Of a stretch of DNA of 64,000 nucleotides, positions 1 through 64,000 are shown piece after piece. The DNA lies in NCBI RefSeq assembly GCF_000300005.1, contig NC_018691.1, forward strand, positions 930,001 through 994,000, given 5' to 3'. The translations under genes were made by a program, and so were the position numbers. The DNA is from Alloalcanivorax dieselolei B5 (GTDB lineage Bacteria; Pseudomonadota; Gammaproteobacteria; Pseudomonadales; Alcanivoracaceae). The stretch's first letter is position 1. Each line of letters starts with the position of its first letter. The notes below the pieces were generated by a model. The model was not told the DNA's origin, did not search any database, and was given only the letters and a program-made list of their open reading frames with translations.

Positions 1-1
1 C

Positions 2-400
2 CTGCCGACCGTGTCTGCTCAGACGCTGGCCGCCGCCGGTGAAGTTGCTGGTCGTACTCCTTTCGCCATTAACCTGTCCAACTGCTCCGCCGGGCAAGTG
101 GCGACCTATTTCGAACCGGGTCCCACCGTGGACTTCAACACCGGTCGTCTGAACAACCAGATCGACGCCGCCAGCAATGGTGCCACCAACGTTCAAATCC
201 AGCTGCTGGGTGAGAACAACGGCTTCCTGCCGGTGCTGGCCGCTGGTGCCAACGGTGCGCAAACCAACTCCCAGTGGGTAACGGTTGCCAACGAAGGCGA
301 CGGCGCTGACCTGAACTACTACGCCGAGTACTACGCTACCGCCGCCGCTGGCGCCGGTGACGTCTCCACCAGCGTTCAGTACACCATTATCTATCAGTAA
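2..400 (+). CDS. Type 1-like major fimbrial subunit, 5' end cut off
   Basis: C-terminal part of a structural pilin exported by the chaperone-usher pathway. The frame is already open at the window edge, so signal peptide and N terminus are missing. About 130 residues remain. The cysteine in 'NLSNCSA', the 'VDFNTGRLNN' segment and the aromatic C-terminal strand ending 'VQYTIIYQ' match the FimA/PapA family; the alternating hydrophobic terminal strand is the usual chaperone-binding motif. It is the first gene of an operon with chaperone, usher and tip subunit downstream, and a hairpin separates it from the chaperone gene. Its position before a stem-loop and its repeat-free FimA-like sequence suggest the abundant shaft subunit; this is inference. 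Confidence 0.85.
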   Translation: MPTVSAQTLAAAGEVAGRTPFAINLSNCSAGQVATYFEPGPTVDFNTGRLNNQIDAASNGATNVQIQLLGENNGFLPVLAAGANGAQTNSQWVTVANEGDGADLNYYAEYYATAAAGAGDVSTSVQYTIIYQ

Positions 401-416
401 CTCCCCCGGTTTCCGC

Positions 417-459
417 GGGCCGGCCTGCCGGCCCCGGATACCTTCTTGTCTTTTTTCCA
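417..459 (+). terminator. Intercistronic hairpin with T-rich tail (attenuator)
   Basis: A perfect 8-bp stem, GGGCCGGC / GCCGGCCC with a 2-base CT centre (417-434), lies 17 bases after the pilin stop codon. A pyrimidine-rich stretch with six consecutive T follows about a dozen bases later. The chaperone gene starts at 477. Such hairpins in chaperone-usher operons keep pilin transcript in excess over chaperone and usher transcript. The T run is not directly adjacent to the stem, so a pure mRNA-stabilising role is equally possible. Confidence 0.55.
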
Positions 460-476
460 GGTTTCGGGTGGTGGCT

Positions 477-1220
477 ATGAAGCGCTTTTCCCTATGTTTG
501 TTGTCCTTCGCATTGCTGGTCACGGGCGTTGCCGCACAGGCCGCCGTGGTGATCGGCGGTACCCGGGTGGTCTATCCCGGTGGCGATCGTGAAGTCTCGG
601 TGCAATTGACCAACGACGGCGAAAACCCGGCCCTGGTGCAAGTATGGATCGACGCCGGCGATGCCGACGCCGCTCCGGAACAAAGCGATGTGCCTTTCAT
701 CGTGCTGCCGCCGATTTCCCGCGTGGAAGCCGGCAGTGGTCAGGTTCTTCGAATTTCTTTCACCGGTGGCAAGGTGCCGCCGGAAGACCGCGAATCCGTG
801 TACTGGCTGAATGTGCTCGACATTCCGCCGGCGCCGAAAGGGGAAGAGGGTATTCCCCAGAATTTCCTGCAGTTGGCGGTTCGCTCGCGCATCAAGTTGT
901 TTTACCGGCCCAAGGGGTTGAGCGGTAAAGCCAACGACGCTCCGGAAAAACTGCAGTGGTACCTGTCCCGTTCCGGCGGGCAAGCGGTACTCAAAGCAAA
1001 AAACCCCACGCCTTACCACGTCACCGTCAGCCGTCTGGACATTCTCCGTGGAGAAAGTGAGCAGGTACCGGTGCCCGTGGACGAGGGCATGATCGCCCCC
1101 GGTGGCAGCCTGGAATTCGCCTTGCCCGCTAGTGCACCTGCCGCAATTGGCCAGGTGCGCATGACCACCATCAATGACTTCGGTGGTCGGGTAGCCCGGG
1201 ATGTGCCGGTGGGTCGTTGA
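477..1220 (+). CDS. Periplasmic pilus chaperone (PapD/FimC family)
   Basis: Periplasmic chaperone that caps and stabilises pilin subunits before they reach the usher. The product has 247 residues with a clear signal peptide (ends near 'AAQA'). The mature chain starts with 'VVIGGTRVVYPGGDREVSVQLTN', split here as VVIGGTRVVYP and the following strand, typical of the first immunoglobulin-like domain. The family signature region 'PPISRVEAGSGQVLRI' and 'VYWLNVLDIPP' follow, then the second domain. The ATG at 477 was chosen because it begins directly before the signal peptide; an upstream in-frame start would add a non-signal-like extension running into the hairpin. It lies between pilin and usher, the usual operon order. 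Confidence 0.93.
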   Translation: MKRFSLCLLSFALLVTGVAAQAAVVIGGTRVVYPGGDREVSVQLTNDGENPALVQVWIDAGDADAAPEQSDVPFIVLPPISRVEAGSGQVLRISFTGGKVPPEDRESVYWLNVLDIPPAPKGEEGIPQNFLQLAVRSRIKLFYRPKGLSGKANDAPEKLQWYLSRSGGQAVLKAKNPTPYHVTVSRLDILRGESEQVPVPVDEGMIAPGGSLEFALPASAPAAIGQVRMTTINDFGGRVARDVPVGR

Positions 1221-1263
1221 TAGAAAAACGCCTGAACAAAAAACCATGGACGCGGGGTGTCTC

Positions 1264-3813
1264 ATGAATCAAAAGTGCGTTGTGTCACGCCGGATTACCG
1301 GTCTGAGTGCCGGTGCCCAACTGTTTGGTGGCCTGGCTCTGCTGACTTGGACGCAGGCCGTGTTGGCTCAAACCGAGACTCAGGTGGCGGCGGCCTCCTT
1401 CAATAGCGATTTCCTTCGCGGTGGCGCCAAGGATATGGATGTCTCCCGTTACGCCCAGGGCAATCCGACTCTGGCGGGTGACTATTATCTGGATGTCTAC
1501 GTCAATGGCTCCTGGAAAGGCCGTAATGAGCTGGCCTTTCGTGCCGCCCCCGGCGAAATCAACGCGCATACCTGTTTTACCCTGGGCATGTTGTCCGGCT
1601 ATGGCGTGGACGTCAGCACCATTGACGGTGTTGGTGACGCGCTGAGCGACGAGTGCCGCTCCCTGGAAGGCTGGTTGCCGGGCGCCCAGGCTCGCTTCGA
1701 CAGCAGCAACATGCGTCTGGATATCAGTGTTCCGCAGGCCAATATGCGCCGCAGCGCGCGCGGTTACGTGGACCCGGCGTTTTGGGACCCGGGCATCAAT
1801 GCCGGTTTCCTGAGTTATAACTTCAACGCGTTGCGTACCGAGACCCATTACGGCGGCAATGACGACACCTACGACAATGCCTATTTGATGCTCAACAGCG
1901 GCATCAACATCGGTGCCTGGCAATTGCGGCATGATTCCAATGTGTCCCGCCGTGACGGGCAGGGGACAGAATGGCAGAACACCGCCACCTATCTGCGCCG
2001 GCCGATTCCCTCGATTCGCGGCATGGTCACCGTGGGCGACGCCTACACCGAAGGCAATCTGTTTGATTCCATGGGATTCCGCGGTGCCCGTCTGGCGTCC
2101 GATGACCGCATGCTGCCGGATTCGCTGCGCGGCTATGCGCCTACGGTTCGTGGCGTGGCGGAAAGTAACGCGGTGGTCGAAGTGCGCCAGAATGGTCAGG
2201 TGATTTACCAGGCCACGGTGCCGCCGGGGCCGTTCGTCATCGACGATCTGTACCCCACCGGTTATGGCGGCGACCTGGAGGTCACCGTCACCGAAGCGGA
2301 TGGCCGCATCCGCCGCTTCAGCCTGCCCTTTGCCTCCGTGCCGCAGATGTTGCGTCCGGGCATCTCCCGTTACAGCGTCACCGCCGGTAAGGTGCGCGAA
2401 ACCAGCCTGGATGATGATCCCTGGTTGATGCAGGCCACCTACCAAAAGGGTCTGACCAACCGGCTGACCGGTTATACCGGCGCCACCTTTAGTGATGACT
2501 ACCAGGCTTATCTGGCCGGTGTCGCGGTGGGGACGCCCGTTGGTGCCTTCTCCGCCGACGTCACCCACGCCCGTACCGGGTTCGATCGCTATGGCGATCG
2601 CAATGGTCAGAGCTACAAGCTGGGCTACAGCAAATTCATGCCCGATACCGGCACCAATGTGACGGTGGCGGCCTACCGCTATTCCACCTCCGGCTACCTC
2701 GGGTTGCGTGACGCCATCATCGCCCACGATTACGAAGACCGGCAGTTGGGTTTCGACGCGGTACGCCGTCAGCGCAGTGAATTCCAGCTCACCGTGAATC
2801 AGACCCTGGGGGCTGGTTGGGGGGCGATGTACTTCACCGGCTCCGTTCGCGATTACTGGAAAAGCGAAGGGGAAACCACGCAATACCAGGTGGGGTACAA
2901 CAACAACTACGGGCCTTTCCACTACGGTTTCTCGGCGCTGAAGACCGAGGACGAATTTGGCTACGACGACACCCAGTACAACTTCAACTTCTCGGTGCCG
3001 CTGGACAACGTGGCCGGCAACGCCAGCCTGATCGGCTCCGGAACCATGCGTGACAGTGCCTACGAGAGCAGCCGTCTGGGTGTCTCCGGCAGCACCGGCG
3101 TGGACGGCAACATGACCTATAACGTGGCGGTCAGCCACCAGGATCAAAGCGGCGCCACCGGCGAACTCAGCGGTGAATACCGGGCGCCCTATGCCACGCT
3201 GCGGGCCTCTTACAGCCATAACGACAACTTCACTCAGATGGGTGCCGGTGTCAGCGGCAGCATGGTGGCGCACAGCGGTGGTGTGACGCTGACGCCTCAG
3301 CGTGGCGAAACCATGGTGTTGGTGGAAGCGCCGGCGGCGGCGGGCGCGCGCGTGACCAATATGTCAGGCGTGCGCATCGACAAGCGCGGCTATGCGGTGG
3401 TGCCTTATGTGTCCCCCTATCGTCTGAACTCGGTGACCCTGGATCCCAACGACATGTCCACCGAAGTGGAACTGAAGACCAGCAGTCAGCAGGTGGCGCC
3501 TTATGCCGGGGCCGTGGCCAAACTCACTTTCGATACCGTCAGCGGTCAGGCGCTGCTGATCAAGGCCAAAAGAGCGGATGGCAAACCGGTTCCGTTCGGG
3601 GCTGAAGTGTACGACGAAGCCGGGCAGCCGGTGGGTCTGGTGGGGCAGAGCGGCCGGGTCTATCTGCGCACCGAAAAAGAAAGCGGCCGCCTGAATGTGA
3701 AGTGGGGCGAGGAAGAGGCCCAGAGCTGCGACATCGACTATCGCGTGCCGGAGTCCGACGAGGACGCAAGCGCGGCCCGCGCCTACCATCATCTGGAGGC
3801 TCGCTGTGATTAA
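1264..3813 (+). CDS. Outer membrane fimbrial usher (FimD/PapC family)
   Basis: Outer membrane pore that assembles and secretes pilus subunits. The product has 849 residues: a signal peptide ending near 'AVLAQ', an N-terminal chaperone-binding domain ('FNSDFLRGGAKDMDVSRYAQG'-type start, here about residues 40-60), a 24-strand barrel with plug, and a C-terminal domain with the cysteine pair near the end (SCDIDY and EARCD). Length and order match FimD/PapC. The ATG at 1264 is preferred over an ATG at 1246 because a G-rich ribosome-binding stretch (GGGG at 1254-1257) precedes it and no such site precedes the upstream codon. It overlaps the next gene by 8 bases, implying translational coupling. 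Confidence 0.95.
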   Translation: MNQKCVVSRRITGLSAGAQLFGGLALLTWTQAVLAQTETQVAAASFNSDFLRGGAKDMDVSRYAQGNPTLAGDYYLDVYVNGSWKGRNELAFRAAPGEINAHTCFTLGMLSGYGVDVSTIDGVGDALSDECRSLEGWLPGAQARFDSSNMRLDISVPQANMRRSARGYVDPAFWDPGINAGFLSYNFNALRTETHYGGNDDTYDNAYLMLNSGINIGAWQLRHDSNVSRRDGQGTEWQNTATYLRRPIPSIRGMVTVGDAYTEGNLFDSMGFRGARLASDDRMLPDSLRGYAPTVRGVAESNAVVEVRQNGQVIYQATVPPGPFVIDDLYPTGYGGDLEVTVTEADGRIRRFSLPFASVPQMLRPGISRYSVTAGKVRETSLDDDPWLMQATYQKGLTNRLTGYTGATFSDDYQAYLAGVAVGTPVGAFSADVTHARTGFDRYGDRNGQSYKLGYSKFMPDTGTNVTVAAYRYSTSGYLGLRDAIIAHDYEDRQLGFDAVRRQRSEFQLTVNQTLGAGWGAMYFTGSVRDYWKSEGETTQYQVGYNNNYGPFHYGFSALKTEDEFGYDDTQYNFNFSVPLDNVAGNASLIGSGTMRDSAYESSRLGVSGSTGVDGNMTYNVAVSHQDQSGATGELSGEYRAPYATLRASYSHNDNFTQMGAGVSGSMVAHSGGVTLTPQRGETMVLVEAPAAAGARVTNMSGVRIDKRGYAVVPYVSPYRLNSVTLDPNDMSTEVELKTSSQQVAPYAGAVAKLTFDTVSGQALLIKAKRADGKPVPFGAEVYDEAGQPVGLVGQSGRVYLRTEKESGRLNVKWGEEEAQSCDIDYRVPESDEDASAARAYHHLEARCD

Positions 3814-4810
3814 ACATCTGTTCCCGTCCACGCGACGCATTGCACTGGTACTGATGGCGGCCCTTCTGCCTTCTCTGGGGTGGTCCGCATGTAACGTCCG
3901 TTCGGGCATCGTGCCCCAGGACATCAAAATGACCATGGGGCAAGTGACCCTGACACCGAATGTGCCGGTGGGAACGGTGCTGGCCATGCAGGAATTTCCT
4001 ATCTTTCCGGTCTCTAACTTCGCCAACTGTACCTGGGGGTCGGGCTACATGATTGGCCAGACCCTGATCGGTAACCCGAGCACCTATGATCCGCAGATCT
4101 ATACCACCAACGTTCAGGGCATTGGCATTCGTCTATCCCGGCGTATCGAAGGGCTCAGCCAGACCGTGGTCTATCCTCACCAATTGGGCCCGTGGAGCAA
4201 TACCAATCTGAATCTCAGTGAAGGGTATTTCCGGGTGGAGATCATCAAGATCTCGGAGCAAACCGGGTCGGGAACACTGGTATCGGGGCAGTACACCCGT
4301 TACTACGCTGACGGCACCGGGGCCGGGCGCCCGATTCTGACCTCCACGCTGGACGCCAGCGCCATCACCATCGTCTCCTCCGCCTGCGAGGTGGATATGG
4401 GCTCCCGAAATATCGCCGTGGACTTCGGTACGGTGTCCCGTTCCATTTTTGCCGGTGTCGGCAGCACCAATACGGAAAGGGAATTCCAGGTGGGGTTGTC
4501 CTGTGTTGGTCCCAGTCATGGCCAGGATTCGGTGAAGCTGTCTTTCGGCTACACCCCGGATCCCAGTGGCGCCGCTGGCGTGATCAAGATCGATGGCGGC
4601 ACCGAAGCCGCCAGCGGCGTGGGTATACAACTGCTGGATAACCGTACCTCCACGCCCATCGACAACGGTGACCGTGTCGAACTGGGTACGGTGACGCCGG
4701 GGGATCATCAATTCCAACTGCCGCTGAAAGCCCGTTACTACCAGACCGCGCCCACCGTCAACGGCGGTGAAACCCGCGCGATCGCCACATTCACCATCGA
4801 ATACAACTAA
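3806..4810 (+). CDS. Fimbrial tip subunit / two-domain adhesin-like protein
   Basis: Probable minor or tip subunit of the pilus. It starts with GTG at 3806 inside the usher gene, with an AGG-rich ribosome-binding site about 8 bases upstream. The 334-residue product has a signal peptide ending near 'GWSA', an N-terminal domain of about 170 residues with cysteines at 'SACNV' and 'NCTWG', and a C-terminal pilin domain (from about residue 190, 'SACEVDMGSRN') ending in the alternating strand 'AIATFTIEYN'. A receptor-type N-terminal domain followed by a pilin domain, last in the operon, is the usual FimH-like layout. The ligand cannot be predicted. Confidence 0.85.
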   Translation: MIKHLFPSTRRIALVLMAALLPSLGWSACNVRSGIVPQDIKMTMGQVTLTPNVPVGTVLAMQEFPIFPVSNFANCTWGSGYMIGQTLIGNPSTYDPQIYTTNVQGIGIRLSRRIEGLSQTVVYPHQLGPWSNTNLNLSEGYFRVEIIKISEQTGSGTLVSGQYTRYYADGTGAGRPILTSTLDASAITIVSSACEVDMGSRNIAVDFGTVSRSIFAGVGSTNTEREFQVGLSCVGPSHGQDSVKLSFGYTPDPSGAAGVIKIDGGTEAASGVGIQLLDNRTSTPIDNGDRVELGTVTPGDHQFQLPLKARYYQTAPTVNGGETRAIATFTIEYN

Positions 4811-4883
4811 TCGGCTCTAACGCCAACAGCGAGGGAACGCGCCGATTCGGCCCGAGGACAGGGCCTGATGAAGAGGGTGGACC

Positions 4884-5921
4884 ATGCAAGGCGTAATACA
4901 GAACGGGGTGATCGGCGGCCTGCTTGGCGGGCTGCTGTTCACCAGTACCGCGATGGCTGCGCAGCCGCCGGCCGAGGCGGAATCTCCACCATCTCCGGGC
5001 TATCACATAGTCCGTCCCGGCGACACACTTTGGGACATCGCCGAATCCTATCTGGGGGATGCCCGGGCCTGGCGCCGCGTGCGTGACCTCAACCACCTGT
5101 CCGACCCCTACCATTTGCAACCCGACACCAAGCTGATACTGGAGGAAAACAGTCCTTTGAGTATCGATGTGCTTCACTTGGAGGGTGAGGTCTGGGCCGA
5201 GGACGTTGGCGGAAATCGCCGGCCGCTGCTGACGGGCATGCAACTGGATGCAAGCCAGTCGGTGGTTACCGGTCCTTTCGCGTTTGTATCCCTGCGTCTG
5301 GAGGATGGTTCCCAGGTGGTTCTGCCATCCAGCAGCCGGATACGGTTCGTCAAGGAGCGAGAGCGGGGCGTTGTTCGTGTCCGCCTGGAGCGCGGCGCGG
5401 TGGAGTCCAAAGTCACCTCCCGTCCTGGTGAAGAGCATTATCAGGTGGAAACCCCGGTAGGCATCATCGGTGTGCGCGGTACCCATTTTCGTGTGCGCGA
5501 ACAGGCTGGAGGCGCTACCACCAGTGTGCTGCGCGGGGCGGTGGCGATCAGCCATGATGGACGCTCGCAAGGCCGGGTGCGTGAAGGTGAGGGGGGCCGT
5601 CTGGACAGCCGGGGTCGGCTGACCAGAGCGGCGCTGTTGCCCGCGCCCACCTTGCTGCCTGATTGGCGTGGCGCTGGCGGAGTCCTGCACGCCAGGGTGA
5701 AATCGTTGCCGGGCGCTGTCCAGTACCGCCTGCAGATGTCCAGGGACAGCGATTTCATTGAGTTGGTGCGTGAAGCGGTGTCGGATAATGGTGAGTTCAA
5801 AGTCGAGGACGTGCCCGCAGGGGCGTACCATGTCCGCTTGTCGGCCGTCGATGCCAATGGCATCGAAGGGCGCGAAGCGCATCATGTGTTTTTCCTGCGC
5901 GGGGTGGGTGCTCACCGCTAG
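4884..5921 (+). CDS. Secreted LysM and FecR domain protein
   Basis: Envelope protein of 345 residues with no assigned reaction. The N terminus is a signal peptide ending near 'TAMAAQ'. A LysM domain (about residues 41-88, 'YHIVRPGDTLWDIAESYLG') should bind peptidoglycan. A FecR domain follows (about 110-205, with the hallmark 'VETPVGIIGVRGTHFRV'). The C-terminal part (about 235-340) resembles a fibronectin-type fold ('VQYRLQMSRDSDF', 'AGAYHVRLSAVD'). It is 42 bases upstream of a CHASE2 sensor kinase, and FecR-LysM proteins often pair with CHASE2 proteins. A role in presenting a periplasmic signal to that kinase is inference. No sigma factor gene is nearby. Confidence 0.85.
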   Translation: MQGVIQNGVIGGLLGGLLFTSTAMAAQPPAEAESPPSPGYHIVRPGDTLWDIAESYLGDARAWRRVRDLNHLSDPYHLQPDTKLILEENSPLSIDVLHLEGEVWAEDVGGNRRPLLTGMQLDASQSVVTGPFAFVSLRLEDGSQVVLPSSSRIRFVKERERGVVRVRLERGAVESKVTSRPGEEHYQVETPVGIIGVRGTHFRVREQAGGATTSVLRGAVAISHDGRSQGRVREGEGGRLDSRGRLTRAALLPAPTLLPDWRGAGGVLHARVKSLPGAVQYRLQMSRDSDFIELVREAVSDNGEFKVEDVPAGAYHVRLSAVDANGIEGREAHHVFFLRGVGAHR

Positions 5922-5963
5922 GCCCCCTCGTTTTTCGATTCTTCTTGTTAACAAGCTGTCCTG

Positions 5964-8300
5964 ATGCCCATATTGACCAGCGAAGTGCTATTTCGCCGCC
6001 TGTTTTTCCAATGGGGCCTGTTGCTCCTGATCGCCCTGGCCGCCACCGGCTGGTTGGCAAGCCGTGACTTCGTGCAGCTCAACGCGTCAGTCTACGACCG
6101 CTTGATCGCCTGGTCGGACCAACCGGTGAACGATGACATCCTCATTGTCGCCGTGGATGACCACAGCCTTCGTGATATCGGGCGCTGGCCCTGGAGCCGA
6201 TTGGTGCACGCGGCGTTGGTGGACCGTTTGCATGAGGCTGGTGTCCAGGCGGTGATGATGGATATCCTTTTCCTGGAAGCGGAAGGCGCCGGCATGGCGG
6301 ACCGGCGCCTGGGCGAAGCCATGGCCCGTGCCGGTAATGTATATGTGCCGCTGGCGCGCGCACCCATGGCGACACCAGGGGCGCCTCCCGTGGTTTATCC
6401 GCCTTTGCCGGACATCGCCGATAATGCCGCCGGCATTGGTCACATTAATGTGGAAGCGGATATGGACGGTAAGGTGCGGCGTCTGTATCTGTGCGAGGGC
6501 GTCATCGGTCAGGTGGTGCCGCATCTGACCTGGGCGCTGTTCGATTCCCTGGTGAGCAAGGGGCTGGCCGCGGGAATGGCCATGCCGGGCGAGGAAATCC
6601 AATCGATTCACAATACCCCTTCCTGGCATCGGGATCATCTGGTCCGGGTGCCGTTTCGGGGCCCCCCGGGGGCGTTTCCCCGAGTGTCCTACAGCAGTGT
6701 GCTGCTGGGTGAGGTTCCGGACGAACTGCTCAGGGGCAGAATCGTGCTGGTTGGCGCCACCGCCTCCGGTCTGGGGGATCGCTACGCGGTACCGGTATCG
6801 GGCCGTATGGGCACCATGGCCGGAGTGGAAATCCAGGCCAACCTGCTGAACGGTTTGATGGATGGCTATGTTATTACCGAGCTGGATAAAGCCACGCGGA
6901 TATTACTGTCCATGGTGCCGGTGCTGGCATTGATGATCGCCTTGCTGGTGTCGCGTATGCGCTATGTCCATGCTCTGATGGCGTTGATGGTGGCACTGAC
7001 CATGGCGGCGTGCGCGTTGGCTTTGCGGTTGGGAATCTGGTGGCCTCCGGCGGCGTCTTTGATGGGGCTGGTGCTGTTCTATCTGCTATGGCAATGGCGT
7101 AGCCAGAGCGTGATCCTGCGCTGGTTCAGCACCGAGATCGAGTCACTGAGCAGCGAGCCGAACATGGTGCCGGAGGCCGGAGGCTCTTCCGGTATGCGTT
7201 GGGGCAGTACGCTGCATCGCCGCGTCATGGCCCTGGAAGCCGGTGTGCAACAGTTGCGTGCTTCTCGCCGATTCGTCACCGACGTGTTGGATTCCTTACC
7301 GGTGGTGACGTTTCTGGTGGATGGCGAGGCCAAGGTGAAGGCCGCCAATCGCAAGGCGCGCTGGTTGGTGGGTAATCCCGCGGGGGTGGAGAGCTGGAAG
7401 CTGCGGGATGCATTACTGACGGTGGTGCCGGCGGATGCGGTGCCGGTTTTTCTCTCCGAGGGAGGGCGCTTCGCCGATGTGCGTCACTGGCATGGCCAGG
7501 CTTTTTTTGATCGCTGGGGTAATCACTATCGTATTGAAGTGGCGCCGCTGTGGACCGCGATTACCCTGGACGCCGGCTGGCTGATCAGTCTGGTGGATAT
7601 GACCGGCGAACGCCGTGCGGCGGAACAGCGGGCGCACATGTTGCGGTTTCTGTCCCACGACATGAAGGCGCCGCAGGCCAGCATGCTGGCCCTGCTCGAT
7701 ATGCAGAACGGTACCGCGGCGTTGCCGGCGCAGGAATTTCATGCGCGCCTGGAGCGCCAGGTACGATCCGCCCTGGACATGATCGAGGACTTCATGCAAT
7801 TGGCCAAGGTGGAGTTTGGCGCGCTGGATTTCCGGGAGGTGCTGTTGGCCAATATCGCCATGGATGCGCTGGACCGGGCCTGGCCCCTGGCTCAGGCCAA
7901 AGGTATCCGGCTGGAAAGCGACAACCTTGACGATGACGGCGGGCCGATTTGGGGAGATCAGGGGTTCCTGGTACGGGCAGTGTTCAATTTGCTCGAGAAC
8001 GCGATCAAATACAGCCCGCCCCGAAGCGTGGTGACGTTGTCGGTTCTGCAAAGCGGTGACCGGGTCATTTGCCAGGTCAGCGACCAGGGGATCGGCATCG
8101 CCAGCCACGACATCCCCTACCTGTTTGAAAGCTATCGCCGTTTCGATGCCGACAACATGGCCACCGGGCTGGGGTTGGGGCTGGCTTTCGTGAAGACGGT
8201 GATGGACAAACACAATGGTGAAATCCACTGCCGTAGCGTGGTGCGTCAGGGCTCCACGTTCACCTTGAACTTTCCCGCCTATACGGACGCCGGCGACTAA
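5964..8300 (+). CDS. CHASE2 sensor histidine kinase
   Basis: Membrane sensor kinase of 778 residues. An N-terminal membrane segment (about 15-32) precedes a periplasmic CHASE2 domain (about 40-300, with 'ILIVAVDDHSLRDIGRWPWSR'-type start). Three closely spaced membrane helices follow (about 311-376), then a PAS-like domain (about 430-540), a HisKA domain with phospho-acceptor His565 in 'LSHDMKAPQ', and an HATPase domain with N box 'NLLENAIKYS' and G box 'GLGLGLAF'. All catalytic motifs are present. It probably forms a unit with the LysM-FecR protein just upstream. No response regulator is adjacent, so its phospho-target is unknown. Confidence 0.93.
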   Translation: MPILTSEVLFRRLFFQWGLLLLIALAATGWLASRDFVQLNASVYDRLIAWSDQPVNDDILIVAVDDHSLRDIGRWPWSRLVHAALVDRLHEAGVQAVMMDILFLEAEGAGMADRRLGEAMARAGNVYVPLARAPMATPGAPPVVYPPLPDIADNAAGIGHINVEADMDGKVRRLYLCEGVIGQVVPHLTWALFDSLVSKGLAAGMAMPGEEIQSIHNTPSWHRDHLVRVPFRGPPGAFPRVSYSSVLLGEVPDELLRGRIVLVGATASGLGDRYAVPVSGRMGTMAGVEIQANLLNGLMDGYVITELDKATRILLSMVPVLALMIALLVSRMRYVHALMALMVALTMAACALALRLGIWWPPAASLMGLVLFYLLWQWRSQSVILRWFSTEIESLSSEPNMVPEAGGSSGMRWGSTLHRRVMALEAGVQQLRASRRFVTDVLDSLPVVTFLVDGEAKVKAANRKARWLVGNPAGVESWKLRDALLTVVPADAVPVFLSEGGRFADVRHWHGQAFFDRWGNHYRIEVAPLWTAITLDAGWLISLVDMTGERRAAEQRAHMLRFLSHDMKAPQASMLALLDMQNGTAALPAQEFHARLERQVRSALDMIEDFMQLAKVEFGALDFREVLLANIAMDALDRAWPLAQAKGIRLESDNLDDDGGPIWGDQGFLVRAVFNLLENAIKYSPPRSVVTLSVLQSGDRVICQVSDQGIGIASHDIPYLFESYRRFDADNMATGLGLGLAFVKTVMDKHNGEIHCRSVVRQGSTFTLNFPAYTDAGD

Positions 8301-8458
8301 GGACGCCGGCTCCGCCCTTCGACTAAAGTCATACTGTCGCGCCATCCGGGTTTGTTTAGTCTCTTCCTAGATGCGGACCGTCCGTGCCTGTGCGATGAAA
8401 GCCGGGCTGGCGGTGCCGCCGTCAGTGCAGTCATCGTCACTGGGAAAGGGGTTAACTA

Positions 8459-8716
8459 ATGAAAGAAAAAAACGCCCGCGACTATTGGGCCGCCAATCTG
8501 AGATTGATCTTCTCCTATCTCGTTGTCTGGTTTGTCGTCTCCTACGGCTTCGGCATCCTGCTCGTGGATCAACTGAATGCCATCCAGTTCTTCGGCTTCA
8601 AGCTCGGCTTCTGGTTTGCGCAACAGGGATCGATCTATGTGTTCCTGATACTGATCGTCATGTATGCCCATTCCATGAACAAACTGGATAAGAAATTCGA
8701 CGTGGACGAGCAGTAA
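8459..8716 (+). CDS. DUF4212 small symporter-associated membrane protein
   Basis: 85-residue protein with two predicted membrane helices (about 15-38 and 52-72). The 'ARDYWAANLRLI' start and 'YAHSMNKLDKKFDVDE' end match DUF4212, a putative small subunit of sodium/solute symporters. The stop is 29 bases before the start of the large SSF symporter, so the two are almost certainly co-transcribed. A GGGAAAGGGG stretch upstream may serve as ribosome-binding site. The 158 bases between the CHASE2 kinase gene and this one hold no gene and presumably the promoter. Confidence 0.9.
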   Translation: MKEKNARDYWAANLRLIFSYLVVWFVVSYGFGILLVDQLNAIQFFGFKLGFWFAQQGSIYVFLILIVMYAHSMNKLDKKFDVDEQ

Positions 8717-8745
8717 ACCAGCTCGATAACAATGAGGATAAGAGT

Positions 8746-10542
8746 ATGGATGTCCAGCTTCTGACATATATTTTCGTGGGCGCGTCGTTCGCGCTCTATA
8801 TCGGTATCGCCATCTGGTCACGGGCCGGTTCCACCAAGGAGTTCTACGTGGCCGGCGGTGGTGTTTCCCCGGTGGCCAATGGTGCCGCCACGGCGGCGGA
8901 CTGGATGTCCGCCGCGTCCTTTATTTCCATGGCGGGGATTATCGCCTATGCCGGCTACGACGCTTCCGTTTACCTGATGGGATGGACGGGCGGCTACGTC
9001 CTCCTGGCGATGCTGCTGGCGCCTTACCTGCGTAAGTTCGGCAAGTTCACCGTACCGGATTTCATCGGTGACCGTTACTACTCCAACGTGGCGCGGACGG
9101 TGGCGGTAATCTGTGTGATATTCGTGTCGTTCACCTACGTGGCCGGGCAGATGCGCGGGGTCGGGATCGTGTTCGCCCGCTTCCTGGAAGTGGATGTGAA
9201 CATTGGCGTGATCATCGGCATGGCCATCGTGTTCTTCTACGCCGTGCTTGGCGGCATGAAAGGCATTACCTACACCCAGGTGGCGCAGTACTGCGTGCTG
9301 ATTTTCGCCTTCCTGGTGCCGGCGGTATTTCTGTCCATCATGATGACCGGGCACATACTGCCGCAAACCGGTTTTGGCGCCACCGTGTTGGATGCCTCCG
9401 GTAACGATACCGGAGTCTATCTCCTGGAGCGTCTGGATCAGGTGGTTCAGGATCTTGGCTTCGGTGCTTATACCGATGGCAGCAAATCCACCATTGATGT
9501 GTTCTTCATCACCGCCGCGCTGATGTGCGGGACCGCCGGTTTGCCTCACGTTATCGTGCGTTTCTTCACCGTGCCACGTGTGCGTGATGCCCGGATCAGT
9601 GCCGGCTGGGCGCTGTTCTTCATCGCTTTGCTGTACACCTCCGCCCCGGCGGTGGGTGCCTTCGCGCGTACCAATCTGATCGAAACCGTGAACGGAACCG
9701 AATACAAGGAGCTGCCCGGCTGGTTCTATAACTGGGAGAACTCCGGTCTGATTGGCTGGATGGACAAGAACAACGACGGCCGTGTGCAGATGGCGGCGGG
9801 CGCTCCGTTCGAGGGTAAGCCGACTTTCTCCGGCTCCCGCGAGGAGGCCACCGGTGCACAAGGGGAGCGTGTGCTGACCAATACTCCCACCGATAATGCC
9901 TCCGAAGTTTACATTGACCGCGACATTATCGTTCTGGCCAACCCGGAAATCGGCAACTTGCCGGCCTGGGTGATCGCCCTGGTGGCGGCGGGTGGCGTGG
10001 CCGCGGCCTTGTCGACGGCGGCCGGGCTGCTGCTGGTGATATCGTCGGCGATTTCACATGACCTGCTGAAAAAAACACTGGTGCCTGATATCACGGAAAA
10101 ACAGGAGCTGCTTGCGGCGCGACTGGCGGCTGTCGTCGCCATCGTTATCGCCGGATACTTCGGCATTAATCCACCCGGTTTCGTCGCGCAGGTGGTGGCC
10201 TTTGCCTTCGGTTTGGCGGCGGCCAGTTTCTTCCCGGTGATCCTGATGGGCATCTTCTATCGCCGTATGAACAAGGAAGGGGCGATTGCCGGCATGCTGG
10301 TGGGGCTGGCTTTCACCTTCGGCTACATCGTCTACTTCAAGTTCATCTCACCGGAACTGAACACCGCCGATAACTGGTTGTTCGGTGTCTCTCCGGAAGG
10401 GATCGGCACCGTCGGCATGATCCTCAACTTCGTGGTGGCTTTCGCGGTCTCCCGGGTTACCCAGGCACCGCCGGAGCATATCCAGCATATTGTCGAGGAT
10501 ATCCGGGTGCCTCGTGGCGCGGGCGCGGCGACACAACACTGA
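8746..10542 (+). CDS. Sodium:solute symporter, ActP-like (VC_2705 type)
   Basis: 598-residue secondary transporter of the SSF family, closest in type to acetate/small carboxylate permeases. About thirteen membrane helices are visible; signature segments include 'EFYVAGGGVSPVANGAATAADWMSAASF' (split over helices 1-2) and 'GVAAALSTAAGLLLVISSAISHDLL'. A hydrophilic loop of about 90 residues (320-405) sits between helices, a known feature of the VC_2705 subfamily. It follows the DUF4212 gene and precedes the DUF294 and CrbS-like genes. This arrangement recurs in gammaproteobacteria that control acetate use through CrbS/CrbR. Substrate is inferred, not shown. Confidence 0.92.
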   Translation: MDVQLLTYIFVGASFALYIGIAIWSRAGSTKEFYVAGGGVSPVANGAATAADWMSAASFISMAGIIAYAGYDASVYLMGWTGGYVLLAMLLAPYLRKFGKFTVPDFIGDRYYSNVARTVAVICVIFVSFTYVAGQMRGVGIVFARFLEVDVNIGVIIGMAIVFFYAVLGGMKGITYTQVAQYCVLIFAFLVPAVFLSIMMTGHILPQTGFGATVLDASGNDTGVYLLERLDQVVQDLGFGAYTDGSKSTIDVFFITAALMCGTAGLPHVIVRFFTVPRVRDARISAGWALFFIALLYTSAPAVGAFARTNLIETVNGTEYKELPGWFYNWENSGLIGWMDKNNDGRVQMAAGAPFEGKPTFSGSREEATGAQGERVLTNTPTDNASEVYIDRDIIVLANPEIGNLPAWVIALVAAGGVAAALSTAAGLLLVISSAISHDLLKKTLVPDITEKQELLAARLAAVVAIVIAGYFGINPPGFVAQVVAFAFGLAAASFFPVILMGIFYRRMNKEGAIAGMLVGLAFTFGYIVYFKFISPELNTADNWLFGVSPEGIGTVGMILNFVVAFAVSRVTQAPPEHIQHIVEDIRVPRGAGAATQH

Positions 10543-10566
10543 TCTGAGAATCAGGAACGATAAGGG

Positions 10567-10600
10567 GGGGCGGGGCGCGATGCGCCTCGCCCTTTCTTTT
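10567..10600 (+). terminator. Rho-independent terminator after the SSF symporter
   Basis: An 11-bp stem (GGGCGGGGCGC with GCGCCTCGCCC, one G-T pair, loop GAT) is followed by CTTTCTTTTC. It lies 24 bases after the symporter stop and just before the GTG start of the next gene. That gene therefore may depend on read-through or on a promoter near 10600. Confidence 0.75.
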
Positions 10601-10620
10601 CATAAAAAGGACGGGCAAAG

Positions 10621-12435
10621 GTGGACCTGAATTTCGAGCAGCTGCCGTTCTCCCTGTTGAGTGAGCTCGGTCGTAAACGTTTGGGCCAGGCCGTGGAAAT
10701 GACGTTTCTGGCCGCGGGAACCGTGATCCTCGACGCCGGTGACGCCACCGACTATGTCTATGTGGTTCACAAAGGCGTGGTGGTGGAACTGGACCCTCGT
10801 GCTCCGGAAGCGTCCGCGCGGATTGCCGTCTATACCGATGATGATCTGTTCGGCGCCATCACCGTCTTCAATGGCACCAGCCGTTACCGGTTCAGGGTGG
10901 AGGAAGAGGCGCTTTGCTATCTGATTCCCTCGGAGCTGTTTCAGACTCTGTGCAATGAAGAGCCCGCCTTCGCGGATTACTTCCAGGCGAGGCTGGCGGC
11001 CAAGAGCCAGTTGCTGGCGGAGCGGCGTGAAGGCGGTGTCACCCTGGCCGGTTTCATGTTGGCGCGGGTCAGTGAGTGCATGCGTGAGCCGGTATTGCTG
11101 GCCGCGGACGGGACTATCGGTGACGCGGCCACGGAGTTGACCCGGCATGGTGTCGACAGTTTGTTGCTGCAAGCCAACGGCCGGGTCGGGGTGATCACCA
11201 AAACCGATTTACTGCGTGGTCTGGTGGAGGAGGGCCTGACTCCGCGAAGCGCGGCGGTGGGATTGGCATCGTTTTCTCTGGTAACCGTTGAGCTGGATGA
11301 ATTTCTGTTCGCCGCCCTGGTACGCATGACCCGGCACCAGGTCACCCGGGTGGTGGTGATGGCGGAGGGCCGCGCCTTGGGCGTGGTGGAGCTGCCGGAT
11401 GTACTCAGTTTCTTTTCCAGCCGCTCCTATGTAGTGGGCCTGGAAGTGGAACGGGCGGAGGATATGGATGCCCTGGTATTGGCCAGCGCCCGTCTGCCGG
11501 AGCTGGTGCAGGCGCTGATGGCTCAGGGCGTGCGCATGCGCTTTGCCATGGAGCTGATGGCGGCGCTCAACGGCCGCATTATTGCCCGTGCCTTTGAGTT
11601 TCTGATGCCCCGGACACGGGCGACGCAGTGTTGTCTTATGGTGTTTGGCAGCGAAGGCCGTGGCGAGCAGATACTGAAGACCGATCAGGATAACGGTCTG
11701 ATTCTGGAAGAGGACTTGAACTGGCCGGAACTGCGCGATCTTTCCCGTGCTTTCACCGACACGCTGGTGCGTCTGGGTTACCCTCGTTGCCCCGGTGGCA
11801 TTATGGCGTCGAATCCGGAGTGGGTGGGTACGTTGAGCGATTGGCGCCGGCGTATCCGGCGTTGGGTGGGCCAGGGCGATGACGCCGCGATGATGCGGTT
11901 GGCGATTCTGGCCGACGCTCATCCGGTGGCGGGGCAGGTGCGTTTGGTGGAACGTCTGCGGGACTTGTTGTTCGAGCACTGCAGTCACGACGAAATTCTG
12001 TTGTCCCAGTTTGCCCGTCCCGTTCTGCACTTCGCCACACCGTTGACCTTGTTCGGTACGCTCAAGACCCGTGATCAGACCCTGGATATAAAAAAGGGGG
12101 GCGTCTTTCCGCTGATTCACGGAGTGCGGGCTCTGAGTTTGCGTTATCGCATACGGGAAACCAATACCTTGTCCCGAATGAGGCGTCTGGTCGATGCTGG
12201 TCATCTGGAGGCGGAAGTGGCCGATGATCTGGGTGGGGCGCTGGCGGTGTTCACGGAGCTGCGGTTGCGGCAGCAGATCAGATCCATGTCCGAACCCGGC
12301 GCCACGCTGGATTCCGGCAATCTGGTCAGCGTCGCCGGCTTATCGTCCCTGGAGCGGGATATGCTGCGCGACGCCTTGCATGTGGTTAATGATTTCAAGA
12401 AAAGCCTGAGCCGGCGTTTTCATCTTGAGTACTGA
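10621..12435 (+). CDS. cNMP-binding / CBS / DUF294 nucleotidyltransferase-like protein
   Basis: 604-residue cytoplasmic protein with three modules. Residues 1-120 form a cyclic-nucleotide-binding-like domain. Residues about 135-275 form a CBS pair, a usual adenosyl-ligand sensor. Residues about 300-600 form the DUF294 GlnD-like nucleotidyltransferase with its C-terminal helical domain. The transferase motif 'FGSEGRGEQILKTDQDNG' (about 342-358) keeps the GS and DxD residues needed for metal and nucleotide binding. The start is GTG with AAAGG upstream. This family sits next to SSF symporters and DnaQ-like exonucleases in many proteobacteria; a regulatory role in carbon uptake is inferred. The modified target is unknown. 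Confidence 0.9.
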   Translation: MDLNFEQLPFSLLSELGRKRLGQAVEMTFLAAGTVILDAGDATDYVYVVHKGVVVELDPRAPEASARIAVYTDDDLFGAITVFNGTSRYRFRVEEEALCYLIPSELFQTLCNEEPAFADYFQARLAAKSQLLAERREGGVTLAGFMLARVSECMREPVLLAADGTIGDAATELTRHGVDSLLLQANGRVGVITKTDLLRGLVEEGLTPRSAAVGLASFSLVTVELDEFLFAALVRMTRHQVTRVVVMAEGRALGVVELPDVLSFFSSRSYVVGLEVERAEDMDALVLASARLPELVQALMAQGVRMRFAMELMAALNGRIIARAFEFLMPRTRATQCCLMVFGSEGRGEQILKTDQDNGLILEEDLNWPELRDLSRAFTDTLVRLGYPRCPGGIMASNPEWVGTLSDWRRRIRRWVGQGDDAAMMRLAILADAHPVAGQVRLVERLRDLLFEHCSHDEILLSQFARPVLHFATPLTLFGTLKTRDQTLDIKKGGVFPLIHGVRALSLRYRIRETNTLSRMRRLVDAGHLEAEVADDLGGALAVFTELRLRQQIRSMSEPGATLDSGNLVSVAGLSSLERDMLRDALHVVNDFKKSLSRRFHLEY

Positions 12436-12452
12436 ATCCGGAGTACCGAACC

Positions 12453-13058
12453 ATGCATACATTGAAGCGCATCTGGCAACGCCACCGACACGGCGACGGT
12501 CCCTTTTCTCATATGTTCGAACTGCCGACGGACCCGGATGAGCTGGTGGCGATTGATTGCGAAACCACCGGACTGGATGTTCGCCGCGCGGAACTGGTAT
12601 CGGTGGCGGCGGTGCCCATCAGTCACGGGCGGGTAAGGGCGGGTGCGGCGTTGAATCTGCATGTTCAGGCACCGGCCTCCCTGGACGCGACCTCGATTCG
12701 CATTCATCGGCTGCGGCCGGTGGATCTACGTGAAGGCGGCGATGTTCGCCGGGTACTGGAACAACTGCTCGCCTTTATTGATAACCGGCCTCTGGTGGGC
12801 TGGTGTCTGAGCTTCGATTTGGCCATTCTGAATCGTTACACGAAAGACCTGTTCGGCTTTGAGCTGCCCAATCGCTGTATTGAGTTGAGCAGTCTGTATC
12901 AGAAACGCCTGCGCCATCGCCAGCCCGAGCAGATGGCGGATCTGCGTTTTGAGCAAGTGGCGGCGGATCTGGGGGTTCCGGTTATGGGCCGGCATAGCGC
13001 CCGCGGTGATGCCACCACGGCCGCGCTGATGTACACCCGGTTGGTGGAAAAGGGCTGA
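12453..13058 (+). CDS. 3'-5' exonuclease, DnaQ-like DEDDh family
   Basis: 201-residue nuclease related to the epsilon subunit of DNA polymerase III. The DEDDh catalytic set is complete: 'AIDCETTGLD' (ExoI, D and E), 'GWCLSFDLAIL' (ExoII, D), and 'RHSARGDATTAALMY' (ExoIII, H and D). It lacks the polymerase-binding region of true DnaQ. It starts 17 bases after the DUF294 gene, a widely conserved pairing whose purpose is not known. It may act on RNA or DNA. Confidence 0.9.
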   Translation: MHTLKRIWQRHRHGDGPFSHMFELPTDPDELVAIDCETTGLDVRRAELVSVAAVPISHGRVRAGAALNLHVQAPASLDATSIRIHRLRPVDLREGGDVRRVLEQLLAFIDNRPLVGWCLSFDLAILNRYTKDLFGFELPNRCIELSSLYQKRLRHRQPEQMADLRFEQVAADLGVPVMGRHSARGDATTAALMYTRLVEKG

Positions 13059-13084
13059 GCGGCGCTGGTAAGGAGCGATAAACC

Positions 13085-13306
13085 ATGGTGTATTTGGAAA
13101 CCACATTGTTGACCCTGGGTTTGTTGATCGTCCTGGGCACCTACGCGCACTATTGGCGTCGCACCGGAGATTGGCGCGGCGTGGCCCGTTTCTGGGCCCG
13201 CGGCATGGCGCTGTCGGTGGCGGAGTTCAAGGCGCAGCGGGTGGGTGTATTGTTATTATTGCTGGCGGTGGTGATTCGCTTCGCGCGTGCCTTGATGCTG
13301 TGGTGA
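13085..13306 (+). CDS. Small membrane protein of unknown function
   Basis: 73-residue protein with an N-terminal membrane helix (about 5-24) and a second one near the C terminus (about 52-70). A good ribosome-binding site (AAGGAG, 9 bases before ATG) and a position 26 bases after the exonuclease and 58 bases before the CrbS-like kinase support it as a real operon member. The middle is basic ('YWRRTGDWRGVARFWARG'). I do not recognise a family; an accessory role for the adjacent sensor is only a guess. Confidence 0.7.
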   Translation: MVYLETTLLTLGLLIVLGTYAHYWRRTGDWRGVARFWARGMALSVAEFKAQRVGVLLLLLAVVIRFARALMLW

Positions 13307-13364
13307 TGCCAGGCGGAGGATAGGCCCGCCCGGACGTCTTCCGGTATCGCGGTTCGGAGGCAAA

Positions 13365-16300
13365 GTGGTTTCTCTGTGGCAGTTGGGCGGCCTGGCGCTG
13401 CTGTATGTTCTGATCCTGTTTGTCATCGCCTGGTGGGGGGATCGTGCCGAGCGGCGTGGCCTGCGGGTGGTGAACAATCCCTGGAGTTACAGTCTGGCTC
13501 TGGGGGTGTACTGCACCTCATGGACGTTTTATGGCGCCGTGGGGGAAGCCGCCCAGCGCGGCTGGACCTACCTGCCTATTTACCTGGGCCCCATCATCAC
13601 CGTGCTGTTCGGCGCCGCGCTGGTTTACAAGCTGGTGTCGGTGGGCAAGCAGCACCACATTACTTCCATCGCCGACTTTCTGGCCGCCCGTTACGGCAAG
13701 TCGCGCCGGTTGGCGGTGCTGGTCACGCTGGTGGCCATCATCGGTGTCTTGCCCTACATCGCCTTGCAGTTGAAGGCGGTGACCTTGTCGTTCGAGCACG
13801 TGCTGGGAGCGGATGTGTCGCCGCCCCTGGACACGGCCTTGGTGGTCACGGCGCTGATGGCGCTGTTCACTCTGTTATTCGGCACCCGCCACATCGACGC
13901 CACCGAGCACCAGTCCGGATTGATGCTGGCGGTCAGTTTCGAATCCTTCATCAAGCTGGTGTCCTTCGTCATTATCGGGCTGTTTTGTTTGTTCGGTATC
14001 TACAATGGTCCCTTCGATCTGTGGAATCGGGTGACCGCCGACGTCGCCATCCGTGATCTGTTCGAGCCGACCCTGTTTTCCCAAGGGTTTGTCACCGCGT
14101 TACTGCTGTCGATGCTGGCCATCATCTGTCTGCCCCGGCAGTTCCATGTGGGGGTGGTGGAGAACAACGATCTCCGTCATCTGCGCAGCAGTCGCTGGGT
14201 GTTGCCGTTGTACCTTCTGCTGTTCGCGGTGTTCGTATTGCCGATCGTGGCGGCGGGGTTGCAGATGCTGCCGCCAGGTACCAAGGAAGACATGTTCATG
14301 TTGTCGTTGCCCATGGCCACCGGCAATCATGGGCTGTTGTTGGTGTCCTTTATTGGCGGTATCGCCGCCGCCACCGGCATGGTGATCGTTTCCACCATTG
14401 CTTTGGCGATCATGTTGACCAACGAAATTCTGCTGCCGGCCTGGGTGCAGTACCGGATCCAGGGCAAGGAGGAGCTGTCCGATCTGAGCGGTCAACTGCG
14501 TTTTCTCCGGCGTCTGAGTATCGTTCTTTTGCTGGTTCTGGCGTTTCTGTTCCACACCATCATCGACCGTATTCAGGGGCTGGCTCACCTGGGGCTGATT
14601 TCCTTCGCCGCCGTGGCGCAGTTCGCGCCGGCGCTGCTGGGGGGGCTGTACTGGCACAAAGGGCACCGCACGGGTGCCTTTATCGGCATGATCGTGGGTT
14701 TTGTGATCTGGCTGTACTGCCTGTTGTTGCCGCTGATGTTGCCGGATTCGGCGGTGGACTGGCTCAATCTGCACGGGCTGATCGGTCTTGGTGTGCTGCG
14801 GCCCCACGCCTTGTTCGCTATCGAGGGACTGGATCCGTTAACCCATGGCGTGTTCTGGAGTCTCAGTCTGAATCTGGCCGCCTATATCTATTTTTCCCGG
14901 CGCTCTTTCCGTGAGGCGCTGGATGAAACCCAGGCCACCCGCTTTGTCGATACCCCCACCGATTGGTGGCGGGAGAAGATGGGCCATCCGCTGATTTCCA
15001 CGGCGGAATTGCTGCAGGTGTGTGAGAGAGGGCTGGGGCACCCGCGCGCGCGGACCTTGTTCTTCGATTATCTGGAGCGGCGTCAGGTGCCGGCGGATCT
15101 GCAATTGCCGGCGCCGTTGCATCTGGTGCGCTATGTGGAGCGATTGTTGGCCGGCGCCATGGGGGCGTCCACCGCGCGTATCGTGATGGGCTCTCTGCTG
15201 AGCAAGCAGAATGTGCGCCATGATGAAATGGTGCGGATCATGGACGAGGCGTCCCAGTTGATTCAGTTCAATCATCAACTGCTGCGCACCACCATCGAGA
15301 CCATCAGTCAGGGTATTTGCGTGGTGGACCGGGACCTTAACGTGGTGGCCTGGAATCAGGCCTATGTGCGTATGTTCGAATACCCGGAGGGTTTGATTCG
15401 TCTCGGCAGGCCGATCGGGGAAGTGTATCGCTATAACGCCGGACGGGGTTTCTACGATGGCGGCGATCTGGAAGAGGACGTCAATAAAAGGGTGCAGTTG
15501 CTGCGTGAGGGCCATGCTCACCGCTTCGAGCGGGAATTGCCCAATGGTGTGGTGGTGGAAGTACGCGGCAACCCCATGGAAGGGGGCGGTTTCGTCAGTA
15601 CCTACATGGATGTGACCGAACGCAAGCGGGACGAAATTGCGTTACGGCAGATCAATGAAAACCTGGAGCAGATGGTGTCCGAACGGACCCGCCGGCTATC
15701 GGAATTGAATGCCAAACTGGAGCAGGCCAATGAAGGCAAGACCCGCTTCCTGGCCGCCGCCGGCCATGACCTGATGCAGCCGCTCAACGCGGCGCACTTG
15801 TTTGTTTCTTCCCTGGGGCAGCGGCTGAGCCGCAAGGAAGCGGATTTTGCCTACGAAACAGAGGTGCTGGGGCATATCGACAGCTCGCTGCAGGCGGCGG
15901 AGCAAATCATCTCCGCGCTGCTTGAGATCAGCCGGCTGGATACTGGCACCATGCCGTCTCATCCGGCACCGGTGAGTTTGCGGCCCCTGATGCTGCAGTT
16001 GGGACAGGAGTTCGGCGTGTTGGCGAGGGATCAGGCGCTGAGCCTGCACCTGGTGGCGGCGGACGTGGAGGTGCGTACCGATCCCACCCTGTTGCGACGG
16101 GTGCTGCAGAATTTGCTGTCCAATGCGGTGCGTTATACCGATCGCGGCAAGGTGTTGTTCGGCTGCCGCCGCGATGGCGACTGGGTTCGTATCGAGATCT
16201 GGGATACCGGGCCGGGTATTCCCGAGGATCAGCTGACCCAGGTGTTCCGGGAATTTCTGCGCTTGCCGCAGCAGGGGCGCCGACAGGTGAAGGGGCTGGG

Positions 16301-16829
16301 GTTGGGGTTGGCGATCGCGGACCGTATTTGCCGGTTGCTGGAACATCCATTGACGGTGCGTTCCTGGCCGGACAAGGGCACCGTGTTCAGCGTCTCGGTG
16401 CCACGTATCCGGTCGCAAACACCGCTGGTCACGCCGGTGGACGTGATCGAGGAACCGCAGAGGGACATTCAGGGCATGCGAGTGTTCTGTGTCGATAATG
16501 ACGCCGCTTTGCTGGCCAGTCTGGAAGCGTTATTCCGTGCACTGGGGTGTGAGCCGGTGGTGGCCGGTTCCGTGGGCGAGGCGATAGAAAAGGCAAAAAG
16601 CCAGCCGGCGCCGGACTTGCTGGTGGTGGATTACCAACTGGACCATGGCGAGACCGGTTTTCAGGTGATCGAGGTGCTGGACGGCTACTGGGACGATGTG
16701 GTGCCGGCGGTCTTGATTACCGCTGACCGGCGGCCGGAGATCCGCACCATGGCGGAGGAGATGGGCGTGCAGTTCCTGCAGAAGCCGGTCAATCAGGATG
16801 CCTTGCTGGCGGTGTTGCGGGCGTTGTGA
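13365..16829 (+). CDS. crbS: SSF-domain hybrid sensor kinase, CrbS/MxtR-like
   Basis: 1154-residue fusion of a symporter-like membrane module (about 1-500, roughly 13 helices, SSF family), a linker region, a PAS domain (about 640-755), HisKA with phospho-acceptor His801 in 'AAAGHDLMQPLN', HATPase ('NLLSNAVRYTD', 'DTGPGIPED') and a C-terminal receiver with Asp1089 in 'VVDYQLDHGE'. This domain order is that of CrbS (MxtR), which with CrbR controls acetyl-CoA synthetase and acetate permease genes in Vibrio and Pseudomonas. The GTG start has GGAGG five bases upstream. It faces the CrbR-like gene, stop to stop with one base between them. Confidence in the family is high; the regulon here is inferred. 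Confidence 0.92.
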   Translation: MVSLWQLGGLALLYVLILFVIAWWGDRAERRGLRVVNNPWSYSLALGVYCTSWTFYGAVGEAAQRGWTYLPIYLGPIITVLFGAALVYKLVSVGKQHHITSIADFLAARYGKSRRLAVLVTLVAIIGVLPYIALQLKAVTLSFEHVLGADVSPPLDTALVVTALMALFTLLFGTRHIDATEHQSGLMLAVSFESFIKLVSFVIIGLFCLFGIYNGPFDLWNRVTADVAIRDLFEPTLFSQGFVTALLLSMLAIICLPRQFHVGVVENNDLRHLRSSRWVLPLYLLLFAVFVLPIVAAGLQMLPPGTKEDMFMLSLPMATGNHGLLLVSFIGGIAAATGMVIVSTIALAIMLTNEILLPAWVQYRIQGKEELSDLSGQLRFLRRLSIVLLLVLAFLFHTIIDRIQGLAHLGLISFAAVAQFAPALLGGLYWHKGHRTGAFIGMIVGFVIWLYCLLLPLMLPDSAVDWLNLHGLIGLGVLRPHALFAIEGLDPLTHGVFWSLSLNLAAYIYFSRRSFREALDETQATRFVDTPTDWWREKMGHPLISTAELLQVCERGLGHPRARTLFFDYLERRQVPADLQLPAPLHLVRYVERLLAGAMGASTARIVMGSLLSKQNVRHDEMVRIMDEASQLIQFNHQLLRTTIETISQGICVVDRDLNVVAWNQAYVRMFEYPEGLIRLGRPIGEVYRYNAGRGFYDGGDLEEDVNKRVQLLREGHAHRFERELPNGVVVEVRGNPMEGGGFVSTYMDVTERKRDEIALRQINENLEQMVSERTRRLSELNAKLEQANEGKTRFLAAAGHDLMQPLNAAHLFVSSLGQRLSRKEADFAYETEVLGHIDSSLQAAEQIISALLEISRLDTGTMPSHPAPVSLRPLMLQLGQEFGVLARDQALSLHLVAADVEVRTDPTLLRRVLQNLLSNAVRYTDRGKVLFGCRRDGDWVRIEIWDTGPGIPEDQLTQVFREFLRLPQQGRRQVKGLGLGLAIADRICRLLEHPLTVRSWPDKGTVFSVSVPRIRSQTPLVTPVDVIEEPQRDIQGMRVFCVDNDAALLASLEALFRALGCEPVVAGSVGEAIEKAKSQPAPDLLVVDYQLDHGETGFQVIEVLDGYWDDVVPAVLITADRRPEIRTMAEEMGVQFLQKPVNQDALLAVLRAL

Positions 16830-16830
16830 A

Positions 16831-17481
16831 TCAAAGATCGCCAGGAGGGTCGATGGCCAGATCCTTGAGTGCCAGTACTGCCTGGGTCCGGTTGCGGACA
16901 CCGAGTTTACGGAAGATGGCGGTCATGTGCGCCTTGACCGTGGCTTCGGAGACATCCAGTTCGTAAGCGATCACTTTGTTCTGCATGCCTTCCAGCAACA
17001 TGCCCATGACCCGGAATTGTTGCGGCGTCAGGCTGGTGATGCGCTCCCGCATGGCGGTGTAATCGGCGAGATCGGGCGGCCGTGGGCCGCGGGCTTTCTC
17101 CGGTACCCAGCGCTCGCCGTTCATGATTCGTTCGAGCGCTTCGGTCATGGCGTCCACCGAGGCGGATTTGGGAATGAAACCGTCGGCGCCAAAGTGCAGG
17201 GCCCGTTGAATCACGGCGACCTCTTCGTTGGCGGAAATCACCGCCAGAGGGACCCGTTGATAGATATCGCGCAGATAGACGAGGCCGGAAAAACCATGTG
17301 TGCCCGGCATGTGCAGATCCAGCAGGATCAGATCGAACACGGCCTCGTCCTGGCCCAGGCGCTCCAGCGCCGCCAGGGAATCCGCTTCGATAATACGGGC
17401 ATCGGCAAAACTGCTTGCCACCGCCTGGCGCAGCGCGGCGCGAAACAGGGGGTGGTCGTCGGCGATCAGTATCCGGGTCAT
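16831..17481 (-). CDS. crbR: LuxR-type response regulator, CrbR/ErdR-like
   Basis: 216-residue response regulator: receiver domain with phospho-acceptor Asp55 ('LILLDLHMPG') and acid pocket 'IADDHP', then a LuxR-type helix-turn-helix (about 145-210, 'LTPQQFRVMGMLLEGMQNK', 'VKAHMTAIFRKLGV'). It matches the CrbR/ErdR/AgmR group, cognate partner of the SSF-type hybrid kinase encoded convergently next door. Expected targets are acs and acetate/alcohol oxidation genes, including perhaps the ActP-like symporter at 8746. A TATAAT hexamer lies very close upstream of the start codon, so the mRNA may have almost no leader. Confidence 0.9.
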   Translation of the reverse strand: MTRILIADDHPLFRAALRQAVASSFADARIIEADSLAALERLGQDEAVFDLILLDLHMPGTHGFSGLVYLRDIYQRVPLAVISANEEVAVIQRALHFGADGFIPKSASVDAMTEALERIMNGERWVPEKARGPRPPDLADYTAMRERITSLTPQQFRVMGMLLEGMQNKVIAYELDVSEATVKAHMTAIFRKLGVRNRTQAVLALKDLAIDPPGDL

Positions 17482-17487
17482 GCCCCG

Positions 17488-17493
17488 ATTATA
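17488..17493 (-). promoter_or_regulatory. -10 like hexamer close to the crbR start
   Basis: On the minus strand a perfect TATAAT ends 6 bases before the crbR ATG. If used, transcription would begin at or next to the A of the start codon. No good -35 hexamer is visible at 16-18 bp, so this could be a chance match. Confidence 0.35.
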
Positions 17494-17520
17494 CGCATGG
17501 CGAGGGGCAATACCATGATT

Positions 17521-17540
17521 GGCGCGCGGAACCGCGCGCC
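17521..17540 (-). terminator. GC-rich hairpin downstream of ectC
   Basis: A perfect 9-bp inverted repeat (GGCGCGCGG, AA, CCGCGCGCC) lies 22 bases after the ectC stop on the minus strand. No T run follows, so it may protect the 3' end of the ectoine mRNA rather than terminate by itself. Confidence 0.4.
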
Positions 17541-17561
17541 GGGTCGGTGCGGGAGTAACAG

Positions 17562-17960
17562 TCAGTCCAGGTCGGCGGGGTAAACACCGTTTTCGTCGTG
17601 GACTTCCTTGCCGCTCAACGGCGGAGTGAACGCGCAGGCCACGACCATGTCTTCGTTTTCACCACCGTACAGATAGTGCTCGTCGTGCTGGTCGAGCAGG
17701 TAGATGGTGCCCGGGGTCAACTCGTGGACGTCGCCGCTCTCGACCATCTCGATTTTGCCCTTGCCTGAGATCACGTACACCGATTCCCAGTGGTTGGCGT
17801 ATTTGATGTGGGTCTTGGTGCCCTTGAAGATGGTGGTGATGTTGAAGGAGTGGCCCATGCCGTCTTCCTTCAGGGACAGCCGCACGGACTGCCAGTTACC
17901 ATTTTCCGCGACCACGCGGCGTTCGGTTTTCTCGGCTTCCGCCAGAGTGCGTACGATCAT
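17562..17960 (-). CDS. ectC: L-ectoine synthase
   Basis: Cyclises N-gamma-acetyl-L-2,4-diaminobutyrate to ectoine, the last step of ectoine biosynthesis. The 132-residue product has the full cupin fold: 'MIVRTLAEAEKTERRV' start, 'HIKYANHWESVYVISGKG', and 'LLDQHDEHYLYGG' with the conserved histidine region. Length matches the family (about 128-137). A GGAG site lies 9 bases before the ATG. It is last in the ectRABC operon, 65 bases after ectB with a hairpin between them. No ectD hydroxylase gene is present in the window. Confidence 0.97.
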   Translation of the reverse strand: MIVRTLAEAEKTERRVVAENGNWQSVRLSLKEDGMGHSFNITTIFKGTKTHIKYANHWESVYVISGKGKIEMVESGDVHELTPGTIYLLDQHDEHYLYGGENEDMVVACAFTPPLSGKEVHDENGVYPADLD

Positions 17961-17994
17961 TAAAGTAGCTCCAGAGTATCGCGGGGGAGGAAGG

Positions 17995-18016
17995 CGCTCC
18001 CCCGGACGGGGGAGCG
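17995..18016 (-). other. Hairpin between ectB and ectC
   Basis: A perfect 9-bp stem (CGCTCCCCC / GGGGGAGCG) with a 4-base loop begins 10 bases after the ectB stop on the minus strand. It has no T run and sits 35 bases ahead of the ectC start codon. It may set relative mRNA stability of ectB and ectC. Confidence 0.45.
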
Positions 18017-18025
18017 TGAGTGGGA

Positions 18026-19880
<1,855 letters not shown>

Positions 19881-19884
19881 GGTG

Positions 19885-20418
19885 TCACTTCTGGTCGGTT
19901 TGGGAATGGGTACGGTGGCGGCCCCGGCGCTCTTCGGTTGCCGGCTGGGCGCGATCGATGGCGCCCAGATCCAGTACCGGTGAGGCATCGATGTCACCCG
20001 CGTTCATCATCGCGGCAACCCGTTGCAGGGAACTGAGAATCAATGTCTGCTCCCAGTCCTGAAGCTGCTCGAAACGGGCCATGAACTCCTCCTGGAGAGG
20101 GGTCGGGGCTCGTTCAAGAATAGCGCCGCCTTCGCCGGTGAGCGAGGCGTAAACGCGGCGCTTGTCCTGTTCGCCACGTTTGCGTTCGATCAGCCCCCGT
20201 TTCTCCAGGCGGTCAAGAATGGTGGTGACCGTGGCCTGGCTCACTGATACCTCATTGGCGATGTCGCCCATGGTCAATTCCCCATGGGGTTTGATCGCTT
20301 GCAGCACCAGCAGCTGAGGCGCGGTGAGACCGGCAACCTTGCTCAACTTCCGGGAGTACAAGTCGGTGGCGCGAATGATCTGCCTTAACGCAATCAACAC
20401 TTCGTCGTGTCTGGCCAT
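19885..20418 (-). CDS. ectR: MarR-family regulator of the ectoine operon (EctR-like)
   Basis: 177-residue winged-helix protein. The DNA-binding region spans about residues 30-100 ('MGDIANEVSVSQATVTTILDRLEKRG', whose wing is 'ERKRGEQDKRRVYASLT'). It resembles EctR1, which represses ectABC in halotolerant methylotrophs by MarR-type binding. Here it is not divergent but is the first gene of the operon, 4 bases ahead of ectA, so repression of its own promoter would control the whole pathway. A palindrome 14 bases upstream of the start codon is a good operator candidate. Confidence 0.9.
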   Translation of the reverse strand: MARHDEVLIALRQIIRATDLYSRKLSKVAGLTAPQLLVLQAIKPHGELTMGDIANEVSVSQATVTTILDRLEKRGLIERKRGEQDKRRVYASLTGEGGAILERAPTPLQEEFMARFEQLQDWEQTLILSSLQRVAAMMNAGDIDASPVLDLGAIDRAQPATEERRGRHRTHSQTDQK

Positions 20419-20431
20419 GTCCGTTATTGCC

Positions 20432-20446
20432 TTGATAGCGAATCAA
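20432..20446 (-). promoter_or_regulatory. Candidate EctR operator
   Basis: Palindrome TTGAT-N5-ATCAA with perfect 5-bp arms, 14 bases before the ectR start codon, in the AT-rich spacer between ectR and the divergent symporter gene. Position and size fit autoregulation by a MarR protein. Binding is inferred from location only. Confidence 0.45.
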
Positions 20447-20557
20447 TATGACTGAAAAAAGAAAAACGCAATTTCGAGTTGAAAGGGTTTTTTTCGATTG
20501 GTTTCGGCTAACCAGGCGGCAAGGCCGGGACCTCCGTGGTTCAAAGTGGTAGGCTAT

Positions 20558-20578
20558 TTTAGAGATATAATATTTAGA
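20558..20578 (+). promoter_or_regulatory. Putative promoter of the second SSF symporter
   Basis: A perfect TATAAT (20566-20571) sits between two TTTAGA direct repeats (20558-20563 and 20573-20578, 15-bp period), 41 bases before the symporter ATG. The -35 match is poor (TTCAAA at 20-bp spacing), which would fit an activator-dependent promoter. Confidence 0.4.
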
Positions 20579-20612
20579 TGTCAAAGTAATTGGCTGTTCG
20601 GGGAGGCGCCTG

Positions 20613-22085
20613 ATGGTTCTGGCGAGCTTCATTGGCTTCATGTTGTTGTTTCTTCTGATTGGCTTTGCTTCGGTGCTGGTGCGCTCCCGAAGCCAGGCCG
20701 ATTACCTGCTCGCCGGCTCCGGCGTGGCACCGTCCCTGATCGGACTTTCCGCCGTCGCCACCAATAATTCCGGGTTCATGTTCATCGGTGTGATCGGCTA
20801 CACCTACGCCACCGGTTTGCCGGCGTTCACCATGATGGTGGGCTGGATTCTCGGCGACTGGATGGCCTCCACTCTGGTGGCCCGCCGCATCCGTGAAACC
20901 GCGGAGAAGCGGGACAGCCTGACGTTTCCGGAACTGCTGTCCAACTGGAATGGTACGGAGTTCAAAGTATTGAAGACGGTGGCGGCGGCTATCGCCGTGG
21001 TGTTGCTGGGGGTCTACGCGGCGGCTCAGTTCAAGGCCGGTGGCAAGGCGCTGCATGCCCTGTTCGACTGGGATACCCGTACCGGCGCGGTCATCGGCGC
21101 GGTGATGGTGTTGTTCTATGGCTTTTCCGGCGGGCTGCGTGCTTCGATCTGGACCGACGCGGCGCAATCGGTGGTGATGATCGTGGCCATGACGGTGATG
21201 CTGTGGACCGCGGTGTATATGGTCGGTGGCTGGGAGGCGGCCTGGACCGGGTTGCACGGTGTCTCCGATCATTTCTTCCGGTTCTTTTCCGAGGCGAGCC
21301 TGGCACTGGGATGGCAAGGGCCGGTGCTGTTTCTGGTGGGCTGGACGTTCGCCGGCGCCGCGGTGATCGGTCAGCCCCATGTCATGGTGCGCTTCATGGC
21401 GGTGACGAACGCCGGCTCGGTGCGTCGTGCCCGTTGCTATTACTACGCCTGGTTCATCGCTTTCTACACGCTGGCGGTGGGCGTCGGGATGATGGCTCGG
21501 CTGTTGATGGACCAGGGCATTGTCGACCCGTCGCTGGTGATGGATGCCGGTAACCTGGACGCGGAACTGGCGTTGCCGGTAATGGCCCAGGAACTGTTGC
21601 CGGATGTGGCCACCGGGCTGGTGCTGGCGGGGTTGTTCGCGGCCACCATCTCCACCGTGGATTCACTGATTCTCAGCTGCAGCGCTTGCCTGTCCAGGGA
21701 TCTGATGCCACGCCGCTGGCATGGTTACGGCACTGCCCGTGTCATCACCCTGGTGGTGGTGGTGGCGTCCCTGGGGATTGCCCTGTTCGCCAACGAGAAT
21801 GTGTTTGATCTGGTGTTGTTCGCCTGGGGGATTCTCGGTGCTTCGTTCGGCAGTCTGCTGGTGGTTTACGCGCTGGGTGGCCGTCCCGGTGAGCCGGTGG
21901 CGGTGAGTATGGTTGTCGTTGCCACCGTGGTGGCGGTCGGCTGGCGCCTGGCGGGGCTTAATGCGACCATGTCGGAGGTTTTTCCGGCGATGGTCGCCGC
22001 CTGGCTGGTGTTTGCCATGGGGCACCTCACCGGTTTGGGCGAACGTCGCCCATTGGAAGGTTCCCAGGGACTCAGCAAGAGGTGA
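20613..22085 (+). CDS. Sodium:solute symporter family protein
   Basis: 490-residue SSF transporter with about twelve to thirteen membrane helices. The first helices carry 'SRSQADYLLAGSGVAPSLIGLSAVATNNSG' (conserved N-terminal SSF region, here spread over two segments) and the later 'GLVLAGLFAATISTVDSLILSCSA' contains the Na2-site serine/threonine region. It resembles the PutP/PanF-like group more than the ActP-like protein at 8746. GGGGAGG precedes the ATG. It is divergent from the ectoine operon with a 194-base shared spacer, so a role in uptake of an osmolyte or its precursor is plausible but unproven. Confidence 0.88.
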   Translation: MVLASFIGFMLLFLLIGFASVLVRSRSQADYLLAGSGVAPSLIGLSAVATNNSGFMFIGVIGYTYATGLPAFTMMVGWILGDWMASTLVARRIRETAEKRDSLTFPELLSNWNGTEFKVLKTVAAAIAVVLLGVYAAAQFKAGGKALHALFDWDTRTGAVIGAVMVLFYGFSGGLRASIWTDAAQSVVMIVAMTVMLWTAVYMVGGWEAAWTGLHGVSDHFFRFFSEASLALGWQGPVLFLVGWTFAGAAVIGQPHVMVRFMAVTNAGSVRRARCYYYAWFIAFYTLAVGVGMMARLLMDQGIVDPSLVMDAGNLDAELALPVMAQELLPDVATGLVLAGLFAATISTVDSLILSCSACLSRDLMPRRWHGYGTARVITLVVVVASLGIALFANENVFDLVLFAWGILGASFGSLLVVYALGGRPGEPVAVSMVVVATVVAVGWRLAGLNATMSEVFPAMVAAWLVFAMGHLTGLGERRPLEGSQGLSKR

Positions 22086-22088
22086 ATC

Positions 22089-23027
22089 GTGTTCCGCAAA
22101 GCGCTGCTTCAGCGGCTCGGCCGTGTTGGCGGAAAAGTGGGTGTGTTGATCGGTTGTCTGATGTTGCCGCTGGCGGTCCAGGCCCAAACCTCACAGGCTC
22201 CGGAAGACTCACAGGGTGCGCCCCGGCCTGAGGCGCAAAGCGAGATTGAAAAAGGGCCGGTGATTTCCCAGTTCCGTGAAAACTGGATTCTCGGCGAATT
22301 GCGTTCCCTCCGTCAGGACATGATGGAATACCGCAACGAGATGACCAAGCAGGTCACCGACCGGGAACTGGAAGTGGCGGACAAGGCCATGGGCTACGCC
22401 ACCAACACGGTGACGTACTTCTTTTACCTGATCGCCGGCGCCGCTTCGATTCTGGCGCTGGTGGGCTGGTCCACGATCCGGGATCTCAAGGACAACGTCC
22501 GTGTTTACGCCGAGAAGGAGATGTCCCGTCTGACCGTGGAGTACGAATCACGGCTGGCGGACCTGGAGAAGGAGCTGCGCAAGAAGTCCCTCACCATCGC
22601 CGAGAATCAGGAGGAAATCGAGCGCACCAACGAGATCCACAGCCTGTGGCTGAAGGCCTCCAAGGAGCCCAGCTATAAGGAGAAAATCGAGCTGTACGAC
22701 CGCATCCTGGAACTGCGCCCGGACGACCCGGAAGCGCTGGCATGGAAGGCCGATGCCGCACTGGAGCTGGGTGAGCAGCGATGGGCGCTGAGTCTGTGTG
22801 ACCGGGTGCTCGAAGTGGACGAAGATAACTCCCATGCGCTCTACCAGCGCGCTTGCGCCTGGACCGGACTGGGCGAAACCGATAACGCCCTGCGTGATCT
22901 GGAGCAGGCGGTGAATCAGTCGGACGCGCTACGTCAGCATGCCCGGGCGGAGGAAATGTTCCAGCCATTGCGGGACCTGCCCCGGTTCCAGGCTCTGATC
23001 GGCGGTGAGGAGCCTCTCGACCCATAG
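22089..23027 (+). CDS. Membrane-anchored coiled-coil TPR protein
   Basis: 312-residue envelope protein. It has a signal-like N terminus (ends near 'AVQAQ'), a single membrane helix at about 111-132 ('YFFYLIAGAASILALVGW'), a coiled-coil stretch (about 140-185, rich in E, K and R), and tetratricopeptide repeats (about 195-305, 'PSYKEKIELYDRILELRPDD', 'DNSHALYQRACAWTGLGE'). It starts 3 bases after the symporter stop, so the two are co-transcribed. TPR proteins act as scaffolds; the partner is unknown. The start codon is GTG. Confidence 0.8.
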   Translation: MFRKALLQRLGRVGGKVGVLIGCLMLPLAVQAQTSQAPEDSQGAPRPEAQSEIEKGPVISQFRENWILGELRSLRQDMMEYRNEMTKQVTDRELEVADKAMGYATNTVTYFFYLIAGAASILALVGWSTIRDLKDNVRVYAEKEMSRLTVEYESRLADLEKELRKKSLTIAENQEEIERTNEIHSLWLKASKEPSYKEKIELYDRILELRPDDPEALAWKADAALELGEQRWALSLCDRVLEVDEDNSHALYQRACAWTGLGETDNALRDLEQAVNQSDALRQHARAEEMFQPLRDLPRFQALIGGEEPLDP

Positions 23028-23066
23028 GTCGATGCTGTCAGTGCCATGAGAGAAAGCTGTTGGCCG

Positions 23067-23088
23067 GGCCGGAGCCGGTACTCCGGCC
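23067..23088 (+). terminator. Hairpin after the TPR gene
   Basis: Perfect 8-bp stem GGCCGGAG / CTCCGGCC with a 6-base loop, 39 bases after the TPR stop, followed by an AT-rich but not uniform T stretch. Probable weak terminator. The rest of the 360-base gap up to folE2 holds no gene; it contains a degenerate tandem repeat (GCGCCAT-CTG-GT-CCGG at 23319 and 23348) and presumably the folE2 promoter. Confidence 0.45.
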
Positions 23089-23387
23089 ACCATAAAGTCT
23101 GTATATTTCTCTTTATATTTCAAGGAGATAACAGTCCAAGTGCCAATCGGCGTCGTAATTCACCGCTCCCCGGCGCTGCCATGAGCCTGTAATCCGGGCT
23201 TTTCACGGCTATTTCCTCATCAGCAACAGGTCTATTTGGCGGAAGGTTTCTGCTACACTCTGCGCCCCTGAGTGACTGGACGATGACAGTCGGATTGCCA
23301 TCAGTGCTGATTCGTTGGGCGCCATTCTGTGTCCCGGCATCCGATTAGCGCCATCCTGCGTTCCGGTCGTCCTTATCGGAGATTTCC

Positions 23388-24344
23388 ATGAAGCGCGAAA
23401 GTGGTGCGGACAACACCAAGGCGATGCCTGATGTGGCATCCAACTCCATGGTCGACCATATCGGCGGCACCCTCGACTGGGTCGGCATGAGTGAAATTCA
23501 CCTGCCCGCACGGGTCAGTGATACCCGGGTCGGCGAGCGCCCGGTGAGCACCTCCATTCAGGCCTACGTCAATCTGGCTAATCCGGATGCCAAGGGCATC
23601 CACATGTCGCGCCTGTATTTGATGCTGGAGGAAACCTTCGGGGATCATTCGGTAAGCCCGGCTTCCATCGAACAGCTGCTCGGCAATTTCCTGGAAACCC
23701 ATGAGGGGCTCAGCACCCGTGGTTTCGTGCAGTTCGATTTCGAATATTCCATGCGCCGCCCGGCGCTCAAGAGCAGCTACGCCGGCTGGAAGAGCTATAC
23801 CGTGAGCATCAAGGCGTCACTGGGTGAAGAAGGGCTGTGCACCGAGATGTACGTGGAAGTGCCGTACTCTTCCACCTGCCCCTGTTCCGCGGCGCTGGCC
23901 CGACAGTTGATCCAGGAGCAATTCCGCGAGGATTTTCAGTCCGGCAAAGTGGATGTGGACGAGGTGTTCGAGTGGCTCGGTACCGAGGAAGGCATTCGCG
24001 CCACGCCCCACAGCCAGCGCAGTATCGCGCAGGTCCGGGTATTGCTCGATAAGGCCGCTGAATCCTTCCCGATCACGGCGCTGATCGACGCCATCGAAGA
24101 GGCGCTGAAAACGCCGGTGCAGACGGCGGTCAAGCGTATCGATGAGCAGGAATTCGCGCTGCTGAATGGCCAGAATCTGATGTTTTGTGAAGATGCGGCG
24201 CGTCGTCTCAAGCATGCGTTGGATCCTCAACCCTGCTACCGCGACTTCTGGCTGCGGGTGAATCACCTGGAAAGCCTGCACGCTCACAACGCGGTGGCGA
24301 TTGTCACCAAGGAAGTGGACGGCGGCTACCTGCCGATTCCGTGA
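23388..24344 (+). CDS. folE2: GTP cyclohydrolase FolE2 (type IB)
   Basis: Converts GTP to 7,8-dihydroneopterin triphosphate for folate and queuosine-type pathways. Type IB does not strictly need zinc and replaces FolE when zinc is scarce. The 318-residue protein shows the family's catalytic cysteine region '[14 protein letters not shown]' (Cys164 and Cys166) and the C-terminal '[17 protein letters not shown]'. Length fits. A GGAG lies 8 bases before the ATG. It stands at the edge of a region with other zinc-linked genes; folE2 is a classic Zur target in other bacteria, but I see no clear Zur box directly upstream of it. Confidence 0.95.
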
Positions 24345-24365
24345 CGCTGATTTTCTGACAAGAAA

Positions 24366-24405
24366 CGCGGCCCGTGGGTGCAAGCCCCACTGGCCGCGAT
24401 TGTTT
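24366..24405 (+). terminator. Rho-independent terminator of folE2
   Basis: Stem with outer arms CGCGGCC (24366-24372) and GGCCGCG (24392-24398) plus an inner GTGGG/CCCAC pairing, followed by ATTGTTTTT. It lies 21 bases after the folE2 stop. The inverse strand may also serve the converging barrel gene. Confidence 0.75.
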
Positions 24406-24420
24406 TTCCTCTGAATTCCC

Positions 24421-24939
24421 TCAGAACCGGCCGTTGACGCCGAACGCCAGGTTGTTGACCTCATCACCGCTGCTGTCCACGGCACGCAGATACTCCACAC
24501 TCAGAAACACCTTGGGGCTGACGGGAAAGTCCGCACCCAGACCCAGGGAAAGGTCGCTGTAGTTCTTGCTGCTGGAGCCGCCGGCGCGATAGTCGTGGGT
24601 GGTTTCCACCCGGGTGACGCCAATCAGACCATAGGGGCGGATCGGCATGGAGTTGGGGAACTGCCCGCGAAAATAAGCGCCGTACTGGCGGTCGATTTCC
24701 ACCTTGGTGCCATTGCCCAGGCTGTCGTCATCCAGCCCCAGACCAATGCGTACTTCGCCGCCCAGGGTTTCGGTGCGGTTGATCCAGGTGCCCAGCTTGA
24801 ACTGCAGCGCCGAGGGTTTGGCGCTGCCGCCGCGATCCGGTTCCACCTTGCTGCTCACGTAGTCCAGCCCGGCGAAGCCGCTGGCGTTGGCGATCATGGG
24901 CAGGGCCAGGCCGACGGCCAAAAGCCATGTTTTCTTCAT
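24421..24939 (-). CDS. Outer membrane beta-barrel protein (small porin-like)
   Basis: 172-residue protein with a signal peptide (MKKTWLLAVGLALP to 'ANA') and alternating hydrophobic strands ending in the outer-membrane signature 'NLAFGVNGRF' with terminal Phe. It resembles OmpX/OmpA-type 8-strand barrels. The ATG at 24939 was chosen because it starts directly at the signal peptide. It is convergent with folE2 and separated from aztD by about 290 bases that hold a REP-like repeat. A role is not predictable from sequence; location in the zinc region suggests but does not prove a link. Confidence 0.8.
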   Translation of the reverse strand: MKKTWLLAVGLALPMIANASGFAGLDYVSSKVEPDRGGSAKPSALQFKLGTWINRTETLGGEVRIGLGLDDDSLGNGTKVEIDRQYGAYFRGQFPNSMPIRPYGLIGVTRVETTHDYRAGGSSSKNYSDLSLGLGADFPVSPKVFLSVEYLRAVDSSGDEVNNLAFGVNGRF

Positions 24940-25072
24940 TACAACAGTCCTTTCATCACAACCACGATAGAGTGCTGTCATTGTAATGAAGTTTGCTGCG
25001 TAAGAAAGGTTGGCGGGTTGCGACACGCTCCTCCCATTTGATATCTGTTATTCAGAGATCATTACGGAGTCG

Positions 25073-25144
25073 CTGTAGGAGCTTGCCTGCAAGCGAATGT
25101 GCCAACGCCGAAGGTCGTATTCGCCAGCAAGCTGGCTCCCACAG
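25073..25144. repeat. REP-like palindrome, single copy
   Basis: Imperfect inverted repeat: CTGTAGGAGCTTGCCTGCAA followed by GCGAAT (25073-25098), and ATTCGCCAGCAAGC to CCCACAG (25119-25144). It matches the inner core of the nested elements at 35202, 38138 and 50474 but has no outer arms. A further half-like copy (CTGTGGGCGCTTGCCAGG) follows near 25162. It fills most of the spacer between the beta-barrel gene and the aztD-like gene; I see no gene in this 290-base stretch. Confidence 0.7.
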
Positions 25145-25231
25145 TTTGCGCCACGGAGCCGCTGTGGGCGCTTGCCAGGGTGTTGTGTATGAGCAGGCTG
25201 GTCCATGGTTGCGGAACAGCCCGCTTACCGT

Positions 25232-26542
25232 TTAATGCTCGTGGTCGTGCTCGCCTTCTTCTTCGCCGTCGTGCTCGTCATGTTCTTCGGCGGCACCGGT
25301 CCAGGCCAGCCCCAACGGAGCGAAGCCGAGATCCGCCACTTCAGCGGTCACGGTCAGGGACTCCAGTTCCACGCGATGAATGGCCTGGGCCTGGGGGTCG
25401 GAGACGAACACCTCGTGGCCATCGCCGCTGAAGGCCAGGGCTGGTGCCGGGGCGCCGTCGGCCGGGACCTGATCCAATACCGTGATCTGCCCATGGTGGT
25501 GCCACTCGGCGGTATCGATCACATGCAGAATGCCGGAATCATCGAGGATCACCAGGTGCTCTCCGTGCGGGTCCAGACCGTAGGCGAGTGGCTTGGCGTC
25601 GGCGGTGGTGCTCTCGCGCCACACGATCTGCTCGGCCTCGGTGGCATCCGGGGCAATCCGGTAGAGGTTATAGGCGGGGTAGGAGAGGGCGGCGAAATCC
25701 GCCAGATCGGTACTGCCCAGGATCGTCGCCAGACGCTCCGGTGCGGTGACCTTGTGATCGTGGAAGTGGTCGCCGTGCAACTCCGCCACCAGCGCACCGT
25801 CCTCGCAACCGAATACGGAATAGGTGGTATTGGAGGCGCCGCCATGAAGGCCCGGGCAGGCGGTGGCCAGGGTGCCCTCGGCATGGAAGTGGTCACCGTG
25901 CAAGTGATACAGCGCGATGCCGTCGGCGCCGCTCGCTCCGTCGCTGACGTTACTGCTCAGCACCCACTCGCCGCGCGGTTCGGCGATGCCGTGGTGCGCT
26001 TGCTCAAGAATCTGAGAGGCAATGACGCCGTCACTTTCCAGGCTGCTGTCACTGAATAACTGGAACTGGGAACCGGTGGCGGCGTCTCCGTCGAAAAACA
26101 CCGTGCCGAGCCCGTCGTTGCCGCGGTAATGGGTGGGCTTTACGCCATACAGTGTCAGTGCGGTGAGCCCGGGAGTGCCGGTGTCAACATGGTCTTCGTG
26201 CAGCCAGATGCCGCCATCCAGAATCTGCACCTGATCGTTGTCACGTTGCATGATCACCGCGTAGCGGCCGCCGGGGCTGGCGTGCAGTGCGGTGGCCGGA
26301 TAGGTCAGAGCGAAATCGGCGATAGTGGCCTGTTGTTCCAGATCGTAAACGTAAACGCGGGAGTTATTGCCCGCGGCCTGAGTGAAGACCAGACGGCCGG
26401 CCGTCTCCTCGTGGTCATGGTCGTGATCATCGTCGCCGCCGGGCAGGGTGGTGCTGCCGGTGTCGTTGTTACAGGCGGCCAACAGCAGGGCCAGGGTCAA
26501 GGCGCCGAGGCGGGGCAGGGCGGAGTGCAATGAGTTGTTCAT
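25232..26542 (-). CDS. AztD-like zinc metallochaperone lipoprotein
   Basis: 436-residue predicted lipoprotein (lipobox 'LLLAAC'). Just after the lipid anchor is a His/Asp-rich stretch 'GGDDDHDHDHEE', and the C terminus ends in 'EEEGEHDHEH'. The middle is a repeated beta-strand pattern typical of a beta-propeller, with scattered His pairs ('HLHGDHFHAEG', 'ELHGDHFHDHK'). This matches AztD, the periplasmic zinc chaperone that passes zinc to AztC of the AztABC transporter. No aztABC genes are in the window. It lies 87 bases downstream of the ZnuD-like receptor on the same strand, so zinc may be handed from receptor to this lipoprotein (inference). The start at 26542 begins at the signal peptide. 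Confidence 0.8.
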   Translation of the reverse strand: MNNSLHSALPRLGALTLALLLAACNNDTGSTTLPGGDDDHDHDHEETAGRLVFTQAAGNNSRVYVYDLEQQATIADFALTYPATALHASPGGRYAVIMQRDNDQVQILDGGIWLHEDHVDTGTPGLTALTLYGVKPTHYRGNDGLGTVFFDGDAATGSQFQLFSDSSLESDGVIASQILEQAHHGIAEPRGEWVLSSNVSDGASGADGIALYHLHGDHFHAEGTLATACPGLHGGASNTTYSVFGCEDGALVAELHGDHFHDHKVTAPERLATILGSTDLADFAALSYPAYNLYRIAPDATEAEQIVWRESTTADAKPLAYGLDPHGEHLVILDDSGILHVIDTAEWHHHGQITVLDQVPADGAPAPALAFSGDGHEVFVSDPQAQAIHRVELESLTVTAEVADLGFAPLGLAWTGAAEEHDEHDGEEEGEHDHEH

Positions 26543-26629
26543 GTGTCGTTCCTGAATTTGTTGCGGTTTTATGACGTTATAGCGTTTCAGTAATGGATCG
26601 CACCGGACCCTCAAAGGGCCCGGCCGGTC

Positions 26630-28750
26630 TCAGAATTCCATGCGCATGCCGACGGTCAGATTGCGGCCTGGCTCCGGCACGGTGCGGGCCAGGAAGGAGG
26701 TGTGATTCCACACTTCCTCGCCCAGCAGGTTGCTGCCGCGCAGATAAACGCTGTAGCGCTGGGCCCCTTCCAGGGTGTAGCTGAGGGTGGCGTTGAGCAT
26801 GTCGTAGCCCGGAGTGCGGCTTTCGTAGCCGGCGATGTCGTTCTGCGGGAACATCCGATAGAACTCCAGCTCGCCGTCGAACGCCCGCCAGTAGGTGTTG
26901 ACGCGGCCGCCCAGACGCTTGGCCGGAATCCGTGGCAGCTCGTTGCCGCCGCGACTGAACTGGGCTTTGACAATGTCGCCGAACACCGTGGTGGACCAAC
27001 GCGGTGTCCATTGATAGCGCATCTCGGCTTCGGCGCCGGTGAACTCCACATCGTCCTGGGTGTACTTGATCAGGCGGAATTCCTCGATCTGATCCAGGGT
27101 GCGGGCGTAGATGTAGTTGTCCACCTGGTTATGGAACAGACCGACATCGAAGGTCAGATCACCGCGAACCTTGCGCAGATTCAGGCCGATGTTGCGCGAG
27201 GTTTCCTTATGAATGGCGGAATCATCACCCGGTGCGCCGCAGGTGTAGCTGCTGGACACCAGGCCGCACTCATAGGTGTTGGTGGCCAGGTGAACCCCCC
27301 GGGCGTACATCTCCTGGGCATGGGGCATGCGCTGGGCACGGGTGGCGGACAGCGATACGTTGTAGTCCGGCAGGAACGCCCAGGTCAGCGCCGCCGATAG
27401 CGAATTGGCGGAGTCACTGTAGGACGGCCGGTTCAGCGGATCCTCCACCGGGTCCAGGCGCTGATGCTCGTGACGGGCGCCCACTTCCAGGTGCCACTGT
27501 TCGGAGAAGCGATAGTGTTCCACCGCGAACACGCCGAGGGTTTCGGTGTCGGTCTTTGGCATCAAGGCTTCGGTGCCCTGGGTGTTGAACTGGTGATCGG
27601 CGTACTGGAAACCGACCACGCCATGCCAGCCGCCAATTGGCGCGTGCTCCGCTTCCACCCGGGTTTCATAGCCCTTGTGACGGAAAGTGGTGCCCACTTC
27701 GCCGCCCTCGATTTCATGATGGCGATAGTCGGTGTGGCTGGAGCGCACCTTGACCTTCTCGATGCCGGGCAGCGGCTGCCGGTATTCACCGCGCAGATCA
27801 ATGCGGCGGGCGTCCAGGTCCACGTAAGGCGGTGCGTGCTCGCCTTCGCCGTGGTCGTGATCATGGTCATGACCATCCCCATCACAGGACAATTGATCGC
27901 CATTGGCCCCGCACCCCTCGAATTCATGGCTGTGACCGGGCAGACCGTAGATGTCGCTGCGGTAGGAGTAGGCCATGCCCAGATAGCCGCGCTCGCCGAT
28001 CCAGGAAGCACCGACACTGACATTGTCGCTGTCGGCGTAGGTGCCATCGATGTCGGGTACGGTGAAGCCATTCACTTCATAGTCGTCGGCGCGGCGCCGG
28101 GAGCCTTCCACGTGCACCGCGAAATGGTCGCCGGCGCGGGCGGTGATGCCGGCGGCACCGGCCTTTTCGTTGGCCACCGTATTGCCACGGGCGGCAACAA
28201 AGCCCTCCACCGGACGGTCCGGCATGCGGGTGGGGATCTTGTCGTCCAGGACGTTGACCACGCCGCCGATGGCGCCGCCGCCATAGAGCAGGGTGGACGG
28301 GCCACGCAGTACCTCCACCTTGCGGGCGAGCATGGGCTCCACCGTGGTGGCGTGGTCCGGGGAGATATCCGAGGCGTCGAACAGACGGGCACCATCAGAC
28401 AGCACGCTTACCCGTGGCGCGCCCTGGCCGCGGATCACAGGACGGCTGGAGCCGCCGCCGAAGGTGTCCGAATGAACACCGGGCAACCCCTCCAGTGTGT
28501 TGCCGAGGGTGGCGTTGCTGCGCTGGAACAGCAGGCCGTCCTCCAGCAAGCCGAACGACGAGGCGCCGCTGGCGGCGTCCTCGTCAAAAGGCAGGGCGGA
28601 CACCTGTACCGAATCCAACTGATGGGACGGCTGCCGGGACGCTTGATCATCGGCGTTGTCGTTCTGTTGCGCCGATGCGGGCAGGGCGGTCAGGGTGGCA
28701 CCGGCCATCAGCCCCAGGGCCAGTGGCAGGGGTAAAGCTTTGCGTCTCAT
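26630..28750 (-). CDS. znuD: TonB-dependent zinc receptor, ZnuD-like
   Basis: 706-residue outer membrane receptor importing a metal, most likely zinc, using TonB energy. It has a signal peptide (ending 'ASAQQ'), a plug domain (about 45-180, 'LEGLPGVHSDTFGGGSSRPVIRGQG') and a 22-strand barrel ending 'RNLTVGMRMEF'. A long external loop near residues 280-310 is His/Asp-rich ('DGHDHDHDHGEGEHAPP') with a nearby Cys pair, as in ZnuD of Neisseria and Acinetobacter. A Zur-box match lies 57 bases upstream. It is followed by the aztD-like gene on the same strand. Confidence 0.9.
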   Translation of the reverse strand: MRRKALPLPLALGLMAGATLTALPASAQQNDNADDQASRQPSHQLDSVQVSALPFDEDAASGASSFGLLEDGLLFQRSNATLGNTLEGLPGVHSDTFGGGSSRPVIRGQGAPRVSVLSDGARLFDASDISPDHATTVEPMLARKVEVLRGPSTLLYGGGAIGGVVNVLDDKIPTRMPDRPVEGFVAARGNTVANEKAGAAGITARAGDHFAVHVEGSRRRADDYEVNGFTVPDIDGTYADSDNVSVGASWIGERGYLGMAYSYRSDIYGLPGHSHEFEGCGANGDQLSCDGDGHDHDHDHGEGEHAPPYVDLDARRIDLRGEYRQPLPGIEKVKVRSSHTDYRHHEIEGGEVGTTFRHKGYETRVEAEHAPIGGWHGVVGFQYADHQFNTQGTEALMPKTDTETLGVFAVEHYRFSEQWHLEVGARHEHQRLDPVEDPLNRPSYSDSANSLSAALTWAFLPDYNVSLSATRAQRMPHAQEMYARGVHLATNTYECGLVSSSYTCGAPGDDSAIHKETSRNIGLNLRKVRGDLTFDVGLFHNQVDNYIYARTLDQIEEFRLIKYTQDDVEFTGAEAEMRYQWTPRWSTTVFGDIVKAQFSRGGNELPRIPAKRLGGRVNTYWRAFDGELEFYRMFPQNDIAGYESRTPGYDMLNATLSYTLEGAQRYSVYLRGSNLLGEEVWNHTSFLARTVPEPGRNLTVGMRMEF

Positions 28751-28806
28751 GGACTCTTTTCCTCTATCGAACAGGCACGCGGAGCATGCCTTGGCATGCT
28801 GCGAAT

Positions 28807-28819
28807 GTTATATCATAAC
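28807..28819 (-). promoter_or_regulatory. Zur box upstream of znuD
   Basis: GTTATATCATAAC is a near-perfect palindrome (GTTAT, 3-base centre, ATAAC) flanked by AAT-rich bases, matching the gammaproteobacterial Zur consensus GTTATAnnATAAC. It lies 57 bases before the znuD start codon, between znuD and the DUF2946 gene, placed to block transcription when zinc is sufficient. It is the only strong match I see in the window. Confidence 0.8.
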
Positions 28820-28869
28820 AAATGCGCTATCGAAACCCGAACCGCTTGAGGCGGCTGCGAAATCGGAGA

Positions 28870-29199
28870 TCAGGTGGACAGAGGTGGGGCGCGGGAAAGG
28901 TAGGCGCGCAGATTGGCCTGGGTATGGCCACGGCCCTGCGCCAGCGGGCGCCAGAATGGCTCCGCCGGGGGGTTATGCTGAACCAGCGTGGCGGGCGGCA
29001 CGGCAATCTGTACCGGCGCGCAGTGCTGGCAATGGGGGGCGGCGGAGGTGCCGCCATCGTCGGGAATGTCGCCGGCCTGGGACGTGGCGGTCGGCAAATG
29101 CTCGGTGGTGTGCCAGGCCATCTGCCACTGACCGGCGATCAGCAGCAGGGAGAGTAGCAGGAGACGAACCGGGAAGGCCCTGGCGCTACGGGGACACAT
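28870..29199 (-). CDS. DUF2946-like small secreted or membrane protein
   Basis: 109-residue protein with an N-terminal hydrophobic helix ('[12 protein letters not shown]') and a short motif 'HCQHCAP' (two Cys, two His) about residue 72, as found in DUF2946 proteins that often accompany metal-related TonB receptors. It overlaps the 3' end of yidD by 14 bases, so these two are translationally coupled. It lies upstream of the znuD Zur box on the same strand. Metal binding at the HCQHC motif is inferred. Confidence 0.7.
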
Positions 29200-29500
29200 G
29201 GTCCTCTCCGTTAGCCTTGGGGCCGTTGCTCTGGAAGCCGTTTTGCTGGGGACCATCATGCTGAGCGTCGCCATGCAGCGGGTGCGGCTGGCCTGGTACC
29301 GGATCAAAACCGCCGGGATGCCAGGGATGGCATTTGCACAAACGGCGCGCCGCCAGGGCGCTGCCGCGCAAGGCGCCATGGTGCTCCACCGCCTGGCGCG
29401 CGTACTCGGAGCAAGTGGGATAGAAACGGCACTGGTTGCCCAGCCAGGGGCTTAAATAGCCCTGGTAGAAACGCAGGCTGGCCAGTAGAACCCGTTTCAC
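29186..29500 (-). CDS. yidD: Membrane protein insertion efficiency factor YidD
   Basis: 104-residue YidD-family protein that assists YidC in inserting inner-membrane proteins. Motifs '[20 protein letters not shown]', 'SEYA' and '[10 protein letters not shown]' are characteristic, with three conserved cysteines. The GTG at 29500 was preferred over the upstream TTG because GGGAG lies 8 bases before it and the protein then begins '[13 protein letters not shown]'. The normal yidD site is rpmH-rnpA-yidD-yidC near the origin; none of those genes is here, so this may be a second copy in a metal-related region. The C-terminal 35 residues are low-complexity (rich in G, P, Q, H). Confidence 0.88.
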
Positions 29501-29581
29501 GGTGGCGACTCCCAATCAGAATCCGGCCAGCATACCCGAGGAAGATGACATTTGTCTGTCATTTGGCGGCAACACGCAGCA

Positions 29582-29688
29582 CGCAACACGCTTTCACGCT
29601 AAACCCTGGCTCTGAAACCGTGGTGTGTTTCCTGTCCCCTGTCAGGAAACACACCATTCCCCTCCGCCACGGGTTTAGCGTGTTGCGT
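29582..29688. repeat. Nested inverted repeat between yidD and cysS
   Basis: Outer arms CACGCAACACGCT...AAACCC (29582-29605, left copy interrupted by 8 bases) and GGGTTTAGCGTGTTGCGTG (29670-29688) enclose a perfect 13-bp hairpin GGTGTGTTTCCTG / CAGGAAACACACC (29622-29655, 8-base loop). It fills the 204-base gap after the cysS stop and may end the thrS-hisI-cysS transcript. It has the same outer-plus-inner layout as the elements at 35202, 38138 and 50474 but a different sequence. Confidence 0.7.
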
Positions 29689-29704
29689 GTCAGCGTGTCA
29701 GCCC

Positions 29705-31087
29705 CTAGTCCCGGCTCCAGCGGGTGCCCTCACGGGTGTCCTCCAGTTGGATGCCGGCGTCCTTGAGCTGGTCGCGGATCTGGTCGGCGCGGGCGAAATC
29801 GCGGGCTTTCTTCGCCGCGGTCCGTTCCGCCACCAGGGCGTCGATCTCGTCGTTGGCGAGGCCGTCATCGGCGCTGCCCTGGTTCTGGAACCAGGCCACC
29901 GGATCGGATTCCAGTAAGCCCAACAGTCCGGCGCCGGCCAGCAGTTCCGCTTTGAGTACCGGTTTTTCCGGCAGATCCGCCTTGTTCAGCTTCGCCGCCA
30001 CTGCGTGCAGAGCGCTGATCGCCTCGGCGGTATTGAGATCGTCGCGCAGAGCCAGCAGCACCGGGTGATCCTCCGGCAGACGGTAGCCGGTATCGGGCTC
30101 GACCTGTTCGCCGCGTCCCAGCAGGGCGTAGTAAAGGCCGTCCAGGCTCTTGCCGGCCTGATCCAGCACCTCGGCGGAGAAGTTCAGCGGCGAACGGTAG
30201 TGGCTGGAGAGCAGCGCGAAACGCAGCACCTCGCCGGCGTATTCCTTCAACAGCTCGCGGACCAGGCGGAAATTGCCCAGGGATTTGGACATCTTTTCGC
30301 CATCGATGTTGATGTAGCCGTTGTGCATCCAGTAGCGCACATACTCGGTGCCGTGGGCGCAGCAGCCCTGGGCGATCTCGTTCTCGTGGTGGGGGAAGAT
30401 CAGATCCTGCCCGCCGCCATGAATATCGATGACATCGCCGAGATGCTTGTGAATCATCGCCGAGCATTCGATGTGCCAGCCCGGCCGGCCGCGTCCCCAG
30501 GGCGAATCCCAGCCGGGCTGGTCATCGCTGGACGGTTTCCACAGCACGAAGTCGCCGGGGTGGCGCTTATAGTCCGCCACTTCCACACGTGCGCCGGCGA
30601 GCATGTCTTCCAGGTTGCGCCCGGAGAGCTTGCCGTAGTCGGGCATGGATTCCACCGCGAACAGCACATGGCCATCGGCCTCGTAGGCATGCCCCTTGGC
30701 GATCAGCGTTTCGATCATGGTGAGCATGTCACCGATGTGATCGGTGGCCTTGGGCACCACGGTGGGAGGCAGGGCGTTGAGCCGCCCCATGTCTTCTTCG
30801 AAGGCCGTGGTGAAGCGGGCGGTGAGGGCGCCGATGTCCTCGCCGTTGTCCGCCGCCGCCTTGATGATCTTGTCGTCGATATCGGTGATGTTGCGGGCGT
30901 ACACCACCTGGGGATAGAGCCTCTGCAGCAGCCGGTAGAGCACATCGAACACCACCACCGGACGGGCGTTGCCGATGTGGACGTAGTTGTACACCGTGGG
31001 CCCACACACATAGAGGGTGATGCGGTTCGGGTCCAGCGGGATGAAATCGTCCTTGCGGCCGGTCAGGGTGTTGTGCAGTTTCAGCAT
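29705..31087 (-). CDS. cysS: Cysteinyl-tRNA synthetase
   Basis: Charges tRNA-Cys with cysteine. The 460-residue chain shows class I motifs: the HIGH-type 'HIGNARP', 'KMSKSLGNF' (KMSKS), and all four zinc ligands expected from E. coli CysS: Cys28 ('LYVCGPT'), the Cys in 'HIECSAM', and His and Glu in '[10 protein letters not shown]'. Full length and intact, so zinc-dependent. It is the last gene of a thrS-hisI-cysS operon, 3 bases after hisI. This order is unlike the usual chromosomal context of cysS; it may be a second copy used under stress, to be tested against the full genome. Confidence 0.95.
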
Positions 31088-31090
31088 GGC

Positions 31091-31516
31091 TCAGCTATAT
31101 AACTCGTTGGGATCGATGATCGGGGCGCGGTCGATCACCACCCGATCGCCCTCCACCTTCCAGTAAAAACAGGCGCGGCGGCCGGTATGGCAGGCCGGCC
31201 CGGTCTGCTCCACTTTGGCCAGCAGGACGTCGCCGTCGCAGTCCAGCCGCAGTTCCTTGAGATACTGCACCTGCCCGGAACTTTCGCCCTTGCGCCACAG
31301 CGTGCCGCGGGAACGGGAGTAGTAGCAGACCCGGCCGGTGCGCACGGTTTCCTCGATCGCCTCCCGGTTCATCCAGGCGAACATCAGAACTTCGCCACTG
31401 TCGTGCTGCTGGGCGATCACCGGCACCAGGCCCTGGTCGTTGAAGGCCAGATTATCCAGCGCTTCGCAGAGGGCAACGCTGAAACCTTCCGGCTGTTGTT
31501 CGTTGGCTTTGAACAT
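31091..31516 (-). CDS. hisI: Phosphoribosyl-AMP cyclohydrolase
   Basis: Third step of histidine biosynthesis, hydrolysing phosphoribosyl-AMP; a zinc enzyme. The 141-residue protein is a single-domain HisI (no HisE fusion), with metal-site motifs 'RLDCDGDVLLAKVEQ' and 'ACHTGRRACFYW', keeping all cysteines. AGAGG precedes the ATG. It is flanked by thrS and cysS rather than by his genes, which points to a paralog outside the histidine operon. A perfect palindrome lies just upstream of it. Confidence 0.95.
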   Translation of the reverse strand: MFKANEQQPEGFSVALCEALDNLAFNDQGLVPVIAQQHDSGEVLMFAWMNREAIEETVRTGRVCYYSRSRGTLWRKGESSGQVQYLKELRLDCDGDVLLAKVEQTGPACHTGRRACFYWKVEGDRVVIDRAPIIDPNELYS

Positions 31517-31527
31517 GAGACCTCTTG

Positions 31528-31545
31528 GGGTCGGACGTCCGACCC
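31528..31545. promoter_or_regulatory. 18-bp perfect palindrome between thrS and hisI
   Basis: GGGTCGGACGTCCGACCC is a perfect self-complementary sequence with no loop, in the 31-base gap between the thrS stop and hisI start. It could be a protein-binding site or a translation-affecting structure; as an RNA hairpin it would need a 4-base loop from its centre. Confidence 0.4.
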
Positions 31546-31547
31546 GT

Positions 31548-33464
31548 TCAGATCGGCGCCCGGGTGTCCCGATGCAGTTGTTCCACCGCCTCGTCCAGAT
31601 CCACGGTATCCGTGGCCTGGGAGCCCAGACGGCGTACCGCCACCTGATTCTGCTCGGCTTCCTTCTCGCCGACCACCCAGATCACCGGCACCTTGGCGCG
31701 GGAATGCTCGCGCACCTTGAAGCCGATCTTCTCGTTGCGGGTATCCAGTTCCGCCGGAATACCGCGCGCCTTGAGCTGCTCGACCACCCCGGCGGCGTAG
31801 TCATCCACCGCGTTGGTAATGGTGGCCACCACCACCGGCACCGGCGCCATCCATAATGGCAGATGACCGGCGGTGGACTCGATCAGAATGCCCAGGAAGC
31901 GTTCCAGCGACCCCAGCACCGCCCGGTGCAGCATCACCGGACGCTGGCGGCTGCCGTCCTCGGCCACATATTCGGCGTCCAGACGCTCGGGCAACACGAA
32001 GTCCACCTGCAGGGTGCCGCACTGCCAGTCACGACCGATGGCGTCACGCAGTACGAACTCCAGTTTCGGGCCGTAGAAGGCACCTTCGCCGGGGTTCAGT
32101 TCGCACTCCAGGCCCAGGGATTCCACCGCCTCGCGCAGAGCGCCCTCGGCGCGGTCCCAGGTTTCATCGGAACCGGCGCGGTTGTCCGGCCGGTCGGAGA
32201 ACTTGATGCGGAAGCTGTCGAAACCGAAATCCTGGTAAACCTCGCGCAACATGGTGATGAAGGCGGCGGTTTCCTCGTTGATCTGGCCCTCGGTACAGAA
32301 GATGTGGGCGTCGTCCTGGCTGAAGGAGCGCGCCCGCATCAGACCGTGCAAGGCACCATGGGCCTCGTTACGGAACAGAGCGGTGAACTCGCCCATGCGG
32401 ATCGGCAGGTCCCGGTAGCTCTTGATGCCCTGGTTGAAGATCTGCACGTGGCCGGGGCAGTTCATCGGCTTGATCGCCATTTCCCGGTGATCATGGGTGC
32501 AGACGGTGAACATGTCGTCGCTGTATTTGTCCCAGTGTCCGGACTGCTCCCAAAGCACGCGGTCCATCATCTGCGGGGTGGACACCTCGGAGTAGTCGTA
32601 CTTCTCCATCTTGGCGCGAATGTAGTTTTCCAGGTTCTTGCGCAGGCGCCAGCCGCGCGGGTGCCAGAACATGCTGCCCACGGCTTCCTGCTGGATATGG
32701 AACAGGTCCATTTCCCGGGCCAGTTTGCGGTGGTCGCGCTTTTCAGCCTCTTCCAACTGCTTGAGGTAGGCGTTGAGCTCTTTCTTGTCGCGCCAGGCGG
32801 TGCCGTAGATCCGCTGCAACTGGGCGTTGTCGGCGTTGCCGCGCCAGTAGGCGCCGGCCACTTTCATCAGCTTGAAGCCGTCGCCGAGCTTGCTGGTGGA
32901 GGGCAAATGCGGGCCCCGGCACAGGTCGATGAACTCACCCTGGCGATACAGCGAGACTTCCTCGCCCTCGGGCAGATCGCGAATGATCTCCGCTTTGAAT
33001 TCCTCGCCCTGATCCAGGAAGAAGCGGATCGCCTCGTCCCGGTCCCAGACCTCGCGGCGGATCTCCTCGTTGCGCCGCATGATCTCCTGCATGCGCTTTT
33101 CGATGGCGACCAGGTCTTCCGGGGTGAACGCGGTCTCCCGGTGGAAGTCGTAATAAAAGCCGTTCTCGATGGTCGGCCCGATGGTGACCTGGGTTTCCGG
33201 AAACAGCTCCTGCACGGCTTCGGCCATGACATGGGCGGCATCGTGACGGATCAGCTCCAGAGCATCCTCATGGTCGCGGGTGATGATTTCCACTTCCGTG
33301 CCGTCGGTGAGGGGCAGGTAGACGTCGGTGAGATGGCCGTTGGCCTTCACCGCCAGCGCCTGTTTGGCGAGTTTCTTGCTGATCCGCCCGGCGATCTCCA
33401 GGGCGGAGGCCGGTTGATCAAACTCCAGGGTTGCCCCGTCGGGCAGTCGATAGCTCACACTCAT
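31548..33464 (-). CDS. thrS: Threonyl-tRNA synthetase
   Basis: Charges tRNA-Thr. The 638-residue chain has the TGS domain (1-62), the second editing domain with '[11 protein letters not shown]', the class II core and the anticodon-binding domain. Zinc ligands are intact ('PMNCPGH', 'QDDAHIFC', '[10 protein letters not shown]'). The ATG at 33464 aligns with E. coli ThrS; the upstream in-frame stretch is not TGS-like. Ordinary thrS genes are followed by infC-rpmI-rplT; here hisI and cysS follow, a combination reported for zinc-starvation paralogs in other proteobacteria (from memory of the Zur/COG0523 literature). Divergent from the HD-GYP gene. Confidence 0.95.
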
Positions 33465-33647
33465 GGGTGACACGGAATCCAAAGCAAATGAAGCAGGCGG
33501 ATGTGGAAAGCAGGCCCGGTGCGGGGGCACGGGTTTGCGTCCCGGAACCGACGGATGGTAGGCAATCGCCGCGGCGGCTTCAAGCGCCAAGCCATGACAG
33601 CAGCCTTATGACGTGGTTTGCTTGGCAAATAACGACGAGGAAACGGC

Positions 33648-35198
33648 ATGCCCCAACTGCACAGGATCGGAGATCAGCTGATGCCGCTGCTGCGGGTGGC
33701 ACGGCGCATCAATGAGCAAAGAGACGTGGCCACACTGGCGCAAACCATTGTCGCCGAGGCGCGCGCCCTGTGCCGCGCGGAGGCCGGCGCCCTCTGGCTG
33801 TACCGGGGCGACGGCGGTGGTGAACGCCTGGTCTGCATGGTGCGGCAAGGGGAAGGCGGCATCGGCGTGACGGACGAGGTCGAAGTGCCCCTGGCCTGGT
33901 CCGGGCGCCCGGTGGTGCGGGTGGCGAAAGAAAGAGAAACCCTGTTGCTGGCGTCCGGGCTGGGGCTGGCGGAAGAGGACCGGGCATTGTGGGTGCCGGA
34001 TCTGGTGACGGAGGTGTCCGCACAACTGCTGGTGCCGCTGCCCAACCATGATGGTGAGGTGGTGGGTGTGGTGCAGTTGATCAATGCCCGTGACGACCAG
34101 GGCCACCGACTGGCGTTCTCCCGGCGCCAGCGCGTGGTGGCGGAGGCCTTGGCCGGCTACGCCGGCATCGCCTTGAATAATCTGCTGGTGGTGGCGGAGA
34201 TGAAGGATCTGCTGGACGCCTTCGTCAAAGTCATCGCCCAGGCCATTGACGCCAAGAGCCCGCACACCAGCGCCCATTGCCAGCGGGTCCCCCTGCTGAC
34301 CGAATTGCTGGCTCGTGCCGCCTGCCAGGATCACGGCACCTTCGCTGACTTCGATCTGGACGAGGACGGCTGGTACGAACTGAGAGTGGCGGCCTGGCTG
34401 CACGACTGCGGCAAGCTGGCGACACCGGACTCAGTGCTGGAGAAATCCACCAAACTGCAGGCCCTGCATGACCGCATTGACATGGTCGCCGCTCGTTTCG
34501 CGGTGCTGCGGGCGGAGTTGGTGGCGGACTTCGCCGAGCGGGAACGGGCGGAACCGGAGCGGACCGCGGCGCTGGCGGAGGAAAGAGAGCGGGCGCTGGC
34601 GGAGCTGGAAGCGGATCTGGCGTTGTTGCAGCGGGTCAACCTGGGCGGGGAAACCATGGCCCGGGAGGATCAGGAACGGGTCCGGGCGATGGCCGGGCGC
34701 ACCTGGACCGATGCGCAAGGGCGGTTACAGCCGCTGTTGAGCGACGACGAGGTGAACAATCTGTGCATCCCCAAGGGCACGCTGACCGAGGACGAGCGGG
34801 CGGTCATCAACGGGCACATGGACGTGACCCTGGCGATGCTGGAATCGCTGCCGTTTCCGCGCAAGCTGCGGCGAGTGCCGGAATACGCCGGCGGTCACCA
34901 CGAACGCATGGACGGCACCGGCTTCCCCCGCGGTCTGACCCGCGAACAAATGTCGATCCCGGCGCGGATCATGGCCATCGCCGATATCTTCGAGGCGCTG
35001 ACCTCCCGGGAGCGGCCCTACAAGCCACCGCTGAAGCTGTCGGAAGCGCTGGCGATCATGCGCCAGATGCGCGACGACCAGCACCTGGACCCGGACCTTT
35101 ACCGGCTGTTCCTCGACGCCGGCGTCTGGCGCCAATACGCCCTCGAGGCCCTCGACCCGGAACAACGGGATGTGGAGGAAGTGGGAAGATACTACTGA
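33648..35198 (+). CDS. GAF and HD-GYP domain c-di-GMP phosphodiesterase
   Basis: 516-residue cytoplasmic signalling enzyme that should hydrolyse c-di-GMP. An N-terminal GAF domain (about 20-180) precedes an HD-GYP domain (about 200-490) containing 'HTSAHCQRV', 'HDCGK' and 'HHERMDGTGFPRGL' (GYP variant with Phe). An unusual charged insertion of about 100 residues (about 275-375, rich in E, R, A) separates the HD and GYP halves and probably forms a coiled coil. All metal ligands appear present. It is convergent with a GGDEF gene, with a nested repeat element between. Confidence 0.9.
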   Translation: MPQLHRIGDQLMPLLRVARRINEQRDVATLAQTIVAEARALCRAEAGALWLYRGDGGGERLVCMVRQGEGGIGVTDEVEVPLAWSGRPVVRVAKERETLLLASGLGLAEEDRALWVPDLVTEVSAQLLVPLPNHDGEVVGVVQLINARDDQGHRLAFSRRQRVVAEALAGYAGIALNNLLVVAEMKDLLDAFVKVIAQAIDAKSPHTSAHCQRVPLLTELLARAACQDHGTFADFDLDEDGWYELRVAAWLHDCGKLATPDSVLEKSTKLQALHDRIDMVAARFAVLRAELVADFAERERAEPERTAALAEERERALAELEADLALLQRVNLGGETMAREDQERVRAMAGRTWTDAQGRLQPLLSDDEVNNLCIPKGTLTEDERAVINGHMDVTLAMLESLPFPRKLRRVPEYAGGHHERMDGTGFPRGLTREQMSIPARIMAIADIFEALTSRERPYKPPLKLSEALAIMRQMRDDQHLDPDLYRLFLDAGVWRQYALEALDPEQRDVEEVGRYY

Positions 35199-35201
35199 AT
35201 C

Positions 35202-35390
35202 AGTTGACAGTTGATAGTGGACAGTTGACAGCGAAAAGAAAAAGATCGCGGAACAGTCTGATTCTTAGCCGCTTGCTTGCAAGCGAATATTGTCAAAGGC
35301 TTGAGTGACATCATTCGCTTGCAAGCAAGCTTCCCACAGCAGTTCAGCCCCTTGTTTTCGCTGTCAACTGTCCACTATCAACTGTCAACT
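35202..35390. repeat. Nested palindromic element, copy A
   Basis: Perfect 36-bp outer inverted repeat (35202-35237 and 35355-35390; arm begins AGTTGACAGTTGATAGTGG) encloses a perfect 18-bp inner palindrome (GCTTGCTTGCAAGCGAAT at 35271-35288 with its complement at 35313-35330). It lies precisely between the stop codons of the convergent HD-GYP and GGDEF genes. No coding potential. Copies B and C are at 38138 and 50474. As RNA either strand would fold into a long stem, so it may act as a bidirectional terminator. Confidence 0.9.
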
Positions 35391-35394
35391 TCCT

Positions 35395-36615
35395 TCACAG
35401 CGTCTGCACCCGCTGCAGCTCATCCATGAACGCCACGCAATTGCGGCCCGCGCCCTTGGCTTGGTAGAGCGCCTCGTCGGCCCGTTTGATCAGGGCGAGA
35501 ACGTCCTTTTCTCCGGGCAGGGAACTGGCCACGCCGACGCTGATGGTGACCACCTGGCTGATCCTTGATCCGGCGTGGGGCAGGCCCAACTGCTCGATCC
35601 GGGTACGCATCCGTTCGGCGAACACCAGGGCGTCCTTGAGGCTGGTGTTGGCCAGCACCACCAGGAACTCCTCGCCGCCGTAACGGGCGACGAAATCGGC
35701 TTCGCCCTGGGCCATGCCACGGGGAATGCCGGCCACGGACTTGAGGCATTCGTCGCCGGCCAGGTGGCCGTAGGTATCGTTGTATTGCTTGAAGAAATCG
35801 ATGTCGAACAGCACCACGGTGACGTTATCGATGGCATGCCGGCTACGGCCGTGCAAAGCGTCATTGAGGCGGGACTCCATGCCGCGCCGGTTCAGGCAGC
35901 CGGTCAGGCCGTCCCCGGTGGCCTGGCTCTCGAGCACCCGGTTGGCCGAATGCAGCTCCGCCCGGTGCTGATACAGCACGTGCTCGGACAGAAAGTGGCT
36001 GCGCAGCAGACGCTCGTAAATATATTGGCCAAACAAACTCATGGTGCCGGTTGCCAGGGAGAACAACAGCAGCGTCAACGCCTGGGACAGCGGCAGAGTA
36101 TTGGGGGCGAGGGTGCAGAGGGCCTGGAGCGCCAGTATCGCCGAAGTGCTCAGAGCGGAGGCCAGGAACGGCACACGCAGCAGTACGCCGAGCACCAGGA
36201 TCGCCAGGGGAGTTTGCAGGAACAGCAAGAACGCTTGCGGGTGATCGATGGACAGGCCCATCCACATCCCGGTGATCGCCACCGCGAACGCCAGCAGGAT
36301 AATCATCGGATGCAGCCAGCGGCGCAAATCCGGGCGATGGGCGACCACCGCGGTGGCCACCGCCAGCATGATACAGAACAAACGTGGGCGCCAGGTGGCG
36401 GTGACCAGGTCCGGCTCCACGGTCAACTCCAGAATCACCGACAGAGCCAGAATGGAAACCAGGGTGATGGTGGCCCAGGGTGTGATACGGGCCACGTTAC
36501 TGCGGAAATAGTCAACGAATTCGCGTTCCAGCGGCGCCGGAAGACGCAAATGCCAGGGCAGCCGTATGTCGCTGCCGGACGGAAGCGTGCTCGTCCGTTG
36601 CGGGTCTTGGGTCAC
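35395..36615 (-). CDS. Membrane diguanylate cyclase (GGDEF)
   Basis: 406-residue c-di-GMP synthase. About six membrane helices lie in residues 45-195, then a GGDEF domain (about 230-400) with active-site 'RYGGEEF'. The inhibitory I-site Arg is missing: the four residues ending six before GGEEF read GEAD rather than RxxD, so product inhibition should be lost. Substrate and metal residues ('DIDFFKQYNDTYGH') are intact. It ends four bases beyond nested element A and is convergent with the HD-GYP gene. Confidence 0.92.
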   Translation of the reverse strand: MTQDPQRTSTLPSGSDIRLPWHLRLPAPLEREFVDYFRSNVARITPWATITLVSILALSVILELTVEPDLVTATWRPRLFCIMLAVATAVVAHRPDLRRWLHPMIILLAFAVAITGMWMGLSIDHPQAFLLFLQTPLAILVLGVLLRVPFLASALSTSAILALQALCTLAPNTLPLSQALTLLLFSLATGTMSLFGQYIYERLLRSHFLSEHVLYQHRAELHSANRVLESQATGDGLTGCLNRRGMESRLNDALHGRSRHAIDNVTVVLFDIDFFKQYNDTYGHLAGDECLKSVAGIPRGMAQGEADFVARYGGEEFLVVLANTSLKDALVFAERMRTRIEQLGLPHAGSRISQVVTISVGVASSLPGEKDVLALIKRADEALYQAKGAGRNCVAFMDELQRVQTL

Positions 36616-36729
36616 CTTGGGTCCTTATTACTGCTGGTTCAGGGACAGAGGTGTCCCTGCGGATACATTCAGGCTCCCAGCATAACGCCTGACGCGACAG
36701 ATATCCCGCAGCTATATGAGCAAAGCCAA

Positions 36730-37014
36730 CTATATCAGCAAAGCCAAAAGCGCCTGGCGCTTTTCCGCGGGCAGGCGGCGAAAGCAGTCCAGTAGTAATC
36801 CCTCCTCCAGGCCCTGGGGAACACAGCCTTCGGATCTTGGCAGATCTCCGGGCCATTCAACCATGCTGCGCTGCAACCGGGCCACGATTTCCGCATTCAT
36901 GCTTCGGTGACTGTGGCGGGCGGCCTGGGCAATGCGATCACGCATGCCGGGAGGGAAACGAACCACGAACTTCTCGGCCCGCGTGGTCTCGTCCTGCTTC
37001 ATAGTGTATGTCAT
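36730..37014 (-). CDS. Arc-like ribbon-helix-helix DNA-binding protein
   Basis: 94-residue protein with the Arc/MetJ-type fold: 'EKFVVRFPPGMRDRIAQAA' (strand and first helix) and 'RSMNAEIVARLQRSM' (second helix). Proteins of this type bind DNA as dimers and often repress their own gene. The start at 37014 or 37002 is uncertain; the first has a GGGG three bases upstream, the second has no site. The region 36616-36729 between it and the GGDEF gene holds nothing visible. Target genes are unknown. Confidence 0.75.
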   Translation of the reverse strand: MTYTMKQDETTRAEKFVVRFPPGMRDRIAQAARHSHRSMNAEIVARLQRSMVEWPGDLPRSEGCVPQGLEEGLLLDCFRRLPAEKRQALLALLI

Positions 37015-37181
37015 ATGCCCCGAGAAAACGGTTACCTTACGCACTTTTTAAACATGACGCGATGATGGCACGGTGCTATTAATCGGCCTTGATCCGGGTC
37101 AATTCCCGGTGCGAAAGAGCATGCGGGGTAGCGTCGCGGCCTCTGTTATGATCGCCTTGTCAGGAGAGAGAGCACACCGCC

Positions 37182-38132
37182 ATGAATGTCGCCGGCGCCG
37201 ATCTGAATTTATTGAAGTACCTGGATGTGCTGCTGCGGGAGAAAAACGTGACCCGGGCGGCGGAACAGCTGGGCATTACCCAGCCGGCCATGAGCAACAG
37301 CCTCAAACGGCTGCGGCAGATGTTCAACGATCCGCTGCTGATCCGCACCAGTGAGGGCATGACCGCCACCGACCGGGCCCTGGAGCTGCAGCCTCTGGTG
37401 CGTCAGTTGATGGCGCAGGCGGAATCCCTGTTCAATCCGGAGGAAGTGTTCCGTCCCGAGGAAAGCCGCCGGGTTTTTCGTATCATGACCAGCGATTACG
37501 CGGAGGGCACGTTGGTGCCGCACATCGTGCGCCGTCTGCGTGAAGAGGCGCCCCATGTGGTTCTGGACTTCCTGACGCCGTCGGATGTCAGTTATCCCGA
37601 TATGGAACAGGGCCGGGTGGACATGGCGGTCAACCGGTTCAATGAAATCCCGGGGTCCTTCTACCAGGTCACCCTGTGGAAGGACGCCTTCTCCTGCCTG
37701 CTTAACCGGGACAACCCGATCGCCAGGCATTTCGATCTGGACAGCTACCTGTCCGCCCAGCATATCTGGGTATCCAAGACCGGTTTTGGTGTCGGTTTTG
37801 GCATGAACCCGGAAAAGCTGGGTGGGCTGGGCTGGATCGACCACGCTCTGCAGCAGATGGGGCGGACCCGCAAGATCAGTATCTTCACCCGCCACTATCA
37901 AATGCCCGCCCTGCTGGCCATGAACAACGACCTGGTGGCGACTCTGCCGTCCCGGGTGGCGCGCATGCAGGCACAAAACCCCCGTCTGGTGATCAAATCA
38001 CCACCGTTCGACATTCCCGAGTTCGAACTGAAAATGGCCTGGTCCCCCCTGCTGCACCACAACGCCGCCCACCGCTGGCTGCGCAAGCTGATCCAGGAGG
38101 AGGCCGAGCGGATATTGGCGGAGGACCCATAA
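37182..38132 (+). CDS. LysR-type transcriptional regulator
   Basis: 316-residue regulator with an N-terminal winged helix (about 8-66, 'LNLLKYLDVLLREKNVTRAAEQLG', here in two parts, and 'QPAMSNSLKRLR') and a C-terminal ligand-binding domain of the PBP type. The 'NVAGADLNLLKYLDVLL' start places it near the NodD/LeuO-like subgroup. AGGAGAG precedes the ATG. No divergent target gene is adjacent; the nearest upstream gene is the RHH gene about 170 bases away on the other strand. The ligand is unknown. Its 3' end abuts nested element B. Confidence 0.9.
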   Translation: MNVAGADLNLLKYLDVLLREKNVTRAAEQLGITQPAMSNSLKRLRQMFNDPLLIRTSEGMTATDRALELQPLVRQLMAQAESLFNPEEVFRPEESRRVFRIMTSDYAEGTLVPHIVRRLREEAPHVVLDFLTPSDVSYPDMEQGRVDMAVNRFNEIPGSFYQVTLWKDAFSCLLNRDNPIARHFDLDSYLSAQHIWVSKTGFGVGFGMNPEKLGGLGWIDHALQQMGRTRKISIFTRHYQMPALLAMNNDLVATLPSRVARMQAQNPRLVIKSPPFDIPEFELKMAWSPLLHHNAAHRWLRKLIQEEAERILAEDP

Positions 38133-38137
38133 AAAGG

Positions 38138-38332
38138 GCAGTTGACAGTTGATAGTGGACAGTTGACAGCGAAAACAAGAGACCGGACCGCTGTGGGAAG
38201 CTTGCTTGCAAGCGAATATTGCCAAGCGCCTGAGAGAATCCCATTCGCTTGCAAGCAAGCTTCCCACAGCGGTTAAAGATCACCCGTTTTTGTTTTTCCG
38301 CTGTCAACTGTCCACTATCAACTGTCAACTGC
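38138..38332. repeat. Nested palindromic element, copy B
   Basis: 34-bp perfect outer inverted repeat (38138-38171 and 38299-38332) with arm sequence almost identical to copy A, around a perfect 30-bp inner palindrome (38188-38217 and 38243-38272, containing GCTTGCTTGCAAGCGAAT). It lies between the convergent LysR and QueD-like genes. The QueD-like gene reads 5 bases plus its stop codon from within the right arm. This is the most perfect of the three copies. Confidence 0.92.
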
Positions 38333-39203
38333 TTTTTAGGTTGTTTTCGCCGGCTTCAGCTATCGCCCCCTTACCGACGCCCTCGAAGGCGCGGACGCGG
38401 AAGTGCTTGCCGGGGGCTTCCTCGGCCAATTGCCGGGCGATGTGGTCGGCCAGGTATTCCACCGTGGTGTCGGTGTCGATCAGATAGCAATGGTCTTCCG
38501 GGATCACCAGTTCGAAGTGGCCCTGGGGCGCGTCGTAGCGGAACCGGTGATGGGGGACTTCCTCGACGAAGTAAGTGCCTTCCAGATCTTCCCGGGTGCC
38601 GATGTAGATGTCTTCCCAGCGGTCCGCCCACAGCTTCTCCCAGTAACGGCTGCGGCGGCCGTTCTCGAAGATCTGAATGGTGGAACGGTGGCCGTGGGCG
38701 ATGCGCTGACAGTTACCGTCGTGCTTCTTCAGGCCATGGGAATAATGGTAGAAAGGCGCGGTACCGGTGTCCTCCTCACGGAGCAGGATGCGCGCTTCAT
38801 TGACATTGTCTGGCAGGGACGGTTCCAGCAGTTCCATCAGGAACAGGGTGACGGAGGCCTTGGACACCTCGGTACCGGGGATTTCCAGCAGGCTCTCGGT
38901 GGGCGCCAGCAGACGGATTTCGCCGGCACCATACTGCCAGGTGAGGCTCAGTTGCTGGTCTTTACGCCGATTCAGGCTCAGTGCCTCATGGGCGCCGGGG
39001 AACAGCAGACGGTGGTCGACCTGATCGTCGATCAGGCGCTTGAGCTGCCGTTTGACCTGGCCGAAATCAAACACCATGCCCTGGCCGTCCAGATCACCGG
39101 ACAGTTCCAGGTCCACGATCCAGGATTCCCCGATCATGCCCCGCTTGGGGTGCAGGTAGGAGAAATCCAGTACGGTCAGGTTGTCTACGAACAGAGTGGC
39201 CAT
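38325..39203 (-). CDS. QueD-like 6-carboxytetrahydropterin synthase homolog (long form)
   Basis: 292-residue protein of the 6-pyruvoyl-tetrahydropterin synthase fold, about twice the length of ordinary QueD (about 120), so it likely contains two T-fold units. The second half carries the family pattern 'CQRIAHGHRSTIQIFENG' (Cys followed by HxH metal ligands, with one extra residue) and 'IDTDTTVEYLADHIA' (Glu). The first half ('MATLFVDNLTVLDFSYLHPK') is a diverged unit. Function (queuosine or pterin metabolism) is family-based and uncertain. The last residues KSS and the TGA come from nested element B. Upstream 39204-39540 (337 bases) has no convincing gene. Confidence 0.8.
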   Translation of the reverse strand: MATLFVDNLTVLDFSYLHPKRGMIGESWIVDLELSGDLDGQGMVFDFGQVKRQLKRLIDDQVDHRLLFPGAHEALSLNRRKDQQLSLTWQYGAGEIRLLAPTESLLEIPGTEVSKASVTLFLMELLEPSLPDNVNEARILLREEDTGTAPFYHYSHGLKKHDGNCQRIAHGHRSTIQIFENGRRSRYWEKLWADRWEDIYIGTREDLEGTYFVEEVPHHRFRYDAPQGHFELVIPEDHCYLIDTDTTVEYLADHIARQLAEEAPGKHFRVRAFEGVGKGAIAEAGENNLKSS

Positions 39204-39537
39204 ATCGTTCCGATCAGCAAAACAGAGTTCACGGATATCATCGCCGCCGGCGATGCCAGGGCGATAGTATACGCGCCCCGGGCGGCCTGGCTCACCCCAC
39301 CGAAGGCGATCGGGGCGATGAATTGGACGGGATGTGAACGGCACCACGTCTCGGCGACGTGGCGCGCATCCTGCCCGGTGGTGGTGGTAAACGCAAGCTG
39401 CGACCAGCGGTGACCGGCTGTCTGGCGTGTGCTGCTCTGTTGTTCTATGGTTGGCTCTGCCCGTCGGTAAAACACCCGTGCGCGGATGCCCGGTGCCGGC
39501 GGCGCGAAAACCCAGTAAAGCCATTGGATACCGTTGA

Positions 39538-39879
<342 letters not shown>

Positions 39880-39891
39880 GCCCGGAGCCCC

Positions 39892-39918
39892 GGGGCCGGC
39901 TTGCCCGGCCCCTAATAA
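39892..39918 (+). terminator. Terminator after hinT
   Basis: Perfect 8-bp stem GGGGCCGG / CCGGCCCC (39892-39899 and 39905-39912) with a 5-base loop starts 13 bases after the hinT stop; only TAATAAAA follows, so the T tract is weak. Confidence 0.5.
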
Positions 39919-39965
39919 AAGGTGGCAATCCCGAGTGCCGCCTAAAAACAAAAGGAGATAATAAG

Positions 39966-40406
39966 ATGAATGGTAAAGCCTGGATCATCGGCCTGCTGGC
40001 CGTGGTCGCCTGTGTGCCGGCTTTCGCGCAATTGCCCGACGACGCCGAGCGCAAAGTCATCGACCGTCTGATGACGCGCATCGCCGCGCTGGAACAGACC
40101 GGCCGCGAGTTGCACGAAAAATACCCCGATAGCAAAACCGCCGACGTCCAAAAGGCCTGCAAGGCGGATTTCCCCGACTTGCCGGAGCTGGCCCGTAACC
40201 TGCGCGGCGAGGCCGCCGCGTTGCAAACCCTGGCTTTCAAGGTGCATTTGAGCATGGCCGCCAACGACCTGGTGCAATGCGTGGACTGTCTGGGCACGGT
40301 AACCTCCTGTGACGGCGCCTCCGCCTCCCTGGAACGCGCCAGGGACCAGATGAAGCGCATGGAGGACTACGCCAAACGCCAGGCCGCGGGGGAGGACCCG
40401 TCCTGA
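39966..40406 (+). CDS. Secreted helical protein of unknown function
   Basis: 146-residue protein with a signal peptide (ending 'PAFAQ') and an all-helical mature part rich in A, E, L and R. It has four cysteines in the mature part ('QKACKADF', 'QCVDCLG', 'TSCDG'), likely disulphide-bonded in the periplasm. A purine-rich AAAGGAG precedes the ATG. No recognised family. It is convergent with the TetR gene, 13 bases from its end. Confidence 0.7.
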   Translation: MNGKAWIIGLLAVVACVPAFAQLPDDAERKVIDRLMTRIAALEQTGRELHEKYPDSKTADVQKACKADFPDLPELARNLRGEAAALQTLAFKVHLSMAANDLVQCVDCLGTVTSCDGASASLERARDQMKRMEDYAKRQAAGEDPS

Positions 40407-40419
40407 CCCTGGTGTCCGC

Positions 40420-41049
40420 TCAGGAGGTCAGCAGAGCCCGGGCCATGACGGCCAGCCGATCCACCCGTTGTCGGATCGGGGGCGTGTTGGTGTCCAGCAA
40501 CAGCGCATAGCGCCGCGCCCCCCAAAGGGCCAGGACCAGGGTTTCCAGAGTGTCGGCGGTCACCGCCGGCCCGGGCCGGTCCGGCCAGCCCGCCACCAGC
40601 GCGTCCCAGGTGTCCACCAGCTGTCGGAAGGCGCGCTGGTGGTGGGCGGCGGTGGCGATTTTCCCTTCCATCATCAACATATCCCGATCGAAGTAGGGCG
40701 CTTGCCCGTCCTCGTCCAGTGTCAGTGATACCGCTCGCCGCAGACGCTCCTCCCAGCAATGCCGGTCCAGAGCGGCGTCTTCCTCGCTCAGCCGCTGGCA
40801 AAGCACGTCCATGCAATGGCGTACGTAACCGGACAACAGCGCGGTGCGGTTGGGGAAATAGTCATACAACGTTCCCACGGCGTAGCCGCTCTCTTCGGCG
40901 ATGGCACGGGTAGTGGCGGCGGCCGGTCCGTCGCGGCGCCAAATCCGAACAAAGCCGTCGTAAAGGGCCTGCACGGTGAAAACCGCGCGTGCCTGGGAGG
41001 GCCGCTTATGCGGTTGGGGCAGGGGCTTCGATGGTGTTTTCCTGGTCAT
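40420..41049 (-). CDS. TetR-family transcriptional regulator
   Basis: 209-residue regulator with an N-terminal helix-turn-helix ('RAVFTVQALYDGF', 'GTLYDYFPNRTALLSGYV') at about residues 20-70 and a C-terminal ligand-binding domain. It is divergent from the DUF2855 gene (73-base shared spacer) and probably represses it. The N-terminal 20 residues are basic. The inducer is unknown. Confidence 0.9.
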   Translation of the reverse strand: MTRKTPSKPLPQPHKRPSQARAVFTVQALYDGFVRIWRRDGPAAATTRAIAEESGYAVGTLYDYFPNRTALLSGYVRHCMDVLCQRLSEEDAALDRHCWEERLRRAVSLTLDEDGQAPYFDRDMLMMEGKIATAAHHQRAFRQLVDTWDALVAGWPDRPGPAVTADTLETLVLALWGARRYALLLDTNTPPIRQRVDRLAVMARALLTS

Positions 41050-41122
41050 GGGGAATCCGAACCCGTTGGCGAAGGGGCGTTGTTAGCATGATGCCACGTT
41101 AATCATCACCAACGGAGCGACC

Positions 41123-42223
41123 ATGCGCACCCCTAATTTGCGACTGCTGACCGACAAGACCGACCTGGGCCATACCCGGCTGGATGACAGCCAGACACTG
41201 CCGGAAGCCGGTGACGGCGAGGTGATTCTCACCGTGGACCGGTTTGCCCTGACCACCAACAACATTACCTACGCCGCCTTCGGTGACGCCATGAACTACT
41301 GGTCCTTCTTCCCCACCGGGCAGAACGGATGGGGGCACATGCCGGTGTGGGGATTCGCCACCGTGACCGACTCGCGGGTGCCGGGAGTGGACCCCGGGGA
41401 GCGTTTCTATGGTTACTTCCCCATCGCCACGGTGCTCAAGGTGCGGCCGGAGCGGATCAGCGAGCGCGGCTTCTATGACGCCACCGACTACCGCCAGGGA
41501 TTGCCCTCACCCTATAACCAGTACACCCGGTGCAGCACCGACGGCGCCTATGTGAAGGAACTGGAAGATTACCAAATGCTGCTGCGGCCGTTGTTCTTCA
41601 CTTCTTATATGCTGGCGGACTTCCTCGCCGACAACCAGTTCTTCGGCGCGCGGCAACTGGTGGTCTCCAGCGCCTCGAGCAAGACCGCCTATGGTGCCGC
41701 TTTCGCGTTGCGGGAAATGGGCGACCCGGCCCGCATCGCGCTGACGTCGCCGTCGAATCGGGGCTACGTCGAGGGCCTGGGACTCTACCAGCAGGTGGTG
41801 GACTATGATCAACTGGCGTCACTGGATGCCGATCAACCGACCCTGTACGTCGACTTTTCCGGCGATGAGGCGTTGCGGCACGCCGTCCACGACCATTTCG
41901 GCCCGGCCCTGGTGTACGACTGCTACGCCGGTTCCGCCACCAACACGGAATTCCTCAAGGCCGACGCAACACTGACACCGGAGCCCCGTTTTTTCTTCGC
42001 GCCGGTGCAGATCCGCAAACGCAATCAGGACTGGGGGCCAGCGGTGTTGAGCGAACGCTTCGGCGCGGCGCAGCGGCGTTTTCTGCAGGCGGTCAGCGAC
42101 CCGGTATCGGGCTGGATGAGCCTGTGCGAGCACCGGGGTTTCGAGGCGGCGGGCCCGGTGATCCGCGCATTAAATGATCACGGCGGACTGCCTCGGGAAG
42201 GACACGTGGTGCTTTTGCGGTAG
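41123..42223 (+). CDS. DUF2855 family protein
   Basis: 366-residue protein matching DUF2855, a family of unknown function that resembles medium-chain dehydrogenases in overall plan: an N-terminal GroES-like part ('GDGEVILTVDRFALTTNNITYA') and a later Rossmann-like segment ('QLVVSSASSKTAYGAAFAL'). The 'SSASSKTAYG' stretch takes the place of the usual GxGxxG, so cofactor use is unclear. It is divergent from a TetR regulator, suggesting an inducible role in detoxification or catabolism; this is inference. Confidence 0.85.
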   Translation: MRTPNLRLLTDKTDLGHTRLDDSQTLPEAGDGEVILTVDRFALTTNNITYAAFGDAMNYWSFFPTGQNGWGHMPVWGFATVTDSRVPGVDPGERFYGYFPIATVLKVRPERISERGFYDATDYRQGLPSPYNQYTRCSTDGAYVKELEDYQMLLRPLFFTSYMLADFLADNQFFGARQLVVSSASSKTAYGAAFALREMGDPARIALTSPSNRGYVEGLGLYQQVVDYDQLASLDADQPTLYVDFSGDEALRHAVHDHFGPALVYDCYAGSATNTEFLKADATLTPEPRFFFAPVQIRKRNQDWGPAVLSERFGAAQRRFLQAVSDPVSGWMSLCEHRGFEAAGPVIRALNDHGGLPREGHVVLLR

Positions 42224-42272
42224 CAGATTGGCTATCCTCGGGGGCCATGCCCAGAAAAAAGGATAGGCGACC

Positions 42273-42875
42273 ATGAGTCGATGGATAGAGCCGGTCACGC
42301 TGGAAGGCCGTCAGGTGGTGCTGGAGCCGTTGCGGGCCGAACACGTGGACGATCTGATCGAGGCGACCCGGGATGGTGAGCTGTGGCGGCTCTGGTACAC
42401 CTTCGTGCCGGCGCCGGATGCGGTGGCGGAGTACGTGAGCGCTGCCCTGGCACGCCGTGATCGGCATGGTGAAATGCCGTTCGCGGTGCGCCATCGCGAC
42501 AGCGGCAAAGTGATCGGCTCCACCCGTTTTTGTCATGTGGACGAGGACAACCATCGTCTGGAGGTGGGCTACACCTGGTATGCCCGCCGCTTTCAGCGCA
42601 GCGGCTTGAACACCGAATGCAAGCGGCTGCTGCTGGGCCATGCCTTCGAAGCGCTGGACGCCATCGCGGTGGAATTTCGCACCCATTGGCACAACCGCGC
42701 CTCCCGGACGGCGATCGCCCGCCTCGGCGCCAAGCAGGATGGCGTGCTGCGCAATCATACCCGCAGTGCGGATGGCGTATACCGTGACACCGTGGTGTTT
42801 TCCATCATCAATCTGGAATGGCCGGCGGTGCGGCAGAATCTGGCTTTTCTGCTGGACGTACCTGGCCCCGATTAG
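42273..42875 (+). CDS. GNAT N-acetyltransferase (RimJ/RimL type)
   Basis: 200-residue acetyltransferase. It starts with 'VTLEGRQVVLEPLRAEHVDDL' and has the family's 'EVGYTWYARRFQRSGLNTECK' and 'TAIARLGAKQDGVLRNHT' segments, which match the RimJ/RimL group of protein N-terminal or small-molecule acetylases. GGAT precedes the ATG. The substrate is not predictable. It converges on the DegV gene with a 7-base gap. Confidence 0.88.
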   Translation: MSRWIEPVTLEGRQVVLEPLRAEHVDDLIEATRDGELWRLWYTFVPAPDAVAEYVSAALARRDRHGEMPFAVRHRDSGKVIGSTRFCHVDEDNHRLEVGYTWYARRFQRSGLNTECKRLLLGHAFEALDAIAVEFRTHWHNRASRTAIARLGAKQDGVLRNHTRSADGVYRDTVVFSIINLEWPAVRQNLAFLLDVPGPD

Positions 42876-42882
42876 TGGCAAG

Positions 42883-43824
42883 CTAGCGGAAATCCCGCTG
42901 CTCGGTCAGCAGACCGATACTGAGCGCGCCGGGGCCGATATTGACGCTGCCGGTGAGCCCCATACTGCTGACCAGCAGCTTGACCTGATGGCGGTCGGCG
43001 CAGCTTTTCAGCGTCTCGAAGCCCGGCATCTGATACACCGCCTGAGGATCGCCAGCGTAGCTTACGCACAGTACCGGCGATAACAGTCCCTTTTCGATAC
43101 AGCGCGCGCCGTGTTCGAACAAGCGCGCCACGCCCTGGGCGAAGCCGCGAATCTTGGCCACCGGGAACGTCTCGCCGCTGCGCGCGCAAAGAATCGGTTT
43201 GATATCCAGGGCCGAGCCCAGTAACGCGCCCACCAGCCCCACGCTATTGTCGCCTTTCTTGCGGGCTCTTTGCCGCAGATAGTAGAGATCGGGCACCACC
43301 GCGTAGCCGGTGGCTTTGCCGGCCAGGGCGCTGACCCGGGCGCGCAACTCGGCGCCGCGCATGCCGGTGGCCATCAGCCGCACGGTTTCCGCCGCCAGCG
43401 CACCCTGACCGGCGAACAGGGTCTGGCTGTCGATCACCCGCACCGCGAACGGACCCTGCAGGCCGGCCCGGTCACGCACCGCCCGGTACTCGGACAGGAT
43501 GCCGTGGGCCGCTTCCGTGGCGTTTTGGAAAATCGGACTGCGGCTTTGCAGTACGGTTTCCACCAGGGCGTAGTCGCAATGGGTCACCACCTGTTCGAGA
43601 AAAAGTTGTTTGATCTGCGCCACGGTGGCGGGCAGGGACTGCGCATCATGGACTTTGTCCAGTAACTGACGGTCATAAAAGGATCGGGTGCGCTGGGGCG
43701 AACGGTCATCGGCGATGATCTCGTCGCCGATCCGGATCGACGCCGGCAGCACCAGGATGCCGTTTTCTTTGATAAAGTCAGAGGGCAAGTCGCAACCGGA
43801 GTCCACCACCAGGCCAGTTTTCAT
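42883..43824 (-). CDS. DegV family fatty-acid-binding protein
   Basis: 313-residue DegV protein; the family binds fatty acids and, in Gram-positive bacteria, delivers them to fatty acid kinase. The N-terminal 'VVDSGCDLP' and 'ILVLPASIRIGDE' and C-terminal 'SVNIGPGALSIGLL' (nearly universal HxGPGxxG region) are present. The ATG at 43824 has GAGGA upstream and gives a start matching the family. No kinase gene is adjacent, and its role in this Gram-negative is open. Confidence 0.9.
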   Translation of the reverse strand: MKTGLVVDSGCDLPSDFIKENGILVLPASIRIGDEIIADDRSPQRTRSFYDRQLLDKVHDAQSLPATVAQIKQLFLEQVVTHCDYALVETVLQSRSPIFQNATEAAHGILSEYRAVRDRAGLQGPFAVRVIDSQTLFAGQGALAAETVRLMATGMRGAELRARVSALAGKATGYAVVPDLYYLRQRARKKGDNSVGLVGALLGSALDIKPILCARSGETFPVAKIRGFAQGVARLFEHGARCIEKGLLSPVLCVSYAGDPQAVYQMPGFETLKSCADRHQVKLLVSSMGLTGSVNIGPGALSIGLLTEQRDFR

Positions 43825-43953
43825 GGGTATCCTCGCCAATAATGCCCAAGCAGCGCCGACTCGGGCGCCAGGCGGGCATGAAATCGCAAAAGCGACGGTT
43901 TTTATGGTTCGCGCTGGTCCGCGTTCTAATCTTTTATGACTATATATGGATCA

Positions 43954-43988
43954 TCTTATTGTATTAATCAACGACTTTTACAATAAGA
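43954..43988. promoter_or_regulatory. Perfect 10-bp inverted repeat upstream of acpH
   Basis: TCTTATTGTA and TACAATAAGA with a 15-base spacer, 36 bases before the acpH-like start codon, in a strongly AT-rich stretch (43925-43990) that contrasts with the GC-rich surroundings. Likely a regulator-binding site over the acpH promoter; not followed by a T run, so not a terminator. Confidence 0.5.
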
Positions 43989-44024
43989 CAAAAGTGGATG
44001 GCGCCTCGGCGTCGCAATAAAACA

Positions 44025-44636
44025 ATGAATTATTTTGCTCATTTAGTACTGGCGCAGCCCACGGTGACCTCCAAGGTCGGCAACCTGATGGGGGATTTCA
44101 TGCGCGGGATTCGTGAGGAGGCGTTGTCGGAGCCGGTTCGGGCGGGCTTGCATAATCACCGTCTGGTGGACCGCTTTACCGATGACCATCCGCGGGTGCG
44201 CGCCGCGCGCCGGCTTTTCTCGCCGCAGCGGCGGCGCTTTGCGGGTGTGGCGCTGGATGTCCTGTTCGACCATTTTCTCATTCGCCACTGGTCCCGCTTC
44301 CATGACGAAGACCTGGCGCAAGTGATCCGCGCTGATTATCGCCATCTGCAATACGGTCAGCCGTTGATGCCCGGGCTCATGCGCGACACCACCCGACGCC
44401 TGGTCAGCAACGACTGGTTCGGGCATTACGCCGACCTGGATACGGTGGGCGTGGCGTTGGACCGCATCGCCGGGCGATTACGCTTCGCCAATGCCTTCGC
44501 CGGCAGCATCGAGGATATCCGCCTCCACTATGGGGCGTTGGAAGATACCTTTCTGAGTTTCTACCCCGAACTGCGAGCCCATGTGGCGGGCGCCGCGCTG
44601 GAACGCCCGACTCAGCCGGGCACGCGCGCCGGTTGA
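44025..44636 (+). CDS. acpH: ACP phosphodiesterase family protein (AcpH-like, DUF479)
   Basis: 203-residue protein of the AcpH family, which removes the 4'-phosphopantetheine arm from acyl carrier protein. 'MNYFAHLVLAQP', 'GNLMGDFMRG' and 'HRLVDRFTDDHP' with several metal-binding His/Asp are typical. The ATG at 44025 starts the family motif directly. It overlaps the convergent SDR gene by 25 bases. Specific AcpH activity is family-based; many members are untested. Confidence 0.88.
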   Translation: MNYFAHLVLAQPTVTSKVGNLMGDFMRGIREEALSEPVRAGLHNHRLVDRFTDDHPRVRAARRLFSPQRRRFAGVALDVLFDHFLIRHWSRFHDEDLAQVIRADYRHLQYGQPLMPGLMRDTTRRLVSNDWFGHYADLDTVGVALDRIAGRLRFANAFAGSIEDIRLHYGALEDTFLSFYPELRAHVAGAALERPTQPGTRAG

Positions 44637-45475
44637 GCCGCCGCCAGCGGTGTCAGTTCCAATAACGCCATGGTCTCTTCGTAGAGCCGCGCCGCCAGCT
44701 CGCCGTTGCGTGCGCTGGGGGAGCGGCGGGCACGCCCCCGGGCATCGAAGTAGCCGCCGGTGACACCGACGAAATCCTCGTCCAGCGCCATGGAGACCGG
44801 CAGAAAGGCGGCCTTTTCCGGTGTGATCAGAGTGGGCCGGATCAGCGTCCGCAGGGGGCCGGGAACATGGCGGAAGATGCCGGTGTCGACCCCGCCGGGA
44901 TGCAGGGCATTGCTGGTGATGCCCTCCCGGGCCAGCCGTTGGGCCAGCACGTTGCTGAACAGGATGTTGCCCAGCTTCGACTGGCCATAGGCGTCCATCA
45001 CCAGATACGGGAAGCGGCCCCGCCAGGTACGGGAATTGATGCGCCCGAGCCAGTGCGCCACGGACGCCACGTGCAGAATGCGGGCGGACGGGGCCTGCCG
45101 CAGCAGGGGCAGCAGCAAATGGGTGAACAGCACCGGGGCGAGGTAATTGACGCCGAACTGCATTTCGTAGCCGTCGGCGGTGAACTGCTGCCGGGTGGGG
45201 ACGGTTCCGGCATTGTTGATCAGCACATCCAGCTCGCCGATTTCGTCCCGCAGCCGGCGGGCGGCGCTGTGGACCTGAGCAAGATCACTCAGATCCAGAG
45301 CGAACAGGCGCACTCGTGCCTGTGGGTGGTGATTCTTGATATGCGCCACGGCGGCCTGGCCGCGGGTCCGGTCCCGGCAGCCGATTAGGACTTCGGCGCC
45401 TCGCGCGGCCATTTGTTCAGCGCTGTGCAATCCCAGCCCGGAATTCCCCCCGGTAATGAGTACGGTTTTCTTCAT
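44612..45475 (-). CDS. Short-chain dehydrogenase/reductase
   Basis: 287-residue SDR of the retinol-dehydrogenase-like type. It has the nucleotide loop 'ITGGNSGLGLHSAEQ', 'NNAG', and the catalytic 'YGQSKLGN' (Tyr and Lys), with Ser in 'HVASVAHW'. The ATG at 45475 begins the 'MKKTVLITGG' core. The substrate is probably a lipid-like alcohol or ketone. The 295 bases upstream (45476-45770) hold no gene. Confidence 0.9.
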   Translation of the reverse strand: MKKTVLITGGNSGLGLHSAEQMAARGAEVLIGCRDRTRGQAAVAHIKNHHPQARVRLFALDLSDLAQVHSAARRLRDEIGELDVLINNAGTVPTRQQFTADGYEMQFGVNYLAPVLFTHLLLPLLRQAPSARILHVASVAHWLGRINSRTWRGRFPYLVMDAYGQSKLGNILFSNVLAQRLAREGITSNALHPGGVDTGIFRHVPGPLRTLIRPTLITPEKAAFLPVSMALDEDFVGVTGGYFDARGRARRSPSARNGELAARLYEETMALLELTPLAAAQPARVPG

Positions 45476-45770
45476 TGCTCCTCCCTGTGCCCGAAGCCGT
45501 TGTGCTTGCCGATGTAATGCTCGAAGGGGCTGTGTCCGATTACCCGAACAGGTTTCGAGGCTTACAGATTGGGACCGCCGGGGACATTCGCGGTTCGTTG
45601 GAATTTGGTAACCATTGCCATGATAAGTAGCACGCGACGGCCCGATTATGGCTGCCGCGCCGCCGGATCGGGCGTTGCGGATAGAATGCAGATCGTTGCA
45701 TGGCCCGCTTTCCCGTCTTGTTGAGGTATAATCGGCCGCCAAATCAATCGACTTGAGTCCGAGGGCGCTG

Positions 45771-46190
45771 ATGAGAGCCGCCATAAGGGCGCTGGCGTTG
45801 CTGCTGGCCGCCGCGAGCATACCGGTGCACGGGGAAACCACCCTCTCAGAGCGCCGCACCGTTACAGCTACAGCCTACAATTCGTTGCCGGGGCAGGGCG
45901 CGGGAGAAGATCACAGCCTGGCTGCCTGGGGTGATCAGCTGGAACCGGGCATGAGAGTCATCGCCGTGTCCCGTGACCTGCTTGAAGCGGGGCTGGACTA
46001 TGGTACGGCGGTCTCCATCGAGGGGCTGGACGGTATCTGGTACGTGCGCGACAAAATGCACTCCCGCTGGCGTAACAAGATCGATATCTATATGGGTGAG
46101 GATCGCAGGGCGGCGCTGCGCTGGGGCAAACGCAAGGTCAAGATCCGTTTCGAACCCCTTTCCCCGGACGTGCGGACGGCGAACCGCTAG
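45771..46190 (+). CDS. Periplasmic 3D-domain protein
   Basis: 139-residue protein with a signal peptide and a 3D (Asp-Asp-Asp) domain, the fold of the MltA lytic transglycosylase core. Visible motifs are 'VTATAYNSLPGQG', 'VIAVSRDLL' and 'WYVRDKMHSRWRNKIDIYMG'. The conserved aspartates are present, so a peptidoglycan-cutting role is possible. GAGGG lies five bases before the ATG, and a TATAAT is at 45727-45732. It converges with the next SDR gene by 13 bases. Confidence 0.8.
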   Translation: MRAAIRALALLLAAASIPVHGETTLSERRTVTATAYNSLPGQGAGEDHSLAAWGDQLEPGMRVIAVSRDLLEAGLDYGTAVSIEGLDGIWYVRDKMHSRWRNKIDIYMGEDRRAALRWGKRKVKIRFEPLSPDVRTANR

Positions 46191-46203
46191 TCCCGTCGTC
46201 CGC

Positions 46204-46977
46204 TTACTCGCGACTCAGAAAGGTCATGGTCAGGCGTGTCGAGGCACTGGGCAGCAGTTTGTCGAGTAGCTTGATCATCTTGAACACACCCCCCACCGGG
46301 TTGTGCACCGGCACTTCCCGCGCCGCCGCTTCCCAGACCTTGGCGGCGATGTCCTCCGCTTTCAGTTTCACGCCCAGACGGCTCACCACCGGCGCCTGAT
46401 AGTCAGCCTCTTCCACCATGGGGGTCTTCACGAAGGGAGGCATCACATCCACCACGCGGATCCCCAGACGTTTCCATTCGATATTGAGCGCTTCGGTGAG
46501 GCCGCGCACGGCGAACTTGCTGGCCGAATAACTGGCCAGGTGCGGCACGCCATAAAGCGCCGACGCGGAACTCATGTTGATGACCACCGGAGCGTCCGCC
46601 CGCCGCAGGGCCGGCAGGGCCGCCAGACTCATGTTGACCAGGCCGGTGACATTGATATCGATGATGCGTTTGTGCTGCTCCGCGCTGATCGCTTCGAAAC
46701 GCCCCATGCGCAGGATGCCGGCGCAATTGAACAGCGCGTCCAGCGCACCATCGCCGCTGAAAGCGGAAACCGCCCGCGCGCAGGCCTCCGCATCGGTGAC
46801 GTCGAGAGGGTGAAACCAGGCGCCATCCAGGTCCCGCGCCAGCCCGGCCAGGGCGGTCTCGTTGACGTCCAGCAGGCCTACCCGCCAGCCGTGTTGATGG
46901 AAGTGGCGCGCGGTGGCCAGGCCGATGCCGCTGGCGGCGCCGGTGATCAGGATACTTTTCGTGGTGGCGGGGATCAT
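46204..46977 (-). CDS. Short-chain dehydrogenase/reductase of the monooxygenase operon
   Basis: 257-residue SDR with 'ITGAASGIGLATARHF', 'NCAGIL', the 'NMSSASALYGVPHLASYSASK' catalytic region (Ser, Tyr, Lys). It is the last of a three-gene operon with a flavin monooxygenase and an alpha/beta hydrolase; it overlaps the hydrolase gene by 4 bases (ATGA). It may oxidise the alcohol to ketone before, or handle products after, the monooxygenase step. Confidence 0.92.
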   Translation of the reverse strand: MIPATTKSILITGAASGIGLATARHFHQHGWRVGLLDVNETALAGLARDLDGAWFHPLDVTDAEACARAVSAFSGDGALDALFNCAGILRMGRFEAISAEQHKRIIDINVTGLVNMSLAALPALRRADAPVVINMSSASALYGVPHLASYSASKFAVRGLTEALNIEWKRLGIRVVDVMPPFVKTPMVEEADYQAPVVSRLGVKLKAEDIAAKVWEAAAREVPVHNPVGGVFKMIKLLDKLLPSASTRLTMTFLSRE

Positions 46978-47933
46978 GGCCGTGTCTGCTCCGCTGCCGG
47001 GTGGTCGGATTGCCGGAAATGGTGCCGAAGAAAACCGGCGCCGCCGCGCAGGGCCAGATCGGCGTCGGCCAGCAACCCGGCGTGCAATTGAAAATCGTGC
47101 CAGCGTTGTGGATGGACCTGAATGCGGGCCTGGCCGCCGGCATCACGGATCGCTCGCGCCAGCCGGTGGCTGTCGTTGAGCAGGATTTCGTCACCACCGG
47201 CCTGAATCAGGACCGGAGGCAGCCTGGCCAGATCGCCATTGATCGGTGAGCATGGCGGCCGCTCGGGATGATCGCCGCCGTAGGCTCGGGCGGCGTCCGC
47301 CAGCCAGGCCTGACTCAACATTACGTCCCGGTCGGTATCGAACAGCCGGGTCAGGGTCAGATCCACCCACGGAGAAATCAGGAATAGCGACGCCGGCAGT
47401 GGCAGGCGCGCCTGTTTCAAGGCCAGCAGCGTCGCCACCGCCAGCCCGCCGCCGGCGGAATCCCCGGCCAGTGCCAGCCGGGCCGGATCGATGCCTTGAT
47501 CAAGCAGGGCCTGATATACCGCCATCGTATCCGCGATGGCGGCCGGACACGGATGTTCCGGCGCCAGCCGGTAGTCCGGCACCACGACCCGGGCCTGGCT
47601 GTGTCTGGCCAGATGAGAGGTCAGACCGTGATGAGTGGATGGCGACCCGGTGATATAGGCGCCGCCGTGCAGGTACAGCACGGTGGTGTCGGCGCCCTCC
47701 GGCTGATAGACGCGGCAGCGGACTCCGCCCGCTTCCATGTTGTGATGGGGCATACCACTGGCCCCCGGGTTGGTGCGCGCAAGGGCTTCCTGCCAGCGCC
47801 GCTGCGCGGCAATACCGACGCGAGGGTGGGCCACGGGTTTGAACAGCAACAGCAGGGCACGGCGTAAAGTGGCGACCAACAGACGCTGGTCGGGGCGGCG
47901 CCGTCGCCGCAGTGCCTCAGTGAGGGTAGTCAT
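46974..47933 (-). CDS. Alpha/beta hydrolase, hormone-sensitive-lipase family
   Basis: 319-residue esterase of the HSL family. Oxyanion motif 'YLHGGAYITG', nucleophile motif 'AGDSAGGG' with the catalytic Ser, Asp in 'AGGDEILLND', and His in 'RWHDFQLHAGL' are all present. It likely hydrolyses the ester or lactone made by the neighbouring Baeyer-Villiger-type enzyme. It overlaps the monooxygenase gene by 17 bases and the SDR gene by 4. A paralog lies at 50624 but has lost the nucleophile. Confidence 0.93.
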   Translation of the reverse strand: MTTLTEALRRRRRPDQRLLVATLRRALLLLFKPVAHPRVGIAAQRRWQEALARTNPGASGMPHHNMEAGGVRCRVYQPEGADTTVLYLHGGAYITGSPSTHHGLTSHLARHSQARVVVPDYRLAPEHPCPAAIADTMAVYQALLDQGIDPARLALAGDSAGGGLAVATLLALKQARLPLPASLFLISPWVDLTLTRLFDTDRDVMLSQAWLADAARAYGGDHPERPPCSPINGDLARLPPVLIQAGGDEILLNDSHRLARAIRDAGGQARIQVHPQRWHDFQLHAGLLADADLALRGGAGFLRHHFRQSDHPAAEQTRP

Positions 47934-49368
47934 AGTCGCTCAGGTCCAGTACCCGGGTCTGGCGCCGGTAATCGAAGGTGAAGCCCGGCCAGTTGTTGGT
48001 GTTCTTGCCGCTTTCGGTTTTGTACCAGCTGTCGCAGCCCTTATCCCAAACCGTGTCGCGGATGCGTTTCTGCAAGCGCCGGTTGAAATCGTTCTGTGTA
48101 CGTGAGCGTACTTCCAGCGCGCCGGTGGCAGGCAATTGCGCCAGCGCCTGCTGGATATAGTGAATCTGGCTTTCCAGCATGTAGATGATGGAGTTGTGGC
48201 CGAGGTTGGTGTTGGGGCCGTAGAGCATGAACAGGTTCGGGAAACCGTGCACGGTGATGCCCAGATACGCTTCGGCCCCGTCCCGCCAGACCTGATTGAG
48301 CGTCAGGCCATGGCGGCCGATGAGGGTCATGGGGGTGAGGAAATCGGTGGCCCTGAAGCCGGTGCCGTAAATGATCGCGTCGGCCCGGTGATGGGTGCCG
48401 GTACTGTCGGTGAGGCCGCTCTGATCCACCGACTGAATGCCGTGGTTGATCACTTCCACGTTGTCCCGGGCCAGTGCCGGATAGTAGTGGTTCGACATCA
48501 GGATGCGTTTACAGCCCATCGGGTAATCCGGGATCAGCTTTGCCCGCAATGATGGATCGGCAATGTGTTTTTCCAGGTGCCGGCGAAACAGCCTCTGGTA
48601 CACCGTCATGGCTTTCTGCAACGAAGTAAAACCCAGTACCCGGGATTCATTGGCGGCGTAGATACGCAGACGATCCAGCGTCTGGGTTATCGGCAGTGTT
48701 TTCAGCAGGCGGTGTTCCCAGGGGCGGTAACGGCGGTCCGGCTTGCCCAGCACATAGGCCGCCGAGCGTTGGAACAGCAGCAATCTGCCCGCCTTGCGGG
48801 CCACTTCCGGCACGAACTGGATGGCGCTGGCACCGGTGCCCACCACGGCCACGGTTTTGCCGGTCAGATCCACGTCGTGGTCCCAGCGGGCGCTGTGAAA
48901 ATGCGGACCCTGGAAGTCCTCGATGCCGGACAGCGGCGGGTAGGCCGGTTGATTGAGCTGTCCGGTGGCGGTGATCAGGGCTCGTGTGGTAACGGTTTCC
49001 CCATCGCTCAGCGTTAGCTGCCAGAGACCGTGGGCGTCCAGGTAACGGGCCTCGGTGACTTCGGTGCCGAAGCGAATATGCTCCCGGATACCATATTTGT
49101 CCGTGCAATGGCGCAGGTAGTCCAGGATTTCCGCCTGGGGCGCGAAACGGCGGCTCCAGGGGTAATGGCGCTCGAAGGAGAACGAATACAGATGCGAGGG
49201 CACGTCGCAGGCGGCGCCGGGATAAGTATTGTCGCGCCAGCAGCCGCCCACATCATCGCCTTTCTCGATCAGCAACAGATCGTGCTGGCCCTGAGTCTTG
49301 AGTTGAATCGCCATGCCCAGGCCGCCGAAACCGGCGCCGATAATGATGACCTGGTGGGTCGCTTCCAT
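47917..49368 (-). CDS. Baeyer-Villiger-type flavin monooxygenase
   Basis: 483-residue FAD/NADPH monooxygenase. The N-terminal FAD motif 'IIGAGFGGLGMA', the type I Baeyer-Villiger fingerprint FxGxxxHxxxWD ('FQGPHFHSARWD', about residues 149-160) and the second Rossmann 'VVGTGASAIQF' are seen. The 'YPGAACDVPSHLYSFSFE' segment sets it apart from AlmA/EthA-type enzymes ('SDSDM' at the same place). It should turn ketones into esters. First gene of the operon with hydrolase and SDR; divergent from an AraC regulator. Confidence 0.92.
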   Translation of the reverse strand: MEATHQVIIIGAGFGGLGMAIQLKTQGQHDLLLIEKGDDVGGCWRDNTYPGAACDVPSHLYSFSFERHYPWSRRFAPQAEILDYLRHCTDKYGIREHIRFGTEVTEARYLDAHGLWQLTLSDGETVTTRALITATGQLNQPAYPPLSGIEDFQGPHFHSARWDHDVDLTGKTVAVVGTGASAIQFVPEVARKAGRLLLFQRSAAYVLGKPDRRYRPWEHRLLKTLPITQTLDRLRIYAANESRVLGFTSLQKAMTVYQRLFRRHLEKHIADPSLRAKLIPDYPMGCKRILMSNHYYPALARDNVEVINHGIQSVDQSGLTDSTGTHHRADAIIYGTGFRATDFLTPMTLIGRHGLTLNQVWRDGAEAYLGITVHGFPNLFMLYGPNTNLGHNSIIYMLESQIHYIQQALAQLPATGALEVRSRTQNDFNRRLQKRIRDTVWDKGCDSWYKTESGKNTNNWPGFTFDYRRQTRVLDLSDYDYPH

Positions 49369-49470
49369 TGAGGGTATCCACTTTGTTTATTGATATCGGC
49401 CCACTGTAGCGGGATGGGAATGGGCTGTTTATGGCATGCTAGGACAAAAAGTTGTGGGAAACGGACAGCC

Positions 49471-50481
49471 ATGAGCGCATCCAGCCGGGGTTTGACCAGC
49501 GTACGCATGCAGGTGGAGTTCGCCGCGGAGCACGGTGTTTCCGTGGCGCGTCTGCTGCCCGGCTCAGACATCGAGCCGGAATGGTTGACGCGCAATGACG
49601 TGCAGATCGAGGCGGAGCAGGAGTTGGCGGTCGTCACTAATCTGTGCGCCGAACTGGGTGACAGCGCCGAACTGGGGCTGGTCATGGGCCAGCGTTATCA
49701 CTTGAGCAGCTACGGCGTTTGGGGATTCGCTCTGCTCAGCAGCGACACTTTCCGCGAAGCGGTGGCGCTGGGGCAGCGGTACCTGGATCTGACGTTCGCC
49801 TTTAATCGGGTGACGCTGGAAGAACAAGGCAGACAGGCCGCGCTTATTATTGATGACGGCGACCTGCCGGAAGGGGTGCGCGATTATCTGCTGGCCCGTG
49901 ACGCCAGCGCCATCATGATGATCCAGCAGGAGTTGTTTGCCAGCCGGATGCCGCTGTCGCGTCTTCAGCTGCGTCTGTCAGCGCGTGCCGCGGCCCCTTT
50001 CGAGGCGGTCTTCGGGCTGGTGCCGGAATTCGACCAGCCAGTGAACCGGATCGGATTCGCCGCCGGCTTGCTGGACCAGCCCTTGCCGCAGGCCAACCCG
50101 GTCACCGCCCGGTTGTGCGAGCAACAGTGCCAGCAGTTGCTGGCGCAGCGTCGGCGCCGGGTGGGCATGGCGGCACGGGTTCGTGAGCAGCTGCTGGCCA
50201 GGCCCGGCCAATTCCCGACCATGGAACAACTGGCCGACGAGATCGGCGTCACCAGTCGCACCCTGCGCCGGCGGCTGCTGGCCGAAGACACCCGATATCG
50301 GGAATTGCTGGACGAGGTGCGCCGGCTGCTGGCGGAACAATGGCTTTTGGGTGGCGGGCTGAGGCAGGAGGAAATCAGCGCGCGCCTCGGCTTCTCCGAA
50401 GTCTCCAACTTCATTCACGCCTTCAAACGCTGGACCGGACAGACGCCGGCGCGTTATCGACGGGAAAAGAGAGGCAGTTGA
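49471..50481 (+). CDS. AraC-family regulator (OruR/ArgR-like N-terminal domain)
   Basis: 336-residue regulator with a long N-terminal ligand domain and a C-terminal AraC helix-turn-helix pair (about 235-330, 'PTMEQLADEIGVTSRTLRRRL', 'EEISARLGFSEVSNFIHAFKRWTG' in two helices). It is divergent from the monooxygenase operon (102-base spacer), so it most likely activates it. The last residue Ser and the TGA stop lie within the left arm of nested element C, so the C-terminal end was shaped by that insertion. The ATG at 49471 starts the family-like N terminus. Confidence 0.9.
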   Translation: MSASSRGLTSVRMQVEFAAEHGVSVARLLPGSDIEPEWLTRNDVQIEAEQELAVVTNLCAELGDSAELGLVMGQRYHLSSYGVWGFALLSSDTFREAVALGQRYLDLTFAFNRVTLEEQGRQAALIIDDGDLPEGVRDYLLARDASAIMMIQQELFASRMPLSRLQLRLSARAAAPFEAVFGLVPEFDQPVNRIGFAAGLLDQPLPQANPVTARLCEQQCQQLLAQRRRRVGMAARVREQLLARPGQFPTMEQLADEIGVTSRTLRRRLLAEDTRYRELLDEVRRLLAEQWLLGGGLRQEEISARLGFSEVSNFIHAFKRWTGQTPARYRREKRGS

Positions 50482-50631
50482 CAGTTGATAGTGGACAGTT
50501 GACAGCGAAAGGAAAAAGTCAATTTATGAATTCTCTGTGGGAGCGCCGCCCGGCAAGCTTCCACAGTGGCTAAAGATCGGGCTGTTTTGTCTTTTCACGC
50601 TGTCAACTGTCCACTATCAACTGTCAATTGA
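50474..50631. repeat. Nested palindromic element, copy C
   Basis: Outer arms 50474-50507 and 50598-50631 match copies A and B (one or more mismatches at the right end, AATTG for AACTGC). The inner part is reduced to CTGTGGGAGC...AAGCTTCCACAG (50534-50567), a degenerate form of the inner palindrome. Lies between the convergent AraC and alpha/beta hydrolase genes; both genes take their TGA from within its arms. Confidence 0.88.
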
Positions 50632-51556
50632 TATTCCCCCATTTCTGGTGCAGAAAATCGCCGATCTCCGCCACGGCCAGGTCGGCGTCGGCGAGGAGGC
50701 CGGCGTGGGTCTGGAAGACGTGCCAGCGGCGTGGAAACAACTGATAGCGGCTCGGCGTGTCGGTGGCGCGCAGCCGATCCGCCAGCCGTTCGCTGTCCAC
50801 TCGCAGCAACTCATCACCGCCGCTCTGAATCAGCAATGGAGGCAGACCATTGAGATCGCCATACAGCGGTGACGCCTGCGGCCGGGCGAGGTCGTCGCCG
50901 GCGTAGAGCCGTGCCGCCTGGGCCAGCCAGGGCACGTTCAGCAGGGTTTCACCAATGTCGGAGCGCTGCTCCTGATTCACCGTCAGATCCAGCCACGGTG
51001 ACAACAGCACACCCGCCGCCGGCGCCGGCAGCGCCGAATCCCGGATCCGTTGCAGCAGCGCCAACGTCAGCCCGCCACCAGCGGCATCGCCCCCCACCGC
51101 GATGTGGCTGGCGTCATGGCCTTTGTCCAGCAAGCGTTGATACACCATCAGGGCGTCGTCCAGCGCCGCCGGGCAGGGGTGCTCCGGCGCCAGTCGATAA
51201 GCCGGCACCACCACGGTGGCGTTGAGACGGCGCGCCAGATGGGACGTCAGCGACCGGCGCGTGGCGGGCGAGCCGGAGACGTAGCCGCCGCCGTGCAGAT
51301 ACAACAAGACCGGCCCCTGGGGGCGGCCCAATATCTCCGCCGGCACCGAGCCGAAGCGGGCCCGGTGGCGTGGCACCCCACCGGCGACCAGACTGGCGCG
51401 GCTGGCGGTGTTCAGCCAGAAGCGCTGCACCCCCAGGCGTATGCCGGGGCGAAAAGCGGGGCGTACTCCGAAGCGCAACAGCCCCCGCAGAGCCATGGCC
51501 AGCGCCGCCTGAAAGGGCGTGGCCTGGCCGCCCAACAGTTCACGTCGTAATCCCAT
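50624..51556 (-). CDS. HSL-family alpha/beta hydrolase lacking the catalytic serine
   Basis: 310-residue paralog of the esterase at 46974, with 'YLHGGGYVSGS' and 'PAYRLAPEHPCPAALDD' conserved and Asp ('SGGDELLRVD') and His ('RWHVFQTHAGL') present. The nucleophile motif, however, reads 'GGDAAGGG': Ser is replaced by Ala158 (codon GCC at 51083-51085, one base from TCC). Classical esterase activity should be lost. The rest is intact and open, so the protein may bind ligands rather than cut them. The stop codon lies in nested element C. It is not close enough to the monooxygenase operon to be co-transcribed. Confidence 0.9.
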   Translation of the reverse strand: MGLRRELLGGQATPFQAALAMALRGLLRFGVRPAFRPGIRLGVQRFWLNTASRASLVAGGVPRHRARFGSVPAEILGRPQGPVLLYLHGGGYVSGSPATRRSLTSHLARRLNATVVVPAYRLAPEHPCPAALDDALMVYQRLLDKGHDASHIAVGGDAAGGGLTLALLQRIRDSALPAPAAGVLLSPWLDLTVNQEQRSDIGETLLNVPWLAQAARLYAGDDLARPQASPLYGDLNGLPPLLIQSGGDELLRVDSERLADRLRATDTPSRYQLFPRRWHVFQTHAGLLADADLAVAEIGDFLHQKWGNIN

Positions 51557-51601
51557 CCCGGCCTCCTGGCGGACTGTGGTGAAACAACGTGCCGGCCATG
51601 A

Positions 51602-52060
51602 TCAGCGTGCCCGTGGCAAGGTATCGGGCAGGGTGAACTGGCCTTTGCGGTCGAAATGCAGCGGGAAGCCGACACCGGCCACCCGGGCTTTGCCCTTGAT
51701 CTCATAGTCCAGCGGCTCGTCCAGCCGCTGCAGGCCTTGCAGTTGTTGCAACGTCCCCAGCAGGGTGGTGGTGATGCGGGTGCTGACCAGAGCATCGCCC
51801 ATGGCCGGCAAGGTGACGCGTTCTCCCGTCAGGCCGCGAGCGAAGCGCTCGCCGTTGAAAAACACTTCATAGTCGAGGCTGTTGAGGGTCAGTTCCCGGT
51901 CATTGGGATTGCGTACTCGCAACACCAGATGCCATTGCTGCTCGAATACACTGACTTGTTCCAGTTGTACCGAGGACAACGACACTTCCGGTTTTTCCAG
52001 ACCGCTCAGGGTCTGGCAGGCGGACAGCAGCAGGGCGAAAATAACAACGGCAAAACGCAT
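51602..52060 (-). CDS. LEA type 2 (WHy domain) lipoprotein
   Basis: 152-residue lipoprotein (lipobox 'LLLSAC') with a WHy/LEA14 beta-sandwich: 'LRVRNPNDRELTLNSLDYEV' and 'LVSTRITTTLLG' match the family, which is linked to desiccation and stress tolerance. Fits a halotolerant lifestyle but function is not proven. It is 45 bases downstream of the hydrolase start and the two may share a transcript. Confidence 0.85.
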   Translation of the reverse strand: MRFAVVIFALLLSACQTLSGLEKPEVSLSSVQLEQVSVFEQQWHLVLRVRNPNDRELTLNSLDYEVFFNGERFARGLTGERVTLPAMGDALVSTRITTTLLGTLQQLQGLQRLDEPLDYEIKGKARVAGVGFPLHFDRKGQFTLPDTLPRAR

Positions 52061-52123
52061 TTACAGGCTCCCTGATGAGCAAGCAGCATGAGGACATCAA
52101 ACACCGATCGGGAGGACGTCACC

Positions 52124-52642
52124 ATGACTTCCTTGGAAATTACCGTGGGAGACATTACCCGACAAGCGGACATGGACGCCATCGTCAACGCCGCCAATCG
52201 GGAATTGAAACCCGGAGGTGGCGTGGCCGGCGCCATTCACCGTGCCGCCGGGCCGGAACTGGCCCGGGCCTGCGCGCCCCTGGCGCCGATCCGCCCCGGC
52301 GAGGCGGTGATTACCGCAGGGTTTGACCTCCCCAATCGGTATGTGATCCATTGCCTGGGACCGGTTTACCAATTGGATCAGCCGTCCGACCAATTACTGG
52401 CCGACTGCTACCGCAATGCCCTGGAGCTGGCGGTTTCCCGCGAGCTGGCTTCGGTGGCGTTCCCGGCGATCTCCACCGGGGTCTTCGGCTATCCGATGGA
52501 AGAGGCCGCCCGGGTGGCGCTGCGAACGGTGCGGACGGTGACCGAGCAGCGATCATCGCTGCAACGGGTGCGGTTGGCATTGTTTGATCCGACCGCGGGC
52601 GAAGTACACCGGCGGGTGCTGGAGGAACTGGAGGCCGGCTGA
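52124..52642 (+). CDS. Macro-domain O-acetyl-ADP-ribose deacetylase
   Basis: 172-residue single macro domain, YmdB/MacroD type. It hydrolyses O-acetyl-ADP-ribose or removes ADP-ribose from proteins. Motifs: 'GDITRQADMDAIVNAANREL', 'GGGVAGAIHRAAG' (ADP-ribose loop with catalytic Asn and Asp region) and 'SVAFPAISTGVFGYP'. The ATG at 52124 has GGAGG 8 bases upstream. Its product is fed by NAD-dependent enzymes, and the next gene rebuilds NAD from nicotinate. Confidence 0.92.
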   Translation: MTSLEITVGDITRQADMDAIVNAANRELKPGGGVAGAIHRAAGPELARACAPLAPIRPGEAVITAGFDLPNRYVIHCLGPVYQLDQPSDQLLADCYRNALELAVSRELASVAFPAISTGVFGYPMEEAARVALRTVRTVTEQRSSLQRVRLALFDPTAGEVHRRVLEELEAG

Positions 52643-52687
52643 TTCCGATGGCCGCGTTCGCCGGTGAAGGAGGGAAGGAGGTCAGTC

Positions 52688-52822
52688 ATGACCGGCACAT
52701 CAATGCGCGCCGGAGACGCCCTGCTGGTGGACCTGTTTCGTTTCATATTCGTGGCGGGTCCTGGCCGGTACACTGCGTGCAGGACAGCCGGGGCACCGCC
52801 ACCCGGCCACAGCACAGCATGA
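52688..52822 (+). CDS. Possible 44-residue small ORF upstream of pncB
   Basis: The ATG at 52688 is preceded by GGAAGGAGGT, a near-perfect ribosome-binding site. The 44-residue reading (starts MTGTSMRAGDALL, ends GHSTA) stops 9 bases before the pncB ATG. A possible leader peptide or translational coupler. Codon use is not clearly coding (contains ATA), so it may be incidental. Confidence 0.3.
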   Translation: MTGTSMRAGDALLVDLFRFIFVAGPGRYTACRTAGAPPPGHSTA

Positions 52823-52831
52823 GGAATCCCG

Positions 52832-54175
52832 ATGACCGCCATTTGGCCGGACCGAGACGCATTGTGTCTGCTCACGGATCTCTATGAACTGACCATGGCG
52901 CAGGCTTACTGGCACCAGCAGCGCAACGACGAAGCCATTTTCAGCCTGTTTTTCCGCGTGCTGCCCGAGCAGCGCCAGTATGCCGTGGCCTGCGGTCAGG
53001 AGTATGCCGCCCACCTGGTCAGTGAACTGCGCTTTCCCGAGGTGCAAGTGGCCCGCCTGGCGGAATTGAAGCAATTCCAGCCGGAGTTTCTGGACTGGCT
53101 GGCCGGTTTTCGCTTTACCGGGGAGATCCGCACGGTGCCGGAGGGCACCCTGGTCTTTCCCCATGAGCCGGTACTGGAAGTGCGCGCGCCGGTGATCCAG
53201 GGGCAACTGCTGGAAAGCCTGCTGATGAATTACATCAACCTGGAAACGCTGCTGGCCTCCAAGGCTTCCCGGGTGGTGGACGCCGCCGGCGGACGGCCGG
53301 TGATGGATTTCGGCATGCGCCGCATGCATGGCCTGGAAGCGGCCTGGCGTGGTGTGCGCGCCTACCGGGTGGCGGGCATCAGCGGTACCAGCAATGTGCT
53401 GGCGTCGCGGGACTTTGATCTGCCGGCCCAGGGCACCATGGCGCACTCTTACATTCAGGCGGTGGGGGATGAACGGCAGGCCTTTCTCGACTACGCGCGG
53501 TTGTATCCGGGAACCACGCTGCTGGTGGACACCTACGACACTCTGGCGGCGGTGGACAAAGTGATCGGCCTGGTACGGGACGAGGGCATTGAGGTGGGCG
53601 CCATTCGAATCGATTCCGGAGACCTGGGCGCCCTGGCGAAAGCGGCGCGCCAGCGGCTGGATAACGCCGGACTGAGCGGTATACGCGTCGTTGTTAGCGG
53701 TGGCCTGGACGAATGGAAGATCGCCAAGCTGGTGGAAGGCGGCGCGCCCATGGACGGTTTCGGGGTGGGCACGGAAATGGGCTCGGTGGCCGACGCGCCG
53801 TCCCTGGATTTCGCCTACAAGCTCACCGAATACGGCGGCGAGCCCCGGCTTAAGAACGCGCCGGGCAAGCCGGTCTATCCCGGCGCCAAACAGGTATGGC
53901 GCCAACACGACGCGAACGGGATGCTGGCCGGAGATGAGATCCGCGGGCTGGCCGAGCCCGGTGCAGGCGAGCCGCTGTTACGGGCGGTGATCCGTGACGG
54001 CCGGCCGGTGTTGCCGTTGCCGGATCCGGATCAGGCCCGGGAGCGGCTGAGCCGGGAGCGGCAATCCTTGCCGGCGGCGCTGCGCGGGCTGACCCCGCAA
54101 GCTCCCTATCCGGTGCGTTTCAGCGAGGCTCTGGAAACCCTGCGCCGGGATACTCTGGCGCGGCTGACGAATTGA
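52832..54175 (+). CDS. pncB: Nicotinate phosphoribosyltransferase
   Basis: Salvages nicotinate to nicotinate mononucleotide for NAD synthesis. The 447-residue chain has 'LLTDLYELTMAQAYW', the 'MDFGMRRMHGLEAAWRGVRA' region and 'TLLVDTYDT' / 'AIRIDSGDLGALAK' of the phosphoribosyl site. Full length. GAGGA precedes the ATG. It lies 189 bases after a macro-domain gene on the same strand, with a small ORF between; both act on the ADP-ribose/NAD pool. Confidence 0.95.
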   Translation: MTAIWPDRDALCLLTDLYELTMAQAYWHQQRNDEAIFSLFFRVLPEQRQYAVACGQEYAAHLVSELRFPEVQVARLAELKQFQPEFLDWLAGFRFTGEIRTVPEGTLVFPHEPVLEVRAPVIQGQLLESLLMNYINLETLLASKASRVVDAAGGRPVMDFGMRRMHGLEAAWRGVRAYRVAGISGTSNVLASRDFDLPAQGTMAHSYIQAVGDERQAFLDYARLYPGTTLLVDTYDTLAAVDKVIGLVRDEGIEVGAIRIDSGDLGALAKAARQRLDNAGLSGIRVVVSGGLDEWKIAKLVEGGAPMDGFGVGTEMGSVADAPSLDFAYKLTEYGGEPRLKNAPGKPVYPGAKQVWRQHDANGMLAGDEIRGLAEPGAGEPLLRAVIRDGRPVLPLPDPDQARERLSRERQSLPAALRGLTPQAPYPVRFSEALETLRRDTLARLTN

Positions 54176-54184
54176 AACGGCGCT

Positions 54185-55198
54185 TCACAGCGTGTCGGTC
54201 AGCAAAATACCGAGGCTGAAACGGTTCTCGTAGTCGTCGTAGTTGATCAATGAATCCCCATAGCCGGTGAACACCTGCACCAGTCCCTTGAAGCGCTTGT
54301 TGATCGGGAAAGAGTAGGAAATTTCGCCGGCGCCTTTATTGTCGGAGCGCAGGTTGTTGCGCACCATCAATTCCAGCACGTGGTTGCCGAACGGCCGCGC
54401 CACTTCCAGTTGGAAATGTCCCAGGTATTTTTCGATGTCCGGATTGTCGTCACCGCTGGTTTGCAGCGGATCCTTTTTCTTGTCTTCGGGAATCCGGTAC
54501 CAGGGCATCATCGAGACGTAGTAGGAACCGATCTGGGAAACATGCCGTACATAAATGCGGTTCCAGCTACGGGACGCGGGCACATCGCGGCCGTTGGATT
54601 CATGAATGAAACCAAACGACATCAACTCGGTGCGTACCGGTCCCAGTTTCCAGTCCATCGGTTTGGCCAGAAAGATCTCCGGCGCGTAGTTGATTTCCCG
54701 GAACGGACTGGATTGATTGCTGTTGTAGGCCTGCCAGAAAAAGGTGCCGGTGAAGGCCATGTACAGCGTGCTGCCGTCCCAGAAATCGTCGTACAGTGGT
54801 GCCTTCAGGGACAGCTGGAATTTGATTTCCTTGGAGTCCAGGTCGTCGTCTTCCCGGTCCGGGTCGTTCCACTGGGGATTCGACCAATAGGAATAGGGCA
54901 TCAGGTAATTGCGGCGATGGGGCGTGAGGGCAAAGGGGTTGTTCAGGGAAGAGCGTTCCAGGGCCAGCCGGCCGCGCAGAGCATCCTCGTGGGCACTGCG
55001 TTGCTGCTGCTGTGGATCGCACCAGCGGCGCAGTTCTTCCAGGGTGACGGAACGGTCACCTTGTTGAACACCACGCAACAAGCATTCATTGCGTTTCGCT
55101 TCCGCCTCCCGGGCGGCGGCCTCGGTGGCTTCCGTGCTTTCCTGCGCCAGGGCCAACAGCGGGCCACACAGCAGACAAACCAGCAAAATGCGCTTCAT
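54185..55198 (-). CDS. pldA: Outer membrane phospholipase A
   Basis: 337-residue OMPLA: signal peptide (ends 'ALAQ'), an extra helical N-terminal region, and a beta-barrel with the catalytic motif 'FIHESNGRD' (His, Ser) and 'ASRSWNRIYV' (Asn), plus the calcium-linked C-terminal part. It hydrolyses outer-leaflet phospholipids when the outer membrane is perturbed. The N-terminal extension of about 80 residues with two Cys ('NECLL', 'RWCDP') is longer than in E. coli PldA. It is convergent with pncB, only 9 bases apart. Confidence 0.93.
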   Translation of the reverse strand: MKRILLVCLLCGPLLALAQESTEATEAAAREAEAKRNECLLRGVQQGDRSVTLEELRRWCDPQQQQRSAHEDALRGRLALERSSLNNPFALTPHRRNYLMPYSYWSNPQWNDPDREDDDLDSKEIKFQLSLKAPLYDDFWDGSTLYMAFTGTFFWQAYNSNQSSPFREINYAPEIFLAKPMDWKLGPVRTELMSFGFIHESNGRDVPASRSWNRIYVRHVSQIGSYYVSMMPWYRIPEDKKKDPLQTSGDDNPDIEKYLGHFQLEVARPFGNHVLELMVRNNLRSDNKGAGEISYSFPINKRFKGLVQVFTGYGDSLINYDDYENRFSLGILLTDTL

Positions 55199-55230
55199 AC
55201 CCCGTCCTCGTTGGTGGTCATGAACAGACT

Positions 55231-55428
55231 CTAAAGACCTTTCAATTCCTCGTTGCTCATGGTGCGGGCTTCTTCCTCCAGCATCACCGGGATGCCGTCC
55301 CGTATCGGGTAGGCCAGGCCGCTGGCCTTGCATTTCAGCTCGCTGGCCTTCTCATCCAGGATCAGCGGGGCCTTGCTGACCGGGCACACCAGAATGTCGA
55401 GCAGATTGGGGTCGATCATCGCCTTCAT
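55231..55428 (-). CDS. Trm112-family protein
   Basis: 65-residue zinc-ribbon-like protein (YcaR type) that in other organisms activates methyltransferases. '[14 protein letters not shown]' and '[18 protein letters not shown]' are diagnostic. One of the usual four cysteines is Ser (CPVSK), as in several pseudomonad homologs, so the metal site is incomplete. An ATG at 55419 is an alternative start with better ribosome-binding spacing. Confidence 0.88.
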
Positions 55429-55634
55429 ACCTCATCGTCATGATGGTTCGGGGCCGACTATACCAGCCCTCGGGGTCCCATGCGCGAATTCAAACAGTCG
55501 TTTGACTTGTGGGTCACAAATAGAGGTGGGCACTGATGACACCCTCACCTAAGATTGTGGCCCTTCAATGACGGCGGCGCCCTTGGGCGTGCCCGCTCGG
55601 AACCCCAGACAGACCGTTTTCAGGGAGACCTGAC

Positions 55635-57431
55635 ATGCCTGAGTATAAAGTCCCTTTGCGCGACATGCGCTTCGTTCTCAACGAGGTGCTGGACCTGGAT
55701 GCCCACTACGCCAAGCTGGGCCTGGAAGAAGTGAACAGCGAACTGCTCAACGCCTTCCTGGAGGAAGGGGCCAAGTTCGCGGAAAACGAACTGGCACCGC
55801 TGAACCGTTCCGGTGACGAGGAAGGCTGTCACTTCGAGGACGGCGTGGTCACCACCCCACAGGGCTTCAAGGAAGCCTACGCCAAGTACGTGGAAGGCGG
55901 CTGGCCGGCCATGGGCGGTGATCCGGAGTTCGGTGGTCAGGGCCTGCCCGGTTCCGCCAGTATCGCCATCTCCGAAATGACCGGCACCGCCAACTGGTCC
56001 TGGAGCATGTACCCGGGCCTGTCCCACGGCGCCGTGGCCACCATCGAGGCCCATGGCACCGACGAGCAGAAGCAGACCTACCTGCCGAAGCTGACCAGCG
56101 GTGAATGGACCGGCACCATGTGTCTGACCGAGCCGCACTGCGGTTCCGACCTGGGCATCCTGAAGAGCAAGGCCGAGCCCCAGGCCGATGGCTCCTACAA
56201 GATCACCGGCACCAAGATCTTCATCTCCGCTGGCGAACACGACATGGCCGAGAACATCGTCCACATCGTGCTGGCCCGCCTGCCGGAAGCGCCGAAAGGC
56301 ACCAAGGGCATCTCCCTGTTCATCGTGCCGAAGTTCCTCACCGACGGTAACGGCGGTGTGGGCGAGCGCAACGCGGTGGCCTGCGGCTCCATCGAGCACA
56401 AGATGGGCATCAAGGCTTCCGCTACCTGTGTGATGAACTTCGACGGCGCCACCGGTTATCTGATCGGTCCGGAGAACAAAGGCCTGAACTGCATGTTCAC
56501 CTTTATGAACTTCGCCCGCCTGGGTACCGCCATTCAGGGCGTGGCCCACGCCGAGCTGGGCTTCCAGGGCGGTCTGACCTACGCCAAGGACCGCCTCGCC
56601 ATGCGCAGCCTGAGCGGCCCGAAAAACCCGGACGGCCCGGCGGACCCGATCATCGTTCATCCGGATGTGCGCCGTATGCTGCTGACCAGCAAGGCGTTCG
56701 CCGAAGGCGGCCGTGCTCTGGTTTACCTGTGCGCGCAACTGGGCGACAGCGTGAAACTGGGCAAAACCGAGGAAGAGCGGGAAGAAGCCCACGAACTGAT
56801 GGCGCTGCTCACCCCGATCGCCAAGGCGTTCGTCACCGAAGCCGGTCTGGAAGCCGCCAACCACGGCGTGCAGATCTACGGTGGTCACGGCTTCATCCGC
56901 GAATGGGGCATGGAACAGAACGTGCGTGACGCACGCATCTCCACTCTGTACGAAGGCACCACCGGTATCCAGGCGCTCGACCTGCTGGGCCGTAAAGTGC
57001 TGATGAGCCAGGGCAAGGCGCTGCGTAACTTCACCAAGATCGTGCACAAGTTCTGTGAAGCCAACGCCGATAACGCCGATCTGCAGGAGTTCGTCGAGCC
57101 GCTGGCCGGTTGCAACCGTGAGTGGGGCGAGCTGACCCAGGCGATTGGCCTGCAGGCCATGCAGAATCCGGAATACGCTGGCGGCGCCTCTGTCGATTAC
57201 CTGATGTACTCCGGCTATGTGACCCTGGCTTACCTGTGGGCGCTGATGGCCTCCAAGGCCCAGGAACAACTGGCCGCCGGTGCGGGTGACGAGGCGTTCT
57301 ACAACGCCAAGATCAAGACCGCGCGTTTCTACTTCAAGCGCATCCTGCCGCGCACCGCCGGCCATAAAGGCGCCATCGAAGGCGGCGTGGACAGCATGAT
57401 GGATCTGGACGCCGAGCACTTCGCGTTCTGA
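55635..57431 (+). CDS. Acyl-CoA dehydrogenase, long (600-residue) type, copy 1
   Basis: 598-residue FAD enzyme of beta-oxidation. 'TMCLTEPHCGSDLGILK', 'KITGTKIFISAGEHD' and catalytic Glu in 'LYEGTTGIQALDLLGR' are present; the C-terminal 100 residues form the extra helical domain of the FadE-like long acyl-CoA dehydrogenases common in pseudomonads and Alcanivorax. Its own terminator follows at 57451. It shares roughly half its sequence with copy 2 at 58059. Substrate chain length is not deducible. Confidence 0.95.
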   Translation: MPEYKVPLRDMRFVLNEVLDLDAHYAKLGLEEVNSELLNAFLEEGAKFAENELAPLNRSGDEEGCHFEDGVVTTPQGFKEAYAKYVEGGWPAMGGDPEFGGQGLPGSASIAISEMTGTANWSWSMYPGLSHGAVATIEAHGTDEQKQTYLPKLTSGEWTGTMCLTEPHCGSDLGILKSKAEPQADGSYKITGTKIFISAGEHDMAENIVHIVLARLPEAPKGTKGISLFIVPKFLTDGNGGVGERNAVACGSIEHKMGIKASATCVMNFDGATGYLIGPENKGLNCMFTFMNFARLGTAIQGVAHAELGFQGGLTYAKDRLAMRSLSGPKNPDGPADPIIVHPDVRRMLLTSKAFAEGGRALVYLCAQLGDSVKLGKTEEEREEAHELMALLTPIAKAFVTEAGLEAANHGVQIYGGHGFIREWGMEQNVRDARISTLYEGTTGIQALDLLGRKVLMSQGKALRNFTKIVHKFCEANADNADLQEFVEPLAGCNREWGELTQAIGLQAMQNPEYAGGASVDYLMYSGYVTLAYLWALMASKAQEQLAAGAGDEAFYNAKIKTARFYFKRILPRTAGHKGAIEGGVDSMMDLDAEHFAF

Positions 57432-57450
57432 TTGTCGGCATGTTCTGTTG

Positions 57451-57476
57451 AAAAGCCCGCTTCGGCGGGCTTTTTT
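57451..57476 (+). terminator. Rho-independent terminator after acyl-CoA dehydrogenase 1
   Basis: Perfect stem AAAAGCCCGC-TTCG-GCGGGCTTTTTT, 20 bases after the stop codon. UUCG loop and six T make it a strong terminator. Confidence 0.92.
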
Positions 57477-57599
57477 GTGGCCGGCCGTCCCTGGCGGTCA
57501 TCCTTCCTTTCTCATCGGGGAGGCCTGGAGCTTCGTGGCTGGGTCTTGCGCGTTCCCCGTACGAAGACAGTGGGCGGTGGCCATGCTGTAATAGCCGCC

Positions 57600-57971
57600 A
57601 TGATCAAGATTCTGTTGTGGCGAACACTGGCCTTGCTGACTCTGGCGCTGGGCATGATCGGCGTGGTGGTGCCCGGTCTGCCCACGGTGCCGTTTTTGCT
57701 GCTGGCGGCCTGGGCCGGCACGCACGGTTGGCCGCGTCTGGAGCACTGGCTGCTCAATCACCCTCGCTACGGCTTCTCGATCCGGCAGTGGCGTGAACAT
57801 GGCGCGGTATCCCGTCGCGCCAAGGTCGCGGCGACTCTGATGATGGCGCTGAGCGTACTGCTGATCACGCTGTCGGCGGCGCCTTTGCTGGTGAAAATCA
57901 GCGTGCCCGCCTTCCTCTGCGTGACCCTGATCTGGCTGTGGAAACGGCCGGAACCGGGCGGTCACGGATGA
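57600..57971 (+). CDS. YbaN family (DUF454) inner membrane protein
   Basis: 123-residue membrane protein with two helical hairpins (about 5-40 and 75-113) and the family motif 'LGMIGVVVPGLPTVPFLLLAAWA'. The ATG at 57600 was chosen because the upstream reading runs back through the terminator. It sits alone between two acyl-CoA dehydrogenase genes; function is unknown. Confidence 0.85.
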   Translation: MIKILLWRTLALLTLALGMIGVVVPGLPTVPFLLLAAWAGTHGWPRLEHWLLNHPRYGFSIRQWREHGAVSRRAKVAATLMMALSVLLITLSAAPLLVKISVPAFLCVTLIWLWKRPEPGGHG

Positions 57972-58058
57972 ATGGGGAGTCACAAATAATCGTTTACCGC
58001 ACCGGCGTCGTGGCTAAACTGACCGCCTTTCACACGGTCAGCAATCGGGAGACAGACC

Positions 58059-59846
58059 ATGGCGATCTACAAGGCTCCTTTGGAAGACATGCGTTTCGTG
58101 CTTAACGACGTGTTTCAGGCGGAACACCTCTGGTCTTCCTTGCCCCCTATCTCCGAAGTGACCCGCGATCTTTCCGATGCCGTGCTTGAAGAGGCCGGCA
58201 AGATGGTGGAGAACCTGCTGTTTCCGCTGAACCGTGACGGTGACGAGGAAGGTTGTCACTTCGAGGACGGCGTCGTCACCACACCGAAAGGCTTCAAGGA
58301 AGCCTTCAAAACCTATGCCGAAAACGGCTGGAGCGCGTTCTCCGGCAATCCGGAATTTGGCGGCCAGGGTATGCCGAAATCCCTGGCGGTGCTGTTCGAG
58401 GAAATGATGCACAGCGCCAACTCCTCCTTCGCGCTGTACCCGGCGCTGACCAACGGCGCCACTCTGTGTCTGGACGCCCACGCCAGCGACGAGTTGAAAC
58501 AGGCTTACCTGCCCAAGCTGTACAGTGGCGAATGGGCCGGCACCATGTGTCTGACCGAACCGCATTGCGGCACTGACCTGGGCATTCTGCGCACCAAGGC
58601 GGTACCCCGGGACGACGGCTCCTATCAGATCAGCGGGACCAAGATTTTCATTACCGGCGGCGAGCACGACATGGTGGATAACATCATCCATCTGGTGCTG
58701 GCGAAACTGCCGGACGCCCCGGCCGGTTCCAAGGGCATCTCTCTATTCCTGGTGCCGAAGTTCCTGCCGGACGCCGACCCTGTCAGTGGCAAGGAAGCCG
58801 GCGAACGCAACGGCGTCGCCGCCGGCTCCATCGAGCACAAGATGGGCATCAAAGGTTCCGCCACCTGCGTGATGAACTTCGACAGCGCCAAGGGGTGGCT
58901 GGTCGGCGAAATCAACCAGGGGCTGGCGTGTATGTTCACCATGATGAACTACGAGCGTCTGTCCATCGGTATCCAGGGACTGGGACTGGGCGAAGCCAGT
59001 TATCAGAGCGCGGTGGATTACGCCCGCGAACGTATTCAAGGGCGCGCCGCCACCGGTGCCGCCAATCCGGATGGTGCCGCCGACCCGATCATCGTGCACG
59101 GTGACGTACGCCGTATGCTGATGACCATGCGTGCCCTCAATGAAGGCGGCCGCGCCTTGTCCGCTTACGTTGGTATCCAACTGGATCTGGTGAAGTTTTC
59201 CGAAGATGAGGAAGTGCGCCGCAAGGCGGCGGATCGCGTGGCGCTGCTGACGCCGGTGGCGAAAGCGTTCTTCACCGATCGCGGTTTCGAAACCACGGTG
59301 CTGGGTCAGCAGGTGTTTGGCGGTCACGGTTACATTCGTGAGTGGGGTATGGAGCAGTTCGTGCGCGATTGCCGTATCTCGCAAATCTATGAAGGCACCA
59401 ACGGCATCCAGGCGCTGGATCTGGCCGGCCGGAAAGTGACTCGCAATGGTGGTCGTTACGTGGAGTCGTTCCTGGCGGAAGTGCGCCACTGGATCGAAGA
59501 GAATGGCCAGGAAGCAGGCCTGGACGGCGTGCGCGAGCCGCTGGTCGCGGCGGTGGATCGTCTGCAAATGGCCACCGAGGAATTGCTGCGTCAGGCCGGT
59601 GATAATCCGGATGCGGTCAATGCCGGCGCGGTGGAGTATCTGGACCTCTTCGGTTATGTCACCTACGCCTGGCTGTGGGCGATGATGATGGTCAACGCCG
59701 CCGGGCGTGACGACGACTTCGGTCGTGCCAAGATGATCACCGGACGGTTCTACTTCGAGCGTCTGCTGCCGCGCAGCGAAGCCCTGGCGCGGCAATTGAA
59801 AGCCGGTGCGGAAACCATGATGAGCCTCGACGCGGATTTGTTTTAA
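58059..59846 (+). CDS. Acyl-CoA dehydrogenase, long (600-residue) type, copy 2
   Basis: 595-residue paralog of the enzyme at 55635, with 'TMCLTEPHCGTDLGILR', 'SGTKIFITGGEHDMVD' and the catalytic Glu in 'IYEGTNGIQALDLAGR'. Same long C-terminal domain. GGGAG precedes the ATG. The pair may cover different chain lengths in alkane-derived fatty acid oxidation. Followed by a repeat-rich convergent spacer. Confidence 0.95.
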   Translation: MAIYKAPLEDMRFVLNDVFQAEHLWSSLPPISEVTRDLSDAVLEEAGKMVENLLFPLNRDGDEEGCHFEDGVVTTPKGFKEAFKTYAENGWSAFSGNPEFGGQGMPKSLAVLFEEMMHSANSSFALYPALTNGATLCLDAHASDELKQAYLPKLYSGEWAGTMCLTEPHCGTDLGILRTKAVPRDDGSYQISGTKIFITGGEHDMVDNIIHLVLAKLPDAPAGSKGISLFLVPKFLPDADPVSGKEAGERNGVAAGSIEHKMGIKGSATCVMNFDSAKGWLVGEINQGLACMFTMMNYERLSIGIQGLGLGEASYQSAVDYARERIQGRAATGAANPDGAADPIIVHGDVRRMLMTMRALNEGGRALSAYVGIQLDLVKFSEDEEVRRKAADRVALLTPVAKAFFTDRGFETTVLGQQVFGGHGYIREWGMEQFVRDCRISQIYEGTNGIQALDLAGRKVTRNGGRYVESFLAEVRHWIEENGQEAGLDGVREPLVAAVDRLQMATEELLRQAGDNPDAVNAGAVEYLDLFGYVTYAWLWAMMMVNAAGRDDDFGRAKMITGRFYFERLLPRSEALARQLKAGAETMMSLDADLF

Positions 59847-59855
59847 GCGGTTAAA

Positions 59856-59972
59856 GTGGGGAGCCGCCCGGCGGCTTCCCACAGACCGGACTACGAAGCC
59901 GCTGTAGGAGCTTGCCTTGCAAGCGAATGGGCAGGCACCAAAAGATTCGCTTTGCAGGGCAAGCTCCTACAG
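59856..59972. repeat. REP-like palindromes between convergent genes
   Basis: Two inverted repeats: GTGGGGAGCCGC / GCGGCTTCCCAC (59856-59867 and 59871-59882), and CTGTAGGAGCTTGCCTTGCA with AGCGAAT (59902-59928) against its imperfect complement (59945-59972). The second matches the inner core of the nested elements. It fills the 162-base gap between acyl-CoA dehydrogenase 2 and the phosphopantetheinyl transferase gene, and likely acts as a bidirectional terminator. No gene seen here. Confidence 0.8.
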
Positions 59973-60008
59973 AAGCCTCGTACAGGAGGCCCTATAGCGC
60001 CTCTGAAG

Positions 60009-60710
60009 TCATTCCTCGCCGTCCCGCGCCACCAGAATCCAGCTGAGCACCCCGCCGTTCTGTTCCCGCCACTGATAATCCAGCGCCACGCCGGTGCGCC
60101 ACTCATCCGATAGAGTAGTGCGCAACACGATGCGATGGTCATCCAGCAGAGCCGCGTCCTGGAAATAAAAGCGTTGGCCGGTAAGCGGATAAAGCGCTTT
60201 GAACAACGCCTCCTTCACCGAGAAAGTGAGTGAAACGCGGCGCGCCTGTTGTTCCTGATCCAGGTCCGACAACGCCTCGATCTCCGCTTCCGTCAGCAAC
60301 TGCTCGCGCAGTTTCAGCGCCCGTTGCGGGGCGATCCACGCTTCCGCGTCCAGGCCGACGCCACGCCAACGCCTCCGATCAGCCACCAATGCCGCCGCTC
60401 GGCCCTGAGCGTGGGTGATGGCCCCGCATACCGCCAGTGGCCAGACCGGTGCCCGATCCTCTCCGTAGCCGGGCAGGTCCGGGGCATGAGTGACCGCCTC
60501 GATGGCCGCTCTGGCGCAGCATCGCCCCGCCAGATACTCGGCCAGCCGCTTTTCCACCGCGCCCCGCAGGGACGCTGGCAGCGGCACTGCCTGATGTTCG
60601 AAATCTTCCAGCCGGGTCCGTTCCGGATAATAGCCGCCGCTGGCCAGACAGAGACCGTCTTGCCAGTGCTCAAGTTGAATAGGATCCAGGCTGGATACGG
60701 ATTCGGGCAT
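60009..60710 (-). CDS. 4'-phosphopantetheinyl transferase (EntD type)
   Basis: 233-residue enzyme that loads the phosphopantetheine arm on carrier proteins. Catalytic region 'GVGLDAEAWI' (Asp, metal) and 'TFSVKEALFKALYPL' (Glu and Lys of the family FSxKEAxFK motif) are complete. N-terminal 'PLPASLRGAVEKRLAEYLAGR' is typical of EntD/Sfp-like proteins. No adjacent synthase genes, so it may serve distant carrier proteins. Confidence 0.93.
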   Translation of the reverse strand: MPESVSSLDPIQLEHWQDGLCLASGGYYPERTRLEDFEHQAVPLPASLRGAVEKRLAEYLAGRCCARAAIEAVTHAPDLPGYGEDRAPVWPLAVCGAITHAQGRAAALVADRRRWRGVGLDAEAWIAPQRALKLREQLLTEAEIEALSDLDQEQQARRVSLTFSVKEALFKALYPLTGQRFYFQDAALLDDHRIVLRTTLSDEWRTGVALDYQWREQNGGVLSWILVARDGEE

Positions 60711-60773
60711 AACACGGCGCTCGCTGACGGGGTCTTTATACTGGCGTCTGCCCGCGATGTCGGCAAGTCGGGC

Positions 60774-61100
60774 TCAACGCGGCGGACGCTGCGGCTTGAC
60801 GCCACTTCCCAGCGCGTTCCCCATACGATTGCGCAACGCCGACTGACTGAACTGCCCGGTCTGGTTGGGCGGTAGGCGGGTGACATCGGCGGAGTCCAGC
60901 GCCGGGTTATCTCCTTTTGCGCCTTCGGGAATCGACGTCGGCATCATCTTCCGTTGCAGGCAGTCGTAGGGCAGGGCGCGATGGCCGTTCACTTCTACTT
61001 CCACACAGGAAGGCTCATCGGCCTCGGACGCGGGCGCTTCCGCCGCGTGTAGCGCCGGCGCCATCAGTACCAGCCATCCCATGCTTATCCAGTGCTTCAT
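60774..61100 (-). CDS. Small secreted protein of unknown function
   Basis: 108-residue protein with a signal peptide (ending 'LHAAEA') and a hydrophilic mature part with two cysteines ('PSCVEVEVNGHRALPYDC', likely a disulphide) followed by a disordered stretch rich in P, N, Q and G. I recognise no family. Its upstream spacer (61101-61464, 364 bases, no gene) contains two related direct repeats shared with the divergent TpsB gene. Confidence 0.65.
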   Translation of the reverse strand: MKHWISMGWLVLMAPALHAAEAPASEADEPSCVEVEVNGHRALPYDCLQRKMMPTSIPEGAKGDNPALDSADVTRLPPNQTGQFSQSALRNRMGNALGSGVKPQRPPR

Positions 61101-61166
61101 GTCGTTTCCGTTTTCTATCGATGAATGTGCCCGCTGCCAGGAGAATGAAAACGCGGCGGTTTTTCA

Positions 61167-61310
61167 GTGAATTTTTCATGACGGGCCGTTCCGCTCCCCA
61201 CCGTTCCTCTCTATCGCCGCTCTGGCGCCGCCTGGGCGCCGATCAGAGGCCCCCGGTCAGCTTCTTTTTTGCTGTAGCAATGCGGTCTTTCCGTGAATTT
61301 TTGGTGACAA
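61167..61310. promoter_or_regulatory. Paired direct repeats upstream of tpsB (Pho-box-like)
   Basis: Two 18-bp sites, GTGAATT-TTTC-ATGACGG (61167-61184) and GTGAATT-TTTG-GTGACAA (61293-61310), lie 126 bp apart in the spacer between tpsB and the divergent small gene; the wider 27-bp contexts agree at 23 positions. Read on the minus strand each gives [CT][CT]GTCA[TC]-nAAA-AATTCAC. The first half fits a PhoB half-site; the second half fits only partly. Confidence 0.4.
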
Positions 61311-61464
61311 CGGTTCGGTTCTGACGGACTCCCGCCATCTAGAGAGTGTTAACTGGATCACCGTCTTTGCCGCGGTGTGTTTCGGGGTTGTGGTTCGTGG
61401 TTACCAGAGTTTCCCACGGTGATGCTGGCCACCGATCTATGTATGTGTTTGCAGAGTCGAGTCA

Positions 61465-63096
61465 ATGCGTGACGCCAACAGAATGAGCGGAATGTCCTGG
61501 TTTATGGGGGGAATGTTTGTGGCAGCCATGACTTTGACATCGTCACTTCATGCTCAACAAGGCGCTACCGGCCATGAGGGACGGACGGAGGCGCCGGTGG
61601 CGGCACCGAGAACGGTGACCATCAACGAATATATTGTGCGCGGTAACACGGTTCTGGAGGTGCGTGACATTGAGAAAGCGGTGTACCCCTTTCTCGGTCC
61701 GGAACGAAGCCTGGAAGACATCCAGAGCGCGCAAAAGGCTCTGCAAAAGGTTTATCAGGACAAAGGATATCAATCCGTTTACGTGGAGCTGCCGGAGCAG
61801 CGGGTCAACGGCGGCGTGGTCTATCTGCAGGTGGTCGAGGTTACCGTGGGCCGGGTGCGCGTGGTGGGCGCCGAGCATCACTCTCCGCTGAAGATCCGCG
61901 AGGAAGTGCCGGCACTGCGGGAAGGCGTGGTGCCCAATTTCGAACTGGTGCAGGACGATCTGACCAAGGTGAACCGCACTGGCAAGCGGCAGGTGATGCC
62001 GGTGGTCAAGGAAGGCGCCATTCCCGGCACCATGGATGTGGATCTGGCCGTCGAGGATCAGACGCCCTGGAACGGCAGCCTGACCTTGAACAACGATTAC
62101 AGCGCCGACACGGAAAAGCTGCGCACCGTCGCCACCCTCGGTCATTCCAACCTGTGGCAACGGGGGCACAGCATGTCGCTGACCCTGTTCACCGCGCCGG
62201 AGGATACCGATAACGCCGAGGTCTGGTCGTTGAGCTACGGCATGCCGCTGTCCGAGCGCTGGTCCCTGCGCTTCTCCGGTTATACCTCCGACAGTGACGT
62301 CAATACCGTGGGCGGCACCAGCGTATTGGGGCAAGGACAGTCCTACGGCGTTGCCGCCACCTACAGCATTCCGTTCGACGGCACCTGGGGACATTCCTTC
62401 TCCCTCGGCGTTGATTTCAAGGACTTCGATGAGTCGCTGGAATTCGGCGGCGAAGAGGACACCATCCCGCTGAAATACGCGCCTTTTACCTTTGGCTATA
62501 ACGGCTACTACTACACCGAAAAGAACCAGGGCTCGATCAATCTGACCCTGGTTACCGCTACCAATGAATTCCCCAGCAACAGCAGCGGCTGGGAAGAGTT
62601 CGATTACAAACGGTACCGGGCCAAACCGGATTTCGCCGTGATCAAGGCCGAGGCCAGCAACGAGAGGCTGCTGGGCGAGTGGGGGCTGGCGACAAAACTG
62701 AGCGCGCAAATGGCGTCCGGCTCGCTGGTGTCCAACGAGCAGTTCGCGGTGGGAGGTTCCGGCACGGTTCGGGGTTATCTGTCCGCGGAGCAATCCGCCG
62801 ACGACGGTGTGCTGGCCAGTATTGAACTGCGCACCCCCTCCATCGCCGAGTGGCTGGGGTCCCCCTGGAGTCTGCTGCGCGCCCATGTCTTCGGTGAAGG
62901 CGCGCATCTGACACTGCAAAACCCGTTGCCGGAACAGGACGATGAATTCGACCTGGCCAGTGTCGGTGTTGGTCTGCGGGCGGAGATTGGTGCCTGGTTG
63001 AGCGGACGGCTGGATCTGGGGTACCCGCTTACCGACGCGGAAAACACGGAAAAACATGACCCCAGAGTGCATTTCAGTATTACCGCCAGTTTCTGA
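61465..63096 (+). CDS. Two-partner secretion outer membrane transporter (TpsB, ShlB/FhaC family)
   Basis: 543-residue outer membrane transporter: signal peptide (ends 'LHAQQ'), two POTRA domains (about 50-200, 'INEYIVRGNTVLEVRDIEKAV' spans the first) and a 16-strand barrel ending 'HFSITASF'. The conserved 'VRGY' of loop L6 is seen as 'GSGTVRGYLS'. It would secrete a large TpsA partner, not present in the remaining window. The next gene is a DUF2341/LamG protein, as next to P. aeruginosa pdtB, and this TpsB may be PdtB-like. Confidence 0.92.
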   Translation: MRDANRMSGMSWFMGGMFVAAMTLTSSLHAQQGATGHEGRTEAPVAAPRTVTINEYIVRGNTVLEVRDIEKAVYPFLGPERSLEDIQSAQKALQKVYQDKGYQSVYVELPEQRVNGGVVYLQVVEVTVGRVRVVGAEHHSPLKIREEVPALREGVVPNFELVQDDLTKVNRTGKRQVMPVVKEGAIPGTMDVDLAVEDQTPWNGSLTLNNDYSADTEKLRTVATLGHSNLWQRGHSMSLTLFTAPEDTDNAEVWSLSYGMPLSERWSLRFSGYTSDSDVNTVGGTSVLGQGQSYGVAATYSIPFDGTWGHSFSLGVDFKDFDESLEFGGEEDTIPLKYAPFTFGYNGYYYTEKNQGSINLTLVTATNEFPSNSSGWEEFDYKRYRAKPDFAVIKAEASNERLLGEWGLATKLSAQMASGSLVSNEQFAVGGSGTVRGYLSAEQSADDGVLASIELRTPSIAEWLGSPWSLLRAHVFGEGAHLTLQNPLPEQDDEFDLASVGVGLRAEIGAWLSGRLDLGYPLTDAENTEKHDPRVHFSITASF

Positions 63097-63155
63097 ACAG
63101 AACCAAGGGCGTCCCCAAGGGCGACCAAACAGCTTGTTTTTCGGAGTGTCTGATC

Positions 63156-64000
63156 ATGCAACAACGCCTGCTGATTTTTCTCATATCCTGCCTGGGTGCG
63201 CTGTTGCCCACCCTGGCCCATGCCTGGTGGCAAGACGACTGGAGTTACCGCAAGCAAATCACCATCGATACCTCGCCCCAGGGCGCGGCCATCGATCAGC
63301 GGGTCGGCCGGGTACCGCTGCTGGTACGTCTGCATACCGGTAATTTCAGTTTTCAGGACGTCCAGGAAAACGGCTCGGACCTGCGCTTTGTCGCCGCGGA
63401 CGATCAGACCGTTCTCAATCATCAGATTGAAAGTTTCGACGCGCTGTTGGGCGTGGCCTACATCTGGGTGGACGTGCCGGCGCTGGAAGCCGGGTCCAGC
63501 CAGGATGTCTGGATGTATTACGGCAACCCCGACGCACCGGCCACCAGCAACGGTCAGGCGGTGTTCGACGCGGATTACACCCTGGTCTATCACTTTGACC
63601 AGGCGCCCGGCGCACCGGCCCGTGATGCCACCGCCTACGGCAACAACTCCAGTAACACCGTGCCGCAAAGTGTCACCGGGGTGATCGGCCAGGCAGCCGC
63701 CTTCGCCGGTGGCGAACCGCTGATGGTGGACGCCGCGCCGGCCCTGGCGACGCCCGCCGCCGGTCAGTTCTCCTTCAGCGCCTGGGTGCGTGCCGATCAG
63801 AGTGCCAACGAACAGCTGATTTATGCCCGCCGTGACTCCGGCAACTCGCTGCTGATCGGAATCAATGCTGGCCAGCCTTTCGTTGAGGTCAATGGCCAGA
63901 GGACGGCGCCGGCGCAACCACTGGCATCCGGTCAGTGGCAGCACCTGGCGGTGACCGCCGATGGGCAGCAAGTGGCGTTGTACGTGAATGGCCGCCAGAT
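63156..64000 (+). CDS. DUF2341 and LamG domain protein, 3' end cut off
   Basis: The reading is open to the window edge: 281 complete codons, no stop. A signal peptide ends near 'AHA'; a DUF2341 domain follows (about 25-125, 'WWQDDWSYRKQITIDTSP', 'WMYYGNP'), then a LamG/concanavalin-like domain (about 145 onward, 'VYHFDQAPGAPARDATAYGN', 'FSFSAWVRADQS', 'QWQHLAVTADGQ'). In this family the C-terminal half is often a MotA/TolQ/ExbB proton channel; that would lie beyond the window. It starts 59 bases after tpsB and is most likely co-transcribed with it. Confidence 0.85.
   Translation, partial: MQQRLLIFLISCLGALLPTLAHAWWQDDWSYRKQITIDTSPQGAAIDQRVGRVPLLVRLHTGNFSFQDVQENGSDLRFVAADDQTVLNHQIESFDALLGVAYIWVDVPALEAGSSQDVWMYYGNPDAPATSNGQAVFDADYTLVYHFDQAPGAPARDATAYGNNSSNTVPQSVTGVIGQAAAFAGGEPLMVDAAPALATPAAGQFSFSAWVRADQSANEQLIYARRDSGNSLLIGINAGQPFVEVNGQRTAPAQPLASGQWQHLAVTADGQQVALYVNGRQ

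What the first reader, a model, noticed from the sequence alone, without database searches (positions are those of the whole stretch)
35202..50631. Family of nested palindromic elements placed between convergent genes
Three copies (35202-35390, 38138-38332, 50474-50631) share near-identical 34-36 bp outer arms that themselves contain TTGACAG repeats. Inside is a second palindrome of 18-30 bp in copies A and B, decayed in C. All three lie exactly between 3' ends of convergent genes. This two-layer design with strict placement differs from ordinary REP sequences. It may be a mobile element that targets terminators, or a bidirectional terminator family.
Basis: seen in the sequence. Interest (0 to 1): 0.75.

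Follow-up and report, generated by a model that had tools for sequence, protein, structure and literature searches.

The report
Heptamer-armed elements matching S23 genes
Three look-alike palindromes between bacterial genes belong to a scattered family of DNA elements whose ends are built of 7-letter repeats, and ends of the same design bracket a little-understood small protein gene (S23) in many phyla, which suggests that several puzzling bacterial repeats belong together.

Summary
In detail: A, B and C carry inverted arms of four 7-bp units (TTGACAG TTGATAG TGGACAG TTGACAG), set close against stop codons on both sides, with a REP palindrome inside A and B. I found 55 such elements in the fetched parts of this Alcanivorax-type genome; interiors vary (REP, another hairpin, an insertion sequence, one gene). 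That gene is PF05635 (S23, '23S rRNA intervening-sequence protein'). S23 genes in general are bracketed by inverted 7-bp arrays: best period 7 on both flanks in 76 of 94 loci, against 49 of 3000 controls, in several phyla and in two 23S rRNA genes. The heptamer differs between S23 genes; matching arrays are dispersed in most S23-bearing relatives and nearly absent from S23-free ones, but three genomes do not match their S23 heptamer. The outer arms are therefore best read as S23-type arms, not REP/RAYT arms. Heptamer repeats were described in Xanthomonas, Nostoc, Beggiatoaceae and one Coxiella intervening sequence; my searches found no paper joining them. Mobility, terminator function and a role of S23 in trans are inferred. 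Clear in-place change of arms is supported at one site only.

The parts
35202..35240 (+). copy A, left heptamer arm (4-unit core 35204-35231)
35271..35330 (.). copy A, inner REP palindrome
   Evidence: I17, D17, D18
35352..35390 (-). copy A, right heptamer arm (core 35361-35388)
38133..38186 (+). copy B, left arm (4-unit core 38142-38169)
38187..38273 (.). copy B, inner REP palindrome, perfect 31-nt arms
   Evidence: I11
38284..38337 (-). copy B, right arm (core 38301-38328)
50475..50507 (+). copy C, left arm (core 50478-50505); TGA of the first unit is the stop codon of the left gene
50535..50567 (.). copy C, short inner hairpin, probably a REP remnant (by eye)
   Evidence: read; folded
50598..50630 (-). 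copy C, right arm (core 50600-50627)
33648..35198 (+). gene left of A: GAF and HD domains
35395..36615 (-). gene right of A: GGDEF (start uncertain)
37182..38132 (+). gene left of B: LysR family
38325..39203 (-). gene right of B: PTPS (start uncertain)
49390..50481 (+). gene left of C: AraC family (start uncertain)
50624..51556 (-). gene right of C: alpha/beta hydrolase

Best explanation
A, B and C are S23-less members of a family of heptamer-armed elements. The full-length form is: array of 7-bp units, S23 gene (PF05635, four-helix bundle), the array inverted; the two S23-bearing 23S rRNA intervening sequences seen here have the same design. Different S23 genes go with different heptamers, and bare copies with the same arms but other interiors (here REP hairpins) are scattered in the genome, mostly at stop codons. 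SHOWN: the S23-array link across phyla; dispersed arrays of the same heptamers in most S23-bearing relatives; the stop-codon placement; presence and absence at site A; different arm types at the same positions in different species; one inverted interior. INFERRED: that S23 acts in trans on the arms; that elements spread by copying into gene ends; that they are kept because a hairpin behind a stop codon is harmless, or useful as a two-way terminator or RNA end-protector. The chemistry is unknown; Pfam shows only the PF05635 domain in S23, which has no known catalytic activity (recalled).
For: S23 gene inside an element of this genome: G000:869079-869536; PF05635 E 9.9e-26. Flanks of S23 genes: inverted-repeat score >=14 in 63 of 85 loci against 5 of 1500 controls (2 of 87 loci dropped as cut short; many Alcanivorax loci are orthologous, so not independent). 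In the 28 scored loci of the even proteobacterial draw: 18 of 28. Best period (4-12) 7 on both flanks: 76 of 94 against 49 of 3000; with at least 15 of 21 matches as well: 64 of 94 against 16 of 3000. Named plasmids: I fetched 8 of 25 records with a hit; period 7 on both flanks in 8 of 8, score >=14 in 7, 13 in one. Two S23 loci lie in 23S rRNA and have arms. Four heptamers read off S23 arms, counted in 38 relatives: more than 3 hits of any in 12 of 16 S23-bearing genomes; at most 2 in 22 S23-free ones (Fisher 7e-7; within the family 12/15 against 0/10, 1e-4; relatedness not corrected). TAGGCAG, hits away from the S23 arms, counted from the list: 38, 21, 10, 5 in the 4 genomes whose fetched S23 has it, 10 in G119 (a further S23 there has it, noticed afterwards), 0-2 in the other 11. 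Placement. S23-B: dN/dS 0.02-0.23 in 29 of 30 computable pairs, 0.30 in a near-identical one.
Against: Three genomes break the match: G010 has TTGACAG-armed S23-B but 62 AGTTAAC and 3 TTGACAG hits; G019 an AATTGAT-armed S23-B but 115 AGTTAAC hits; G003 an AAGTTAAA-armed S23 but 135 AAGCTRC hits; G006 has an AGTTAAC-armed S23-B and 27 such hits but 32 TTGACAG ones. AATTGAY hits are few: 14 in G024 and 3 in G019, of which 1 and 2 are S23-B arms. G002, G004, G023, G038 have S23 and 0-3 hits of the four types tested. 18 of 94 S23 loci lack period 7 on both flanks; the one phage contig read (of 2 with a hit) has no arms. Inside G000 the two arms of one element match no better than arms of different elements (1.74 against 1.75 mismatches). 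Interiors at sites 1086 and 1145 are no more alike between G000 and G010 at the same site (64%, 62%) than across sites (65%, 58%), so replacement by another element is not excluded there. The S23-B replacement between sister species (glyA 97.6% but S23 74.2% for G000-G006; 97.8% and 75.2% for G010-G005) goes with a lower right flank too (85.0%, 86.4%), so ordinary homologous recombination may explain it. No target duplication seen; no movement observed.
Confidence: 0.68

Rival explanations
1. Passenger model: heptamer arrays arise and are homogenised by host processes (slippage, recombination); S23 genes merely land in, or are kept in, such arrays.
For: Arrays without S23 far outnumber S23 genes; mixed arms at site B of G008 and an inverted interior of site B in G007 against G006 (93.3% inverted, 50.6% direct) show recombination between arms; three genomes do not match their S23 heptamer.
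Against: 22 S23-free relatives have at most 2 hits of any tested heptamer; heptamers read off S23 flanks predicted dispersed families.
Confidence: 0.19
2. The elements are MITEs of an unidentified transposase whose terminal repeats happen to be heptameric; S23 is cargo.
For: Inverted ends, dispersed copies, presence and absence at site A; site 1047 has no arm in G010.
Against: In the 38 paired elements read, the only genes between the arms were S23 (1) and an insertion sequence with a transposase and, by the aligned copies, its own borders inside the arms (3); no target duplication seen.
Confidence: 0.08
3. They are just bidirectional terminators or REP clusters kept by selection at gene ends, unrelated to S23.
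For: Convergent in 31 of 55 against about 19 of 218 other gene pairs; divergent 0 of 55 against 52 of 218; strong hairpin in B.
Against: Does not explain S23 genes bracketed by arms of the same design or species-specific heptamers; scanner negative (loop limit).
Confidence: 0.05

Closest known systems
23S rRNA intervening sequences with the S23 ORF (Coxiella IVS, PMC4990558: outline, abstract and passages seen)
   Same: S23 ORF in the loop of a stem made by inverted ends; tandem GACAGAT heptamers before the ORF
   Different: window elements lie behind protein genes, lack S23 and are many per genome; the passages seen do not link the heptamers to other S23 genes or to dispersed arrays
GGGAATC heptamer repeats of Xanthomonas and GGGGA(C/T)T of Nostoc (PMC4692102: passages seen)
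   Same: heptamers, preference for 4 units, close to stop codons, 70 cases of paired repeats in opposite orientation in Xcc
   Different: studied as G-quadruplex repeats; '23S' occurs 0 times in the text; an unnamed proteobacterial S23 locus here (L302) has GGGATTC arms
TAACTGA repeats of Beggiatoaceae, Cyanobacteria and Bacteroidetes (PMC4679880: abstract, outline and passages seen)
   Same: dispersed intergenic heptamer arrays in distant phyla, no mechanism evident
   Different: direct repeats, mostly just before start codons in the Beggiatoaceae genome studied; '23S rRNA' and 'helix bundle' occur 0 times
REP/BIME with RAYT (recalled)
   Same: dispersed intergenic palindromes paired with a trans-acting protein; inner palindromes of A and B are REP-like
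   Different: outer arms are heptamer arrays of the S23 design
Avd of diversity-generating retroelements
   Same: fold: the S23-B model matches Avd 4dwl and DGR complexes at TM about 0.67-0.77; E-values are weak (0.09-0.34) and a plant inhibitor ranks above; likeness of PF05635 and Avd is in print (PMC10053308, passages seen)
   Different: no reverse transcriptase, template or variable repeat was looked for here

Membership tests
S23-type heptamer-armed element (this report) | inverted arrays of 7-bp units, about 4 units an arm | tested here: met
S23-type heptamer-armed element (this report) | arms of the same heptamer type as an S23 gene of the genome | tested here: met
   S23-B at G000:869079-869536
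23S rRNA intervening sequence | lies in a 23S rRNA gene | tested here: not met
   A, B, C lie between protein genes; no Rfam match at gathering score in the window
23S rRNA intervening sequence | carries the S23 ORF | tested here: not met
   A, B, C hold only a REP or short hairpin between the arms; met by the 869-kb element
23S rRNA intervening sequence | cut out of RNA by RNase III | not testable with these tools
   only a predicted stem
REP/RAYT | REP palindrome | tested here: met
   inner part of A and B; similar repeats without arms at 25063-25177 and 59892-59982; REP naming by eye
REP/RAYT | outer arms are REPs or tied to a RAYT | tested here: inconclusive
   arms are heptamer arrays; 5 PF01797 hits not tested for linkage
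MITE | terminal inverted repeats and dispersed copies | tested here: met
MITE | target-site duplication | tested here: inconclusive
   none visible; relatives too diverged
MITE | transposase-bearing partner with the same ends | tested here: inconclusive
   not among the 38 paired elements read in G000; not searched elsewhere
bidirectional intrinsic terminator | hairpin with T tract both ways, and termination | tested here: inconclusive
   hairpin predicted, A- and T-rich stretches by eye; scanner negative; no assay
DGR Avd | Avd-like fold | tested here: met
   TM 0.67-0.77, weak E-values
DGR Avd | partner reverse transcriptase and repeats | not tested

The most novel reading that the evidence does not exclude
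S23 is an Avd-like partner of a reverse transcriptase that copies heptamer-armed RNA into the chromosome at the ends of genes and rewrites the arms of resident copies to its own heptamer: a genome-wide, sequence-specific rewriting system of which S23 intervening sequences, cyanobacterial and Xanthomonas heptamer repeats and these palindromes are all outcrops. For: Avd-like fold; gene-end placement; sister species with different heptamers genome-wide (G009 mostly TTGACAG, G005 mostly AGTTAAC); site B, where interiors are inherited (76-81% alike in G009, G010, G005 against 50-52% for unrelated ones) but the variable base of the unit is G in 7 of 8 units in G009 and in 0 and 1 of 8 in G005 and G010; a half-changed site B in G008; a genome whose arrays do not fit its present S23 (G010), as after a recent swap. 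Clear in-place change rests on one site; no reverse transcriptase was looked for.
Probability: 0.17. Interest if true: 0.97.

Novelty: new variant of a known kind. Interest (0 to 1): 0.84.

Why it matters
S23 has no known function, and dispersed heptamer repeats are an unexplained feature of Cyanobacteria, Xanthomonas and Beggiatoaceae. If the two go together, each gains a testable partner, S23 elements become recognisable by their ends in any genome, and a new question opens: how are dozens of dispersed 28-bp arms kept at one species-specific heptamer?

Tried and rejected
Transposon with the arms as its ends and a transposase inside: the three 1.4-kb pairs hold one and the same insertion sequence (integrase core PF00665 and HTH_Tnp_1; 'IS3 family' is recalled), with borders of its own inside the arms. 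Arms kept complementary element by element: rejected for G000. Strictly convergent placement: rejected. Single-sequence phmmer for S23 near the arrays found only an Alcanivorax one (106 of 119 stretches scanned); a profile search was needed. A single-sequence fold was poor (pLDDT 57; that query was also shifted by 7 residues) and was replaced by one on a 41-row alignment (pLDDT 96). Row L234 was read on the wrong strand and is left out; 6 of the other 36 pairs had saturated dS. Second S23 of G000 (CACGC arms, L220): similar arrays seen by eye in L065 and L088, not counted; in the window one match, as by chance. Literature searches for an S23-heptamer link; one held library only, so absence there is no proof.

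Limits: genes were called with a home-made codon-usage caller. The 55 elements are those in 46 fetched stretches; at least one more pair (1633628/1633938) was not fetched. The orientation background subtracts element sites from the same stretches. Counts are overlapping pattern hits, S23 arms included. Of the relatives at site A, G002, G003, G004, G011 and G012 have 1.2 kb or more between the two genes by match positions and were not analysed; sites 1083 and 1105 were not readable in G010 (gaps of 2.8 and 0.9 kb).
Full report
1. Observation. The repeat finder and the sequence confirm the three nested palindromes at the stated places. The arms are four 7-bp units, TTGACAG TTGATAG TGGACAG TTGACAG, often preceded by a degenerate fifth (AAGGCAG and the like). 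Copy B folds far better than its shuffles. Rfam has no match at gathering score in the window.

2. Genome-wide. The window lies at 930001-994000 of a 4.93-Mb chromosome. In 46 fetched stretches I found 55 elements, 38 with paired and 17 with single arms. Neighbours: convergent 31, codirectional 24, divergent 0; other adjacent gene pairs in the same stretches, after subtracting the element sites: about 19 convergent and 52 divergent of 218. Of 84 arms (up to 3 substitutions), 70 face a gene 3' end: 41 start 0-16 bp after the stop codon, 25 overlap it by 1-11 bp, 4 lie further off; 14 face a 5' end. 9.3% of intergenic bases lie within 16 bp after a stop. Interiors of the 38 pairs: 15 REP, 8 GAGGCCGC hairpin, 11 other, 3 insertion sequence, 1 S23.

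3. The S23 link. The ORF at G000:869149-869454 is PF05635/TIGR02436. It lies about 60 kb left of the window between genes that look like glyA and nrdR (by eye), with TTGACAG-type arms. Flanks of S23 genes, looked at regardless of TTGACAG, mostly carry inverted tandem arrays of some heptamer: GACGCCA, AAGCTAC, AAGTTGA, GGGCATC, AGTGGAG, AGGGTGT, TAGGCAG and others, a few of 8 or 9 bp. The 30 loci are the best-scoring ones, one a genome, from an even draw of 299 proteobacterial genomes, of which 52 have a PF05635 match (48 over the cut-off); 28 could be scored, 18 of 28 with inverted score >=14. Overall: 63 of 85 against 5 of 1500; period 7 on both flanks 76 of 94 against 49 of 3000. Plasmids: 25 records have a hit, 8 were read, period 7 on both flanks in 8 of 8, among them S23 genes between HsdS and HsdR and between DUF1156 and Swt1 genes. 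Of two phage contigs with a hit one was read; no arms. L228 and L253 lie in 23S rRNA and have arms.

4. Heptamer and genome. Four heptamers read off S23 arms were counted in 38 relatives, 16 with S23. TTGACAG: G000 162, G008 110, G009 69, G006 32, G011 13, G007 11, G005 9, G019 8, G001 7, G010 3, G024, G015, G039 1 each. AGTTAAC: G019 115, G010 62, G005 61, G011 36, G007 29, G006 27, G008 10, G009 7, G024 5, G000 2, G012 2. AAGCTRC: G024 251, G001 210, G003 135, G005 36, G019 31, G010 16, G011 10, G004 3, G002 2, G009 2. AATTGAY: G024 14, G019 3. All others 0. S23-free genomes have at most 2 of any. The reversed control was 0 for AAGCTRC and TAGGCAG and nearly so for AGTTAAC (2), but not for TTGACAG and AATTGAY. 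The S23 arms fit the common heptamer in G000, G008, G009, G005, G011, G007, G001 and G024, are mixed in G006, and do not fit in G010, G019 (S23-B) and G003. An independent set fitted for TAGGCAG: of 16 genomes, 5 with a TAGGCAG-armed S23 had 47, 35, 20, 12 and 7 hits (38, 21, 10, 10 and 5 away from the S23 arms), 11 others 0-2.

5. Change between species. Site A: G000 and G008 have TTGACAG-type arms; G006 and G007 have AGTTAAC-type arms and another interior at the same position; in G010, G005 and G001 the two genes nearly abut. Sites 1086 and 1145: the variable base of the unit is G in 8 of 8 units in G000 and A in 8 of 8 in G010, but the interiors are no more alike within a site (64%, 62%) than across sites (65%, 58%), so replacement by another element of the class is possible. 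Site B: G009 7 of 8 G, G010 1 of 8, G005 0 of 8, with interiors 76-81% alike, against 50-52% for unrelated interiors; here change in place is the simpler reading. G008 site B has one A-type and one mixed arm. The interior of site B is inverted between G006 and G007. S23-B differs between sister species while glyA stays near-identical, but the right flank differs as well.

6. The protein. S23-B is conserved (dN/dS 0.02-0.23 in 29 of 30 computable pairs) and a predicted four-helix bundle (pLDDT 96), nearest to S23-family structures 2rld and 2gsc (Xcc0516), then, with weak E-values, to a plant inhibitor and to DGR Avd. The Avd likeness of PF05635 (PMC10053308), PF05635 near cas genes (PMC3936711) and in CPR rRNA insertions (PMC11270868) are in print (passages seen).

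7. Reading. Best supported: S23-type armed elements and their S23-less derivatives. What drives them is not shown. The Coxiella paper reports heptamers in one S23 intervening sequence and RNase III cutting of its stem; Rehm et al. report 70 paired heptamer arrays in Xcc, four units preferred, near stop codons; MacGregor reports TAACTGA arrays in distant phyla without a mechanism. My searches found no paper joining these.

Noticed in passing
G000:503193-504590, 1501765-1503249, 2939403-2940862 (L054, L065, L082); after 4032361 (L091): One insertion sequence (PF00665 and HTH_Tnp_1) sits between heptamer arms three times; its end also follows a single arm at a fourth place (by eye).
   Followed up: partly
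L370 (NZ_OY725736.1), L374 (NZ_CP128402.1), L375 (NC_019759.1): S23 genes with heptamer arms lie between HsdS and HsdR genes and between DUF1156 and Swt1-family genes.
   Followed up: partly
G000:265771-266046 (L220); L065 and L088: A second S23 of the same genome has CACGC-type arms, and similar arrays appear near TTGACAG elements.
   Followed up: partly
window 25063-25177 and 59892-59982: REP-like palindromes of the type found inside A and B also occur without heptamer arms.
   Followed up: no
site B in G006 (L353) and G007 (L352): The interior between the arms is inverted between two close relatives (93.3% inverted, 50.6% direct identity).
   Followed up: yes
G010 site orthologous to G000:1047192 (L344): In place of the arm G010 has another palindromic repeat (GTAGGTCGGGTTAGCGAAGCGTAACCCGAC).
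   Followed up: no
window 55728-56467 and 58155-58906: Two stretches 72-84% alike, 2.4 kb apart, probably paralogous neighbouring genes.
   Followed up: no
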